Of a stretch of 64,000 bases of DNA, positions 1 to 64,000 are shown piece by piece. The notes beneath the pieces were generated by a model, which worked only from the letters and a program-made list of their open reading frames with translations, was not told where the DNA came from and made no database searches. Position 1 is the stretch's first letter. Each line of letters begins with the position of its first letter. This DNA comes from Nereocystis luetkeana (lineage: Eukaryota > Sar > Phaeophyceae > Laminariales > Laminariaceae): NCBI GenBank assembly GCA_031213475.1, contig JARUPZ010000007.1:1757457-1821456 (forward strand). Direction: 5' to 3'. The position numbers and the translations under genes were made by a program.

Positions 1-76
1 ATCTCGATTTTGGTGGAGTTGGTAGTACAGCACGCCCAAGGAGCACCACACGTTGGGATTGTTTGGGTCGCAGTTA
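1..76 (-). CDS. SSN6: Exon 8, cut by window edge: TPR9 helix A
   Basis: Acceptor CCGCAG|TAACTG; with the GT carried from exon 7 it reads V-NCDPNNPNVWCSLGVLYYQ then LHQNRD at the edge. Yeast Cyc8 has the same WCS-x-GVLYYQ block. Whether the exon ends near position 1 or continues cannot be seen. Confidence 0.92.
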
Positions 77-3000
77 CTGCGGTTGGGAGGAATTGCGGGC
101 AGGGTAGGGTAGGGTAAGGGTAGATTAGAGGAGGGAAGGGTAGGGTAGAGTCGGGTAAGGGTAGACTAGAGGAGGATAGGGCAGGGTAGGGTCGGGTAAG
201 GGTAGATTAGAGGAGGGTAGGGTAGGGTAGGGTCGGGTAAGGGTGGATTAGAGGAGGGTAGGGTAAGGGTAGGGTAAGGGTAGACTAGGGTAGGGTCGGG
301 TAAGGGTAGATTAGAGGAGGGTAGGGTAGGGTAGGGTAGGGTGGCGTAGCGTAGGGTCCGGTACGGAAGTGTAGGGGGCAGGTTAGGGCGAAGTAGGGTA
401 GGGCAGCTTAAGGTAGGATAGGATATGTTAGCGTAGTAAAGTGTAGGGCTTAGGTTAGGGCAGGCAAGGACAGGGTGGGGTAGGGTAGGGTACGGTGGGG
501 GAGGGCAGGGCAGGGTAGGGTAAGGTAGAGTAGCGTAGGGTAGGTAGGGCAGGGTGGGTAGACGGCAAGCGGGATAGGCTTCGGATCAGGAAACGGTGCA
601 ACTACGCCAAAGGAGGGGTAAACAAGCATGGAGAGTAGAGAGTCACGCAAGTTCAAAAAGGGCGGGGGCGGGGGGGGGGGGGTGTCGGGTACCGTCGTCG
701 CCACCACCCCCAAGACCGTCTGCGGAAGGGCTAAATACTGGACGAGGCCCGGCTTCGCGGTGTCTGCTGGTCCACCAGCGAGAGACGGCGTGAGGGACAG
801 AAAAAAAAAGCAAACAAAAGAACAATCCGGATGCGAACCTCGTCAAAACGAAACCACACTCTGTTGTGATTTTTCGGTGCTTGGTGAAACGAAATGGAAC
901 CAACCAATCGGTGGCTGTTGTGGTTGTTTTCAGTGGACTCTCCGAGGAGGGCAGCAGACGTTTCTGTGTAGGTCACCGCGGTTTGACCCCTTCACCGAGC
1001 TCCCCTAACCCTAACTCTAACCCTAACCCTAACCCTACGCCAAAAGAGGGTCTTCACGCGCCCGAGAAGACTGATCGCTTAGCATGAATGGAGGGGAAGG
1101 GGGGGGCGGTCGCACTCACACAGCCTGCTCGTACGCCGCGTAGGCTAACTCGTGTTTGTGCGCCGCCATGTAGCAGCGTCCCAGCAGGTACCAGCCTAGC
1201 CCCTCCTGCGGGTCTGCCGCGGTTTTCGATGCAGAGTTTTGCAGGCGGCGATATGTCCCCCGGAAGCGGGGGCCCGGGGGGGGGGGGGGGGACAAGGGCA
1301 AAGCGGAAGCGACGGACGGATTGAAGGACGAAAGTGAGGTGTCGAGCGGGCCAAGCACCGTGAAGAAAAATCTGGGAACCGTTTGCGACATCCCGTTAAG
1401 AGCTTTTATATCGCTGACACGCGGGGGGGGGGGGGGGGGGGGGGGGGTCCCCGGGGACTTCCAGGGTTCGTCCTTGTGGGTATGATGGCATCCATAAAGG
1501 GCGCAAGCAGCCTCTCTCCACCCCACCTACTCCACACTCTCTCGCTCCTACTGTCCCAATGGCGTCACCTACGGTGCATGCGCCACACCTACTGTAGCTC
1601 GATTAGACTTCGTATCTACTATACCATGTATTGCGCATGTATTGCACCTACTGTGCACGGACAACACCTACTGTGCGTGTGCAACACCTAGTGCAGTATG
1701 CGCTGCACCTACTGTACATGCGTTAGGCCTACTGTGCATGTACTACACCTACTGTGCATGTGCCACACCTACTGTAGCGTGCGCTACACCTACTGCCGTA
1801 CACGTATTATACCTGCTGTGCATGGTACTACACCTACTGTGCATGTACTACACTCACTGTGCATGTGCTACACTCACTGTGCATGTGCTACACCTACTGT
1901 AACATGCGCTACACCTACTACCGTACATGTATTATTCCACCTACTGTACATGTACTGCGCCTCCTGCATGCGCTACACCTACTGTATCTTGGTAATAACT
2001 AAACTTCCTGTTGTACTTCCTGCTGTTATTGTGCACACCCCTCTTATGCACCCACCTATTTCGGAGGCTCGCTTCAGGTATTCGATGGCCGACCGAAAGT
2101 CATCCTCGTCCTTGTAGTGCAGCCACCCCAGCTGCTGCAGCGCCTTGGCGTGATTTTTGTTGTACTCTAGCGCCTTCACGTAGGCGTTCTTCGCATTCTT
2201 AATCTGTTTTCTCGGTCGATCGGTCGGCAATACGGTCGGAAGATTTGTCGGTAAATCGATCGGGAAAAAAACAGTCGGAAAAACCCCGTCGGAAAAATCG
2301 GTCGGAAAACCAGTTGGTTTGTCTGTAAATTACTGTAGTCGGAGAATTAGTCGGTACATCGGTCGGCAAAAAAAGCGTAAAATCGGTTGGAAAACCAGTC
2401 GGTAAGTCTGCCGAACAATTAGTCGGCATCTCGGTCGGCACACCAGTCGGTAAAAATCGGGCAACCAGTCGGCAGATCGATAAAGACCAGCCGAGGGACA
2501 ACTCGGCCGACGCGTCGGCGCACAACTCGGCCGACAACTTGGTCGAAAAACTCCCTCGAAAAATCGATTGAAGCTTCGTTTGAAACGTGTCGGGTCCCGT
2601 GGACAAGCGCGTAGGCGGGCCGGTCGGTGGGCAGACACGTAGGCGGACAGGTCTGTGGGAAAACCGGTCGGAAAGCCGGTGGACGCGTCCGCAGACTTGA
2701 ATCGGTTTTAAAGGTCGGTAGACTAATGCGTCGACAAACGGGCTGACAAGCCGGTGGATACGTCGATGGTCAGGCATGTCGGTGGACAAGTCGGTCTGTC
2801 CCTACACCGGGCGGTCCACGGGTGCATGGATTGGTCGGTAATGGCTCTGTCGGTCGATCGTTGGCCATGCCAGTCGGCCCGTAGGCCAGCCGATCGGCAA
2901 CTCGAATCAATCGGTCGGTCGGTAGGCCGGTCGTTCAGCAAGCCGGCCAGGCAGACTGCAAATCGACAAGCCTATATTCGTCGGTTTAACCGCGTATCAC

Positions 3001-6000
3001 GCAGTCCGAAAACCGAAAAAAAACGGTCGATAGAACAAACAATAAACTCGTTTGGGCTGGTTAGGTGTTACTTTGCTGGGTTCGCTTGCCCGGTGGCCTA
3101 CTTCTTTTTTTTATCTTTCAAGATCGTTTTTTTGTTCTTCGTTCTTACACGGTCGGTAGCCACGTACGAGTGGCGGGTAAGAGCAACGAACGCCTGCTGT
3201 GTTCTCCCTCGTCACTTTTCGCGACGACCCCCGTACTTTTAAGTATCACAATCCCGGAGGGGAGCCTTGTATGGCACTACCCACGTGCAGAGCTTTGTCC
3301 GAGCGTCGAGCGGCTGAGTAAACACTCGGTCGACTAGAAAGAACGTGACCTTCGTCGACTCGTGGGAATGAGTCGTCGACCTAAGAGAGCCAGAGATGGA
3401 CACAAGCTGTACTGCAAATAGCAACATAGATATTACCAGTACAAAGGCTTCCACCGAGGCTTCCACCGAGGCCTTCGAAGCATCTCAATGAAAAAACACC
3501 CCATTTTCCTCCCATGAGAACAGGCTTTCCGATGAAAAAATGACCATTTTGTTTCTTCGCAAGAGATGTATTTCCCTCGCGAGTCAAGTGTTCAACCTAC
3601 TGTAGAATACACAGCGTGAGCATCCACGCACAAGCACACGCACACGCACACGCACACGCACACACACCAAAAGAAAAACTCCCGCCAGGATAAAGAACAC
3701 CAGGCGAGAGACGGACGGATCCCATCTCGATCGGATCACGCCCCCGGACTGTGCCGAGAAGGTCGCTGGAAGCCGATCATCCCACCCCACCCCCACCACC
3801 GCCCACACCAAACAGGGGGTCGGACCTCGCAACGCACCTCTCGCTTGAGCTCGTAAACGTGGCCGATCTGCGACCAGATATCTCCACACCAGGCGGGGTC
3901 GTTCACCGCCTGCAATACGTCGTGCAGGATCTGCGCGGACGGGGCGCAAGGGCGGATGTGACAGGGGGGGTTCAGTAGGCAGAAACAACGAGGCAGGAGA
4001 GGGGAAGTAAAAGAAGGGGGACGGGTTGAGGTAGGTGGTAAGGGGGGGGGGGGGGGGGGGGGGGGTGATGGGAGGGGGAAGCCGTCCGGTGGCGCCGAAA
4101 AATGGAGACGTATTAAATAGAAGGAGACGGACGAGAGCACCAATGGCCCCGATCAGCACATTCACCCCATTCGGAACTCTCGAGTGAAGCCGGCAACCCG
4201 CTAGAGCCAGGAATAAGTACTCGTGCAGTAGTGCTCGAAAGGTGGAGTTGATTGTGACACTAAAGAAGCATACAGCGCGTACGTCACAGCCCGTACAGCG
4301 CATACACCACAGCACATACAGCGCATACACCATAGCACATACAGCGCATACACCAAAGCACATACAGCGCATACACCATAGCAAATACAGCACATACAGC
4401 GCATACATCGCAGCACATACCGCGCGTAAAACTACAGCACATACTGCGCATACACCAGATCACATATACCACCGCATATCCAGCGCATGCATCACAACAC
4501 ATACCGCGCATACCCCACATCACATACAGCAACATACAGCGCGTACATCACAACATACGCCGCATCGCATACAGCAACATACCCCGGTACACCACATACA
4601 GCACATACAGCGCGCATACATCACAACACACAGTGCACACCATCACAGCGCATACAAAACACATGCACCCTGTTGCCTGCCGCCGCAGCCCTCGCTCACC
4701 GTTAGCGCCTCGTCGAGCTTCCCCTGCTGCTTGTTGATGATGCCAACCCGGAAGCGAACCTGAACCCAAAAACCGGCAAAAGGACGACGAGGTGAAGGCG
4801 GGCCGTGTCAAGGGGAGGGGGAGGGGGGGGGGGGGGGGGGTCAAACCATCCCCGCATCCGCCCTCCCTGCTGGGCAACGAGAGAGAGAACGCGACGCTCT
4901 CTGCTTCATCACCCGCACGGTGTGAGGGGTGGCTCGGCTGGACGAGCGGGGGGTGTCGGCAATGCCTGGGAAAACATAGCAATCAGAACCAAACAAGGTG
5001 TTTTAAGCATACGGGGATAGCCCACACCTGTTTTTTTTTTGTTGTTGGAAATCTGAACGCTTTGCCTCTCCGAAATACCTGGTACCTGGTACCAAGGTAC
5101 TGCAGATAGTTTTTTTACGGAGAAAAGTAGCGATCATAACCAAAAATGAGGTCGATTGCATAGAGGGGAATATGAGATATTTACGGCCCATCGTTGGTTC
5201 CGATTATTGTATACGGACCTCCGTTGGGGTAATAAGCCACTTCGTGATCGAGCCCGAATAATAACAGCCGGAAAATGTCAAGAGCACCGTAAGAGAAACA
5301 AGGATACATATATCTACTCGTATACATATCAATAACAGGAACTAACGAAACGGATGAACGTGTGAGGTTGATGTGACATGGGATGCGAACGTTACTGTTG
5401 GCGGGGGGACGGGAAGAAAGGTTGGGGTGAGCGAGAGGCCCACCTCGTGATCGAGCTCGAAGTTAGGGTCCATCTTGAGGCACGCGTCGAACGCCTCGAT
5501 GGCGTGTCCGTAACTCCCATAGCAGTCGTACAAGAGTCCGATGCCGTACCAAAGACGCGCGTCCTGCGGTAAAAATCGACAGCAGCAGCAGCGAAGCAGC
5601 GGCAAGACTTGGGTATATAGCCCGCCCGAGCTCAACACTCTCTCATGTCGAACCTCAACCCTTCTACGTGCTGTAGGACCGCAGTCCCGTTAGGGGGAAA
5701 ATCCACTCAAACTCTCAGCAACTTATCCCCAAAAACGGGACCCTTCTGACTGCCTTTTTGCCCTCCAAGGCCAACGGTATAACCCCTGTTCCAGCAGTAG
5801 TACCGCACCGTGCGTGTACAGAAACCTAAATTACGGGTCTAACGCGAGGTGTGTTCGTTGATCATACTACAGCAGTAGTACCGCACCGTGCGTGTACAGA
5901 AACCTAAATTACGGGTCTAACGCGAGGTGTGTTTGTTGACCATACTACAACAGTAGTACCGCACCGTGCGTGTACAGAAACCTAAATTACGGGTCTAACG

Positions 6001-8141
6001 CGAGGTGTGTTCGTTGACCATACTACAAAAGTAGTACCGCACCGTGCGTGTACAGAAACCTAAATTACGGGTCTAACGCGAGGTGTGTTCGTTGATCGTT
6101 GACCATACCACGTGGCTGCGGCCCTCTTACGTATTAGAGAGAGAGAGGGTTATTCGGCTTAATCCTTTTGATACCGCAGACCCGTATTGGGGACAAACTA
6201 ACTACCAGGTACCATGGTATAAACTTGACTGCTTTGGCCCCGGGCCGGGGCTGCAGCCCTGACAGCATTGACACCGTGGAGGGGCATATGCAATGTAAAT
6301 CCACTCTTAGCGGCATATTAAATAGGACCTACGGTACATACAAAAACCTACATATTTCGCTAATTTTTACCAACAATATTTGGTCCTATTTACTATGCCC
6401 CCCCCCCCCGTAAAACAATATGCAAAAGGCCGTTATATTTTCGGACAGAGCGAAAACGTTTCATTTCATTTACTTGTTTACAAACTTCACCCTCCGGCGG
6501 ATTGATAAAAAAATAAAGCTTACACCGAAAGCCTCGGGACACGAGCCGACGATTCCCACCTTCGGGTTCGATATGTGGTAGAGGGCGTGCTGATACGCCG
6601 TGTATGAGTTCTGCAGGTCGTTGATCATGAGATAGCAGTACGCCAACTCTTCCCACGTGTGCCCATCCTTGTCGTCGAACGCTACCGCTTGCTGGAGGTA
6701 CTCCACCGCCTGGCCAGGTAGGGAGGGGTGGGGGTGGGGGTGGGGGTAAGGGTCGGGTGAGGGTAGGGGCGGGGGTGAAGGCATGACGAGGGCGGAAGGG
6801 GCGGGGTTGGAGGGGGGAGCGAGGGGAGAGATGGGAATGAGAGAGTGGGATGAAGGGGGCAGGGGCGGGGAGGCAGGCGCGAGTGAGCCACGAGTCCGGA
6901 CATCGATCAAGGAAACAAATCGAGCAAAAAACAGCCGTCGACTATAAAACAAACCACTACATCTCCACCGCGGCGCACGCAACCCCACAAAGTACAAAAC
7001 CTCCGATCCGGTCATGTCACAAGCGGTACAAAACCGCGGGGCAACACACATCAGCAGCAGCAGCAGCAGCAGCAGCAGCTTGCTTGCGCTAGCGCGTGGA
7101 GGCGCGCTGGGAAGACACCTCCCCCCAAGTCTCGCCCCCCATCTTCGACCTACGCCGAAGCGCTCCTCTTTGCCTGGCGCATCTCGGTGCCAACAAACGC
7201 AGCGGCTGCCTTCCAAACCAAAACATAAAAAAGCAAGGGTATTCCAAGAGACTTCAACTCTAAAAAGTAAAGATTTATTTTCAAAAACGAAATCGGGCGG
7301 GTAAAACTACTGCAGCACTCGCGAATCTTGTAGACGTGGACCCACGAGCTTTCAACGGTCACAACAGCGGTCGAGGGCGTCGCAGACCATGGGCCTGAAA
7401 AACCTCGATACTCCCCCTCCCCTAACCCCTCCCTTCCCCCCTCCGTCCCCTGTGTGCAAGGACCCGACTGCCTTGACCCGGGGTAAAACATAAGACCAGG
7501 CAGACCAAAGCACCGACAAAAAAATCGAGCGGGCATCCGTCGAATAACACCTCCCTCCTCCCCCGTTAAAGTTTCGAACGGTTTCCATTGCATCAAGACG
7601 CTTCTTTTTTTCCAAGGGTTTCCGTGATATCAGGACTCGAGGCGTTCTACCGCGGGGGTGGGTGATCGGTTGGTTGGCGTCTGGGGGACGACGCCAAAAC
7701 ATGCAGACCACTAAATTCTTGGGTTTAGCTCGAGCAACTCCAGCCTTCCACAAGGGAGTGAAAGCAATCGATTCATCCACGAATCAACCGACTCAGCAAC
7801 CACTCAATCAATAGACACATTAATCAATCAAAACATCAATCGATGAAGACATTACCCATCCTCCATCCGTTCAGCATCTACAAACCAGTCAATCCATCTC
7901 CACTCAAAATCAACCCGCCAACAAAATCCGCCATCATCGATTAACTGATCAACAAACCAACTCACAATCAACCAATCAATCCATCAGCCGATCGAAGGAT
8001 CAATTAATCAATCAATCAATCAATCAATCAATCCATCAATCAATCCATCAACAAACTTTCGGCCCCGTGGACGCTACAGCGACAACAAAACACCAAACAC
8101 CGCCACCAGCAGTAACATCAACAACAACAAAAAGACAACAA

Positions 8142-8173
<32 letters not shown>

Positions 8174-11100
8174 CGGTTTTGAACCAACGATAACGTCGGA
8201 GGGCGGCACAGGCGAGGGTCGGCTTACCGCTAATGATCAAGGATGACAGAACACTACTACTGATGTGTCCGGTATAGGTTGAGCCTTCTCCGGCTCTTGC
8301 CGAAAAAAAACGAACCAGACGAATTGTCGGGTAAAAAAACCCGTTTTTTTTTCCTTGAGCCGATTTTTAGCGACGAGAGCCGAATTCTGCTAAAACCCTA
8401 ATTTCCACTCGTCCAATGCAAGATACAAAACACGCCAGATGCTCGCCATTTCTCTATTTCTAACGAAAATTATTCGAAAGAAACAAAAGGTGGGAGCTGG
8501 CTGCATCACGGATTTTTTACGCCTGCTGGTCGATGAGGGCAGCGCTCTCCTGACGACGCACGCCGACCAAGTAGTGCCTTCTTCCAACACAGCTTAACCC
8601 ATTTCCCGTGTGAACATGCCGATTTTCAAGGCTTTGAGCCGATTACTATGTGTATGAGCCGAAAAGGCTGAAAATATTTTATTTTTCGTCAGGACTGTTC
8701 ACAGGTTAGGAGGTCTTCCAACATTTCACCGGTCGGCCCAGGAGGTCTTCAAAAACCTCACTCGTCGGGTCGGGGTCGCGTTAGGCACCCGACCCACGAG
8801 GTTTTTCGACCGGACGCATGAACAGCCCTGGCGTTTTCGGAGCCGAAAAAGTCGAAACATGCCTTCCCCGTGTGTTGCCCACAGGGCTCGCCGACAGGCT
8901 CAGGAACCCACCCCAGCGTATGTATCATATGACTATTAATATTAGTATCCTCGTTAACATATGTCTGGTGCCAGGTCTACGGTGTCTCATGTTGTGGTGC
9001 GTCTTTTTTTTTTGTCTCGTCTGTCGTTTTTTTTTTTCAGTTTAGCTCGGCCCGTCCATAGACGTGCGTGTCCGTCTGACTGTCAGCCTCGAGTCTCGAC
9101 CCGATACCTGTCTATCCGTATGTTTGTCCTGTCGGCCGGCCGCTAGAAACGCCGCAGGTTCATAGAAAACCCGCCGGTTCGCAAACCTCTACTTGAGCGT
9201 CTGGTCCCTCTTTCGATACTACCGTACAGAAACACCACTGCTGAAGTACCTCCATCCCAGACAAGATGATAGCGGTGCGGCGGGAAGGTGGGTGAGTGGG
9301 TAGTTGGGTGGGTGCCTTGTGGGTGGGTGCCTGTAGAATACAGCAGTGTGGCCCCTCGGCGCCAGTAAGCACTACAGCTGTGTGTCTACAAAATACTACA
9401 GGCTACCTGCTATATGCGATAAACCCCGGGTCACCGGCTGTGCCTGCTGGCCATGAACGGTCAGGCCGGAGGGACGAGGGAAAAGCCGGATGTGATAAAC
9501 CTTCGCATTATGATGCTAAAACGTACACTATTGATGGGTCGTGATCACATCACTGATAAAAGAGCCAGAACCGGGTACCTCAGGGTAGTCTTCGATGTCG
9601 CACATAATCCTGACGGGGCAAGCTACCCTTCATCTCTCGCGCCTTCACGATCATCATCATCATCATCACACTCCTCATCGCAACAGCCGTCAACATCATC
9701 GTCACCCCCACAATCGTCACAACAGCCATCTTCACCGTCCTCGCAGACGCACCCATACCGACGAACAATCATTACAACCACCGCCTTAATCAATATCAGT
9801 ACGGCCATATTACGGGGGGGAGGGGGGGGGGCATATTAAATACCTGGTAGGATCTACGGTACACAAAAAAAACTATATATTTCGACCAATATTTGGTCCC
9901 TATTTTCTACGGTCCCTCCGTAATACTACCCCCATTGTACTATTGCGGGGGGCCATAGTTAATAGGACCAAATATTGTTGGTAAAACTGGTTAAATATAT
10001 AGGCTTTTATGTATACCATAGGTACTATTAACTATGTCCCCCCGTACCACATGTAACCATGATCGTCACCACCAACATCATCATCATCATCATCAACATC
10101 GTCATCAAAAACATCTTCAGCATCATCAGTCATCGCAGTCTCGGCGGCGGGTGGCGCTCTACCGTGGCCCTTTTGGTTCGCTCTTTTCGAAGGGAGCAAC
10201 GATACCTGGCACTGCGGTTCGTGGCGCGTTCAGCGAGCGTGCCAATCCTAAAAGCGCCGCTGTGTCCCGCTCGAGGCAACGGAAGTTCATCGAAAGCACG
10301 AGCTGCGCCCTCCGTAACGTTTTTTTTTTTTTTTTTTCACGAAGGGCGTAGTTACAACAGCACCATGTTGGTCAAATCCGCACACTATTACGGGGGACCA
10401 TAGTTAATAGAACCCAAATATTGTTAGAATAAATGGTTAAATATATAGGTTTTTATGTATAACACAGGTCCTATTTACTATGGTCCCCCATAATAAGTAC
10501 CAGGTACTACACAATGTTGTGCAGGCCCCGGGATGGAGCCGGACGATCCAATCTTTGTGCTAGTTTCTTGACCCACACCGTTCTTCACATTGGGCGCCAA
10601 GTGGAGTACATACCAGGTAAATTGGTGTTTTGAGTAAATATTCTGCACATATACACCAGGTGCAAGATAGATACTACACCCAATATGCCAAAAACAAAAA
10701 AAAAAAACAGACATGTTTTTACCGGCACAGCACAGTCTGCGTGTACTGCTTCAGGTATACGAGTCGTAGCTCTGCAAGCAGTGGATGTGTAACCGCTGGT
10801 CTTGGCCATTGTGAAAGAAAACACCAGCCACAAAGCAAGAGTCTCGCATACATGGAAGGCCTGTTTACACGAAAGCAGCAAGTACGCGCTCCCGTCCGAC
10901 AAGTAGCAGCAGGGGCAGTGCAGGCTGCATAACCCAAGTAGACTGCCCCTGCTGCTGCTTGTCGGACAGGAGCGCGTACTTGCTGCTGTCAGCACACCAT
11001 TTTGTAAACGGTGCGTAATCTCCAGGTACCACGGAGTCTTCACCAAGTTAATCTCGAAATGTTAAGGACGGGTGGGTATCTCGAAATACACACCTGAACG

Positions 11101-14100
11101 GCCCTCACTTTGACGGACAGATCTATTAGTACCGCTGCACTATTAATAACAATACAGAGTAGTCTCCCCTACGTTGTTCTTCCATTCCAACGACACTTCG
11201 TACACAGTACGTTGTGACTCCCGCTGTTAAAAAAAAAAGTAACGTAAACTTAACGGAAGGCCGAGTACGTAACAGTTCGGAACGGCGCACTACACCCATA
11301 ATAGATAGCATCGGTTACCCCACGACCACGTTTTCCCATATCCTTGTAGTGCGTACCCTCGGAGCACTGAGTTTACTTGCACCCATGACGCACCTGACAC
11401 CATGTTACATACATACCTGCCTCCATCCGACATTCGAGATGCACCGGACGAAATTCGTCGAGATTCGAAAAGCCCGACAGAAAAAAGCACGACACAAAAC
11501 AGCAGGTAGGGCCGTGTGCGTTCGTTGGCTGACCACATGTAAGTCGCCGAAATCGTTGTCGAGACTAGATAGCTAGGTATTAGAGCTGCTCGAGTGCCGC
11601 AGTTTTCGCTGGGGGGGGGGGGGTTGCAACACGTCTGCAAAACCTCTGTGCGGTTGACCCGTCGCGTTTGCGACTCCACGAGTGGGTGGCATCGTACTAC
11701 TCATATTTATAAATGCGGTCTCCTTTTGGGGAACAAAACCACTCGAAATCCAAGTAGTTTGTCACCAAAGCGAGACTGCAATCTGCCTTAAAAGGGCCAA
11801 GTCAGTTATTAATACCCTGGTAGTTGGTTTTGCGTTGCCACGCAGCCAATAACTAGCCGTCTACGTCCAGCGAGCTCGCAGCCCAACGATGCAGAGCAGA
11901 GCAGCGGCATGGGGAGCCGCGAAGGCGGGGGCGCATCGCTCTCGCTCCGCTACTAGCCGCCACGACTTTTGCTTCGTATAAACACAAAATGGTTCTTAAC
12001 AGTATCGAGAAAGAAAAATGCTGCATTATTGGGTACATCCTCAGGTCAGGGGAGGGGAGCCCCCGCCAGGCACTACTGTTTCACCCTGCGCACAAGTAAA
12101 GATGATCTACAGATAGATCATCTGCAGATAGATCATCTGCAGACAGATCATCTACAGATAGATCCTCTAGATCCTCACTTGGCGCCGTGAGAGGTTGTGC
12201 AGGATCTGCTCGGTACAGATAAACTACAGGAAAAACGTGAGCATGTGCTTACAGTAGATCGTGCTGGCTTTTCGTGTCCCACCCGGCGAAACGAACCATC
12301 GATAATGCGTCCACTATCGGGAATAGATCTATATATCTGCCCCGAGGTGATCTAGAATCATCAACTGTGGTAAAACGTTTTGGCGAAAATGAGCAAAAAA
12401 TACAGGTGTGCCCTTCTCGTACATTTTACTAACAATATTTGATCGTATTTACTGTGGTCCCCCGTAATAGAAAAAATAGCGAAATATATACCAGGTACCA
12501 GGTACCTGGTAGGTTTTAGTGTCTACCGTAGGTCCTATTCAATGAGGTCCCCCGCAATATATCGTCATACGGCGCGTTCACACGCCACACACGACGGCTG
12601 TCAACCTTTTCAGTCAAGCAGTCCCGTTTGGAGGACGAACTACTTAGAATTTGAGTGGTTTGACCCCACAACGGGACTGGCATCCTAAAAGGGGGTAAGA
12701 GCACGCTGTTCACGGGTCAGACAAGAAAAACGCCGGTCAGGTCGGGTCGGGTCGGGTCGGTTCGGTTCGGTTCGGGTCGGGCTCCCTCGACCCGTGATAC
12801 CTCGCAAACCCCCTGCCCCGACCCGACCCGACCCGACCCGACCCGACCCATGAGTTTTTGATGACCTACTGGCCCAACGGGTCGGGTCATTAATCGTGAA
12901 AAGTCCTACCACGTTTTAATTTTGTCCATACGCCGGGCCATTTTGGGCGCGTCAAGCCCTCTTCACGATCCTGATAAACTATTACGGGGAACCATTGTAA
13001 GTAGGACCAAATATTGTGAGTAAAAATAGGTACATATATAGTTTTTTGTGTGTACCATAGGTCCTACTTACTATGGTCCCCCGTAATAGCTTTTTCGTGT
13101 AGGGGACGGCCAGTCAAGCGGTCAAACCGCGGTCTCTTGAGGCCTCCATATACCAGTTTTGGTGTAGGGGGCGGTCAGTCAAGCGGTCAATCCGTGGTCT
13201 CCTGAGGCCTTCATATACCAGCTTCGGTGTAGGGGGCGGTCAGTCAAGGGGTTAAACCACGGTCTGTTGAGGCCTTAAAATACCAGCTTCAGCGTCGGGG
13301 GCGGTCGTTCAAGCGGTCAAACCGCGGGCTCTCGAGGCCCCAATATACTAGCGATAGTGTCGGGGGCGGTCAGTCAAGGGTTCAGTCAAACCGCGGTCTC
13401 TTTGGGCCCTAGCATACTAGATTCAGCGTCAGGGACGGTCAAAGGGTTCAGTGAAAAACCGCGGTCTACCAGCCTTTCGCCATGAAAAAGGATCACACCA
13501 ACAACGACAACAACCGCGGCGGTAAACATAAAAACATCCATCACACCGACCGAAAACATAACCCCAGTTTTCATATTCACATCAAGAGCCCAAAGGGGGA
13601 CTACATGTCCGGCCAAAGATGGTACCAACCCACCGAACAGAACCCACCGATGGTAACACAACACACCCCACTCCAAACGAATTCCCGAGCAAATTTTCCA
13701 ACACCGGGGAGGGAGGAGGAGGGAGAGAGCGCGAACGCCGAAACGCGATACAGCGCGCGTTCCCATCACGTGGGAAACAATCTCTCGACAGAACGACGAG
13801 ACCTCACCCAGAGCGCAAGAAAAAACGCCGAGCGATGCGCAAGCACTCGTTTTTCCTCCCCAAGAAATATCTCGACGACCACGAGCTCTTTTCCAAAAGC
13901 CCCCGTTCACAATTGGTCGGCGCTCTCCCGACGACGACACGAGATCCTTCCGAGGCCACTACTTACGGGGGACCGTAGTTAATAGGACCAAATATTGCTA
14001 GAAAAAATGGTTAAATATGTAGCCTTTAATGTATACCATAGGTCCTATTAACTATGGTCCCCCGGTATTTTTTTCTTCCCCCCGTTGTCAGTGTGTACAT

Positions 14101-17100
14101 ATGCGCCACGTCACCGTCACCCGCCCTTGTTAACCCCTTTAGAACCGCAGTCCCGTTGTGGGGACAAACCAGTCAAATTCTAAGTGGTTTGTCCCCAAAA
14201 CGGAACTGCGGTCCTAAAAGGGTTGAGAGAGGGTCGCGACCAGAAAACTCCCGTCTCATCGCGAGGTTCTCTCTTTATCTTGCGTGCCACCCACATACCA
14301 GGTACCTGGTATAATTTAGGGTGGACCTGCTGCAACGCTTTGAGGGAGCATAAACCGTAAAATAACACCACGTATGACAGCAATTGCCACTAAGTTTCAA
14401 CCATTTTAGAAATAACTGCAGTCCCGTGTTGGGGGCGGATCGCGAAAGTTCTGAGCAGTTTGGCCCCAAAAGAGGAACTGCGGTTCTATTGATAAGAGGG
14501 TTACAACATACCTGGTAGGTAGATACTTCGTTGCGTACAAACAAACTGTAGTTTTTCTATTTGTATCGTAAAACCAATCCAAAACCAACTATTACGGGGG
14601 GACCATAGTTAACAGGACCTACGGTATACACAAAAACCTACCAGGTATATATTTAACCCCTTTTTTACTAACAATATTTGGTCCTATTAACTATGGTCCA
14701 ATAGTGCATACCCCGCACGTATAAAAATAGCACGCGATCGAGGTATCACGCGCTAAAACCTTGCAATTATCAGTGCTGAGGGGGGGGGGGGGAATCGCAT
14801 CTTTCGTATCTGAGTCTCCGCACATAAGTACTGTAGTACTACACCGTATTGATAGTATGATACTCACCACATGGTACAAAAACAAGCTACATTCGAAGCC
14901 ATTAATCGTAAGAAACAAAAACTCGCCGATACGCACTATATGTCGGTCGTTTTTCGACAGCAGCAAGCAAGTGTAGCTTTGACTGCCAACGAACGACCTG
15001 AGACGGGCGAGAGACTCTTTGTGCGCTTGCCGGAGGAGTGCGGCCATTCGGTTGGACGTATTCGAAATGGTTGTCTTATTAACCCCTTTAGTACCGCGGT
15101 CCCGATTTGGGGACAAACCAGCCTAATTCCAAGTGAGTTGTCCCCATAACGGGACTGGGGTACTAAAAGGGTTAATAGGAGAGGCAACCGCTACTTGGGT
15201 ACCCTACCGACGGTTTCACCAGAAAAAAAAAAACTTACCCGTATCTCGCATCTAGACTCGGAAACAATACCGAACGTTAAATGATGCACGTGAAGATACA
15301 GGACGCAGACAGTCACGCCAGGCGGACACAACGGCGCTCGAGACCGGGGGCACACGTCACCACCTCGCGAGAGATCTTCCGCTTCTCGCTTGCTTCTGCT
15401 AGACCCTGCCAAGCTGTCAGGTGTCAACCTGTCAGGACCTGCTCCAATTCGTGTGACCTCGGGTACGACATACATCTCTGGTAGAAACGAAACGGGGTTG
15501 GAAACTACCAGGTACCGGTATAATATAGACGAATAAATACACGGTACCAAGTAGACGTATTACCTGGTACTATTAATAGTATGATACAAGGTACACTTGA
15601 TATCATGCAAGTCCCCACCGATATTTTCGTCTGTTTTACTCGCGTTGTCGTATCGGTAAATTCCTACTGCTGCTGTACCGGTGCCTTTTACAGCAGTTTA
15701 CTGCTTTTTACGCGTGTGCGTCTACTCTAAAAAATAGATGTGTATGATAACCTGGCGGTATACCATGGGCATAAGCATACGCACGGCTTTTGTATTTACG
15801 GACATACCCGGTAGTATATAACAGTTGGTACACGCGACGTAACAACAAGCACCTTCGTACGGCTATGCTATCACGCTATCACACATATCCATGCATACGT
15901 ACGGCTTGACTTTTGGGTTGACGGCTTTGAGGGTTGGCATGTCGGCATCGCCTGCATGTCCGAGCAGACCTGGCGACTGGACCTTGTCGCGGGGAGATAT
16001 ACCTCCAGCAGATTAAGTAAAACCACTCTGGGCGGTAATATAAGGACCGCCTATACATTAATATGAAGACCAAACCATTGTTATACTTACGCCTACAGTA
16101 GAGCAGTATAACTTAACAATAAATACCGCTAGATTGTATTTACCAAATTTGCAGACAGGAAACCACAAAAGAGACCAAGGCTTCGCACCCCGGACTGATC
16201 GCCATCAGTACATACAGCAGTACCTGTCGATAATCTACTATTATTAATAGTATGCTTGTAAATCAAAATCTACTCTAACGAGGTCTTGAGCAAGATCTGT
16301 GCATGATCTGTGCATGCAGTACAGATCCAACCCAGTAAACACGAGCTATAGATCAGCGATAGAAGAAAGGAGACCCGCTCACAACAACGTCGGAACTGAA
16401 AACAGAATATCAGCGGGTTGGTTTTTTTTCTCGTCAGAAACTACAACAAACACGCTTGTTTTCAGTTTGGTCTCACTTAAATTTAGAAAACCCCGCCCCA
16501 ACCCTGTCTTAGGGACTCGAATAAAAAAATGGGTGTCGTTTTTTTCTGTATCCTGGGCTATAATACACCAGGGTATATATTATATACCAGGTATGTGTGT
16601 ATATACCTATGTGTATCATTCAAGATTCTACTGCTTACACCCGCCAATATAAGCTACTGCTGTCTGTATCCTAGTACTACCTGATACAGATCTGGAACAT
16701 AACTGGTCTTGAAATATCAACTATCTACACATCATTGACCCTTGAGGACTGCGGCCCCGTCTTGGGGACAAATCGCTAAAGTTTCAAGCACTTTGTCCCC
16801 CACAACGGGACTGACCGCAGTCCCGTTTTGGGGACAAATTACTTATAATTCAGGTGAATTGTCCCCAAAACGGGACTGCGAATCTAAAGGGGTCAAGTGG
16901 AGATCGATTCATCTGTCCGATACGTGCAGGGTTTCGAGCCGCGCTCGGCATTGTGGCACAACTCGAAAAAAAACATCCGGTGCATTTTTTTTGGCGACCT
17001 ATATATATATTTATATATACCAGGTATATAGCAGCGCCGCGTACCATTAATATTAACAATCGAATCTACACATGACACCGTACGTATGTATCTGGCAATA

Positions 17101-19792
17101 TCGATGCTGCTGCAAATTGGCACCCGCGGCTCGAGGGCTGCGCTGGCCTTCTTAACCCTTTTAGTGCTCCGGTCCCGATTTGGGGACAAACCACACTAAT
17201 TCCAAGTGGTTTTTCCCCCAAACGGGACTGCAGTACTAAAAGGGTTACAGTTAAACCCTTTGGGGACTTTCGGAAAAAGAGACGGTAAAACGTAACGTTT
17301 AGACAAACGGCCACCGCAGCAGTGGTTGGTAAAACACGACGGTGGCAGCAACGGCCGCCGCGTTATCGTTGAAACGTGACGGATACAGCAACCTCCACCG
17401 CAGCAGTGATTGGGGGATGATACAAAACCAAAAATTGGTGTCCTACTTCTGTAGCTTACCACGCGAGGAGTCGCGCGGCAGGGGCGCAACATCATCGTGC
17501 ATCCCGTACCTCTGAGCGCTCACGCCGATCGCAAATAGATGATATCCCTAAACATACCAACCATTGCTTTCGTCGCTGCCAAAAAAGGGATCCCACGCAC
17601 CGGGTGTAGTACAATACCCGCGCCAGCGCAGAGCAAAACACAGAACAACGCGAAACAAGAACACACACAGGCAGGCTCCTCTGAGTAGAGCCATATAAAC
17701 AGCCTCGAAGTTCGCTCCAAGTCAGTCGCCAGCCGATACCGAGCAACTGTTGTCGCGACACGCCACAAACACGCACATTTTCCTCCACGCGAACTCAAGT
17801 TTATCACCCCCCTAACCGTCCTATCGATATCAATCTCGACCAATGCCGGTCGCCCCGGTGGTTCAAGTGGTTAACCTCGAATTCTACTTGTTTGAGTCCT
17901 GGGTTCGAGCCCCAGGTGGGTCGGACTTTGACTTTATTTGCAAAAATAAATAAAAAAGGATTCAATTGTTGAGAGCGCCTTGCAGCGTGGGTAGGCACAA
18001 TTCGATGCGAGTCGACGAGGGAAGAAAAGGCTGAAATATTCTCGCGATAAAAAAGAAGGCACGTACCGTAGCGGGAAGGGGGGAGAAGAGCCTGCTATGT
18101 GACCCCGGATCTGAGTTACGAGTTGGAAGGAGAGAGAGAAGAAGATGTGCGAAGATAATGAATGGGATGAGAAAAAAAAAAAAAAAAAAAAAAAAAAACG
18201 CTCTTCGCACGCAACCCCGAGATCAAACTCCGAAAAAAAAAAAAAAAAAACGGATGATGTCAAAAACGTCGAAACTGTTCATTTCTGGTTGCAAAACAAC
18301 GTCTCGCGAGATCTCGATCAGCTTCAGCCCGAAAAATCAAATGCTCGAGCAACTCTTTGGCATCGTCGAGAAGCAACACTGCGTAGTCATGCCTCGGTTT
18401 GCATATTGTGAACACACAAAAAAACGGTACCCTTTTGGTATTTTAGCCAGTAAGAGGTACAGTCGAAGCATCACCTACACGAACCAAAGGCGTCGTGGCC
18501 CTTTCGACTGCAAAACTCGTACGTCGTATCCAGTACGATGACGTGGCATTGCATTGTGGACTCTGTGCCTACTGCATGACAATGTACGTAGTATCTCTGT
18601 GGCGTGGTTTCGTGACCACAGAACTTGTACTTCGAGAAGTATCTCTCTATCAACAGCATTGAAGAGGCGGCACGGACAATGGGTGTGCTTGATGTCGACG
18701 GGTAGAAAGAACGGAGAACACGCACACCCACGCACACATATACATGGCAAAGTAGTGCGGCCTGCTTTAGTCGGTATAGTGCACCGAAATATTAACCACC
18801 CTGATGGCCTTTGCTTACTACCACAATAGGGTGGAGATCGTCTTACTGGAGTAGCCCTACTCCGGTAAACTCCGCGCTGTATGTAGTGTACGGCGTGCTC
18901 CTGACCCGATATGTAACCCGTAGCGCCGAGCGGAGGGAGAGTGCGCTCGGAGAAGCAAGGTACAGCACTTCAGCAGTACAGCAGTGCCAGCATCGAACGC
19001 AGTAAAAATGAATGGTGTCAAAACATATGCAATACCACAGCAAGGCGAGGCAGGTGCAGACACACACACTTTTCATGTTGCGGCATCACCAGGTACAACA
19101 CTGAGAGAGCTGCGTGCGGCCGAGCGAGCCGCGCAACGCGCTGAAGACACACGCACGGGCGCAGTTTTGTGCTGACAGGACTCCTCGCCCAGCCACATAA
19201 TTCAGAGCAGAACTCCAGCTTATATACTACGGTACAGCGCGACCGACCAAAATAAATATGTGTAGTGCACGATGAACAGCCGACAAGAGCACTCCGCTGT
19301 ACCGCCCCCCTTCCTAAAGTTACGTTACAAAAACGCCTCATGTCTCGCTGTCGCACCGTCTTTTGAGAGACGCATGCTCCGACGAACGCCATCCCGAGAA
19401 AAAAGCGGCATCGCCACGACCGCACACCATCGCCGCGGTCGCTAGTAAAACGAATCGCGACGAAACCTTCACATGGGGCGGATGGGGCACCGGTCCCGCG
19501 CTCTACTGCTGTACGGTGTCATCACCGCTACCCTCCTGCTCGTCAACGTTTACCCCCTTTGATAGTCAAGGGGGAACGACTATCATGGCCGAGGCGCTGC
19601 GTTGGGTCGCAGTCACCGGGTCGGCTTCACCGCAGATTCCGTGAAGTCGACCTATCGCAGTTTCTGCGACATCCGTAGCCGCCAGGAAGCTCTGGGAAGT
19701 GAGTGGTCTGGGGCTAACCGCAGTTTTTTTGCCGCGCAGGGCGTCGTGCTTATCCCCACAGCTCGTTGTGCTACAGGGGTACGTGTGTACTC

Positions 19793-19824
<32 letters not shown>

Positions 19825-20697
19825 GGGGTGTCATATACACATACTTTACGAGGAGCAGAGCCGAGCAAGGTTTTGTATTGAACAAATAGGCTGCGAATAG
19901 GCGGTGATCCGCCCTGCATAGAGCGGATACCGCTCTACATGCCGAGCCGAGCAAGGTTTTGTATTGAACAAATAGGCTGCGAATAGGCGGTGATCCGCCC
20001 TGCATAGAGCGGATACCGCTCTACATGCCGTACATCAGCAGCATATGTTTTCTCATATTCATACGGGCTCAAGATGCCCTAAATGCAGAACCATTTTGCA
20101 AAACAACTTGTGCAAGACCTTGGTCTGATGGGTCGAGCTATGTAGGGGGAACGCAACGCCAAAAATACGCCGATACCTAGGGTTCGAGTCCGGGTCGGGT
20201 CGGTTGTGGGCCGACGTGCTAGATAGAAATTTGCCACGGTGGGCCTGCACGAGTTATGTTGCAGACCGGTGCTGCAAATAGGGTCGCCTACGCGCTCAAT
20301 TTGTGATACGGTTGAATCACGCCGTATTTTAAGGCTACGAGACGAAGAGGTAATATCTCTAACCATTGTTGATTTTATTCGTCTCGCACACAACTTCAAC
20401 CATGTTGAACGCGTGGAAACGACTACCAGGTATTATATAGTGGAGTAAAGATGTACACCCAAGGTATATAAAGTAAATAAAACATTAAAATAACGAGCAA
20501 GAGCGAGCGAGACGCAATTATTGTCCGTAATGGTGTTTTGTTTTCCTTATTTTCTTTGTCTTTCGTTCTTCGTCTGTTCTCTTTTTCCATAAACTGCCTG
20601 CGTCTGGCTTTGCTGGCGCGTGTACGTTGTGCTCGTCGTGTCCAGTGTGGTGTGCATGGCAAATAATATACACCAGGTATGTATAATATATACCTGG

Positions 20698-20728
<31 letters not shown>

Positions 20729-23700
20729 TATATATACCAGGTATATATATACTGCTACGAGTATATATGCTTCGAAGCAGAAGACGATGTAACACATTTA
20801 TACCTGGTGAAGAGCTAGGATGTAAATCGAGATGGGTCGTAATTGAATAACTTCGCAAAGCCTGTGTGGCAGCATAGTGACAACGGAGCCCGTATCTCTC
20901 GCAGAAAGGAGAGTCACAGCGAACACTGGGCGGTCTGGATGACGACGAGTAGAAAAAACGTACTGAAAATATGCACGCCGTGCTGCTTTATATGTAATGT
21001 GAGTAACACATACTACGGCGGGCTGTGAAAGCAGCATTGAATGTAGTGACTTACTGCTTCATGCCATCGTACTGCTTTGTATGTAATGTCAAGAACACAC
21101 ACCATGGCGGGCTGTGACAGCAGCACTAAATGTAGTGACTAACTGCTGCCTGTCATGATAGCATAATAGCCCACAGCAGCAGTACGCTACGTACGATTGC
21201 TGGACTTCCTGTAGGTGTTTCCCTTTCATGCGTTCCAAAATTGAGACCGGTCACCCTTCGACTGCGCAGCGTCAACGTCAAGCTTCGTTGGGGGATACAA
21301 AAACTCAAAAGAAACCGCACCAAAAAAAATACCTGGTACAACGCACCGGTATACTTTCAATACGAGTACTGTTTTCAATAGTAACAGGAGCAGAACCGGC
21401 CGCGGCGAGAATCAGGGCGAGAAACTGCGCTCCCGCGACGAAACGCCTCATGACCGTTGTCAACAGCAGCAGCAGCAGCAGCAGCAGTGGCGCCGGCGAG
21501 GTTCCGGGCGAGAAACTGCGCTCCCGCGACGAAACGCCTCGTGAAAAACCTACAGAAACAGAAATTTCGCACACCGCTCCCTCCTCTTCCTGAATACGTC
21601 TCCCTCGTCCTCCAAAACATCCTTCCCCCAATTACAAAAACCAATGGTTGCCACCACCAACAAACGACAAACGACCTGCGTGTGTGCGGTATACCGCGTC
21701 TGTGTGTCTTCGCATTACACCGTTTTTTCTACCGGTCGACATCCAGTCCAGCACAACCAGTGTCTGTGCGTGCCGATTCTTCAATCCTAGAGAACACATG
21801 CGCTCCGCGGTCACGATACTATTACGGGGGACCATAGTTAACCCTTTTAGAACCGCAGTCCCGTTTTGGGGACAAACCACTCAATTTTCAAGTAGTTTGT
21901 CCCCAAAACGGGACTGCGGTTCTGAAGGGGTTAACAGGACCTATGGCATACATAAAACACTATTTGTTTAACCATTTTTACCAACAATGTTTGGTCCTGT
22001 TAACTATGCCCCCCCGTAATACGACACAGAGACACTGCATGGCTACGGGGTAGGCAGTGAGCAGAATAGACGAAGGCAAAGTATTGCCACGTCATATGAC
22101 AGAAGTACCGGACACGACGGACACGACGCAGACATCCTATGAAAGAGAAAAAAGACGAATGGCATGAAGAAAAACAAATCGAAGAAAAAAAAAATCACAA
22201 CAGGAGCAGGGTCTCGCCCATCCCGAAGGAGGTGTGGCAGACGATACACGACGAGCGCAAGAAACAACATCACCACATATAACCAGAGGAACACGGAGAA
22301 CACGAGTAAACGCAGGCAACCCGGAGGACGAAGGGGAAAAAAAAGGTACACGCTGCCGCAGCAGTTCGTGGTACGAGTATACCTGGTATAGAGTGTAGAC
22401 AGATTCTACCTATCAATACTATTAGCAGTCGGTATACTGGTACTTGAATAAAAGGCCCCCCCTGCCGCCTTCTGCCCGTCAACCGTGCCCAAACCCCAAA
22501 GAATATGCGTTTTACGGTACTGATACTCGTACTGTAAAACGAAGCTGACGCTGCGAAGAAAAGTAGGAATCCGACAGCACCTTCGGTCCTATCTCTCTCA
22601 AAAGCGGAAGCAGATTTCGTTACCAACGTACGGGACAAACGACATATCTCTGTGTGTGTTCATCGCATTGAACCCTTCTTTCTACCGGTCGACATCCAGC
22701 GCAACCAGTGTCCCCGCTGACCTTTGAACCCTACTCCTGTAGAGAGGTTACAACGCTGTGGTACAAAAGCTACCAGGTACGACACAAGAAAAACTACTGC
22801 TGTACATAGGAGCAGCAGTACTTATGCAGTAAGGGCCGTTTTTAACGACGCCCAAACAGTTAGTAAAAAGCTTGCTAAATTTCCATGTTATGGATTTTTT
22901 TACTTGCCAAAATAGCAAAAAACTTGCCAAAGTTTTTTATACATATTTCCGGTCTGCTTCGTTGGCAAGTTTATGGAAAGTGATATTTGCTATTTTATTT
23001 GCTATTTTAGCCCAATAACGCCAACGCAAGGTTGTACAAACAGATCACCCCACGACGCCCGACGCTAGACTCGCTCTAACTTGTGTAGTAGAGGGGGATA
23101 CGAAGGATACCCGGTGGCATTGATCACAGCAATGATAGGCTGGCTACACAGGCCGTGAGCCCCGTGTGGAAGCAACATGTGGGTGCCGTTTTGTGCGGGG
23201 GCTAAAACAGAATAACAAAAAGCAGCCGTTCCAGCTTTTCCCAGGGGATTTTGGAGGACTGGAAGGACTGCCGACCTCTGAGGTACGTGGGCTGTGCCTG
23301 AAGTCCTTTCTGCGGCAGCATTTACTCCACAGAGAGTGTCGGCGTGCCGTCGGCTATCATACCTGCTCCTGCTGCTGTGAGGGGTTTGAATAAAATCTGA
23401 GGGCGTTTTGATGCGAATATTTGCCAAATATTGCCACATACCTGGTATGTAGTGTTTCACGGTAGGTTTTGGCAACTTTTAGGAAAAAAATGTCTTGCCA
23501 GAATGGAAGATTTTTGCTATTTCATTCGGTCGTTAAAAACGGCCCCATGCAGAGTAGACACTGCAACGCCTTGTTAGCATACTGGATACGGCAGGCGCGA
23601 CGTACACATCCTATGAAAGAAGGGAAACAAAATAAACAAAAGTACCAGGTAAAATATTAATAGTTCGGTGGCTTGAGTTGCTTGGTTGACAGTCTGACGG

Positions 23701-26700
23701 ACCTCTGCCTGGAACAAATGTTGCATAAAATATGAAACTACAGGAGTGTAGTATACCATGACGTTTATTACATGGTTGATACGCTGGTTGATATACCATA
23801 TTGGTAACGTTTTTACGTGGTACGCTGGTTGGAACATTGAAACAGGGATGGACGTTATTTTGTTATTTTTCAAACATTCATGAATGTTTTCGAGGCGTGA
23901 GGGTGTGTCTTAACCCCCCCCAGAGAGCATTGGAACGAGCCCAATGGAATATTATTTGCCGCATGAATTGGTGTTGATTGGTTGTGGGAAACCAATAGAT
24001 TCAGTGCAGCCCGAGAAAAACAGTGTATCTAGGAAGAGGAAGAAGTGTTGCACCTCTTTTTCTTGTTTGGGAGGACCGAACGGCCCGACCGAACGGGAAC
24101 AAATAGCAGATTATTTGAAGTAGATGGACACCACCGAAGATTATGTGGATACCAATTGGTCGTGGCCATGTGCAAAAGATACCGTTCGTGCCGATTCGGC
24201 TGGCGAGGCCAAGGATTCTGCGTGGACCCAAACACGTTTTTGTAGATAGGAACGGAACGAATGACCACGAGCAGCCTCGTTCCGTTCCGCTCGTTCCCAT
24301 GCTCTCTGGGAGGGTCAAGACACAAACCCCCATGCCTCACCCTTCCCCTCCCCCAGCCAGAAACTGTCGTACGAGACACAAGTCTGTCCCAGAATCTGAC
24401 ATGTCGACGCTGTTACCGACGCTGCTCCCACATGGCACCCTGCTCCCACTCTCTGTAGTCGTACCACAAACTGCCGCAGCTGACTGGAGCGCGCTTTTTA
24501 GTTGCTGCGCCTGGGTTGGCCTGTTATTTCTAGGCTCAGATAAAGGTGGCATTGTTCTTTCTGCCTGTTTCGTGTTGTCTGCAGCTCACTAGGGCCCTTC
24601 TTAACGAAAACTTTTTCGTTTTGTTTTGATTTTTCGATTAGATCTTGTTTCTTTCTTTTCGATTCTTCTCGCTCTCAACGCATGGTACTAGTAAAATGTA
24701 TGCGTGCGTCGTGTCTGTCGATTCCAGTGCATTGACATGGCATTGCATTGTCTGCTCTGCTTGACAGCAGCATTGGTTGTAGTACATCTTTGGCGTAGTT
24801 TAGTAACCACGTATCTTGTGCATCTCATACCGGTCGCCCCGGTGGTTCAAGTGGTTAACCTCGAATTCTACTTGTTTGAGTCCTGGGTTCGAGCCCCAGG
24901 TGGGTCCGACTTTGACTTTATTTGCAGAAATAGAAATGAATTCAATTGTTGAGAGCGCCTTGCAGCGTGGGTAGGCACATTTCGATGCGAGTAGACGAGG
25001 GAAGAAAAGGCTGAAATATTCTCGCGATAAAAATGAAGGCACGTACCGTGGCGGGAAGGGGGGAGAAGAGCCTGCTATGTGACCCCGGATCTGAGTTACG
25101 AGTGGGAAGGAGAGAGACAAGAAGATGTGCGAAGATAACGAATGGGATGAGAAAAAAAAAAAAAAAAAAATCTCAAGGATTGAAGAATCGGCACGGACAC
25201 TGGTTGCGCTGGATGTCGACAGGTAGACAAAACAAATGAACGTGAAGAACACACACAACCACTGCTCTACAGTGTTTCAGAAATTTACAGCAGTAATTAG
25301 TCGCAGCCAGGGGCAACCAAGGCACCATGATTCCACGCGACTTTACACTGGTACACCTGGAGTCGGGGTTTCCCCCAGAACGGCCCCACCAAAAACCGGG
25401 ACAACACTAAAATTACAGCAGTAGTACCAGGTATAATCAAAGGGGGAATAAAGTCTCCCGGTACCCCCCCGTCACCACGTCACGTCGGTCACGTCACCGG
25501 TTTTTCGCCGTTATGACCCCACGCACCCCTGACCCCTCCCAAAAAACGCCTCTAAATATATCTGGAAACCTCTTGCACACACACGTGACATTCCATCGCA
25601 CTACGCGTCTCTTTTCATCTCGTGATCACTCAAGCTGCCCACGTACGCTTGGCAACGGCAAAAACACAACTGATCGAACGAAAACAGAAACATTTATTTT
25701 GCTGTCAAACAGCCGTAAAACAACGCGGATCCTAATTACATTTCAAGGTTTCGAAAACAAAAAAGGGGGCACAATGGTTTGTGCCCCCGGATTCAGCCGC
25801 CTATACGTACGTATCAAGTGTCTTCATTCGAAAGGGGACGACTTCACGAGTGTCCCCGGACTCAGCCGTCGCTTGCCGTCACGTCACGCGATTTGTCCAT
25901 TCGCGGCCACGTCACCAGTCAAGTTGCCGTCATTCACCTATCTTTGGGTACGAATACGTAGTGCCCCCGACCTACCAGGTATATCTTTGGAAATAGTTGC
26001 GCCCCGCCCCCTACCCCTCACCCATTGACGACCCGTGGGAGTGCCGTCGCAAGGATGGCGTGATCGCGACAACGCTGATGATAACAACAAAAATGAAATT
26101 CGTTCAGTATTCCTAAAGCTTAGTACCTGTACCGCCGTGTAGTCAGAAAGCCCCTGGACGAATTTTGAAGCAGTTTTCCACGACAACGGGTCAGAGGCGC
26201 AAGCGCCGAGAAATGCGTCCATCTACGGGGTGTGTGTGTGTGTGTGTTTTTCACATTAAACCGTTCTGTCTACCCGTCCACATCCGGCACAACCAGTGTC
26301 CGTGCCGATCCTTCAATCCTAGAAGAGATACAAGTTCTGTGGTCACGAAGCTACGTCACAGAGATACTACGTTGCCACGTGTGCAGTAACCACTGCAGTG
26401 GGCAATGCAAAGCCATGTCAGCATACTATTACGGGGGGCCATAGTTAACAGGACTCATGGTATACATAAAAACCTATAGGTTGAACCATTTTTACGAAAA
26501 ATATTTGGTCCTGTTAACTATGGCCCCCCGTAATAGATACGACAGGCACGACATACACAATCTATGAAATAGAGGGGTACACGTATGTGGACAGATCTCG
26601 TTCCATGGTTTTCCTTCGTTTCTTTTACTTTTTCTCACCTTCACAGAATGCGTACGTCGTGCCTGTCGTATCCAGTACGACTACTTGTACATGGCATTGA

Positions 26701-29700
26701 ACTGTCTTATCTACTCTGATTGCTGCATAACGACGACGTACTATTAACGAGAGTACCAGGGCCCGAAACGTTTTTCATGATGACCGAATAGGAAAAAAAT
26801 GGATGTGATTTTATTTGAAGAGAATTTCGTGAAAATTTTGCTCTTGGGTCCTATCGAAGAATGGCGTTTTTGAAAAGAAAAACACGAATAACGCACAGTG
26901 GTCAACAAACACCAGGAGGGAACGAGGGAGGCGAGCGACGGCCCGCGTCCTCCCCGGGGGAGGCGCCGCGGTCAGCGGCCGATTGTTTCTGCCGGCAACG
27001 CCCAAGAGGCTATCGCCCTGGGCAAGCCTTGGGTGCCTGCCGCAGCCCCGAAGCCCCACGCAGGCAGCAGCGACGGGGATACAGCGATCGAACTTCCGAG
27101 CGAAGTCGTAACCTGGTCGGTGCTCGTGTGGTTCGCGAGGCAGAGAGGGATGAAAAACTGGGTTTGCGACGGCCTTGTAATTTTTTGAGGCGCCGCGGAT
27201 GGTCTAGTCTGGACTATTAATAGGGGGCGTCGGACCTCGCGCTGCGGCTGGTCCGGTGGCCCGGTCTCCCGGGAATGGTGGATCGCACTTGTGAAGCAGT
27301 CGACGACATGGCTCAAGTTTGCATGGCTTGCTTCGGTTTCAGGAACATGCCACGTCGAGTTGGACGAACTCCCCAAATTGAATATCACGAAGAGCGAAAG
27401 AAGAAAGAAGCCCCAAAAGACTTGTTGTCGAATTCGTATTTTTTCGTTGAACTCGGATCAAATGTCAAAATGCCTGCTTGGTGATTTAATTTTCGACCGA
27501 TCAGATACAAATCAAATCAAACAAAAAAAATATTGGCGGAGTATCATGAAATATTTTTATCGTTAAGATGGGCCCTTAATGAGCTGTATTATCTCGGTGG
27601 CGTAGTTTTGTGGTCACAGAGCCTATCTCTTGATAGGATTGAGGATTCAGCCCGGACTCTGGTTGTGTTCGATATCGACGGGTCGAAAGAGCCGTTAAAT
27701 GTGAAAAAACATGCCTGGTACACATACTCGTACCATATTAATATTACGGGGGACCATAGTAAATAGGACCAAATATTGCTGGTAAAAAATAGTTAAATAT
27801 ATCGGTTTTTGTGTGTACCGTAGGTCCTATATACTATGCCCCCCCACAATAGTCGCATTCTCCTTGTGTGTATGCCCCTGTGGGTTACTAAATTCGTTCC
27901 TGTGCGGTCTTGCGCTCGGGGAGCAGGATATGAATAACTATGTACGACAACAGCAGTAGCTGTCGTTAACTTGTGTGCGTTCGGCAGAATAGTTTTGGAG
28001 GTCGTAACATCGCTGGCAAATCAAGTGCGATCGTCTATACACGGCTTCCACCAGCTCGCCATGGGCCCCTCCCTAGTTTTCGGGACCGTGGAGAGCCGAA
28101 ACACGGATTCGCTCAACAAACATATTTGAAAAACAACATCAGCTGTGAGATCAGCATTGCCAAGGTATTGTTCTGTTGGGTTTGTGAATTTCGGGTAGGG
28201 TTTGGGAAGTGAGACGTCAAGACGCTCCTTGTAGGTTTTGGGAAGTCTTGCAGCGCTAACAGAAGAATCGGATATTTGTGTTACGTCGTACAGAACCTAC
28301 AGAACTCCCGTACAGTAGGTGCATGGGTGTTGTACCCGTCCCCGTACCCGCACCCCGGTATTTTATTACAACGTGTCGTCAAAGGACGGGTATTGGTACA
28401 CGGGATATTGTTCCCGTACGCCGGGTGTTGTGCCACATGCGTGCAGAACATACGTAGGTTCCGCGTACGAGTAAGGATGTCGCACAGAACCTACAGAGGT
28501 TCCGGGCACGGGCTTGAATGCCCCACAACACCTTACTGACGTTCGGGGTACAGGTAATACCGGGGAAAATACCAAAACACCTCAGGTATGGTTGTGTACG
28601 CACCCTGCAGAAAATAGCCTTACACACTTCCCTCAAAACTCATACCTGGTATTTGGAAGCACCGTATACCGTGGTACCGCACCAAGCTATTACATAGGTA
28701 CATAGGTACAGTGCGGAAACTGCTGTACCAGGTACATATACAAATGTACGAGGCCACATTTTTTGTTTTGCTCCTCAAAAGAAATTGCAAGGCGAGGCAT
28801 TCCGGTGCACCCACTGCTATGATACTTCGTACCTGGTAAGTCTTTGTGCCACTCTCAGATGGTGTGGTCATATACAGCCGAAGCAATGTGGCAGGGCGAC
28901 AGCAGGACAGGTTAGGTATAGATATACCAGAGGTAGGCACGAGTATACTGCTGTGATACTGGGTGCGTGGTACAAATCGGGAAATACAACAGGACAAAAG
29001 CCCGTGAAACCTGTACAAACAAACATGGCACATCATACCAGGGTAGACGAGTAGCATGTGCCGAAAAGTAACTTCGTACTGATCATTTCTCACACTCGCA
29101 GCCATGAGTGCTGAAATGTAACTTCGCAACGGTTATTTCTCACACAACACTAGTAGAAGTACAGACAGACTACAAAAAAGAGGTCTTGAACTACGAGTAC
29201 CGTAAAATAGGGTCAGGGCAGCTCTGCTGCTGCCGCTGGGTTCACGAATCTGACGCGCTGCCGCTTTGAAGTTCCTGTGGTCAGGTAAATTGATTCTCAC
29301 TGCTGCACCTCCGGTATTCACCTGTCATCTCAAATATCAAACGTGCGGCCTATGCCTCGGGTGCCACGTACCTAATTAATAATGCGATTGTTGAGTAAAA
29401 GAGGTGCCACGTCCACGTATGTCTACGGTCTGTATTTAGTAGCCGTGATGTGACGGAGGACTGATTTCGACCATGGTCAACAGAGCTTTTCGACACGGAA
29501 CACTTGAAGGAATAAAAAAACAAGTTCATAATTTTACAAACACGTTCCAGACACTGGTTGTGCTGGATGTCGACGGGTAGGAAGAACGGTTCAATGTGAC
29601 GAACAGAAGAGCTCACACAGGAACCAGGAACCAGCTACCAACTGGTTTTGAGACACACGCTCTAGTGGCAACCATTGTTCAATATTGAATCTGAATCTGA

Positions 29701-32700
29701 TACTATAATATTAATATTATTAATATTAATATTCAATACGTAGAGCTGCTGTATATACTACTGACTGCTGTAGTATAATTCGTACGTGCTGAAAGTCTAT
29801 CACATGCCAGTTTTTCGAACGCGCCTATTGATAGTGTATCAAGTGGAGTAATACGGTACCTACTACGAACGATATCCTTCTCCTTTTCTTGGCCAAATTA
29901 TCGTATTATATTCCTTCTTGTTTTCTCTCTACTTCCGTACAATACCTTGTACTGCTGTACCAGTATTCGTAGCCATGCAACCCTATTCAATTGTTGAGAG
30001 CGCCTTGCAGCGTGGGTAGGCACAATTCGATGCGAGTCGACGAGGGAAGAAAAGGCTGAAATATTCTCGCGATAAAAATGAAGGCACGTACCGTAGCGGG
30101 AAGGGGGTAGAAGAGCCTGCTATGTGACCCCGGATCTGAGTTACGAGTGGGAAGGAGAGAGAAAAGAAGATGTGCGAAGATATTGAATGGGATGAGCAAA
30201 AAAAAAAACAAAAAAAAAAAACTATTTATCTAGTCATATTGATAGTCATATACTGATGTATAAATAAAAAACAACAGCTGGGAGATCGAGGATCTGGTCG
30301 AAACTCGTACTTGCAAGGATTGCGTGATACTTCCATCGCGCGTACTACGGGGGTGTACGTGTCATAAACATGGTGCGAACCACACCTCTTATCCACACGT
30401 AGTCAGTGGGGTTACTGACACCAGGCATACTACTACTGATGTGACCACGGATTCCTTCATTCGAGGGCTAATGTGAGAACAACAACAACAACAGCAGCAG
30501 TTCTGCCCATAACATGTATACCAGTATATCGTACGTCGATATATTATGGTGCCGGCTCTATTACCGAGGAACGCAACGGCATCCTACATATTCGGAGCGG
30601 CAAGCTGAAAGCAACAACAGCAGGGCGTCACGTGGCGGGGCAGGCCGGCTTCTTGATTCTGCATTATATCCCCGAGAAACTGAACCGGGGCTCCGGTCCC
30701 GTAATATACACGAGGTACAGCAGGGTATGTACTGTTGTAGTACCTGATATGGACGATTTTCTCGACGACTACAAGAAATGTTTGAGCGGGTAGGGAGCAG
30801 GTCGAACGTAGGGCGATACGAACGGTGCACGAAAAGCTAGGCTAAACAAAACAAAACGAGACCACGCCGCTGCTGCCTGCACACAGCACACCGCAGCTTC
30901 CGAGTTACTACTAATATTAATATTGATAGAATAAACTATAAATAAAAAAAGCTACCAGTACATACTCGTACTCGTACGTCGTAGATTTAGCACTATCAAA
31001 TACTCAACATTTGCACAGTTTCAACTGTTGTTGTGAATAATGCTGGTTGTACGAGGGACACCCCTCTGTTGTTGTAGGTGGCTTTCTTAGCTCCGGAGGT
31101 GGGAAACAAAATAAACTCACCCACGGGCTTCCTGCACTGGGTCGTTTGTCATTATTACTGATGCATGCATGCCGATACCGGCGTGTGCACAAGAGCAAGC
31201 ACGGCGCGAGGACTGTCAAAAGATGTGCCACTTGCCGGTCACACAGAGCACCAGTGCAGTAGTCGTGGGACTACAAGGACTTGCATCCACGTTTTTTTTG
31301 GGGGGGGGAAACTTCGGGATGGTGTTGGTTTCTTCATTCACCGGTGTAAGAGTATATCGACCACCTACAACCAGGTATCCTATCTTACGTATTAGGTAAT
31401 ACATGAGACATACCACACGAAGGAAGTATCACTGCTGTCGCTAGGAAATAGCGAAGCAGGATATCGGTCGCTAGGAAACCATGAGGGAGGACACTTGAGC
31501 ATTAATAGCTGCCAATTTGTGTGGGTTGGTGGAAAGGGTTCCATGAAATTTGATCGTACGCGAGGAGTGCGGCGGTCGAAACATGACTCTGCAAACCAGG
31601 TAAAACTCGGTCTTAGCCAACTCGCAAGGGGCCCCTCGTTTGTGCGTTGCCGCGCAAATTAGAAACTCGCTTTCTAGTAAAAAAACACACACAACCGTTA
31701 CTCAGTGCTGTTCGCGGGTGGGTGCGTACAACTTTTTCTCCTCGGGTAATACTAATATTCCACTCCAGAGTTACTGGAGCCTGTCCTGTCCTGTGCTGGA
31801 GTCTGTCCTGTGCTGAAGCTTGTCCGGTGCTGGAGCCTGTCCTGCGCTGGAGCCTGTCCTTTGACCACGGGCTGCATTGTAGTTGTGTTTGTGAGATAAT
31901 GTCAGAACAACAACTACACGCAAGCGCTTTTTCTGCAGGAGCAATTTGTAGGCACGGGTCTGTCACGGAATTTCAAGCGTTGATGCTTTTACGCTTTTAC
32001 CGGCCCAGCTCTCACTTGCACCCTGATTCAACGCCGACCTGGTGCCAACCGAACCTCCGCCCTCCAAAGTAACCCTGCGCATATGATCATTAATAGCCGC
32101 CGGCTGGGCCAACCAATCAATCTCACCCTGAGCGACTTTATCGATCAAAATCGGGGTTTCCAGTCTGAACAAAGCGGCCACAGAACCAAAAACAGAGCAA
32201 CACACGAACTAATTTGGTGTATAAATGTATTTTATCAATGTCTGACAAGTGTTTTTTTCCCCCACAGGGCTCACATCTATGAATACTTGAGATATGTGAC
32301 CCACTTCTTCAGCTACAGTATAGTAGTAGGCGTACTCGATTACACACAAATCTATGTACGTTTAGGCGGGACTTGAATCACAAAAAAGGGGGCAATCATT
32401 TAGGAGTCATCCCCGGGTTTCAGGCATTGCGTTTCGAGTTAGGGTTATGGTTAGTCGCCGGTCTGGAGGGCTGTGACAAGCTGGAGCGAAAGGATTTGAC
32501 GGGATGCACACAAACACACATACATGTCATACGACCATTGTAGGGTTCAAGGCTTTACCACGAGAGACGCCACCGCCGGCGTTGCACCCCGGTCTGGGGG
32601 GCTTGGCTGGTTTACTGGAGAGGATGGGGGCGGCGGGGAAAAGCGAAACGCAAGACCTCACACCCGGGGGTGGCTCCTAAATGCCCCCGAACTCGTCATT

Positions 32701-35700
32701 TACACCCTCTTATGACCCCAGTCCCAAACTACCTACAATTTCAGCACTTTGTCCCCACATAATATATATGGGAGTGCGGTGCTATAGGCCTATATTCTTC
32801 ACATGAGACCGTTCAACACCTCGAACCATTCTTCCTACCCGTCGACTTCCAGCACAACCAGTGTCCGTGCTGATTCTTCATTCCTACGAGCTGATTCCAG
32901 CTACACAGCCGAGGCTTAGCAGGTTTGCACTTTTGCATTTGGTTCTTGAGAGTTGGAAGACGAAATTTGGCATGGTTGTGCGTCAGGACAAGATGAAAAG
33001 GCTGGCCACTGGTCTTTTGTTATTTTACTTTTTCTGGTTCATTTTTCAGTTTTTTTTCAAATTTTTTCGTCAACGTTAACCCTTTTAGGACCGGAGTCCC
33101 GTTTTGGGGGCAAACAACTTGAAATTTGAGTGGTTTGTCCCCAAAATGGGACTCCAGATCGAAAAGGGTTAACACTGCCTCATTCACGAAAAAAAAAATC
33201 GGAAAAGATCAGTGGCCAGTTTTTTTTGTCTTGCTTACGACGCACAACCATGCGAAATTTCATTTTCCAAATCTCAAAAACCAAGCGCGAAAGTTATTCC
33301 CGTGGACAGTAATTTTATCCTCAGGGTTGTTAAAAAGCTGGAAAAGCTCAGTGCATTTTGGCAGGCGTTAAATATAACAGCCTCCTTGAATGTTTCGCAC
33401 CACAAAACAAGTGTCACCCACGTCTTCCCCTTGTTGATACGATCATATCAACACTGCTATTAATAGCGTCGAACTATTCAACGTACTGGCCGATTTAGGT
33501 CCCAAATACGAGCTCATATGGACTTTACTACAGGCAGTTTAACCCCCCCCCCGCAACAACGCCTCAAGTAATACAAACAATGTCCACATCTTGCGAACTA
33601 CAACTGGCACGCCAAAAATCTCTTCAGCGATGTGCTCCCGTTGTTCATGCGGGCATGTGGATATATCTATTACGGAGGACCATAGTTAATAGGACCTGTG
33701 GTATACAGAAAAACCTATATATTTGACCGTTTCTACTAACAATATTTGGTCCTATTAACTATGGTCCCCCGTAATAGTGTTGAGAATTCCGACGTTTTCC
33801 GGTTTTTATTGCCAGAAGGTGGAACATGATGTGTGGCGCTGGAACCAGCTCGTAGAGAGATAAAGGCTCTGTGATAAAACTACGACACAACAGAGACTAC
33901 AGCAGTAAAAGTATATTGCTAGTTAGTGAGAAGATGACATCGTGCTGGATACATCTGCCACGACATACACCTTCTACCATGCCCTGACAAAGAGAAGCAT
34001 CGTAGGAAACAACGAAGTAATGCGTACCAGTACTACACCTGGTATATGTTTTTTTGTCTCTTCTTTTTTCATTGTCTTTCATTCCCGTTTGTACCTCTTC
34101 GTGTCTTTGTTAGTATGGTCCGTTTTGCCTTTTTTTGCGTTTTGCTGTCTGCTTCTGTTTTTGTTTAGTTTAGTTTTTTTGCTTCGCTCCACCTTCTTGT
34201 TCAGGTTTTTGTCTGCTATTAATAGTCTCCTTATTTTCTTCCCTGGTGTCCGCAGTGGTGGAGTGCGTATGCTTGTTTTTTGTTTTTGCCTCTGTTTTAC
34301 TACCGAGGTATTTCTTCCACTCCAGAGTTATTGGAGCCTGTCCTGCGACCACGGACTGCATTGTATTGTGAGTTAATGTGAGAACAAAAAACAATAGATA
34401 TATATGTAACACATACGTACCAGGTATTTTTACCAGGTATCATATACCAGGTACCTGGTACTGACTATGTTCAAGTGCTTTTTTTTTGTTCCACGTTCCA
34501 TTTATTAGGGTTGCCCTTAATCTCCATCTCCTTCCTATAAAACAGTCGTAACTCAGATCCGGAGTCATAAACCAAGCTTTTCCGCCTCCCTAGAGTGCCA
34601 GGGACACATGTCAAGCGAGGCAAAACTTGCGCTGTCGAGGGTAAAGGGCCGAGTGTTCCGGATTAAAACCTAGTGGTGTGGTGTCAGTGCCATATCAAGG
34701 AAAGGTTGCTGTTTGTCAAGGCGGGAAAATGCTGTCTCCTGACATCTATGTTTCTCCCTACTGCGGTTTTCGTCTTCATTTCTATCGCGAGATGGGTTAC
34801 ACCCCTTTATTCCCTCGTCGACTCGCACACCAATCACGCCGTCCCTCAAAATAGGGTCAAATTTTATTCGGTTTGAATATAAAAAAGATCACCGTATTTA
34901 GGGACATACCGGTAGGATTCACTGCTGTGTCATACCCGGTCGTACTCATGAAAACAAGAAAAAAAAAAAAAAAGTCGGAGATGGCCTCATGCGGGTTCGT
35001 ATTCGAGTCATGCGAGCGACGCAAAACGGGTAGTACAACGCCCCCCCCCCCCCCCTCCTGGGGAGGCTCTATCGCTTGTACGTATAATATGGTAGTACAT
35101 GCGCCATTCCAGCTTCGGGCAAACTGCCAGCACGCATCACATACCAGGATTGAAGAATCGGCACGGACACTGGTTGTGCTATTAAATAGATATCGACGGG
35201 TGGACAAGTAAGTGAGTGGAAAGAACCATTCATAATCAGAAGAACACAACATAGCAGGTAGGTACACAGCAGGCATAATCCGGTTTTAAATCCAAAGCAG
35301 CAGTACACCGGGACGTTGTAAGTTGTACAGCAGAATGTAGAAACGCCAGAAACGAGGAATGCTGTGCGAAGAGAGCGATGACGTCGGGTGAAGGGCGTGA
35401 GCCGAAATTTCGCAAAATGAAGACGATCTGGACTTGTATCGGCCAACGGGGGATCGAGATAGAGATGGCAAATGACGCGGTCACAATCAGAGAAGTATAT
35501 TTCCACCATTATTCCACACAACAATCAAAATCAAGGGCGGGTCTACGGAGCGCAAGAAGAGACAACAGCAGTATGAAACGAAAAATGAAGAAAATGTCGA
35601 AAACCATTGTGTGTGTACGAGTGTACCTACACGTACGGTAAGCACCGAGCGGTAACACTCACATTTAGTGACGTACATACCCGGATCGAATTGATTAATA

Positions 35701-38700
35701 AATATCTTCCGAGTTACCTCTTCGTGCGGATATGCTCGTACGCCGTTATTGTCTTCACATTAAATCGTCCTTCCCACCCAGCTTCATCAGCACACCCAGT
35801 GTACGTCCTGATTCCTCATCCTAGAGAGACACTGATTCTGTTCGTCACAGACTGTGAAACAGAGGAAGACAAGAAAATAAAACTATCAATAATAATCGTT
35901 CGAAACTACCAGGTATGAAAGTATGAAATACAACGCGCTCCGCTTCGTGGGAGGCTATTCGCTATTCGCTGCCTGCTACGACGCTCGCTCGAGGGAGGAG
36001 TAAAATCGAACAAAATAAAGTGTGAACAAGCAGACAGGATGCTCATGACGTGGCGCAATGGGCGCCTTGCAAATGCCATGAAACGTTCAGTTGCGCAGGA
36101 AAAAACACGCCTGGTTTGTGAGGTGGTTAAATGGGCGACATGCAAATGCCAAGAGCTAAATGGGGGTTAAATGGGCGACATGCAAATGCCAAGAGCTAAA
36201 TGGGGCATGACAAAGCGTGTCGGCCTTCTTTTCAAGGGAGGCTACGTATCTCGCTCAGTTTTGACAGCTTTTCAAATCTGACTCGAGTTCCGAAGATCCA
36301 TTTCTTGGCTTGTTTCGACTCTTTAGTAGGTAAAACTTACAACAATTAATATTCGGATATTTCCGCTCGGATGTACTGTCAGGTGAGCTGAGTTGGGTGT
36401 GATTTTCGATAAAAACGCTAAAAGAAAAGGTTTTCATTTGTAGAAGATTGAACGGAGATTCAATGTGGGAACGGCTATCTATCTCGCTCCGTTTGGACTG
36501 CTTTTCGATTGTGACCCAAGCTCAGATGACTCATTTTGGTTTTTGTTTCGACTCTCGAACAAAATTACTTGATATTAAGGATTCAATTGTTGAGAGCGCC
36601 TTGCAGCGTGGGTAGGCACAATTCGATGCGAGTCGACGAGGGAAGAAAAGGCTGAAATATTCTCGCGATAAAAATGAAGGCACGTACCGTAGCGGGAAGG
36701 GGGTAGAAGAGCCTGCTATGTGACCCCGGATCTGAGTTCCGAGTTGGAAGGAGAGAGAGAAGATGTGCGAAGATAATAAATGGCATGAGCAAAAAAAACA
36801 AAAAAAAAAAGTACATATTTACGGTCTTGGACTTGATGTGAGCTGAGCGGAGCTGGGTGCGATTTTCGATAAAAACGGGAAAAAACGAAAAACTGATCCG
36901 CAAAATAATCGAAGAAGGACGCTCGGAAGGTTCTCCGAGAGGTGGAGTTAGGCAGGCGTGTTCTGGGTGGGAGTTCTGATAGCTCGGCAAGGACTTTCAG
37001 TCAAGTGTGCGGCCACGATAAATTCCTTGTTGAAGTGTGGTTGAGATAAATGTAATTACTGCTGTCTGCATATAATAGACCCATGGTACAACATACGACG
37101 GCTGCCTGTAGACTACGTATTGCTGCTGCTGTATCGTATAATATCCTAGATACAGCAGTACTCGCTTCGTACATGGTGCCTGGTAGATGATTGTGTTCGG
37201 CTCTATGGATCTAGTGTCTGGCTTGGTTGGCGCCATCTCCCAGCGACAAAGACACGGGAACGGAATGGCAAAGGGGCATCCACTGAGGCGCCGCGTGGTC
37301 GCTGGTCGTGGGCGGCGGAGCAGAAGAAAGACCAAATATGAAAGATAAAGATTTCCCGAGAGCAACAACAAAAAAGTCCGGCCGGAGTCTCTTGGGCCAG
37401 ACGAGGGGACCACGCGGACCGTAGCCGGTAGGGCGAGATGTGCGTGTCCATCTCCAGGGAGGGCAAGAAACCGCTTGGCAGGTGGAGACGCCTAAGATAC
37501 TCCTCACTCCTTCCTTTTACAGAGGAAGCCAGCCATCCTCTACTAGTAGTGCTACAATCCGACATCCAATCCATAAAAAAAAAAAAAAATAAAAAAAAAA
37601 AACTTACCGAACATCCATCCATCTTTTGCACGTTTCACCATTCTTCATGCTATCCCTGCGTACCATAAGGACATACATGACTCACTGCGAATCAAACTTA
37701 CTCGAAGAACCAACAACTTGCGCTGCATGAACAGGCACATATTTGTAGCACCACTACAGCGAGCACATGACTCGCGAATGGTATATACGAGTCCGTAATG
37801 TTTTTTACTCTTCGCTTTTTACCTGTACCGCCATCCGGAACCTCAGCCTGCAACACACCATCTATCTTTACCTCTGGTATATTATCAACGACTACACAGG
37901 TACCAACGATTAACGTACGCCGCGCCGAATGCTTTATACGAAGTACCAGGTACCAGGTATACAACATGGATTATTGATACGATACGTGCACATCATACTC
38001 GTGGTACTTGGGGCATCCAAAACAACGCCACATCGATAGACAGGCAGCGGCAGCAGCGCGGGTTCCATCCAGAGTCGACAAGACGGAACAACATGATACG
38101 GCAGTGTACAAAAGACAAGACAAAAACAATGAAACAATTTTCATGGCAGAGATTTATTTACATTCGTCATCACAACGAGAACAAGACAAAACAACAAAAA
38201 ACGACAGCAACAACTACTGCACTACCAGGTACATCAACAGCAGCAACAACAACACAACAACCACAAACGGATCAACCACGAGCATATAAATATGGTACGA
38301 GCATCCTCGTTGTCCATTCCATCCATCCATTCATCCATCACCGATCCAGTATCTCCCAGAGGACAACGTTTGAACTTCCCAACCAACATGCACGAAATAA
38401 TTAAATGAAACATACAAAAGATGGTGTGTGGTGTCGGGGTGCTGGATCCCGCCGGAGTCCGCAACCTTCTGGCTCTGAAACAGCGAGCTTTCTATCTTTT
38501 TTATACGTTCGTTCCTGTGCCAAGTACGCTACTTTATACCGACATTTCATATTAGGGGGCCGCAGACAGTGCCTGGCAGAGACCACCACCTCCCCGGCTG
38601 CGCCCAGCCCATCGTGCATTATGGGGTGCTCCAGCTGCTGCTGTTGCTTCTGCTGTGGTGGTGTGGTCTGGTTTGTGCTGCTTGCGACGACAACATTATA

Positions 38701-39937
38701 GGGCAGCTCTCGCTTGCGGTGTGTATTGCTTGCTTGTTTTGTTTGTGTGACTCCGCATTCGAAAGGGCCTTGGCTTCCTTGCTCTGGTGTTGGGTGCAGT
38801 GGACAGACAGGAAGCCACAACAAGAAACAAAGAAAAAAACATCGTAAAAAAAACAAACGTGAAATCATCAGAATTCATTAAAATCAACACAAAGCACCAA
38901 GCACAGATGTACTGCGCCATCAACAACCAGCAGTCGCGGTTGGGAGAGGTGTCACCAAACACTCGATAAATATTCCAAGCTCGTTGTTGGTCTCTACTCT
39001 TGTCGTTATTGCGGGGCGACGTCGATGAACAGCAGTTGGGAGAGCACAGCTTTGCCTCGCCATACCCGCTACTTCTCGAGCAGAACGCAAGCACTTGCTG
39101 CCGGTCTGTGGTTCGACTCTTACCAAAATGCCCACATGGTTCGCGACCTGAAACAAAATGGATTTCAAGTCGAATACCTGGTACTATTTTGATGGTAATT
39201 TAAGGTGCAAGCAGGGCAAGAAGTGTTTCTTCTTTCCCTGAAAAGACACACAACAAACAACGTTGCACAAAAAAACGGAAATCCACACCAACCTTCCGAT
39301 AGTCGCCGCGAGACTTGTAGACTCCGCCGAGGCCAGCCAGTGCAGACGGACTGTACGGGTTGTGCACTAGCGCCCTCTCGTAGCACTCCGTAGCCTGTCC
39401 CTCGTTCTCCATGGACCTAGACACTCCTCCTAATGTCCCCCAGGCCTTCTCGTTGGCCTGAGCGAGCTGCTTCAACGCTCCATCTACGCCGCCTCCACCT
39501 CCTCCACCTCCTCCTCCTCCTGCTCCTCCTCCACCTCCACCTCCACCTCCACCTCCTCCACCTCCACCTGCTCCTCCAGCTGCGCCGCCTCCTGAACCCG
39601 CGCCAGTCCCTCCCGCAACGTCCATGTGCATCTGCCCTCCTCTTTGCGGCATGCTTCCCCCTGGATAGCTGCCGTGGTCCCCTCCCGCACCTCCTCCTCC
39701 TCCTCCTCCCCCTCCTCCACCTCCTCCACCTCCTCCCCCTCCTCCTCCTCCTCCACCTCCTCCTCCTCCTCCTCCTCCTCCTCCTCCTCCGCTGCCGCTT
39801 GCCCCAGCCCCTGCTGCTCCTCCACCGGGCCGTGACTGCAGCTGCCCGACGCCCATGCCGTGAGGAACGCCTAAGCGTCCACCCGGCATTGGTCCCAACG
39901 GCCGCGACACGCCGGTATTTGCGTGGCGAGGCTCCAT
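1..39937 (-). CDS. SSN6: Cyc8/Ssn6-type TPR transcriptional corepressor, 8 exons, 3' part outside window
   Basis: In yeast this family forms the nuclear Cyc8(Ssn6)-Tup1 corepressor; the TPR superhelix contacts Tup1 and DNA-bound repressors. Eight exons join in frame across GT-AG introns (phases 0,0,0,0,0,1,2) to give 462 codons: a 154-residue Gly-rich head, then nine TPR units. Conserved family stretches are clear: YCYLMINDLQ..YTAYQHALYH, LWYGIGLLYD, HAKALQQLGWLHY, WYLLGRCYM and WCSLGVLYYQ, each at the place expected from yeast Cyc8 order. The yeast Gln-rich N-terminus is replaced here by glycine. The tenth TPR and C-terminus lie left of position 1. Metazoan UTX/UTY share related TPRs, but no JmjC part can be checked here. 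The first intron is 32.6 kb and the others 0.7-1.6 kb. Identification is firm; regulation is not visible. Confidence 0.92.
92..562. repeat. GGGTA/AGGGT-rich minisatellite in intron 7
   Basis: Irregular tandem array of GGGTAGGGTA, GGGTAAGGGTAGA and TTAGAGGAGG blocks; higher-order units of about 60 bp recur between 120 and 330. It is telomere-like in composition but not a TTAGGG array. On the gene's sense strand it is a pyrimidine-rich TACCC array starting about 16 nt inside the intron from the exon 8 acceptor. Confidence 0.85.
669..682. repeat. Poly(G) tract (poly(C) in gene sense), intron 7
   Basis: Run of G on the plus strand inside intron 7. It is one of several long C runs in this gene's introns, read in the sense direction. 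Confidence 0.7.
1004..1039. repeat. Interstitial CCCTAA-type tract
   Basis: About five units of CTAACC/CCTAAC with one CTCTAAC variant, inside intron 7. A similar tract is at 56531-56565. It is too short to be a telomere. Confidence 0.7.
1120..1213 (-). CDS. SSN6: Exon 7: TPR8
   Basis: 94 nt between acceptor GGCAG|ACCCGC and donor GCTGT|GTGAGT (phase 2). It encodes (D)PQEGLGWYLLGRCYMAAHKH then ELAYAAYEQA(V), the eighth TPR. The unusually good GTGAGT donor decides the 3' boundary, because the frame would otherwise stop at TGA. Confidence 0.92.
1421..1447. repeat. Poly(G) tract of about 26 (poly(C) in sense), intron 6
   Basis: A nearly pure run of about 26 G; in gene sense it is a poly(C) tract about 210 nt upstream of the exon 7 acceptor. 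A second 15-G run lies at 1276-1290, still nearer the acceptor. Confidence 0.8.
1560..1990. repeat. CTACACCTACTGTGCATGT minisatellite in intron 6
   Basis: About 18 diverged copies of a 21-24 nt unit built on CACCTACTGTGCATGTRCTA. It is private to this intron, and its high-T plus-strand frames produce long spurious Cys/Thr/His reading frames. Confidence 0.85.
2056..2203 (-). CDS. SSN6: Exon 6: TPR6 helix B and TPR7
   Basis: 148 nt. Acceptor AACAG|ATTAAG was preferred over a second AG 6 nt later because it keeps the TPR6 A20/Y24 spacing (IKNAKNAYVKAL). It contains NKNHAKALQQLGWLHYKD and YLKRASEI. Donor ATAG|GTGGGT leaves phase 1, and the split Asp codon is completed by exon 7. Confidence 0.92.
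2204..3010. repeat. GGTCGG/CAGTCGG minisatellite in intron 5
   Basis: About 800 bp of short diverged units based on TCGGTCGG(A/T)AAA and CAGTCGGTA, starting directly at the exon 6 acceptor. No coding claim is made for the arginine-rich frames it creates. Confidence 0.8.
3020..3600. other. Intron 5, remainder
   Basis: Non-repetitive, T-rich in places. A short duplication (TTCCACCGAGG twice near 3450-3475) is visible. No gene or regulatory element is recognised. Confidence 0.4.
3628..3667. repeat. ACACGC microsatellite, intron 5
   Basis: CACACGCACACG-type dinucleotide/hexanucleotide run just inside the intron 5 donor side. Confidence 0.75.
3838..3930 (-). CDS. SSN6: Exon 5: TPR5 helix B and TPR6 helix A
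   Basis: 93 nt, 31 codons, acceptor CGCGCAG|ATCCTG, donor GAG|GTGCGT, phase 0. It encodes ILHDVLQAVNDPAW.. then DIWSQIGHVYELKRE. The W-x2-I-G-x2-Y spacing is the start of a TPR that exon 6 finishes. Confidence 0.92.
4040..4065. repeat. Poly(G) tract (poly(C) in sense), intron 4
   Basis: About 25 consecutive G on plus. In gene sense it is a poly(C) tract about 110 nt upstream of the exon 5 acceptor, followed by other pyrimidine-rich sequence. Confidence 0.8.
4255..4660. repeat. GCGCATACACCACAGCACATACA minisatellite, intron 4
   Basis: More than 15 diverged copies of a 12-15 nt module (CACATACAGCGCATACACC and variants). It is private to intron 4 and ends about 40 nt from the exon 4 donor. Confidence 0.85.
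4700..4759 (-). CDS. SSN6: Exon 4: micro-exon, TPR5 helix A
   Basis: A 60-nt exon too short for ordinary ORF finding. Acceptor TTCAG|GTTCGC and donor ACG|GTGAGC are phase 0. Its 20 codons start VRFRVGIINKQQ and end LDEALT, matching the Cyc8 fifth TPR (yeast equivalent reads RLGIIYKHQGKW). It restores TPR continuity between exon 3 and exon 5. Confidence 0.88.
4817..4842. repeat. Poly(G) tract (poly(C) in sense), intron 3
   Basis: GGGAGGGGGAGG followed by 18-19 G. In sense it lies about 65 nt upstream of the exon 4 acceptor, in the place of a polypyrimidine tract. Confidence 0.8.
5444..5563 (-). CDS. SSN6: Exon 3: TPR4
   Basis: 120 nt, 40 codons, acceptor CCGCAG|GACGCG, donor GAG|GTGGGC, phase 0. 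It encodes DARLWYGIGLLYDCYG.. and AFDACLKMDPNFELDHE, the fourth TPR of the family, with W4, G8, Y11 and A20 type positions in place. Confidence 0.93.
5669..5752. mobile_element. MITE B, degenerate copy
   Basis: GGACCGCAGTCCCGTT.. and ..CCCCAAAAACGGGACCC arms recognisable; outer ends are lost. Inside intron 2. Confidence 0.6.
5792..6105. repeat. Four tandem 78-bp units, intron 2
   Basis: Units start at 5792, 5870, 5948 and 6026 (exact 78-bp period) with the block GTAGTACCGCACCGTGCGTG in each. Units differ by only a few bases, so the expansion looks recent. Confidence 0.93.
6310..6412. mobile_element. MITE A copy, left end lost, intron 2
   Basis: Has ATTAAATAGGACCTACGG.., the internal AATATTTGGTCC and the right end, a poly(C) form of CCCCCGTAA. 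It serves as the reference for the motif-free TTAAATA|GGACC junction. Confidence 0.8.
6560..6709 (-). CDS. SSN6: Exon 2: TPR2 helix B and TPR3
   Basis: 150 nt, 50 codons, acceptor GGCCAG|GCGGTG and donor AAG|GTGGGA, both phase 0. It begins AVEYLQQAVAF, completing the TPR2 begun 32.6 kb upstream, then DGHTWEELAYCYLMINDLQ.. and YTAYQHALYHISNPK. This last block is the most family-specific stretch and matches the Cyc8 third TPR. Confidence 0.92.
6720..6880. repeat. GGGTGAGGGGCGGGG-rich purine tract at the 3' end of intron 1
   Basis: G-rich on plus, hence C-rich (CCCCACCCCCACCC) in gene sense, directly upstream of the exon 2 acceptor. It probably serves as an extended polypyrimidine tract. Confidence 0.6.
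7052..7079. repeat. (CAG)9 microsatellite
   Basis: Pure CAG array in intron 1, one of seven CAG/CTG arrays of at least seven units in the window. Confidence 0.95.
7770..8170. repeat. ATCA tetranucleotide and CAA trinucleotide low-complexity block
   Basis: ATCAATCAATC runs peak at 7998-8046; (CAA)n follows at about 8103-8163. Simple sequence only. Confidence 0.85.
8180..9640. other. Intron 1 stretch without recognised elements
   Basis: Mixed sequence with repeated GAGCCGA/AGAGCCGA words near 8275-8390 and 8620-8670, and poly(T) at 9003-9042. No gene or known repeat is recognised. Confidence 0.35.
9648..9790. repeat. TCA/CAT trinucleotide-rich block
   Basis: ATCATCATCATCATC and CATCGTCAC-type runs. 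A second block lies at 10060-10130. Confidence 0.8.
9808..9925. mobile_element. MITE A copy with a TACCTGGTA insertion
   Basis: TA-TTACGGGG.. to ..CCGTAA-TA. TTAAATA|CCTGGTA|GGATCTACGG carries the 7-bp insert relative to the copy at 6310. It shares this insert and an A-rich interior with the copy at 53204, so the two probably descend from one inserted progenitor. Confidence 0.88.
9941..10047. mobile_element. MITE A copy
   Basis: TA-TTGCGGGGGGCCATAG.. to ..CTATGTCCCCCCGTA, with internal AGGACCAAATATTGTTGG. Lies 15 bp from the previous copy. Confidence 0.88.
10386..10495. mobile_element. MITE A copy
   Basis: TA-TTACGGGGGACC.. to ..GGTCCCCCATAA-TA; near-consensus interior. Confidence 0.9.
10874..10987. 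repeat. Near-perfect 46-bp inverted repeat with 22-nt loop
   Basis: Arms 10874-10919 and 10942-10987 pair with about two mismatches; the arms contain AAGTACGCGCTCC and GCAGCAGGGGCAGT. If transcribed it folds as a long single hairpin. It matches none of the MITE families. Confidence 0.85.
11734..11795. mobile_element. MITE B half copy
   Basis: Only the right half is recognisable: AACCACTCGAAATCCAAGTA, GTTTGTCACCAAAGCGAGAC and TTAAAAGGG. Confidence 0.6.
12095..12345 (+). repeat. Dispersed repeat E, copy 1 (GATCTACAGATAGATCAT array plus tail)
   Basis: Five GATCTRCAGAYAGATCAT units followed by a unique tail (AGGATCTGC..GTACAGAT, ACCCGGC, ATCGGGAATAGA) that recurs in order at 49938-50150. Confidence 0.7.
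12420..12470. mobile_element. MITE A right-half fragment
   Basis: TTTTACTAACAATATTTGAT then TTACTGTGGTCCCCCGTAA. Confidence 0.7.
12471..12562. mobile_element. MITE A fragment carrying three stacked TACCWGGTA inserts
   Basis: AAATATATA then CCAGGTA, CCAGGTA, CCTGGTA, then GGTTTTAGTG and GGTCCCCCGCAA-TA. The same TA carries one insert in the copies at 57780 and 14590 and none in most others. Confidence 0.8.
12602..12698. mobile_element. MITE B, diverged copy
   Basis: AACCTTTTCAGTCAAGCAGT, GTTTGAC, CAACGGGACTGGC.., CCTAAAAGGGGGTAA. Confidence 0.6.
12738..12850. repeat. Inverted GGGTC / GACCC arrays
   Basis: GGTCGGGTCGGGTCGG.. on the left and CGACCCGACCCGACCC.. on the right, about 40 bp apart; they can form a long hairpin. 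Confidence 0.85.
12980..13089. mobile_element. MITE A copy
   Basis: TA-TTACGGGGAACC.. to ..GGTCCCCCGTAA-TA with an intact interior. Confidence 0.9.
13096..13470. repeat. Tandem repeat, about six 62-66 bp units
   Basis: Each unit reads about GTGTAGGGGGCGGTCAGTCA then AGCGGTCAAACCGCGGTCTC, GAGGCC, ATATACCAG. The GCGGT..ACCGC part can self-pair. Confidence 0.9.
13480..13960. other. Intron 1 stretch with overlapping open frames on both strands
   Basis: A 166-codon plus frame and a 184-codon minus frame overlap here. Composition is plain and neither contains a motif I recognise; treated as chance. Confidence 0.3.
13961..14069. mobile_element. MITE A copy
   Basis: CTTACGGGGGACCGTAG.. to ..CTATGGTCCCCCGGTA. 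Confidence 0.88.
14130..14225. mobile_element. MITE B copy
   Basis: TTAA-CCCCTTTAGAACCGCAG.. paired with ..CTGCGGTCCTAAAAGGGTT; about 93-bp palindrome. Confidence 0.88.
14403..14502. mobile_element. MITE B, diverged copy
   Basis: TTTAGAAATAACTGCAGTCC.. and ..GAACTGCGGTTCTATTG..AGGGTTA. Confidence 0.7.
14590..14704. mobile_element. MITE A copy with a TACCAGGTA insertion
   Basis: AAAAACCTA|CCAGGTA|TATATTTAACC against AAAAACCTA|TATATTTGACC in the copy at 33668. The right terminus is truncated (..GGTCCAATAG). Confidence 0.9.
14781..14793. repeat. Poly(G) tract
   Basis: A 12-13 G run in intron 1. Confidence 0.8.
15079..15175. mobile_element. MITE B copy with TTAA on both sides
   Basis: TTAA-CCCCTTTAGTACCGCGG.. 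to ..GGGGTACTAAAAGGG-TTAA. Confidence 0.9.
16740..16894. mobile_element. Two fused MITE B copies
   Basis: A first near-complete palindrome (GACTGCGGCCCCGTC..CAACGGGACTG) runs directly into a second (CCGCAGTCCCGTTTTGGGG..CGGGACTGCG..AAAGGGGTCAA). Confidence 0.8.
17152..17247. mobile_element. MITE B copy
   Basis: TTAA-CCCTTTTAGTGCTCCGG.. to ..CTGCAGTACTAAAAGGGTTA. Confidence 0.88.
17849..18198 (+). mobile_element. Dimeric tRNA-derived SINE, full length
   Basis: The left unit has A-box-like GGTGGTTCAAGTGG and B-box GGGTTCGAGCCCC with a perfect 5-bp T stem (CTGGG/CCCAG), ending ACTTTATTTGCA plus an A-rich linker. The right unit runs from GGATTCAATTGTTGAGAGCG to AATGGGATGAG and an 18-21 A tail. 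RNA polymerase III transcription is inferred from the boxes. Confidence 0.88.
18521..18745 (-). repeat. Dispersed repeat C copy with a 12-bp TA-bounded insert
   Basis: The reverse complement shares ACCAGTGTCC-, CTGTGGTCACGAAG- and GTACTGGATACGAC-type blocks with other C copies. Relative to copies at 26250 and 60845 it has TA|CTTCGAGAAGTA|TCTCT. Confidence 0.75.
19794..19823. repeat. (CAG)10 microsatellite
   Basis: Pure CAG array. Confidence 0.95.
19860..20031. repeat. 86-bp tandem duplication
   Basis: Two essentially identical units starting at 19860 and 19946. Each contains two short hairpins, GGCGGTGATCCGCC and AGAGCGGATACCGCTCT. Confidence 0.93.
20105..20215 (+). repeat. tRNA-like/SINE-head-like segment
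   Basis: A B-box-like GGTTCGAGTCC with flanking CTAG../..CGGG, preceded about 55 nt upstream by TGGTCTGATGGG. The cloverleaf is not complete, so this is a tRNA-derived relic at best. Confidence 0.35.
20695..20735. repeat. (TA)n microsatellite bracketed by TACCTGGTA and TACCAGGTA
   Basis: About 40 bp of TATATA between motif copies at 20691 and 20735. TA-rich sequence offers many TA targets. Confidence 0.85.
21390..21550. repeat. Direct duplication flanking (CAG)8
   Basis: GGGCGAGAAACTGCGCTCCC with CGCGACGAAACGCCTC occurs at about 21415 and 21507, on either side of the CAG array at 21464-21487. Confidence 0.88.
21690..21815 (+). repeat. Dispersed repeat C, partial copy
   Basis: TTTTTTCTACCGGTCGACAT, GCACAACCAGTGTC, CCGATTCTTCAATCCTAGAG. 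Confidence 0.75.
21820..22021. mobile_element. MITE A copy interrupted by MITE B
   Basis: The outer element runs TA-TTACGGGGGACCATAG to CTATGCCCCCCCGTAA-TA. Its GTTAAC site is split by the MITE B at 21838-21934. The 97 bp between the TTAA repeats can be removed to recover a normal MITE A. Confidence 0.93.
21838..21934. mobile_element. MITE B inserted in MITE A, TTAA duplication
   Basis: TTAA-CCCTTTTAGAACCGCAG.. to ..CTGCGGTTCTGAAGGGG-TTAA, placed inside the MITE A word AGTTAACAGG. This demonstrates a TTAA target-site duplication, the hallmark of piggyBac-type elements. Confidence 0.93.
22640..22832 (+). repeat. Dispersed repeat C, left part, with a TACCAGGTA insertion
   Basis: TTTCTACCGGTCGACATCC.. 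to ..CTGTGGTACAAAAGCTA|CCAGGTA|CGACACAAG. Copies at 26250 and 60845 read AAGCTA|CGTCACAGAG and AATCTA|CGCCACAGAG with no insert. Its right part resumes at 23547 after element F. Confidence 0.82.
22833..23546. mobile_element. Element F: 0.7-kb inverted-repeat element inserted in repeat C
   Basis: Ends GGGCCGTTTTTAACGAC and GTCGTTAAAAACGGCCC, with imperfect inner repeats (TTGCCAA, GCTATTTTA). The ends resemble element P (GGGCC-N4-TTAACGA), so a PIF/Harbinger-like origin is possible. No transposase is visible; a 136-codon minus frame (23065-23475) is unrecognised. Confidence 0.8.
23547..23640 (+). repeat. Dispersed repeat C, right part of the copy begun at 22640
   Basis: ATGCAGAGTAGACACTGCAACGCC, TACTGGATACGGCAGG, CATCCTATGAAAG. 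It completes the interrupted copy. Confidence 0.75.
23893..24342. mobile_element. Element G: 450-bp inverted-repeat element
   Basis: Terminal arms of about 47 bp share GTGAGG, TGTGTCTT-ACCC-CCCAGAGAGCAT and GGAACGAGC in opposite orientation. A 59-codon plus frame (ATG 23944, starting MEYYLPHELVLIG) and a 116-codon minus frame lie inside. Neither is recognised, and either could be a transposase remnant. Confidence 0.75.
24700..24827 (-). repeat. Dispersed repeat C, part 1, interrupted by a SINE
   Basis: The reverse complement holds the CATGGCATTGCATTG.. and CTTTGGCGTAGTTTAGTAACC blocks of family C, then ATCTCA at the SINE junction. Confidence 0.75.
24828..25170 (+). mobile_element. Dimeric SINE inserted in repeat C, ATCTCA duplication
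   Basis: Begins ..CCGGTCGCCCCGGTGGTTC, contains both units and ends in about 17 A. ATCTCA occurs directly before the head and directly after the tail, a target-site duplication of at least 6 bp as expected for LINE-mediated retroposition. Confidence 0.9.
25165..25262 (-). repeat. Dispersed repeat C, part 2
   Basis: AAGGATTGAAGAATCGGCAC, ACACTGGTTGCGCTGGATGT, GTAGACAAAACAAATGAACG, resuming the copy interrupted by the SINE. Confidence 0.8.
26250..26426 (+). repeat. Dispersed repeat C, left part, interrupted by MITE A
   Basis: ACATTAAACCGTTCTGTCTA.. to ..AATGCAAAGCCATGTCAGCATAC, then MITE A, then GATACGACAGGCACGACATA at 26536-26575. The homologous copy at 60845 has TATTAATA in place of the MITE. 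Confidence 0.85.
26427..26535. mobile_element. MITE A inserted in repeat C
   Basis: TA-TTACGGGGGGCCATAG.. to ..CTATGGCCCCCCGTAA-TA, complete, with TA on both sides. Occupied-site partner of the footprint at 61039. Confidence 0.93.
26645..26745 (-). repeat. Dispersed repeat C, right-end fragment, inverted
   Basis: GAATGCGTACGTCGTGCCTG then TCGTATCCAGTACGAC and ACATGGCATTG, opposite orientation to the copy at 26250. Confidence 0.7.
26759..27575. mobile_element. Element P copy 1 (817 bp)
   Basis: Starts GGGCCCGAAACGTTTTTCAT and ends CGTTAAGATGGGCCC. It is co-linear over its whole length with 42071-42861, including AGGCGCCGCGGATGGTCTA and TTGCTTCGGTTTCAGGAACA. It contains TATTAATA (27215) where copy 2 has none. 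No transposase motif, so presumably non-autonomous. Confidence 0.82.
27586..27710 (-). repeat. Dispersed repeat C, partial copy
   Basis: TGGCGTAGTTTTGTGGTCAC, AGGATTGAGGATTCAGCCCG, GATATCGACGGGTCGAAAGA. Confidence 0.7.
27742..27851. mobile_element. MITE A copy
   Basis: TA-TTACGGGGGACCATAG.. to ..CTATGCCCCCCCACAA-TA. Confidence 0.9.
28290..28740. repeat. Diverged CAGAACCTACAGA / GTACCCGTA repeats
   Basis: CAGAACCTACAGA appears at about 28300 and 28487 and short GTACCCG/CGGGTA words recur. No element boundary is visible. Confidence 0.4.
29540..29612 (-). repeat. Dispersed repeat C fragment
   Basis: CAGACACTGGTTGTGCTGGA, TGTCGACGGGTAGGAAGAAC. Confidence 0.7.
29984..30222 (+). mobile_element. 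SINE right monomer only
   Basis: Begins ATTCAATTGTTGAGAGCGCC and ends AATGGGATGAG with an A-rich tail; CTATT lies on both sides. It starts at the same base as the copy at 36580, so the right unit appears to move independently of the tRNA head. Confidence 0.82.
31745..31920. repeat. Short tandem GCTGGAGCCTGTCCT repeat
   Basis: Five or six 15-20 nt units of CTGGAGCCTGTCCTGTG. The flanking CCACTCCAGAGTTAYTGGAG and GACCACGGRCTGCATTGTA words recur once at 34316-34390. Confidence 0.75.
32712..32790. mobile_element. MITE B, degenerate copy
   Basis: ACCCCAGTCCCAAACTACCT.., CACTTTGTCCCCA.., GGGAGTGCGGTGCTATAGG. Confidence 0.5.
32812..32888 (+). repeat. Dispersed repeat C fragment
   Basis: TTCTTCCTACCCGTCGACTT, CAGCACAACCAGTGTCCGTG, TGATTCTTCATTCCTA. 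Confidence 0.75.
33076..33172. mobile_element. MITE B copy with TTAA on both sides
   Basis: TTAA-CCCTTTTAGGACCGGAG.. to ..CTCCAGATCGAAAAGGG-TTAA. Confidence 0.9.
33668..33776. mobile_element. MITE A copy (insert-free reference)
   Basis: TA-TTACGGAGGACCATAG.. to ..CTATGGTCCCCCGTAA-TA; AAAAACCTATATATTTGACC is uninterrupted. Confidence 0.92.
34525..34590 (-). mobile_element. Degenerate SINE right-monomer fragment
   Basis: AACTCAGATCCGGAGTCATA and nearby CTTTTCCGCCTCCC align to the conserved centre of the SINE right unit. Confidence 0.5.
34600..34750 (+). repeat. Dispersed repeat D copy 1
   Basis: CACATGTCAAGCGAGGCAAA, GGCCGAGTGTTCCGGATTAA, AACCTA|GTGGTGTGG (no insert), GCTGTCTCCTGACATC. Confidence 0.8.
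35148..35245 (-). repeat. Dispersed repeat C fragment with an 8-bp TA-bounded insert
   Basis: GGATTGAAGAATCGGCACGG, CACTGGTTGTGCT then ATTAAATA, then GATATCGACGGG. Other copies read GTGCTGGATGTCGACGGG. Confidence 0.7.
35752..35868 (+). repeat. Dispersed repeat C, diverged copy
   Basis: TTCACATTAAATCGTCCTTC, CACACCCAGTGTACGTCCTG, TTCCTCATCCTAGAGAGACA. Confidence 0.65.
36105..36210. repeat. Short tandem duplication, about 44 bp
   Basis: TTAAATGGGCGACATGCAAA with TGCCAAGAGCTAAATGGGG occurs twice in a row (about 36125 and 36168). Confidence 0.85.
36580..36812 (+). mobile_element. SINE right monomer only
   Basis: Starts GGATTCAATTGTTGAGAGCG, ends AAATGGCATGAGC and an A-rich tail. No tRNA head. 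Confidence 0.82.
39293..39937 (-). CDS. SSN6: Exon 1: start codon, Gly-rich head, TPR1 and start of TPR2
   Basis: ATG at 39937-39935 in context GCGGACATGG, with purine at -3 and G at +4. The frame stays open further upstream without another ATG before 39964, so an upstream exon is possible. Residues 1-35 are ordinary. Roughly 36-154 are almost pure glycine with a little Ala and Ser, encoded by GGA/GGT/GGC runs seen as CCTCCT on the plus strand. Residues 155-215 start with LKQLAQANEKAWGTLGG and hold TPR1 (W, G, A and Y..A positions, ending ALVHNP) and helix A of TPR2 (ALAGLGGVYKSRGDYRK). The donor is AAG|GTTGGT, phase 0. Confidence 0.88.
39484..39825. repeat. SSN6: Trinucleotide CTC/CAC array encoding polyglycine in exon 1
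   Basis: Interrupted (CTC)n and (CAC)n runs on plus, read as GGA, GGT, GAG-type purine triplets on minus; in the coding frame they give Gly. Other frames give spurious polyGlu, polyLeu or polySer proteins. The array is prone to length change. Confidence 0.9.
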
Positions 39938-40404
39938 GTCCGCCGTCACTGCACGCTGGGTCAATGAGATTCTAGGCCAGGGACGGTGCAGTGGTGTTGT
40001 AGCTCCACTTTTTTTAGTTGGGAGCGTCTTTTTGCTTTTGAAAAAAAAAACACCTGTTGTGTCGGGCCGGAAGAACAGGATCCCGTTATGAAAAGACCAA
40101 TGTTTTTAGGAGCACCCGAAATAGCGAAATGAACACCACCACAGCAGCAGCAACATTTCAACATTTTAAACCAAACACGGCAAGCAGCACAGCAGCGGCG
40201 GCAGATTTTGCTTCGCCGTCGTGCACTGTACGGCGCAGGTCGAGAGCTGTCGGGGATACGGATACGGCAATACGGCCGGCGGAGAGCACGACAAGGGTCC
40301 AGTCTGAAGTCCCCTTTGAGGACACCATTGACCGTGTGTGCACCGTACTCCGCTCCTCAGCAACAGGACAAGTATTTACTCTACCGCCCACTACCATAAA
40401 ATCC
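39938..40404. promoter_or_regulatory. Presumed 5' UTR/promoter region, possibly bidirectional
   Basis: 467 bp between the SSN6-like ATG (minus) and the ATG of a possible divergent gene (plus, 40405). It contains poly(A)/poly(T) at 40045-40055, GCAGCAGCAACA runs at 40142-40155, and no TATA box I would trust. Function is inferred from position only. Confidence 0.4.
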
Positions 40405-40560
40405 ATGGGGAAGAAATCACGCAGCGGGTCAACCAACGACTGTACGCCGGATGCCCAATCTGCCGCACGAAACGATGACAGCGGCGCCAACAACAGTGCT
40501 GCTCTCCCCAAGGAAAAATCAACACCGGCGGAAGAGGGCCCAGGCTGGGTAAGGTTCAAG
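40405..40560 (+). CDS. Possible first exon of a divergent unknown gene
   Basis: ATG in TCCATGGGG, 52 codons starting MGKKSRSGSTNDCTPDAQSA and ending GPGWVRFK, then donor AAG|GTGAGG; an alternative GG|GTAAGG lies 12 nt earlier. The frame is open upstream to 40057. The peptide is polar and disordered-looking, with no recognised domain. The head-to-head position with the SSN6-like gene and the good donor are the only support. Confidence 0.3.
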
Positions 40561-40738
40561 GTGAGGGCCTTGCAATTGTCAACGCCGCTGGTTACCGCGT
40601 ACAAAGTACTGCTGTACCCGACGAGAACAAAACCTGTGTGAGGGCTTGTTGAATCTCTGATTCAGGGTTTTCTGAGAACAAGTTTATTGTGCGTCGTAAT
40701 ACTCTCGGTGTGGGTGTGTGTTCCGTGCTGCTTTCCAG

Positions 40739-40847
40739 AGACGTGTGCGCGCCATGAGATGCCTGCAGAGAGCACCGACCAGCGGCAAGAGGCTTGAGTG
40801 GAACCGTCCGTGGAACTCCTCTTTGTTCCGAATGAACCAAGGACCAG
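40739..40847 (+). CDS. Possible second exon of the divergent unknown gene
   Basis: Acceptor TTTCCAG| then a basic peptide (RRVRAMRCLQRAPTSGKR.. WNRPWNSSLFRMNQGP) and donor CCAG|GTACAG. It keeps the frame of 40405-40560. The opposite strand is also open here, so this is weak. Confidence 0.2.
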
Positions 40848-41155
40848 GTACAGCACCGAACTTTGGACGGACAGCATGCCTCTCTGCTTGTGCTGCGATC
40901 CTGTAGTGGGCCTTGTTGTAGTTTCCCAACTGAAAAGGTACCAGAGGTACCAGCATACCGGAACACCTCGAGCTTTGCTCAGCCTTCATCTACACCAGTA
41001 TTCGACGCGATTCGGCGAGGGAAGGAGGGCAGGGCTACGTGTACGAGTATAATATGTACGTACTGCTGTGTGAAGTCTCATCTAATGCAAGGCACGAACC
41101 GTCCTCGTTGTGGAGAGGGGGGAGGAGGAGACCCTGCTATTAGTATGTACCCTGG

Positions 41156-41164
41156 TACCAGGTA
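41156..41164 (+). repeat. TACCAGGTA example upstream of the gene
   Basis: One of the motif copies outside the intron, showing the motif is not an intron feature. Confidence 0.85.
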
Positions 41165-41315
41165 TGTCACCCCAGTTCTGGGTTTACTTCGTGTGTACGT
41201 TATGGCCTCCACGTTACTACTTCTGCTTGTAGTGCAGCGTAAATGGATGGCGTTGGCCTGCTTTTCCGCAGGTGTTCGTGATTGAGTTCGGCAGTTGGAT
41301 GGAGGCATAGAGTCC

Positions 41316-41580
41316 GGCGTCCCCGGGGGCTTGGTAGGTAGTCCGCGAGCCTATCAAGATCAATTTCTTGGGTTCAAGTCCCACCAAGTGCATGCTCGTA
41401 GGGCTTTTTCTTGCACAAATGAAATTTATTAGCGGAAAGCGCGAGAGCGTGTCAGCTACCTTCGATGAAAATCGACGAGCAGTGTGGGAATGCTGAACCC
41501 TATGCGCGACAAAAAATAAAGGCATGCACCGGGGGGGAGAAGGGTAGACACCTGTGACCACGGCTTGTCCAGAAGGTCGT
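41316..41580 (+). mobile_element. Second SINE family: different tRNA head, related body
   Basis: Head with GCTTGGTAGGTAGTCCGC (A-box-like) and GGGTTCAAGTCCC (B box, T stem CTTGG/CCAAG). The body aligns loosely with the main SINE right unit (GAGAGCGTG.., ATCGACGAGCAGTG, AAAGGCATGCACCGGGGGGG, TGTGACC). No clear A tail. Confidence 0.6.
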
Positions 41581-41973
41581 CGAGGGTAAAACCTCTTACG
41601 ATTTACCTGGTATGCTGGAAAGTGAAAGTGAGGATGAAAAAAAACAAAAAAAATAATTAAAAAAAATAGAGATTGTCTGGGATTTCTCAATCTTGGGGAG
41701 GCCCTCATACCTGGTAGATTTTTGTTGGTGCCTGCCTCTTTTCACGAAGGTAACGATTCGTGTCAATCGCCGAAAAAGAAACTCATTGGGCGAATGCAAG
41801 AATGATGATAGGAATGAGAAGTGCGACAGATGCCTTGAAGTGGTAAAAAAACCTAACGGTATACTCGTATAGCTACTGCTGCATTGGCCGTTCTTTTTTC
41901 CTGCTGTGTTGTTCAGCAATACGTAGTCTTGGAAATAGCTAATACTACTTCGAAACGTATTCATTCACTATTG

Positions 41974-42070
41974 TTAACCCTTTTAGAACCGCAGTCCCGT
42001 TCTGGGGACAAACCAGTCAAATTTCAAGTAGTTTTGTCCCCAAATGGGACTGCGGTTCTAAAGGGGTTAA
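41974..42070. mobile_element. MITE B copy with TTAA on both sides
   Basis: TTAA-CCCTTTTAGAACCGCAG.. to ..CTGCGGTTCTAAAGGGG-TTAA; element P starts inside its right TTAA. Confidence 0.92.
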
Positions 42071-42861
42071 GGGCCTGTCTTATCGAGAAACCTTTTTTCA
42101 TAAGAATCGAGTAGGAAAAATTAATGTGATTCGATTTGAATATAATTTCGATATGCCTGTGGGTCCTATCGAGGAATAGCGTAGTTGAAAAAAAACGAAT
42201 GTCGCACAAGGGCCAACGAACACCCGAGGGCAACCAACGAGGCGAGCGAGGGCCCACGTCCTCCCCGGGGCGCCGCGGTCAGCGGCCGATTGTTTCTGCC
42301 GGCACCGCTGAAGAGGCGATCGCTCTTGGGACGTCTTGGGTGTGGCTGGCGCAGCCCCGCAGCCCCACGCAGGCAGCAATAACGGGCATACAGCAATCGG
42401 TCTTCTGAGCGAAGTCGTGACCTGGTCGGTGCTCGTGTGGTTTGCGAGGCAAGGAGGGGTGAAAACTGGGTTTGGAACGTCCTTGTACATTTTCGAGGCG
42501 CCGCGGATGGTCTACTCTGTGTTAGGGGCCGTCGGACATCACGCTGCGGCTGCTCCGGTGGCCCTGTCTCTCGAGAATGGTGAATCTCACTTGTGAAGCA
42601 GTCGACAACACGGCCAACGTTTGCGTGGCTTGCTTCGGTTTCAGGAACATGCCACGTCGAGTTGGACGAACTCCCCAATTTGAATAGCACGAAGGAGCAA
42701 TGGACTTCTCGTCGAATTCGCTTTTTTTCGTTTTTTGCGAATCAAATGTCAAAAGGCCTGCTTGGTGATTTAGTCTTCGACCAATCAGATGCAAATCAAA
42801 TCAAACGAAAAAAATATTGGCGGAGTATCATAAAAAAAAGGTTTTTCGTTAAGATGGGCCC
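42071..42861. mobile_element. Element P copy 2 (791 bp), TAA duplication
   Basis: Imperfect terminal repeats of about 30 bp: GGGCCTGTCTTATCGAGAAA on the left, and on the right the complement of GGGCCCATCTTAACGAAAAA. TAA is directly adjacent on both sides (42068-42070, 42862-42864). A 3-bp TWA duplication with GGGCC-type ends suggests PIF/Harbinger. Internal frames are not conserved with copy 1. Confidence 0.82.
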
Positions 42862-43249
42862 TAAGCGATGCGCGCTATCGAACAACCCTGTATCGTGGCT
42901 GGGTGGATATGAGTGTATGTGTAGGTGGGTGCGGGTTTGGCGTGTGCTGGTTGGTCCCACCACCATAAACACCACACGTCAAAAACAGTTCATTGATAAG
43001 CGATGCGCGTCATCACGAAAACCGTATATTGCATGCTTTAGTTGGTGGACTGCTGATAATATCTGAGGAAGACTCAGGAAAGGAGGTTTTGAGAACACAC
43101 ACCAACTACTACATGGCGAGGAAGTTTTCCCATCCGACGCTTGTTGTACGATATGTGTGTATCAGCACCCATGGGAGCCCTTGTACTCGCATGCCTAGCA
43201 TGGCAGTTTCGTTGCTCACTACGGACAGCAAGCAGTACATGCAAGAAAA

Positions 43250-43620
43250 AGATGACAACAACACAACAGTACACGCCACCGCATCACCAACCACATCACC
43301 ACAACCACGACGACCACCAGCCACCATGGGCAACAAGCTCCAGCTGCTCCAGCTGCTTGGCTGGTGGGGTGGCGGCGGTGGTAGTCGTGGTAGCATGTGG
43401 TGTGTGGATGTATTGTGGAATCGTGCCCTGGGTATGATACTCTTCTGGAGCGACCAATCGAGCAAACCCCACCACCATCGCCATCACCAGCAGCTGCAAA
43501 CCACCGTCACCACCAATACTGGTCATCTTCTGTATAGCTGCTGGTGACAGAGGTAGCGCAAGTGGTGCCGGTGGTTGCAGCAGCTGGCGATGGTGATGGT
43601 GATGGTGATGGGGGTAATTC
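43250..43620. other. Trinucleotide-rich segment (CAC/CAT/GCTG/GATGGT)
   Basis: Runs of ACCACCATCGCCATCACCAG, AGCTGCTCCAGCTGCTTGG and GATGGTGATGGTGATG. It yields long frames on both strands that I do not accept as genes. Confidence 0.5.
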
Positions 43621-43707
43621 TCTGTGTCTGCTGCTCGTTTTTGAGAGTCGGCGAGATAAGCTTCAGCCCTCTCGAGTCCCAGTGACATTTCGTACTGGGA
43701 TCTTCAG

Positions 43708-43947
43708 TTCGACCACCTGCCACGACCAAGCTCAACGAACTCAACACGGATTGAGACGCTAGCAGAGGAAGATGGTGTGCCCGCAAATAAGGCGCCTCCG
43801 AAGCCACCGGCGGTGTCGAAACCGGCGGTGCTTCGGACGCGCAAAGCCAAGCTCGATCCACGGACGAACGAACCAGGGAAAGGAAGAAAAATAGTAGAAT
43901 ACGCTCTGAGGGAACGCTCGGAGAAGTTTCTTTGCGCCTGCAAACAG
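43708..43947 (+). CDS. Possible internal exon, unknown protein
   Basis: 80 open codons between ATCTTCAG| and CAACAG-type donor CAG|GTGCGA, phase 0. It contains NKAPPKPPAVSKPAV then a Lys/Arg-rich, helix-like stretch GRKIVEYALRERSEKFLCAC. It looks protein-like but matches nothing I know; the minus strand is also open. It could belong to the divergent gene starting at 40405. Confidence 0.3.
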
Positions 43948-43989
43948 GTGCGACCGCTAAATGCTGAGAGGGGGACATCCTCTGGCTCC

Positions 43990-44744
43990 TCATTAAAATC
44001 GTGGAATAATCGTTGAAATTTGCGTCCTCGGGTGTGCCCAGCAGCCAAACAAGCAAAAAATAGAAGAAAAAAGTCGAAAAAAGACGCACTCGGTTCTCTT
44101 TGTGGGACTCGACGTTGGCGACCTTTTTAGATAGCCAGGCACATCAGGCATCCTTATCTCCCGGGCGACTCTCGTGTCCATGATGTGCGAAGTTACGGCG
44201 CATCAAAAATCGGACAATGTGGCCGGAACGACGCTTTGACAGCCAAATTGGGCCTACATCGGGCAAATCCTCGCGCTCATGCAGATCTACATGTCGAGCA
44301 TTTGTACTCAGGGGAGATTGTTTGAAATGCGTATCCCGAGCTGTGCCCTAAAGGTCACCAGTGGCGGCCGGGAGAATAGTCGTACCGTTGTCCTCCCCAC
44401 CTCCCGGTGCTATTACGCCGCTCTGTTCGGTAGGGGGGAAACGGGACCCATAGTTTGAGCCTCGTTATCTCCACCCACACCAAGCTTCTTGCGGGTCCCA
44501 GAAGTGCAAATTGCGATGTTACATGTCAGCTACAAGAGCAGCTATTATCTAGCGTTCGCTCGCTCGCCAAACAGCGCACAAACTAGCGAAATCTTGTCAA
44601 CTCCCGGCGGGCTACCTGGCCCAAACGAGGCCCCGTGAGGCTACAACCGCCAAAAAAAATACCGCGCTCGAGTTTTTCACCCACAGGAGAAGAATCGTGC
44701 CCGAGAACTTCAGTGACGACAACACCCAATCTTGTGATCGTGTA
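43990..44744. other. No gene recognised
   Basis: Mixed-composition sequence, less populated by MITEs than its surroundings and without the TACCWGGTA motif. A minus ATG frame (44181, MDTRVAREIRMPDVPGYL..) is short and unsupported. Confidence 0.3.
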
Positions 44745-44751
44745 GATCCAT

Positions 44752-45107
44752 TTTTTTTTTTTTTTTTTTTTTTTTCCATCCCATTCATTATCTTCGCACA
44801 TCTTCTTCTCTCTCTCCTTCCAACTCGTAACTCAGATCCGGGGTCACATAGCAGGCTCTTCTCCCCCCTTCCCGCTACGGTACGTGCCTTCATTTTTCTC
44901 GCGAGAAGATTTCAGCCTTTTCTTCCCTCGTCGACTCGCATCGAATTGTGCCTACCCACGCTGCAAGGCGCTCTCAACAATTGAATCCCTTTTTTTTTTT
45001 TTTTTTTGCAAATAAAGTCAAAGTCCGACCCTCCTAGGGCTCGAACCCAGGACTCAAACAAGTAGAATTCGAGGTTAACTACTTGAACCACCGGGGCGAG
45101 GGGTTGC
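44752..45107 (-). mobile_element. Dimeric SINE, full length, minus strand
   Basis: Poly(T) 44752-44775, then the reverse complement of the right unit, an internal T17 tract at 44991-45007, then the head with GGGCTCGAACCC and CCACTTGAACCACC-type A box complement. The internal A tract between monomers is most obvious in this copy. Confidence 0.88.
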
Positions 45108-45424
45108 GATGGTGCCGTCCGTGACTGCGGATGCCTGGTTGTACCTCACATCGGAAAAACTATAGGACCCCGTGTATTTTGCTTTGACTTGTGACAGAAT
45201 TGTCCCATGTACATGACGAGGAGGCCATTCCAAATTTCCGAAAAAACGAAAAATATCCATTTTCCGTCGTAGAATGTCTGGAGTCCCCCCTGAATCAAGT
45301 ACGGCCGGGCCCAAAATCAGGTGCGCCTGGTCACTTGGAAGCCAAAAACAGATATTTCATGTACACTCGAGGTTTTTCCCGACGAGAACCCGTCTTGTAC
45401 GGGTATCCACCACCTCTGGGGAAA

Positions 45425-45910
45425 ATATAGGCTATTCCGGGCGGGTACCCGGGTATCCGTTTAGCATTCGGGTACCTGTCGGGCACCCGTCTATCAGCCG
45501 GGTACCCGGGCACCGGGGGTCCAAATAATCGGCGAGTTTTAAGTGTTGCTCGTACCCATGACGATTATTTTCAAGCCGTGCAACACTCGCGAGTACCCGA
45601 GCAGTCGACGAAAGGTTCTCACGTCTACAGTACATGAGTATGCTGCGAGATGCAAGGCATGCGGCAACATTGCCATTTTGAGAAGGTTTCCTGAACAACA
45701 TGCGCGAAATAAGGCCCAGGGGATGTGATTTAGGGGATGATAAGTTGTCATACGCGGGGTTTCCAAGATAAAACCAACGGGTAGCCGGGTACACGGGGCC
45801 CAAAGAGTGGGTGTGTATAAAGTGTTGCTCGTACCCGTGACGGGTATTTACAAGCCGGGTAACACTCGCGAGTACCCGGGAAATTGGCTAAAGGTGAGCA
45901 CCTCCCAAGC
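45425..45910. repeat. GGGTACCCGGG-rich region with a 90-bp direct duplication
   Basis: AGTGTTGCTCGTACCC with CAACACTCGCGAGTACCC occurs at 45540-45625 and again at 45820-45905; GTACCCGGGTA words surround it. Confidence 0.8.
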
Positions 45911-46189
45911 ACATACCCTGGTACATACATTACGGTTACAACTGAAAAATGACAGCAGAATCGCCGAAATAACGTCAAACTTTTTTGAGGGCCCGTTTTG
46001 TTTGTCTGCCCTTGATGTGCGGGCTACGCAGTAGGACAGTATAGCTGTCGCCAGGAACTCGCGCAGCAGGATAGTAGTAACTGTCGTCAACGGGTGTGTT
46101 GTGCTGATGGTGGACGGCATTATTTGTTGTTGACTCTTCGTCAAAATCTGTTCCGTGGTCACAAGACAGGCTCGTACAATTGTATGATT

Positions 46190-46610
46190 TTCAGCCAGCT
46201 CGAAATGAGTCTGTTCAGCCAAGCTCGGAAGGAGACCCTATAAAACATCAACGCAGCAGCAAAAACAACGAAAACAACGAAAACAGCAAAGTTAGCCAAA
46301 CAGCAGCTGCCGCAACGGCGTACGGCTGGCCCCCCTTGGTGTTGTTCAGCCATGGCGCTGTGTTGCGTATTTTGTTGATTCGTGAACTGTGTTGATTTGG
46401 TGGGGACGTCGTACGAAATCGGTACCAGCTAGCTCGAAACGGGTCCCCATGAAAAAACAACACGTCATCATAAGAGGCAGTCACCCCTAGCCTTGTTCCG
46501 CGACGGCGTATAGCTGGGCTCTTTTGATATTAGTCAGCGCTGGTGCTGTACTGCTGTTTCGTGGCTGTGTGAATTCGTGATTCGGGCTGGTTTTTGTAGT
46601 CGTGCTCCGC
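46190..46610. repeat. Diverged tandem duplication, about 200 bp
   Basis: AGCTCGAAAYGRGT.., GCGACGGCGTAYRGCTGG.., CAGCSMTGGYGCTGT.. and GTGAATTCGTGATT-like blocks appear twice in the same order. Confidence 0.5.
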
Positions 46611-46639
46611 AGCACGCTCTTTTAGATTACGCCGCGTAC

Positions 46640-48350
46640 AGAAACAGGTGTTTGATCAGCTAAAGAACGGCTGCAGCCATCCCGAATGGTGTCGCTCTTT
46701 TTTTGGCGCCGTCAAGATTAGAAGCTCGCTCGCATACATCCTTGAACGAACACCGGCCGGAACCAAACCGACAACTTTTTTGCTACTTTTTCGCTGCTGT
46801 GCCGCTGCTGTCTGGTACTTGGCACCTCTTGTCTCGTCTATTGTTGTTTATCCCCCTGTTGTAGAACACTTTTTGTGTACGATTCGGGAAATCTCGCACA
46901 AAAGGTATTTTTACTATCGGCGCTTCAGTGGTTGAGGTATGCCAGTTTCAGCTATTAATAGCCACCTCGTTTGGCTGTCGGCTATTAATTTTAATAATAG
47001 TATAGGCCCACCAATAAGAAAGTGCCCAAAAGGAACGTAATGCTCACTTTTTTGTCGAACCTACGAGGATTGGGTCAAGAAAAGCGGCTCAGTGATGACG
47101 TATACACTAAACCCTACCTGGTCTATAATAGCCTATGCTCAAGGTTGTTTGAAGATGGCGCCTCAATAAGAGTCTCAGGCTTGCCCAGAGTAGGCGTTCC
47201 TTGTTGGCGGGCCCATACTCTGCACGATCCCAGCGCTACTCGCAGTGCTTTTACTGCTGTGTAGTACACCGTCTGAACCGCATGATTCACGCCTTTTTCG
47301 GCCTTATTTTTCGAAATGGATGCGAACTGGATGATGTGTCGACCGTATTCCGTACCAGGTAGACAGCCTTGAAATGGATGCTTCGTTTTACGATACGTAA
47401 GTGGTATCATCGTGGTTTTTCGTTTGTTTGAAACCGCAGATCCAATCGGCGTTTTTTGTTTTTTGTTTTATGTTTTGCTCGATTTCTTCTTCCCCAACAA
47501 GTGAATCCAGTTTTAGTTCGCGAAAGGCACTGCTGTGGTGGCATCGTGTTGTCTTTACCTTTCTTCTACTCGTAAGCTATCCAACATCGCCTGATTAATA
47601 GAGCTGAGCGACTAAAGCCCGAACGTTACTACCGACTACATTCCCTACTAGTAGTACTGCTCTGCGTTGGTCTCTACTTCTAAATCCTCAAGGCCGTTCT
47701 CGTTACTCAGGTGGCTAATAATCGTTGTTGTTACTCAAAATTAAGCGTTCTCATTGCTCAATAATCTAGCGTTGTTGCTGCTGTTCCTGTCTTATTTGGT
47801 TTCGTTGTTGTTGTCCTGTTGTGCACCAGGTATGTTCGTGTCATTGTCTACGAGGATGCCTACTTGTGCTTTGATATTTTGATGTTGACCCCGGCCCCAC
47901 AGGCCAGGTGTTTGTTATTCAGACAGCCTGAGAAGAAGAACCAGCACAGCTTGAGAGAAGAATCAGCACATGACCACAGATGGATACCGGTACCTTTTTG
48001 GAACGGATATGTCCCTCCACCTCCCACCCTCACGAAAACTTGGGGTTGAAATGAAGCCTCTCAGCACCGCTAGAGACTCCACCCGAGATTATTGCGCAAC
48101 TACGTTGTTACCGCCGCATCGACCTCTGCTATATATTGTACCAGGTATAATTCAACATGGCATGCGTTTATCAGAGAGAACCGAGCGGCTATGGTTCAAT
48201 GTGGCGTGGCTTTTATCAGGCAGTACCGTCTAAACACTTCAGGAAACGGTATAGTCCGTTTGTTGGTACTCTTCGCTTCGGAATCAATGTGTGATATCAA
48301 CAACCACCAATTAGCTGAGAGGGTGGGCCGGGCCGTCTTTGCCTGAACTC
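46640..48350. other. No gene recognised
   Basis: AT/GC-mixed intergenic-looking DNA with motif copies at 47353 and 48139 and TATTAATA at 46953. No domain-bearing frame is seen. Confidence 0.3.
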
Positions 48351-48459
48351 TATTACGGGGGACCATAGTTAATAGGACCAAATATTGTAAGTAAAAATGG
48401 TGAAATATATAGGTTTTTATGTATAACATAGGTCCTATTAACTATGGTCCCCCGTAATA
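48351..48459. mobile_element. MITE A copy
   Basis: TA-TTACGGGGGACCATAG.. to ..CTATGGTCCCCCGTAA-TA; near consensus. Confidence 0.92.
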
Positions 48460-48883
48460 ACTCTCCGTTGTGGTTCGTAGTACAGAGTACTGCTGTAGAC
48501 ACATATGTACATGTGTAGACGTGGTCGCAGACTCTTTTCTTTTACGGAAATGACGAGGTGCGGCTCCCCGTTCTTTTCTCTTGGCATCCTTGGCGAACCT
48601 CTGGAACCAATCTCGAGCTTCTCGTTTGGTTCCATATTTTTTGTTCGATATCGTTGAGGCATGCTTTGCCTCGACTCTAATGGAAGTGTTGGGTTAAAAT
48701 GAGGTCTAGGCTGCTTCAGTCCACCCGTGCTTGACCGTTATTTTGTGACCTTAACTCCGTTACGGGGTCAAGCGTGTACCTGATGGCCCTCGTGATATAA
48801 CTTCTCGCAAGCCTTGTTTTTTTTTCGATGCTCCCGATGTGCCTCTTGACGTTAAAAGTGCGAGATTGTTGCTAAAATATAAG

Positions 48884-49036
48884 CGTCAGAAGTCACCGGT
48901 TTGCTCGGTCGTACGCTATATCTTCTATGAGCGGCCTGTCGCCGCGTATGCTGGGACACAGGCGTCAGGGATCACCGGTGTGCTTGGTCGTATGCAAACT
49001 TTCTTGTGTGCTGCCTGCCGCTACGCAAGGGGTGAG
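48884..49036. repeat. Diverged 78-bp tandem duplication
   Basis: CGTCAGAAGTCACCGGTTTG..CGTACGC and CGTCAGGGATCACCGGTGTG..CGTATGC. Confidence 0.6.
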
Positions 49037-49037
49037 T

Positions 49038-49283
49038 ATGTTGATGGATTTGCCCTTCGTGACCTCCACCGACAGCTATCTACGCACGCTAGACAATGAG
49101 TCGGTCTGGGCGCGTGGGCTGCCTGCTGCTGTGATCTCTGTGGCCGCACCATCATTAACGCTAGCTGCGGTGCCGGCGCTGCCTCAGGTATCATTGCAGG
49201 TGGTGTCATCAGGTATATCGCTGGAGCAGGCAGCCCCGGCAGCCAATTCCCAACTCGGTGTCTACATTTACAGTATTAAATAG
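49038..49283 (+). CDS. Unrecognised open frame, 81 codons, stop-terminated
   Basis: ATG 49038 to TAG 49281-49283: MLMDLPFVTSTDSYLRTLDN.., then an Ala/Val/Leu/Ser-rich tail ending NSQLGVYIYSIK. Codon use looks less random than neighbouring frames, but there is no domain, no clear promoter and no homology I can name. It could be a transposon-protein fragment. Confidence 0.2.
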   Translation: MLMDLPFVTSTDSYLRTLDNESVWARGLPAAVISVAAPSLTLAAVPALPQVSLQVVSSGISLEQAAPAANSQLGVYIYSIK

Positions 49284-49317
49284 CATACTTCGAAGTATAC
49301 TCATAAAAAACAATGAA

Positions 49318-49410
49318 AAACGAAGCTGTGAGATCGAAAGTTTAACTCACGATTCATACTTGCAAGCTTGGTGTGATCATTCGATCGCGCCTTCCACAGG
49401 GTGTGTAGGT
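49318..49410. repeat. Two-copy dispersed repeat (partner at 30275-30350)
   Basis: GAGATCGA, ACTCACGATTCATACTTGCA, ..TCGCGCCTTCCACAGGGTGTG aligns with GAGATCGAGG, AAACTCGTACTTGCAAGG, ..TCGCGCGTACTACGGGGGTG. Confidence 0.5.
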
Positions 49411-49429
49411 TTTTAGAGTTGATGCGTAG

Positions 49430-49891
49430 GTGAGGAACATCCCGACGAGAAGTTTTCCACCCACACTCGCGTCACTTGCGCGCGAGAAAAAACTACTCCC
49501 TACATCGCTGCGTCCGGTTCTATTGGACCTCGTGTTCGCCCGTCTCGACGATCGCCAGGAGCCGCGCTCAACGCCGCCCCCTGCGGGTCGCCGACGGTAT
49601 GTAGGCATACCATGTTCCGCTGCTTCGAATCGGCGTGTGCCGTTGAATGGACGCCTTCCGCTCGTTCGAGTCAACGAAAAGATCATGCCTCAGGCCGATG
49701 CGTGGGTACCGGTACCCACCCGTCGGTCCCGCCTCCCGCCTTTCAGAAAAGTCAGAGGAGACGACAGTCTTGGATGTCATGGGTCACATTCAGGGCTTCC
49801 CCCACTAAAAATGACTATGTTAATTCGAGACGGTCGTCGTATCACAGACCTCTACCGCACACCTACTGTAGTAAAACGGGTGATGAGATAA
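49430..49891 (+). other. Unrecognised 153-codon open frame, both strands open
   Basis: Arg/Pro-rich (starts MRNIPTRSFPPTLASLAREK). The minus strand is open over much of the same region, which lowers confidence. No motif. Confidence 0.15.
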
Positions 49892-49937
49892 CACACCCCG
49901 TGGGGCGATTTTTTTTTCACACGCCTGACAGGTACGT

Positions 49938-50150
49938 AAGATGATCTACAGATAGATCATGATCTGTAGATCATCTACAGATCCTCGCTTGCCGTTGTGC
50001 GAGGCTGCGCAGGATCTGCGTAGTACAGATCAAATACAGGGAAAACACGTGCTCTAGATAGATCATGCAGACTACACGGGTCGCACCCGGCAACATTAGC
50101 TGGATCATACAAATCATACAGATCGGGAATAGACCTGCCGTGAAAAATCT
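49938..50150 (+). repeat. Dispersed repeat E, copy 2
   Basis: GATCTACAGATAGATCATGA, AGGATCTGC..GTACAGATC, CGCACCCGGC, AGATCGGGAATAGA in the same order as 12095-12345. Confidence 0.7.
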
Positions 50151-50755
50151 GCATCGTGAACTGTGGGGATCGATTTTCTGTCGTGGAGGTGGGATTTTCT
50201 ACGAACAGGTTTTCCTCCACGACATGGTAAGCGCGAGCAACCAGAACGGTGCCGCCTGTGGAAATGTCTCGTCCGGACCTTTCCATAGCGGTCGCATCGG
50301 CTTCGTCGTATTCAGTACGCTCTCCCCGTCGACGAGAAAATCAGGCTTGAGATTCGTCCGAGGGGGGGGTGTTATCTTATCACCCTAGCGTGATAATCTT
50401 ATACGGTACGTTGTCGTATCCCGGCATGCTTTTGCCCGGCATGAGAAAGAGAGAGCACCAAAAGGCGTCCGTCCGTCTCGAGACCGGGGTCGCGGCATTC
50501 CCCTTGATAGGATGCAGCCCACCCTTCATGCGACTCGCCAGACACCTCACGTTTCGCTTCGCGCTTGGTGCAAGCTACGTCTCCCTGGTCGGTGACAAAC
50601 CCGACATGCTCCGTCCCGGCATTGTTGGGATGCGAGGGTGTACGGTCATACGACTACGGTCATGCATGATATCGAGTACATCTCTCCCATCGAGTACCCC
50701 CCCCCCCCCCCACACACAGTCATCTGAGAGAGAGTCGTGCGAGAGAGGTAGGAAA

Positions 50756-51205
50756 TTACCCGCCGTATCTTGATGGCCTCGGTTTGCCCTGAATTCTCCG
50801 ATGCTGGTATTGTACGCACGATACAAGCACAGGCCCCCCATCGGCACGAGTACCAAGAACACGGACATCGATGAACACGGGCCGGTTGATGTTCACGGGG
50901 AAATAGGAGAATTGGAAGCCGTTATTCTGAACTTGGCGTAGAAATGCACTTTTTTCCAGGTCGGAAACCCGGCCTTGGCCGGTCTTCCTGTTTCTTAAGA
51001 ACGAGATGTTTGTTCGTTTTTGTTTGTTCGTTCGTTTGTTTGTTTGTTTTTTGTTTTTTTGCACAATTGCAAGGGCTGTTCCGGCGGCCGCGGGTCTTTT
51101 TTTCGCTCTCTCCGCTGTGAGTGAGCAGGGGGTCCGCGGGCACACCCACCACGGCACAGGGTTGGGCCCGGGGCGGGCTCCGCGGCGCGTGCTCCGGGCG
51201 TCCAA
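50756..51205 (-). other. Unrecognised 149-codon minus open frame
   Basis: Begins at a near-cognate or ATG start. It contains a Lys/Asn-rich stretch from AAACAAACAAACG-type repeats, then RKTGQGRVSDLEKSAFLRQV and FSYFPVNINRPVFIDVRVLG, which read like folded protein. No family recognised; it could be one exon of an unknown gene. Confidence 0.25.
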
Positions 51206-51564
51206 AGTCGCGCGAGCTGGCTCTATTTCAAGGGATTGCGCTGCGCGACGCCGAGCCGCCTAGGGCCATGGGATTCCTGGAATATAATTTTGTCCGGTTT
51301 TTGTTTTTCGCCCTGGTTCTGTTTCCGAAGTACCACAGCAGCCCTCAAAGGCTAGATAGGCATCCGCAATACAGCAGCAGCCGCCCTTTAAGTTTTGTTT
51401 TTCCCTTTGTGACTGCCACGAACGGTATTTTTGGGTGTGTGCGCGTGTGTGCCATCCTAAGATTCTACTGCAGTAGGAACCAGGAACCTAGTCTCAAGAA
51501 GTGAGGTACATGTTCTGCTTCTTTTTTTTTTTCTTTTTTTCTTTTTTCGCTGTGCTGCCCGTTC

Positions 51565-51585
51565 CTGCTGCTGCTGCTGCTGCTG
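51565..51585. repeat. (CTG)7 microsatellite
   Basis: Pure CTG run. Confidence 0.95.
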
Positions 51586-51793
51586 CCGCGCACCTGTATC
51601 GCACACCGTAAGTTTTTTGACGTTGTGGCAGCAACAGCAGCCGTACTTCAAGGTCCTCATTTTGTTGCAGCTACGGGCGGCGGTGCTTCTCTGAGTGTGT
51701 GCATGCCATCCTAAAAGCAAGCCGGAGTATTTCAAACAACGCTTGCTCTGAATTTCGCAAGCGCCTGTGTAGCACAGCGACGGTACACAAGTA

Positions 51794-51797
<4 letters not shown>

Positions 51798-51824
<27 letters not shown>
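51798..51824. repeat. (CAG)9 microsatellite
   Basis: Pure CAG run. Confidence 0.95.
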
Positions 51825-51825
<1 letters not shown>

Positions 51826-52165
51826 GAGCCTGGCAATGGCTCCTACACATAAGAACGCCCGTGTTCGTCCTTGTCAACTTGCGACACCCCCCGCGAAATA
51901 AAACCAACCACATGCCCGAAAGGGAAAACCTAGAACTACATACAGTACGTGCTCTTGCAGTGTGTTTGCCGCTGTTTTTCGGTTCACTGGAAAATGTTTC
52001 CGAGTGCGCTTGGGAGCATAACCGGGTGTATAGCCCAAGCTGGCTGGTTTCAGTGACTACTTGCAGCGCTTCGCCATTTGCTGCAGATATAGGGTGGTGT
52101 CACGCGTCCTTTACGCCACCGGCACATCTTTATGCCCGGTGGTCGTACGTAGTTGCGGCAAAGAA

Positions 52166-52200
52166 CCCCCCCCCCCCCCCCCCCTCCCCCCCCTCCCCCG
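52166..52200. repeat. Poly(C) tract
   Basis: About 18 C followed by TCCCCCCCCTCCCCC. Confidence 0.9.
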
Positions 52201-52491
52201 GTGGTATGCCCGTGACAACCATTGGTGGTACTTCCAGCGTCGACATAATTCCATGGAGGAGTTGAGATGAGACATTGCGTCCACAACAATTTTCCTCGCA
52301 TGAGTATGGACTTGACTGTTATCGGACGTGTGCTGTGATATGTATCGTACGAGGTGCCATTCGAGGACCCATCAGGACGGATAAACGATGCAGCAGCAAT
52401 ACCGGTACTACTGTCTGTACGTTGGTACCGTACGATACGAGCACAGCACTCTTTATCCAGGCCTGTGTGGACTATTTGAATACGTGGTAGT

Positions 52492-52601
52492 ATTGCGGGG
52501 GACCATAGTAAATAGAACCAAATGTTGTTTGTAAAAACATATAAATGTATAGGTTTTTGTGTGGACCGTAGGTTTTATTTACTATGGCCCCCCGTAAAAT
52601 A
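52492..52601. mobile_element. MITE A copy
   Basis: TA-TTGCGGGGGACCATAG.. to ..CTATGGCCCCCCGTAAAA-TA. Confidence 0.9.
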
Positions 52602-52862
52602 GTAATTATCTATGGGTCTTCCTGACGGGGGAAAATTGGCGATGATTGGAAAAAAAAAGGACGAGTTCAGCAATGGCAACTGGGTGGGGTGTGGACGATG
52701 CAACTCGGTGTCCAAGTTGCAATGCGAGGAGTCGCACAGCAGTGCGGTACGGCCCCAGGCAGCATGACACGACAGAGTACCGGTGCAGTACCCATGGGCG
52801 TTCGCGCTTCTCTGTTGATAACACCGAAAGTCATGTCGTTGTTTTCGGTCGCTATTTATCCT

Positions 52863-52959
52863 TTAACCCTTTTAGCACCGCAGTCCCGTTTTGGGGACAA
52901 ATTACTTATAATTTAAGTGAATTGTCCCCAAAACGGGACTGCGATTCTCAGGGGGTTAA
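52863..52959. mobile_element. MITE B copy with TTAA on both sides
   Basis: TTAA-CCCTTTTAGCACCGCAG.. to ..CTGCGATTCTCAGGGGG-TTAA. Confidence 0.92.
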
Positions 52960-52993
52960 AAGGAGTCTCAAGAGCGGTTGACCCTTTTTTTAT

Positions 52994-53114
52994 TGTTACG
53001 GGGGGGGGAATATTAAATAGGAACTATGGTGGACACAAATACCTACCGGTATATATTTCGCTATTTTTACCAACAGCTAGTATTTGGTCCTATTTACTAT
53101 GGTCGCTCGTGATA
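52994..53114. mobile_element. MITE A copy with TACCGGTA variant
   Basis: ATACCTA|CCGGTA|TATATTTCGC carries a 6-bp relative of the usual 7-bp insert at the TA used in copies 14590, 12471 and 57780. Confidence 0.82.
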
Positions 53115-53197
53115 GTGCCGCGGCCCCGTTTTGGCGACAGACCGGCCAAATTCCAAGTGATTTGTCACCGAAACGGGACTGCAGCTGAAAGAGTTTA
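53115..53197. mobile_element. MITE B, end-truncated copy
   Basis: GCCGCGGCCCCGTTTTGGCG.. to ..CGAAACGGGACTGCAGC. Confidence 0.75.
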
Positions 53198-53203
53198 TAC
53201 TCG

Positions 53204-53321
53204 TATTGCGGGGGGGCATAGTAAATAGGACCAAATATTGTCAGTAAAAACAGTGAAATATATAGTTTTTTTTATATACCGTAGGTCCTACCAGGTATTT
53301 AATATGCCCCCCCCCGGAATA
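53204..53321. mobile_element. MITE A copy with a TACCAGGTA insertion
   Basis: GGTCCTA|CCAGGTA|TTTAATATGCC; same site as in the copy at 9808 when both are placed in one orientation. Confidence 0.9.
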
Positions 53322-53327
53322 GTGTGA

Positions 53328-53737
53328 ATGCCGAAACGCCCCTTCCATTTCCGGTCAGAAAGTGGTGTGTACCTGGTGCGTGGTAACACTAATGATAACA
53401 CCGCCCTTCGAATAGATTTCGCGTTTTTTTCAAGCTGGTGGTCTCGACAACCTGGAGAGTGCAAACACCGAGCGACAAGCATTGCATGTTTGGTCATGCG
53501 TCTATGGAAATATCTCGACGAGGAGATATTTCCGAAGCCGGGCACTTTTCGTTGTGTGCTGCCCGCCCCCCCCCCCCCTTGTTTTGGAGGAAGTCGACTC
53601 GAAAATTCATCCCGGAGGGCGGGGGTTTTATCTTGCGGTAGGAATTTACTCGTCGATTTTTTAATGTACGCGTATGAGTTGCTTGAGAATATTCCTCTCC
53701 AGCCTCGCAAGGTATGTAGAGGTAATTGCCGTCGAAT
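53328..53737. other. Open frames around a poly(C) tract, no gene recognised
   Basis: A 158-codon plus frame crosses (C)13 at 53564-53578 and runs into repeat D, so it is unlikely to be a gene. Confidence 0.3.
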
Positions 53738-53901
53738 ACGTGAGGAGACAGCACTGTCACCCCTTGACAGACGACAGCAACTTTGCCTTGACATGCCTTG
53801 ACTGACACCAAACTGCTACCTGGTAGGTTCTATTGCGGAGCACTCGGCCGTGCACCCTGGACAGCGCACGATTTGCCTTGCTTGATATGTCTCCCGACGC
53901 G
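53738..53901 (-). repeat. Dispersed repeat D copy 3 with a TACCTGGTA insertion
   Basis: The reverse complement reads GAACCTA|CCAGGTA|GCAGTTTGG where copies 34600 and 60655 read AAACCTA|GTGGTGTGG and AAACCTA|GTAGTGTGG. Confidence 0.82.
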
Positions 53902-53944
53902 TTTGATTGCCGTTATCGCTGTTTGCGTGGTCTTCTCGCGCTAA

Positions 53945-54125
53945 CGCTCTTTCTGCCCGTCGACGTCGGACACCCTGGGTCCGTGCCGATTCTTCATCTC
54001 GTGACGAGATACTGTTCGTACAAGCTCTGTGGTCAGAAGGCTACCGCGACATAAGAGCTACTGAGAGCTACCACTTTTTGATGCCGCATGGCGCGTAGAC
54101 AACGCAATGCAATGCCATGTCATCG
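53945..54125 (+). repeat. Dispersed repeat C copy with a 9-bp TA-bounded insert
   Basis: TTTCTGCCCGTCGACGTCGG, GTCCGTGCCGATTCTTCATC, GAGATA|CTGTTCGTA|CAAGCTCTG against GAGATA|CAAGTTCTG at 26320. Confidence 0.75.
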
Positions 54126-54839
54126 TACTGTATACGAAAAGGCACAGCATGCACACGCCAGCAATCCAGATACATAGAAAGAGAGTAAAAAACGAAAGGC
54201 CTTTGTCGTTGAAGCAACGAACAAAAAATGGCGCAAAAAAAAAAAAACGAAGGAGCACAGATAGTTTGTAAGAAAAAGAAGTGTATTTGTTGGATCGAAG
54301 ACCCAGCCGCGAGAGAGAAATCTGTAAATTTTAGAGACGAATCTTGCACGGGTGATGTCATGGAACCTTGACGCTGTCCCGCTCACCTACGAGCGGCGTG
54401 TCTACGTCGACTCAACTTGCTCAACTCTGCTTATTCTTCGGTGCCACCACTCCGCCGCGCGGTCCATTGTCGACTTTACTTATGGCCGTTTTTGTGGAGA
54501 AATATACCCGAATTTATTCTTCTTCTTTTTTTTTTCTTGGAAGAATAAAATACATACTTTCGTACTACTTATACGATGCACTAGCTGCACCTCAGTATCG
54601 TAGCGTGTTGGTGTAAGGCTACGGCTGCTGTGCTCGGCCCTACCGCTATCAAGTAGGCTGTTTTCGTGACCTTGGCAGATTTACCTTTTCGCCTTTCGAG
54701 ACCCTGTTCAGAGGCGAGTAGGGGCGAGCACAGCATTGAGCACACCTCCGGCGAAACTTCCGTAAAATCCCAGTTCAAATCTTAGTGCTGCTGGGCTGTT
54801 GGGTTCATAAGTTAAGGGCGGGGATTCTTCCTTCCTTCC

Positions 54840-54862
54840 TTTTTTTTTTTTTTTTTTTTTTT
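54840..54862. repeat. Poly(T) tract
   Basis: About 22 T after CTTCCTTCCTT. Confidence 0.9.
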
Positions 54863-55161
54863 CCCCATCCCCGTTTTTTGGTTGTTTCGAATTTTAAATC
54901 TTGCTTTTCATGCCGCCCAGGGGAAGGCCGGGAGCAGTGAGATTTTTTCTGTTGATTGGAATAGCTTGCTGCTTTTCGGCTCGAGATCGCACTGGTTGCA
55001 TCCATGAAGGCGGTCTCTGACGATCTTGACCTTGCCCTACGGCACCGCCACAGCAGTGGGGAGAACGGGCGTGCTCGGCGTCCTTTTTTGTTGACTGCTG
55101 AGAACATTTCGTGCTCTGCAGGGGGGTGGTGGTCTGCGTGAGAAGTTTTGGGCGTCGCCTA

Positions 55162-55434
55162 CTACTGTAGAATTAAGTTCGACGAGCAAATAGCCTTTAG
55201 GCCCTCTCCGGGCTCCAGAAGATCGAAGGCGTTTTCGACAGGTCGACGCGCTCGACGAGTGAGGTGCAACCGAAGTGTCTCGTCTCTCATCTCGTAGGCT
55301 AACGTAAATACATACCGTGGAGATCGCGCGTACCCAAACGTTTTGTTGAGTGGCGTTTCGTGGAATGTGATTAAAAACAAGTAGCCCTGGAAAAATGCCA
55401 CAACGAATCGCCCCCACGGCCGCCCCCACACCAT
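55162..55434 (-). CDS. Unrecognised 90-codon open frame with a hydrophobic segment
   Basis: ATG 55434 to TAG 55162. Starts MVWGRPWGRFVVAFFQGYLF; residues about 9-24 are hydrophobic enough for a membrane or signal segment. The rest is charged (LRLHLTRRARRPVENAFDLL). A minus 200-codon frame overlaps in another phase. No family recognised; may be chance. Confidence 0.25.
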   Translation of the reverse strand: MVWGRPWGRFVVAFFQGYLFLITFHETPLNKTFGYARSPRYVFTLAYEMRDETLRLHLTRRARRPVENAFDLLEPGEGLKAICSSNLILQ

Positions 55435-56419
55435 GGGGTTGATTGAGCGTGAAATGCCTCCGCGACACCGCCCGCACTCGCACGTATGCTGGGCGGGAGG
55501 GGCGTGGCGCTGGAGTCGGCGTGATCTCGCCGGTACAAGTTTGGTTGTACCAGGTAGGTGTGATGCTGGTGTACTGCGGTCCTTCTTCCCCCTCTAAAAA
55601 TGAAGGCAAGTATGTGTGGGGCGGGGGAAGGGAAGGCACCTAACCTGTGTGTGCTGCCACTTTTTTTGTCGACAATGGCGCTGATGTTGAAACTATCTAC
55701 CAGGTATATACTAATTGCGTGCTAATGTTGGTGTAATACGAGTTGGGCTCGAAAGCGAAAGCGATACAACGTTTACCTGGTACCTGGTGTACAGAATGAT
55801 ATTGGATACCAGGGGCTATGATATATGCCAGATATATTTGCTGCTCGCACGCGTATCATACAGCAGTATGGGAGCGTTTGTTTGCTTTCGCGCGCTTGGC
55901 CGGTGGTTTGGTCGCGGCTCTGGGAGGGAGGGAGAGCTCTACCTACGTACGGACTGCTTCGTATTGCGCCAGTAGATGCAGACAAACGGGTATACTTCTC
56001 GAAGTATACGTTGTATTCACGTTTCTGCTTTCTTGTTCCGTTTGGACATGAAAGCAATACTTTTCTATTTTTAATATTGATAGTAGCTTTGAAAATTGCC
56101 TGGTATTAATATTTGATATTCATATTAACATCATACCAGGTACCGTGGTAGTTGTTTTCGACGAAATTCTCGGTCTCTGTCAGCTGTTTCCAGGTGTCTT
56201 CCTTACTTTTTACAAATGACTTCCCACAACAGATGTGGGTGCTACAAACAGTATGTATTTGATGTACAAGGTTTAATTTAATACAACACGAGCAACTTTT
56301 TACCGGATGTCCCGCGTGTGTATGCACTGCTGTTATATATTCTTCGTACCTCGTACGTACGTAGATTTGTCGTTTTTTTTTTTTTTACGCTGCCATGGTT
56401 GTGTTGCAAGTTGCAACTT

Positions 56420-56735
56420 GTATTCGAGGACCTTTAACAATCTGGGAGAAGGGATCTTTAGGTTGGTAGGCTGTTCGGATGTTTTGGTTCCTGTTGGGAT
56501 CAAGGTACGGGCGAAGACCCAACCCAACCCCTGACTCTAACCCTAACCCTAACCCTGACCCTAAACCGCAGCCAAAACGGGCTAAAAAACTCGCCATAAA
56601 CGCGGCTACGCCTAGTTTGCATCGAAACCAGGAAATTTCTTAGTTGCGGATGACGATTCCGAAGTGCAGACCACGCCACGCATTTTTCAAGTAAAAAACA
56701 TCCCTAAAGATCCCTTCTCCCAAACTGCTAAACCT
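56420..56735. repeat. Inverted repeat flanking a CCCTAA-like tract
   Basis: GGGAGAAGGGATCTTTAGG at about 56442 and its complement CCTAAAGATCCCTTCTCCC at about 56703 bracket CTCTAACCCTAACCCTAACC at 56535-56560. Possibly an old inverted-repeat element. Confidence 0.6.
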
Positions 56736-56739
56736 ACTC

Positions 56740-57180
56740 GACTCTTTTTTTCGCCCGGAAAGACGTCTCTCCCGCTTCGCGGCGATCGGGGGCAGCCGCG
56801 GCCGTGATGGCCTCAGAGGAGGTTGATACTCGATCGTGACAGCTGCAGACTGATGACCCGATCAAGAGGGGGAAAAAAAGTTTGTTTGCGTGTGTCCATT
56901 GGCAACCTCGGCAGAGGTGCTTGAAGCCGCTGTTTGCGACCTGGCTTGGACACTTCGGTGCTACGTTTTTTTACCAGTTATCAGGTATTACATGTTGATA
57001 CAGATAGTACGCGTCATCAGTCAAGAATGCCCTGCTTTGGCAAAGGCTCGAGGATTATTGTGAGGTCAACGTTGAGCACAGGCTCTTGAATATATCTAGT
57101 GGGACTTGGGAGTTGCGTTCTTGCTGAGCACGAATTCTCAGGTAGCTGTAAATTCTCAATTTATGTAAAGTCTCGGCCTG
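56740..57180. other. No gene recognised
   Basis: Unique sequence, with GC-rich CGGGGGCAGCCGCGGCC near 56790. Nothing supports a feature. Confidence 0.3.
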
Positions 57181-57243
57181 AAAATATTGGCTGCCGAGTT
57201 CTCAACACGTTTTGTGTACGCGTACTTTTGCTGTGTATGTGAT

Positions 57244-57270
57244 GCTGCTGCTGCTGCTGCTGCTGCTGCT
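57244..57270. repeat. (GCT)9 microsatellite
   Basis: Pure GCT run; a (GTAT)n run follows at 57322-57352. Confidence 0.95.
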
Positions 57271-57577
57271 TGTTCCTGCGGTGCTAGACACGGGCGACGG
57301 GTATTATTGCTGAATCACGTGCGTATGTATGTATGTATGTATGTATGTATGTATTTGTTTGGAATTATTGTGCCCGACAGCGGGGGGAGGATGTTGGCAA
57401 GTAACATAAATCGAGTAACAAGTGTCGGCAGTCACGAAACAACATTTTTTAGTCAAATGTCTATACGATTGCTCTGCTCTGCTGTGTGTGTGTGATATTA
57501 TTCGGTGAGAACAAAAAGTGCTGCTTTCTCCTTACCAGTACTGCCTGTATATGTACGTATCACACCCCGGTACGCGT

Positions 57578-57674
57578 TTAACCCTTTTAGAACCGCAGTC
57601 CCGTTTTTGGGGACAAACCGTGCAAAATCCGAGTAGTTTGTCCTCAAAACGAGACTGCGGTCCTAAAAGGGTTT
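57578..57674. mobile_element. MITE B copy
   Basis: TTAA-CCCTTTTAGAACCGCAG.. to ..CTGCGGTCCTAAAAGGGTT. Confidence 0.9.
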
Positions 57675-57894
57675 TCGGACATAATTATTCTTCGGGCATG
57701 AAGCATGAAGCACCCGTTCTTCTTGCTGGCCTCTCCTTGCTGCCCTTTGCACGCCTGATATTGCACTCTTACTGACTAAATTACGGGGGACTTGAGTAAT
57801 TAGGACCAAATATTGTTTGTAAAAATAGGTAAATATATACCTGGTAGGTTTTTGTGTGCATCGTAGGTCCTATTTAGCAAGGTTGTGTTCGGTA

Positions 57895-58245
57895 AGGTAC
57901 CGGTATGCTCGGTACCGGTACGGACATCGTACCGAACGTACCGAACTTCCCGGTACCGGTATGGACGACGTACCGAACATACCGAACTTCTCGGTACCGG
58001 TATGGAGATCTTACTGAACATACCGAACATCTCGGTACCGGTACGGATTGTTATACCGGCACCACCGGTACCGGTACGAACTGCGTACCGAACGTACCGA
58101 ACTTCCCGGTACCGGTATGGACCTTGTACCGAACGTACCGAAGTCCTCGGTACCGGTATGGAGATCATACCGAAGGTACCGAACTTCTCGGTATGGTATG
58201 GAAGCCCGTACCGGTACCGGTACCGGTGATACCGGCGATACCGGT
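57895..58245. repeat. Subterminal CGGTACCGGTATGG array of the hAT element, left
   Basis: About seven units of 50-54 bp (CGGTACCGGTATGGA.. then GTACCGAACATACCGAACTT). Confidence 0.92.
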
Positions 58246-58246
58246 G

Positions 58247-58726
58247 GTGTGTGTGTGCGGAGCGTCTCTCATATTGCCCGCCCAAAATGTCAATTTCAAA
58301 ATGCATGACGCAGGGTACCGTGTGTTTCTTCGAACGGCACGGTGCACTCGCCAAGCAGTAGTACCGGCAGGCCTTGCTTTTCGAATCTATCGGCTCAACG
58401 TACACACCGAGCGAGTACAAGAAAGAGGCCTCACGCGTCCCTTCCCTCCGATACCCCTCCGGCACCACAAACTCATCGATAGCTTTGAGTGTCTCCGCCG
58501 GCACTTCTCTCTCTGTGTTCGTTGCGCTGTCGTAGATGGGAGCAGGCCCTATCACTGGCACGCCCGTGCCTCCTCCACCATCCACGACAACAACTCCTGC
58601 CTCCGAAGGTGCTGGCGCCGGCACTGGCGATGATGAGCTTTGGTCGCCAGCGGCGGGTGCCTCGTTGTTGCCCCCCCCGCCAGCAGCGGGGGCATCGTGG
58701 TTGGCGGGGGTTGATGCGGCGCTCAT
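58247..58726 (-). pseudogene. Relic frame in the hAT element, possible BED-type zinc-finger N-terminus
   Basis: ATG 58726; about 160 codons until it runs into the satellite array. Residues 1-60 are Ala/Gly/Ser/Pro-rich and low complexity. A later block, EFVVPEGYRREGTREASFLY then ACRYYCLASAPCRSKKH, has a Cys-x5-Cys pair as in BED fingers of hAT proteins. The downstream His pair and the catalytic domain are missing, so it is interpreted as a deletion derivative of a hAT transposase. Confidence 0.5.
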
Positions 58727-58839
58727 GAGGCGGCTGGCACGCGCCAGTGTACCGAGCGAAGAGGGTAGTGTACCGAGCGAAGAGGCTACGGCTGTGCTGC
58801 TGGTGCTGTGAGTGTGTGGCGGTATCGGGTAAATACCAT

Positions 58840-59275
58840 GCCTAACTTCCCGATCATCCCGGTACCGGTATTCTCGGTACTGGTATACGCTCGGTACCGG
58901 TATGAACATCGTACCGAACTACCGGTATGCTCGGTACCGGTACGGACGACGTACCGAATGTACCGAACTTCCCGGTACCGGTATGGACCTCGTACCGAAC
59001 GTACCGAACTTCTCGGTACCGGTATGGAGATCATACCGAACATACCGAACATCTCGTTACCGGTACGGATTGTTGTACCGGCACCACCGGTACCGGTACG
59101 AACTGCGTACCGAACGTACCGAACTTCCCGGTACCGGTATGGACCTCGTACCGAACGTACCGAAGTCCTCGGTACCGGTATGGAGATCATACCGAAGGTA
59201 CCGAACTTCTCGGTACCGGTATACCGGAGGTACATTACCGCTGGTACGCCTCGGTATGTACCTTACCGAACACAA
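58840..59275. repeat. Subterminal CGGTACCGGTATGG array of the hAT element, right
   Basis: About eight units in the same orientation as the left array, so the two arrays are direct, not inverted, relative to each other. Confidence 0.92.
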
Positions 59276-59305
59276 CCTTGCTATTTAGTATGCCCCCCCG
59301 TAATA

Positions 59306-59455
59306 TTATTACGGGGGACCATTTATTACGGGGGACCATATTAGATACCAGGACCTACGGTACAGACAAAAACTAATGTTTCGATAATTTTATTATTTAT
59401 TATTTATAGTAACAATGTTTGGTCCTATTTACTACTACTGTAGTCCCCCGTAATA
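59306..59455. mobile_element. MITE A copy with duplicated left end and an insert at ACTA
   Basis: TTACGGGGGACCATTTATTACGGGGGACCA duplicates the terminus. The right side reads TTTACTA|CTACTGTA|GTCCCCCG where the consensus is TTTACTATGGTCCCCC. Confidence 0.8.
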
Positions 59456-59641
59456 CTGCTGTACTGCAGTACGAACTCGCACGTACAACTGCAGTTGGTA
59501 CACCTGGTACCAGGTATGATACAGCAGTAGTGTCGATCTCTCTATAGTGCCGGTATGTACGCGCCGGGCGGTAATACCGGTACTGTACTATACCGGCAGC
59601 CGGCACTAATCTCTCCGCACACTTGACACTTGCCACGCTGG

Positions 59642-59731
59642 TTAACCCCTTTAGCACCGCACTTCCCACTGTGGGGACAAACCACTCAAATTCTAAGTAG
59701 TTCGTCCCCAAAACGGGACTGCGGTTCTGAA
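59642..59731. mobile_element. MITE B copy, right end eroded
   Basis: TTAA-CCCCTTTAGCACCGCAC.. to ..GGACTGCGGTTCTGAAA. Confidence 0.85.
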
Positions 59732-60182
59732 ATCTGTGCCGAGCGATTCCACAGGCACAAGCAGTTACTGTATACCATAGCGAGCAAGCGGCACGACAGC
59801 AGAGGGACCGCTACTCTACTCTTGTACTGGTAGATAAATAAATACCAGGTACCAGTATACCATTCTGCTGTATGTAGACAATAATGCTGATGTCTTCACA
59901 ACAGTATAATAGTAAATCGTCCTTTCTGCCCACAGCTTCATGCCGCGGGTATTAGATCATATTTATGTCGCATCATAACGGCTGTACAGCAGTTAGCAAG
60001 GTACATGCGTATGATTATATAATGGTGTGATGTGATGTCTCGGTTTTGTCCGTGGGGGTAAAGAGATGGTTGTGGGGTGCGCGCCAGCCATCCATTACTG
60101 GAGCAACTATTATTGTTACGGCAGCTGAAACGGCAGCAATATCAGTTTCATCAGAAGGCAGGCAGTTGGTTGCAAGCTGTTG

Positions 60183-60290
60183 TTAAACCCTTTTAGAACC
60201 GCAGTCTCGTTTTGCGGACAATTGGGGACAACATACTTGGAACTTGAGTGGTTTGTCCCCAAAACGGGACTGGGGTACTAAGAGGGTTAA
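60183..60290. mobile_element. MITE B copy
   Basis: TTAAACCCTTTTAGAACCGC.. to ..CTGGGGTACTAAGAGGGTTAA, with a short internal duplication (GCGGACAATTGGGGACAAC). Confidence 0.88.
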
Positions 60291-60654
60291 TAGCTGGCCT
60301 TGAGAACACGACTGCCGAACTGCCAGAAAAAGCCTCTCGGCTCTCGGCAGCTGGTACGCGACCTCTTGTCGCTCCCGCCGAGCCGTTGGGTGCGGCACGT
60401 ACAGCGCACAGCAGTGCACGATACGATACGTCATACTTGGCGCATCATGGTATACGCACCTGGCACGTCGTGACATACCAGGTGCCTGGTGCAGCAGTAT
60501 CTACACGCCAGGCATATCATGCAGGTGTCTGTGCGTCCTATAGATACGTACTCCTCATTATGCGGGTGTATTAGTCTCCTTCGTGTTCCCTCGTGCGTGC
60601 AGCAGTTATCTGTTTTCCCCCGTTGCCCTGGGTGAGTACCCCAGGTAGGCATAG

Positions 60655-60812
60655 ATGTCAGGAGACATGTCAAGCAAGGCAACATATGCGCTGTCAAGGG
60701 TGTACGGCCGAGTGTTCCATACTAAAACCTAGTAGTGTGGCGTCAGTCAAGGCATGTCAAGGCAAAAGTTGCTGTCTGTCAAGGGATGAAAGTGCTGTCT
60801 CCTGACGTCTTT
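60655..60812 (+). repeat. Dispersed repeat D copy 2 (reference)
   Basis: ATGTCAGGAGACATGTCAAG.. to ..GTGCTGTCTCCTGACGTC. The ends GTCAGGAGACA / TGTCTCCTGAC are inverted, so D may be a small inverted-repeat element. Confidence 0.82.
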
Positions 60813-60844
60813 GACCCCAGGCAGGTCGTAGGTATGTTTTTCTT

Positions 60845-61085
60845 CTGCTGGGTGTGTGTGTGGTCTTCTTTCTACCTGTCGACATCCAACACAACCAGTG
60901 TCCGTGCCGATTCTTCAATCCTAGAAGAGATACAACAAGTTCTGTGGTCACAAATCTACGCCACAGAGATACTACGTTGCCACGTGTGCAGTATGCAGTG
61001 AGCACAGCAGTGGGCAATGCAATGCCATGTCATCCTACTATTAATAGATACGACAGGCACGACATACACATTCTATAAAACATAG
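60845..61085 (+). repeat. Dispersed repeat C, most complete copy, with TATTAATA
   Basis: CTTCTTTCTACCTGTCGACA.., CTACGCCACAGAGATACTAC, GTGCAGTATGCAGTGAGC.., CATCCTAC-TATTAATA-GATACGACAGG, ending ACATTCTATAAAA. TATTAATA sits where the 26250 copy has MITE A. Confidence 0.85.
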
Positions 61086-61433
61086 AAACGAAAGGAAACA
61101 ATCAAAGAGAAAGCAAATACATACCTGGTACCAGGGTAGTATTAATAGACTAATCGAAAGAGAAGAAGAGTGTACTCGTATTATGCATGTAACGGCCTTT
61201 CTGCTCTGTTTGCGTCACCTGTACTCTCTTTCGTTTCAGAATTATTTCGTTCCCTCTCGTCCTTTTTGTTTGCATTTTTTCTGGGCTGGCGTGCGTTTGT
61301 TGTGTCCTCGTGCCAAGTGCCAAGTACAAGGAGTACCCGGTTCCTGTTGGCACCTCTCTCACTTTACGTACCAACACGCGATTGTTGTTGCTTCGGTTTT
61401 TCCCTGCCTCTCAGTCTGTGACCGGATAATTAC

Positions 61434-61542
61434 TATTACGGGGGACCATAGTTAACGGGACCTATGGTATACATAAAAGCCTATATGTTTAACCATTTTT
61501 ACTAACAATATTTGGTCATGTTAACTATGGCCCCCCGTAATA
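61434..61542. mobile_element. MITE A copy
   Basis: TA-TTACGGGGGACCATAG.. to ..CTATGGCCCCCCGTAA-TA. Confidence 0.92.
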
Positions 61543-61599
61543 TTACTACCTGGTACCATTAATACGAATAACTGCTGTTGTAGTACCACAGGTGCCAGG

Positions 61600-61672
61600 C
61601 ATCCATCTCTCTAGGATTAGGAATCAGGACGGATACTGGGAGTACTGGTGTCATTGGGTAGAAACAATGGCT
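61600..61672 (-). repeat. Dispersed repeat C, diverged fragment
   Basis: TCTCTAGGATTAGGAATCAG, GGACGGATACTGGGAGT.., GTGTCATTGGGTAGAAAC. Confidence 0.6.
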
Positions 61673-61707
61673 TACTGCTGTGGAGACAACACACACGCAT
61701 ACTCGTA

Positions 61708-61818
61708 CAATCACGGGGGACCGTAGTATTCAGGACCCATCGTATACGTAAAAACCTACATAATCCAGTATTTTTACCAAACATTTTTGGTCCTGAGGAC
61801 TATGTCCCACCATAATAT
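61708..61818. mobile_element. MITE A, diverged copy
   Basis: ATCACGGGGGACCGTAGTAT.. to ..GGACTATGTCCCACCATAA-TA. Confidence 0.8.
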
Positions 61819-61826
61819 ACGCCAGG

Positions 61827-62026
61827 GTTTTTTTTTTTTTTTTTTTTTTGCTCATCCCATTCATTATCTTCGCATATCTTCTTCTCTCTCTCCTTCCAAC
61901 TCGTAACTCTAATCCGGGGTCACATAGCAGGCTCTTCTCCCCCCTTCCCGCTACGGTACGTGCCTTCATCTTTATCGCGAGAATATTTCAGCCTTTTCTT
62001 CCCTCGTCGACTCGCATCGAATTATA
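61827..62026 (-). mobile_element. SINE right monomer, truncated, minus strand
   Basis: Poly(T) at 61827-61849, then the complement of the right unit up to CTCGCATCGAATT. The remaining part and the head are missing. Confidence 0.82.
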
Positions 62027-62123
62027 CTGGTGTGTAATGCATACCTGGTACCAGTACCTGGTATGATAAATTAAAAAATGTGAAACCTGGTTTCTGGTAC
62101 AAGGTTCCCCTCCGGGAAAAGCC

Positions 62124-62362
62124 TATTACGGGGGACCATAGTTAATAGGACCAAACATTGTTATTAATATTACGGGGGGCCATAGTTAACAGGACCAAAT
62201 ATTGTTAGTAAAAATGGTTTAACATATAGGCTTTTATGTGTACCATAGGTCCTGTTAACTATGGCCCCCCGTAATAGTAAAAATGGTTAAATATACCTGG
62301 TATACCAGGTATATATTTTTATGTATACCATAGGTCCTATTATCTATGGTCCCCCGCGATAG
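62124..62362. mobile_element. MITE A copy interrupted by another MITE A
   Basis: The outer left part ends ..ACATTGTTA and the right part resumes GTAAAAATGGTTAAATATA; the inner copy occupies 62170-62274. The right part also holds TA|CCTGGTA|TA|CCAGGTA|TATATTTTTATG. Confidence 0.9.
62168..62276. mobile_element. Inner MITE A copy, TA duplication
   Basis: TA-TTACGGGGGGCCATAG.. to ..CTATGGCCCCCCGTAA-TA within the MITE A word GTTAGTAAAAATGG. This fixes the target duplication as TA. Its left TA has become TATTAATA (62162-62169). Confidence 0.92.
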
Positions 62363-62487
62363 GGTAGTGGCTCAAGAACGATCTGAAAACCATACAGCAT
62401 GTTCGTTGATACCATATTACGACGTTATAAAATAACCAGGTATCTGCGTATTGCTGCTGTACATCGTGTATACACGTACTGCTGTAG

Positions 62488-62520
62488 ACCCTTTTAGAAC
62501 TGCACCTCCCTTTTTTCGTG
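62488..62520. mobile_element. MITE B terminal fragment
   Basis: GACCCTTTTAGAACTGCACC only. Confidence 0.5.
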
Positions 62521-62647
62521 ACGAAACGAACCTGGAACTAGTGTGGAACCGCTGTTGTTGTTAATACTATTGACTGAACCGTTTTTTGTTGATTTTCTTG
62601 ACGATTCCGCCGAGCGTTGTATCATATATATGCTTGTCTGTATGCTG

Positions 62648-62745
62648 TTAACCCCTTTTAGAACCGCGGTCCCGTTTTGGGGACAAACCAGTCAATTTTC
62701 AACTAGTTTTGTCCCCAAAACGGGACTGCGGTTCTAAAGGGGTTA
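62648..62745. mobile_element. MITE B copy, near perfect
   Basis: TTAA-CCCCTTTTAGAACCGCGG.. to ..CTGCGGTTCTAAAGGGGTTA. Confidence 0.93.
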
Positions 62746-63019
62746 GTAGTGCGTTCCTTTTTTGGTGCATGGCGCTCACGGAGAAGGGAGACCTCTCCCG
62801 CACGAGAAACCGAGGACTGCGTCAAAAAATAAAAGAAGAGGTTTTGAATAAAAACACTCCACGCGTGGCACACCGCGCACGCACACGCGTGACGCACGAA
62901 ACATAGCAGCGCGGCAGTGGGATGGTAATTACGGCAGCAGCAGAGAAGGATGCACGGAAGTAGGGGCTGGAACTCTCGACCGCGCTCGGCTGCCCACGGC
63001 TGCCCACGACAATCGCACC

Positions 63020-63020
<1 letters not shown>

Positions 63021-63050
<30 letters not shown>
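63021..63050. repeat. (CAG)10 microsatellite
   Basis: Pure CAG run. Confidence 0.95.
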
Positions 63051-63052
<2 letters not shown>

Positions 63053-63354
63053 TTGTACCTGTGGCAGCATGCATGTATCACACAACAGCAGAGACTCCGA
63101 GCTCTACAGATCGCAAGGTTCGATAAAAAAGCTACTTAAGAGGAGGAAGGAAGCCACAGCAGTACAGCGCGGACGAAACTACCGAGCACGCGTGGTGTTG
63201 CTTCCTGTGCTGCTAGCGGGCGGCAGGCGTTTATAGCGTTTTAGCCAGCGGGTTGCAGCACGCGCCCTGCACTGCTCGTGTGCTGTTCGTTGTCCGTGGT
63301 GTCTGGGTTACGTACATGCTGTAAAAAGAAGTTGAAGAAAAAGTGTGGGAAAAA

Positions 63355-63434
63355 AAGTAGACACGATCTCTGCAAAGGATCGAACTCGCGCCTTCAAGTC
63401 CAACATCGGGCATCGTGACCATTTGACCGTATCA
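63355..63434 (-). tRNA. tRNA-like relic, probably a pseudogene or SINE head
   Basis: On minus, GATCTTT and AGAGATC can pair as a 7-bp acceptor stem, with TGAT/GTCA as a D stem and GAGTTCGATCC as a B box. The anticodon and T stems are imperfect, so no anticodon is assigned. A poly(T)-rich stretch follows. Confidence 0.35.
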
Positions 63435-64000
63435 CGAAAGATCTCTGTTACCTGGTATTATTTTCAGCGACGCGCGACACACCGGGCGCACATGCACGGC
63501 ACAGCAGAAGAGAGAGAGGTGGTAGATGACAAATGACGGGTCGTAGCCATAGATAGAGCAGCCCGCCACAGCAGCAGTGCACCGCACTTGCGTGGTGTTT
63601 CCGGCCGCGGGTTATTCTGTTGGGCGCGGTTCTAACGATGTTTCGTGTTGTCCTGGACTGTATTTGCTGTCTACAGTAGGTGTCTGGTGTGTGCTCGCGG
63701 TAAGAAACACCAAACATTGGGGATAGAAGGACCGTTGGCCTATAATCATTTAATCCAAACGGTGCTTTCATTCCGCCCATATTTAGCGTGGCATAAGAGC
63801 AACAGCAAAGATGGGGTAGATGGTGGATGCGGACCGCAGGCTCCGATAAAGACAACTAGCCACGGCAGTATAAACGAAAATGGGCGCGTCAGACATGCGC
63901 AACAGTGTTGCCTGCTGGTGATTCATGGGCGGCAGCGTTGTGACGCTGTGCTCTCTGCCTGTTGTCCGTTGCTTGGTACATGTCTGGGCTGTGTGCTCGT

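What the first reader, a model, noticed from the sequence alone, without database searches (positions are those of the whole stretch)
5076..63457. TACCWGGTA: a hyper-abundant 7-bp insertion at TA sites
The 9-mer TACCAGGTA (reverse complement TACCTGGTA) occurs about 60 times by manual count; roughly 0.5 is expected in 64 kb at equal base use. It is not a shared flanking repeat, because flanks differ. In three unrelated repeat families, copies with and without it differ by exactly 7 bp at a TA: MITE A (14590, 9808, 57838), repeat C (22771) and repeat D (53817). The form TA-CCWGG-TA, palindromic apart from the central A/T, is what remains when a TA-targeting (Tc1/mariner-like) transposon whose ends begin CC(A/T)GG is excised with 5-nt overhangs: the mismatched centre resolves to A or T. 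No such element is in the window. Alternatives are a self-spreading micro-insertion or a repair-templated insertion.
Basis: partly seen in the sequence, partly recalled or inferred. Interest (0 to 1): 0.92.

Follow-up and report, generated by a model that had tools for sequence, protein, structure and literature searches.

The report
Transposon scars flooding an alga's genome
A brown alga's genome carries a nine-letter word (TACCAGGTA or TACCTGGTA) about a hundred times more often than a control word, most likely because a jumping DNA element, not yet found, has left a seven-letter scar each time it left a site.

Summary
TACCWGGTA occurs 60 times in the window (about 1 expected under an order-3 Markov model) and 182,395 times in the 465-Mb genome, against 1,744 for the reversed control. 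The genome is a brown alga's. Of 15 window sites with a homologous copy spanning the site, 8 have a copy lacking exactly 7 bp at a TA. Repeat C at 22771 is not confirmed.

The excision-scar reading is best supported. Flanks keep a palindromic target preference around the TA, seen on each side separately. Two other TA-anchored words behave as scars of known elements here: TATTAATA has the flank logo of MITE A, whose ends are TT...AA, and TACWGTA resembles a pogo-like element starting CAG, though the two matrices are not cleanly separable. A longer scar, CCAGGG, occurs mainly in one direction (62:2; 10:1), so the unit has a polarity.

No parent element was found in about 359 kb.

The parts
5076..63457 (.). 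All 60 TACCWGGTA sites (starts): 5076, 5083, 6203, 9841, 10498, 10611, 12489, 12496, 12503, 14296, 14303, 14509, 14639, 15506, 15561, 16585, 17018, 20424, 20691, 20735, 21330, 22380, 22771, 23439, 23643, 25425, 25973, 28643, 28726, 28830, 34418, 34431, 34445, 34452, 35907, 37944, 37951, 38223, 39175, 41156, 41604, 41708, 47353, 48139, 53289, 53817, 55548, 55698, 55774, 56134, 57838, 59508, 59843, 61122, 61547, 62042, 62055, 62294, 62303, 63449
57838..57846 (.). Site inside a MITE A copy (57780-57874) at its hot TA (TAAATATA|TA|GGTTTTT); 24 empty and 2 filled hits
14639..14647 (.). Same hot TA in the MITE A copy 14590-14699; 26 empty and 3 filled hits
12489..12511 (.). Triple unit TACCAGGTACCAGGTACCTGGTA at the hot TA of the MITE A copy 12424-12559
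62294..62311 (.). Two units, TACCTGGTATACCAGGTA, beside the hot TA of a MITE A copy within 62124-62356
9841..9849 (.). Site at another TA of MITE A (AATA|GGACC); 3 empty and 2 filled hits
53289..53297 (.). Same second TA in the MITE A copy 53199-53290; 6 empty and 2 filled hits
53817..53825 (.). Repeat D site; two copies lacking exactly 7 bp (60789-60670, 34721-34611)
23439..23447 (.). Site with an empty homologue in L036 (3352-3249)
41604..41612 (.). Site with one exact 7-bp empty homologue
5076..5099 (.). Chain of adjacent scars TACCTGGTACCTGGTACCAAGGTA
11807..11822 (.). Mixed chain TATTAATACCCTGGTA: a TTAA scar abutting the CCCTGG variant
61122..61138 (.). TACCTGGTACCAGGGTA: standard unit next to the longer CCAGGG variant
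48343..48462 (+). MITE A copy without the motif (query for the copy survey); ends TA-TTACGGGGG...CCCCCGTAA-TA
61039..61046 (.). TATTAATA insertion at TA, the second scar type, absent from a homologous copy

Best explanation
Each TACCWGGTA is the scar left when a TA-targeting cut-and-paste DNA transposon (Tc1/mariner/pogo type) left its site. The element inserts at a TA that sits in a preferred, roughly palindromic setting (W W A N N W N R-TA-Y N W N N T W W), duplicates the TA, and on leaving keeps a few end nucleotides in the host, so TA becomes TA-CCWGG-TA (+7 bp). Shown: the exact 7-bp insertion at TA, the flank preference on both sides, the directional longer variant, chains with other TA scars, and two comparison scar/element pairs in the same genome. 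Inferred: that the parent is a transposon whose ends begin CCA (probably CCAGGG), that 5-nt self-annealing overhangs or a 3+2-nt joining made the core, and that the scar is itself a good target, which favours arrays. The parent is now rare, very diverged or lost.
For: Abundance: 182,395 against 1,744. Insertion: 8 of 15 testable window sites have an exact 7-bp empty hit; 8 of the 18 seven-bp insertion places in a survey not started from the motif are this word; MITE A copies carry it at more than one TA while 23 of 33 extents lack it.

Target preference: at 97 isolated sites, left and right flanks tested separately against all TAs (10 positions, uncorrected) give -8 p=9e-4 and 5e-3, -7 A/T p=2e-5 and 7e-10, -6 A p=3e-9 and 8e-4, -3 A/T p=6e-4 and 2e-3. 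At -1 (T depleted) only the right side is significant (left p=0.08, right p=5e-4). Held-out flanks average percentile 0.73 (98 half-flanks).

Comparison 1: TATTAATA (93,112 genome-wide against 10,689 reversed) has the flank logo T-A-C|TA of MITE A's own insertion sites (z 7.6), and MITE A's first and last two bases are TT and AA. Comparison 2: TACWGTA sites favour C at -1 (0.47); 5 of 8 TA-flanked ends of a pogo-like element starting CAGTACCGGCC have C there (z 3.7). The CCWGG matrix scores the two families at z 1.5 and -0.5, so its parent is a different element.

Polarity: of 100 half-sites listed, 62 are TACCAGGGT and 2 TACCTGGGT; TACCAGGGTA 10, TACCTGGGTA 1 in 334,581 bp. The scar as left flank of a TA scores at percentile 0.90-0.93; MITE A's hot TA at 1.000. 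Mixed chains, e.g. TACCAGGTATTAATA and TACAGCAGTACCAGGTA.

Literature: Sleeping Beauty leaves TAC(A/T)GTA (PMC3432063, passages seen).
Against: No parent was found. No TA-flanked inverted-repeat element with CCWGG ends appeared in the window and L001-L049 (358,653 bp), apart from rows made of motif arrays or larger inverted repeats; one search printed at most five rows per group and forty of 150. Behind 35 half-sites with good flanks, 8 fall into three groups sharing downstream sequence (L059/L068; L060/L065/L078; L076/L077/L079); I took these as ordinary repeats because their upstream letters are alike too, without further test. This design also leaves out ends continuing CCWGG-T or CCWGG-NA. 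The one candidate, L011:7-2144, fell: its inverted repeat continues past the TA. DDE_3 gave 0 matches among 30 candidates, its control ringing in 3 of 14 genomes; Transposase_1 gave 0 but its control rang nowhere.

The two comparisons are not fully specific: the TACWGTA matrix scores MITE A ends as high (z 7.7) as the TATTAATA matrix does (z 7.6), both sharing C at -1; the matrix from TACAGCAGTA/TACTGCTGTA sites gives 4.2; the TATTAATA matrix gives pogo ends 2.4.

A 5-nt core is longer than the 2-4 bp described for Tc1/mariner footprints (PMC7913693 passage). Clustering (37 of 134 sites within 30 bp of another) seems more than a mild target preference alone would give. Mixed runs are ordered A then T in 5 of 5 runs, although the opposite order exists 1,856 times genome-wide. 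No strains were compared.
Confidence: 0.75

Rival explanations
1. A self-spreading micro-insertion without a parent element: a TA-directed enzyme, for example a domesticated transposase, adds a fixed 7-bp unit directly.
For: No parent element was found although scars occur about every 2.5 kb. The unit is uniform: 144 CCWGG against few near variants in 334,581 bp.
Against: I know of no enzyme that does this (recalled). Two other scar types in the same genome match real elements in end letters and flank preference, with the limits told above. Variants such as CCAGGG, CCGG and CCATGG look like joining variation.
Confidence: 0.09
2. Repair-templated or slippage insertion: breaks at TA are filled from a common template, and arrays grow by 7-bp slippage.
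For: Arrays exist (a 7-unit run at L026:5603) and 10 of 15 adjacent pairs are in the same orientation.
Against: Slippage cannot start a single copy, and 120 of 129 runs are single. Template filling does not predict a palindromic preference extending to -7/-8 on both sides or exact empty TAs. Mixed-orientation pairs (5 of 15) and mixed chains with other scars argue against pure duplication.
Confidence: 0.07
3. A functional or selected site, such as a protein-binding palindrome or a HIP1-like word, kept by selection or biased mutation rather than inserted.
For: A palindromic, hyper-abundant 9-mer resembles HIP1 in cyanobacteria (recalled, not tested).
Against: In repeat copies it is an added 7 bp, not substitutions. 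One-mismatch neighbours exist as expected from decay (107 in 264 kb, against 38 for the neighbours of the reversed control).
Confidence: 0.03
4. The motif is the end of a surviving high-copy MITE or of a long repeat rather than a scar.
For: CCWGG half-sites exist inside some repeats, for example TACCAGGCGGATTAG...; 8 of 35 read half-sites fall into three groups with shared downstream sequence.
Against: 45 of 60 window sites have no spanning homologue. The other 27 of the 35 half-sites share no downstream sequence at the same offset.
Confidence: 0.02

Closest known systems
Sleeping Beauty (Tc1/mariner) excision footprint TAC(A/T)GTA
   Same: TA-anchored, near-palindromic, with an ambiguous A/T centre (PMC3432063 passages); a net insertion at the TA target
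   Different: 3-nt core (+5 bp) against a 5-nt core (+7 bp) here; here the parent is unknown and the scar word occurs 182,395 times
pogo superfamily footprints (Passer, 0-4 bp, PMC9976928 passages)
   Same: TA target (recalled for pogo); pogo-like DDE_1 matches are present in this genome, one family with ends CAGTACCGGCC whose flanks fit the TACWGTA scar (8 ends)
   Different: No pogo element with CCA... ends was found; core longer than reported for Passer
MITE A of this window and its scar TATTAATA
   Same: TA target; scar = TA + two end letters from each side + TA; flanks of scar and element agree
   Different: Target preference TAC|TA differs from that of CCWGG; the MITE is still abundant (33 copies of at least 60 bp in the surveyed sequence)
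ISY100/IS630 and Tc1/mariner cleavage 2-3 nt inside the 5' ends (PMC2170065 passages)
   Same: Offset cuts explain why end nucleotides stay behind at a TA
   Different: A self-annealing 5-nt overhang would need a longer offset than the 2-3 nt described there

Membership tests
Tc1/mariner-pogo excision footprint | Extra bases between two TAs at a site that has an empty TA allele or paralogue | tested here: met
   8 of 15 testable window sites; 8 of 18 seven-bp insertion places
Tc1/mariner-pogo excision footprint | Palindromic preference around the target TA | tested here: met
   Left and right flanks separately significant at -8, -7, -6 and -3 (uncorrected); at -1 only the right side
Tc1/mariner-pogo excision footprint | Footprint letters equal the terminal letters of an identified element | tested here: not met
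   No element with CCWGG ends found; met for TATTAATA/MITE A and consistent for TACWGTA/pogo
Tc1/mariner-pogo excision footprint | Core of the size described (0-4 bp; overhang 2-3 nt) | tested here: not met
   Core is 5 bp; published ranges from passages
Tc1/mariner-pogo transposon (parent) | DDE/D transposase in the genome able to act at TA | tested here: inconclusive
   DDE_1 28 matches; DDE_3 0, control 3 of 14; Transposase_1 0 with a silent control; IS630 model NF033545 did not complete
Tc1/mariner-pogo transposon (parent) | Polymorphic presence between strains | not testable with these tools
   No relatives of this genome are held
Satellite or minisatellite | Copies mainly in head-to-tail arrays | tested here: not met
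   120 of 129 runs are single units

The most novel reading that the evidence does not exclude
A parentless 7-bp insertion engine: a TA-directed, transposase-derived enzyme (or a transposon living almost only as circles or rare copies) writes an oriented CCAGG unit at preferred TAs. Each unit rebuilds the preferred target (T-A-C-C-W-G-G|TA), so the mark seeds its own further spread. About 1.28 Mb of the genome (182,395 x 7 bp) would be written this way.
Probability: 0.1. Interest if true: 0.95.

Novelty: new variant of a known kind. Interest (0 to 1): 0.8.

Why it matters
If the scar reading is right, a genome keeps a countable record of transposon departures, of the order of 180,000 sites for one family (arrays and later duplications are included in that count), whose source is nearly or wholly gone. 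The flanks preserve the lost transposase's target preference and the scars suggest its end letters, so an unseen element can be described. Scars of several kinds sit in one genome with differing flank preferences, which makes long-standing questions about excision rate, scar repair and small-indel origin directly countable. If instead there is no parent, a new kind of spreading micro-insertion would be at hand.

Tried and rejected
Candidate source L011:7-2144 (perfect inverted repeats starting CCAGG at TA) was rejected: the repeat continues outward for hundreds of bases and a related copy in L018 also continues, so the motif lies inside a large inverted duplication. The TACCAGGCGGATTAG family was rejected as an element end because its upstream flank is conserved too. 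DDE_3 and Transposase_1 searches gave nothing. Inverted-end scans of the loci gave no CCWGG element (printed lists were cut). A scan of viral contigs for the doubled motif gave 9 stretches, which I took as chance and did not read. The mismatch-resolution argument was dropped because A and T are strands of one unit. MITE B (the D4/D6/D9 repeats) has TTAA before CCC(T/C)TTTTAG; piggyBac-like is my recollection of that target; it was dropped as a source. TACCGGTA was not counted as strong support: in the window it sits partly in a GGTACC-type satellite, and it is not among the enriched words of the 200-kb sample. In one search the reversed control of the half-site pattern was larger (18,099 + 18,268) than the pattern (1,451 + 1,497), probably because the reversed pattern holds GGWCCAT, which MITE A carries; I used that call only for places and for the split by next letters.

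Not answered: TACCAGGTACCTGGTA, TACCTGGGTA (76, 77, 80, 83, 85, 86, 91, 112, 124), NF033545, a DNA search; and first tries of calls later answered.

Literature: the searches showed, in the rows listed, no paper on this motif or on genome-wide footprint floods. One search found the plain string in 119 papers and listed 10, none by title about this; the other 109 were not seen. The library holds open-licence papers only.


Full report
What was checked. The 9-mer TACCWGGTA occurs 60 times in the window. Markov models of order 1-3 expect about one. The whole genome holds 182,395 copies against 1,744 of the reversed control. Twenty 10-kb stretches at preset places on five large contigs gave 74 copies in 200 kb. 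The centre is A or T: in the window 60 such sites against 1 with C or G. The genome has 465,085,209 bases in 1,987 contigs. A TPR gene on the minus strand of the window matches brown algae: Discosporangium 82% identity over 97% of the query region, Choristocarpus 84% over 97%, Ectocarpus siliculosus 99% over 58%, Hapterophycus 100% over 26%; the yellow-green alga Tribonema is at 69%.

It is an insertion. Of 60 window sites, 15 have a homologous copy spanning the site in the window or fetched loci, and 8 of these have a hit lacking exactly 7 bp; the other 7 show only filled hits or other gap sizes. In MITE A (33 copies of at least 60 bp in window plus L009-L049) the motif sits at the TA of TAAATATA|TA|GGTTTT in four copies (three units in tandem in one of them) and beside it in a fifth (two units), and at other TAs in others; 10 of the 33 extents show the motif, one of them (10382-10496) just outside the element. 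A survey that did not start from the motif compared all repeat copies: 127 distinct insertion places of 3-16 bp, 18 of 7 bp, 8 of those TA-CCWGG-TA, and two TA-TTAA-TA among twelve of 6 bp (a first version, counted some places twice).

The flanks carry a target preference. For 97 isolated sites the left and the right flank, tested separately against all TAs, both favour A/T at -8 and -7, A at -6 and A/T at -3; at -1 T is depleted, significantly on the right side only (tests uncorrected; counts). A matrix trained on half the sites puts held-out flanks at mean percentile 0.73. The scar itself, TACCAGG or TACCTGG left of a TA, scores at 0.93 or 0.90, and MITE A's hot TA at 1.000. So a scar is an above-average target, which would help to explain why 37 of 134 sites lie within 30 bp of another, although clustering looks stronger than that preference alone.

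Comparisons in the same genome. TATTAATA is the second TA-anchored word: 93,112 copies against 10,689 of its reverse. Its flanks read T-A-C before the TA (0.45, 0.51, 0.56; 120 half-flanks), and MITE A's own insertion sites read T-A-C (0.56, 0.68, 0.61; 41 ends). MITE A begins TT and ends AA, so its departure leaving two letters per side gives TA-TTAA-TA. TACWGTA sites favour C at -1 (0.47). A pogo-like element with ends CAGTACCGGCC has C there in 5 of 8 TA-flanked ends, and the TACWGTA matrix scores those ends at z 3.7. These matches have limits: the TACWGTA matrix scores MITE A ends at z 7.7, as high as the TATTAATA matrix (7.6), because both favour C at -1, and the TATTAATA matrix gives the eight pogo ends 2.4. 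The CCWGG matrix scores both families near background (1.5, -0.5), so CCWGG belongs to another element. Scars of different kinds also abut each other, for example TACCAGGTATTAATA (L013:9809), TACAGCAGTACCAGGTA (L022:5522) and TATTAATACCCTGGTA (window 11807). This is expected if several elements share TA as target.

Polarity. Because the core is its own reverse complement except at the centre, A and T only tell the strand (59 and 61 among 120 single runs); they say nothing about mismatch repair. A longer variant does break the symmetry. Of the 100 half-sites listed with good flanks (of 1,451 + 1,497 in all), 62 read TACCAGGGT and 2 TACCTGGGT. Of the four such half-sites fetched, both TACCAGGGT and one of the two TACCTGGGT are followed by A. 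In 334,581 bp TACCAGGGTA occurs 10 times and TACCTGGGTA once. The unit therefore has a direction, CCA then GG(G). Either the parent's ends begin CCAGGG and 5- or 6-nt overhangs anneal, or one end begins CCA and the other CCC and 3+2 or 3+3 letters are joined. I cannot tell these apart.

The missing parent. No TA-flanked inverted-repeat element with CCWGG ends was found in the window and L001-L049, 358,653 bp in all, though the printed lists were cut. Zero in 334,581 bp would put a rough 95% ceiling near 4,200 copies genome-wide, loose because many loci are short. Of 35 half-sites with good flanks that were read, 27 share no downstream sequence at the same offset; 8 fall into three groups that I took for ordinary repeats, since their upstream letters are alike too. 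This test leaves out ends continuing with T, or with A two bases on. The apparent source in L011 proved to be part of a larger inverted duplication. DDE_1 matches are present (28); DDE_3 gave none, its control ringing in 3 of 14 genomes; Transposase_1 gave none, with a control that rang nowhere. One-mismatch neighbours of the motif (107 against 134 exact in 264 kb; 38 for the neighbours of the reversed control) suggest a few per cent divergence, so the wave is probably not ancient and a source may survive somewhere. The pogo-like family offers a partial precedent: in the 334,581 bp TACWGTA exceeds expectation (133 against 42), while ends of the CAG element were seen only in loci fetched by their transposase.

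Judgement. The excision-scar explanation fits the positive observations and has two comparisons in the same genome; what it lacks is the parent. I rate it 0.75. It works like a Tc1/mariner-pogo footprint; membership is not established, because the terminal letters were not matched to an element and the 5-bp core exceeds the published 0-4 bp (passages). Results against it: no parent, the A-then-T order of 5 of 5 mixed runs in the sample (the other order occurs 1,856 times genome-wide; the comparison count did not complete), clustering beyond what target preference seems to give, and the limited specificity of the comparisons.

Noticed in passing
window 14127-14249, 21835-21957, 41971-42093 and further D4/D6/D9 copies: A high-copy MITE whose ends read TTAA-CCC(T/C)TTTTAG in most of the 18 ends printed; piggyBac-like target is my recollection.
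   Followed up: partly
window 17850-18195, 24829-25170, 29973-30215, 36569-36811, 44751-45104, 61828-62023: A young SINE-like family (copies 87-98% alike) with a tRNA-like head and an A-rich tail as read by eye.
   Followed up: no
window 1-600: Long array of degenerate GGGTA/GGGTAAG units, resembling telomeric repeats (recalled) although the window lies inside contig C7.
   Followed up: no
window 57857-59256: A 41-bp GGTACC/CCGG-type satellite in two blocks, which inflates TACCGGTA counts.
   Followed up: partly
L026:5603-5653: A seven-unit run in the order AAAAATT; mixed runs in the sample always go A then T (5 of 5), unexplained.
   Followed up: partly
genome sample, TACGAGTA/TACTCGTA and TACAGCAGTA/TACTGCTGTA: Two more enriched TA-anchored words (about 6-fold and 15-fold over an order-2 model), possibly scars of further elements; TACGAGTA has the form I recall for Minos (recalled, not checked).
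   Followed up: partly
window minus strand, exons near 5440-5560, 6560-6700 and 39200-40105: A long-intron TPR gene matching brown algal proteins; Ssn6/Cyc8-like is my recollection.
   Followed up: partly
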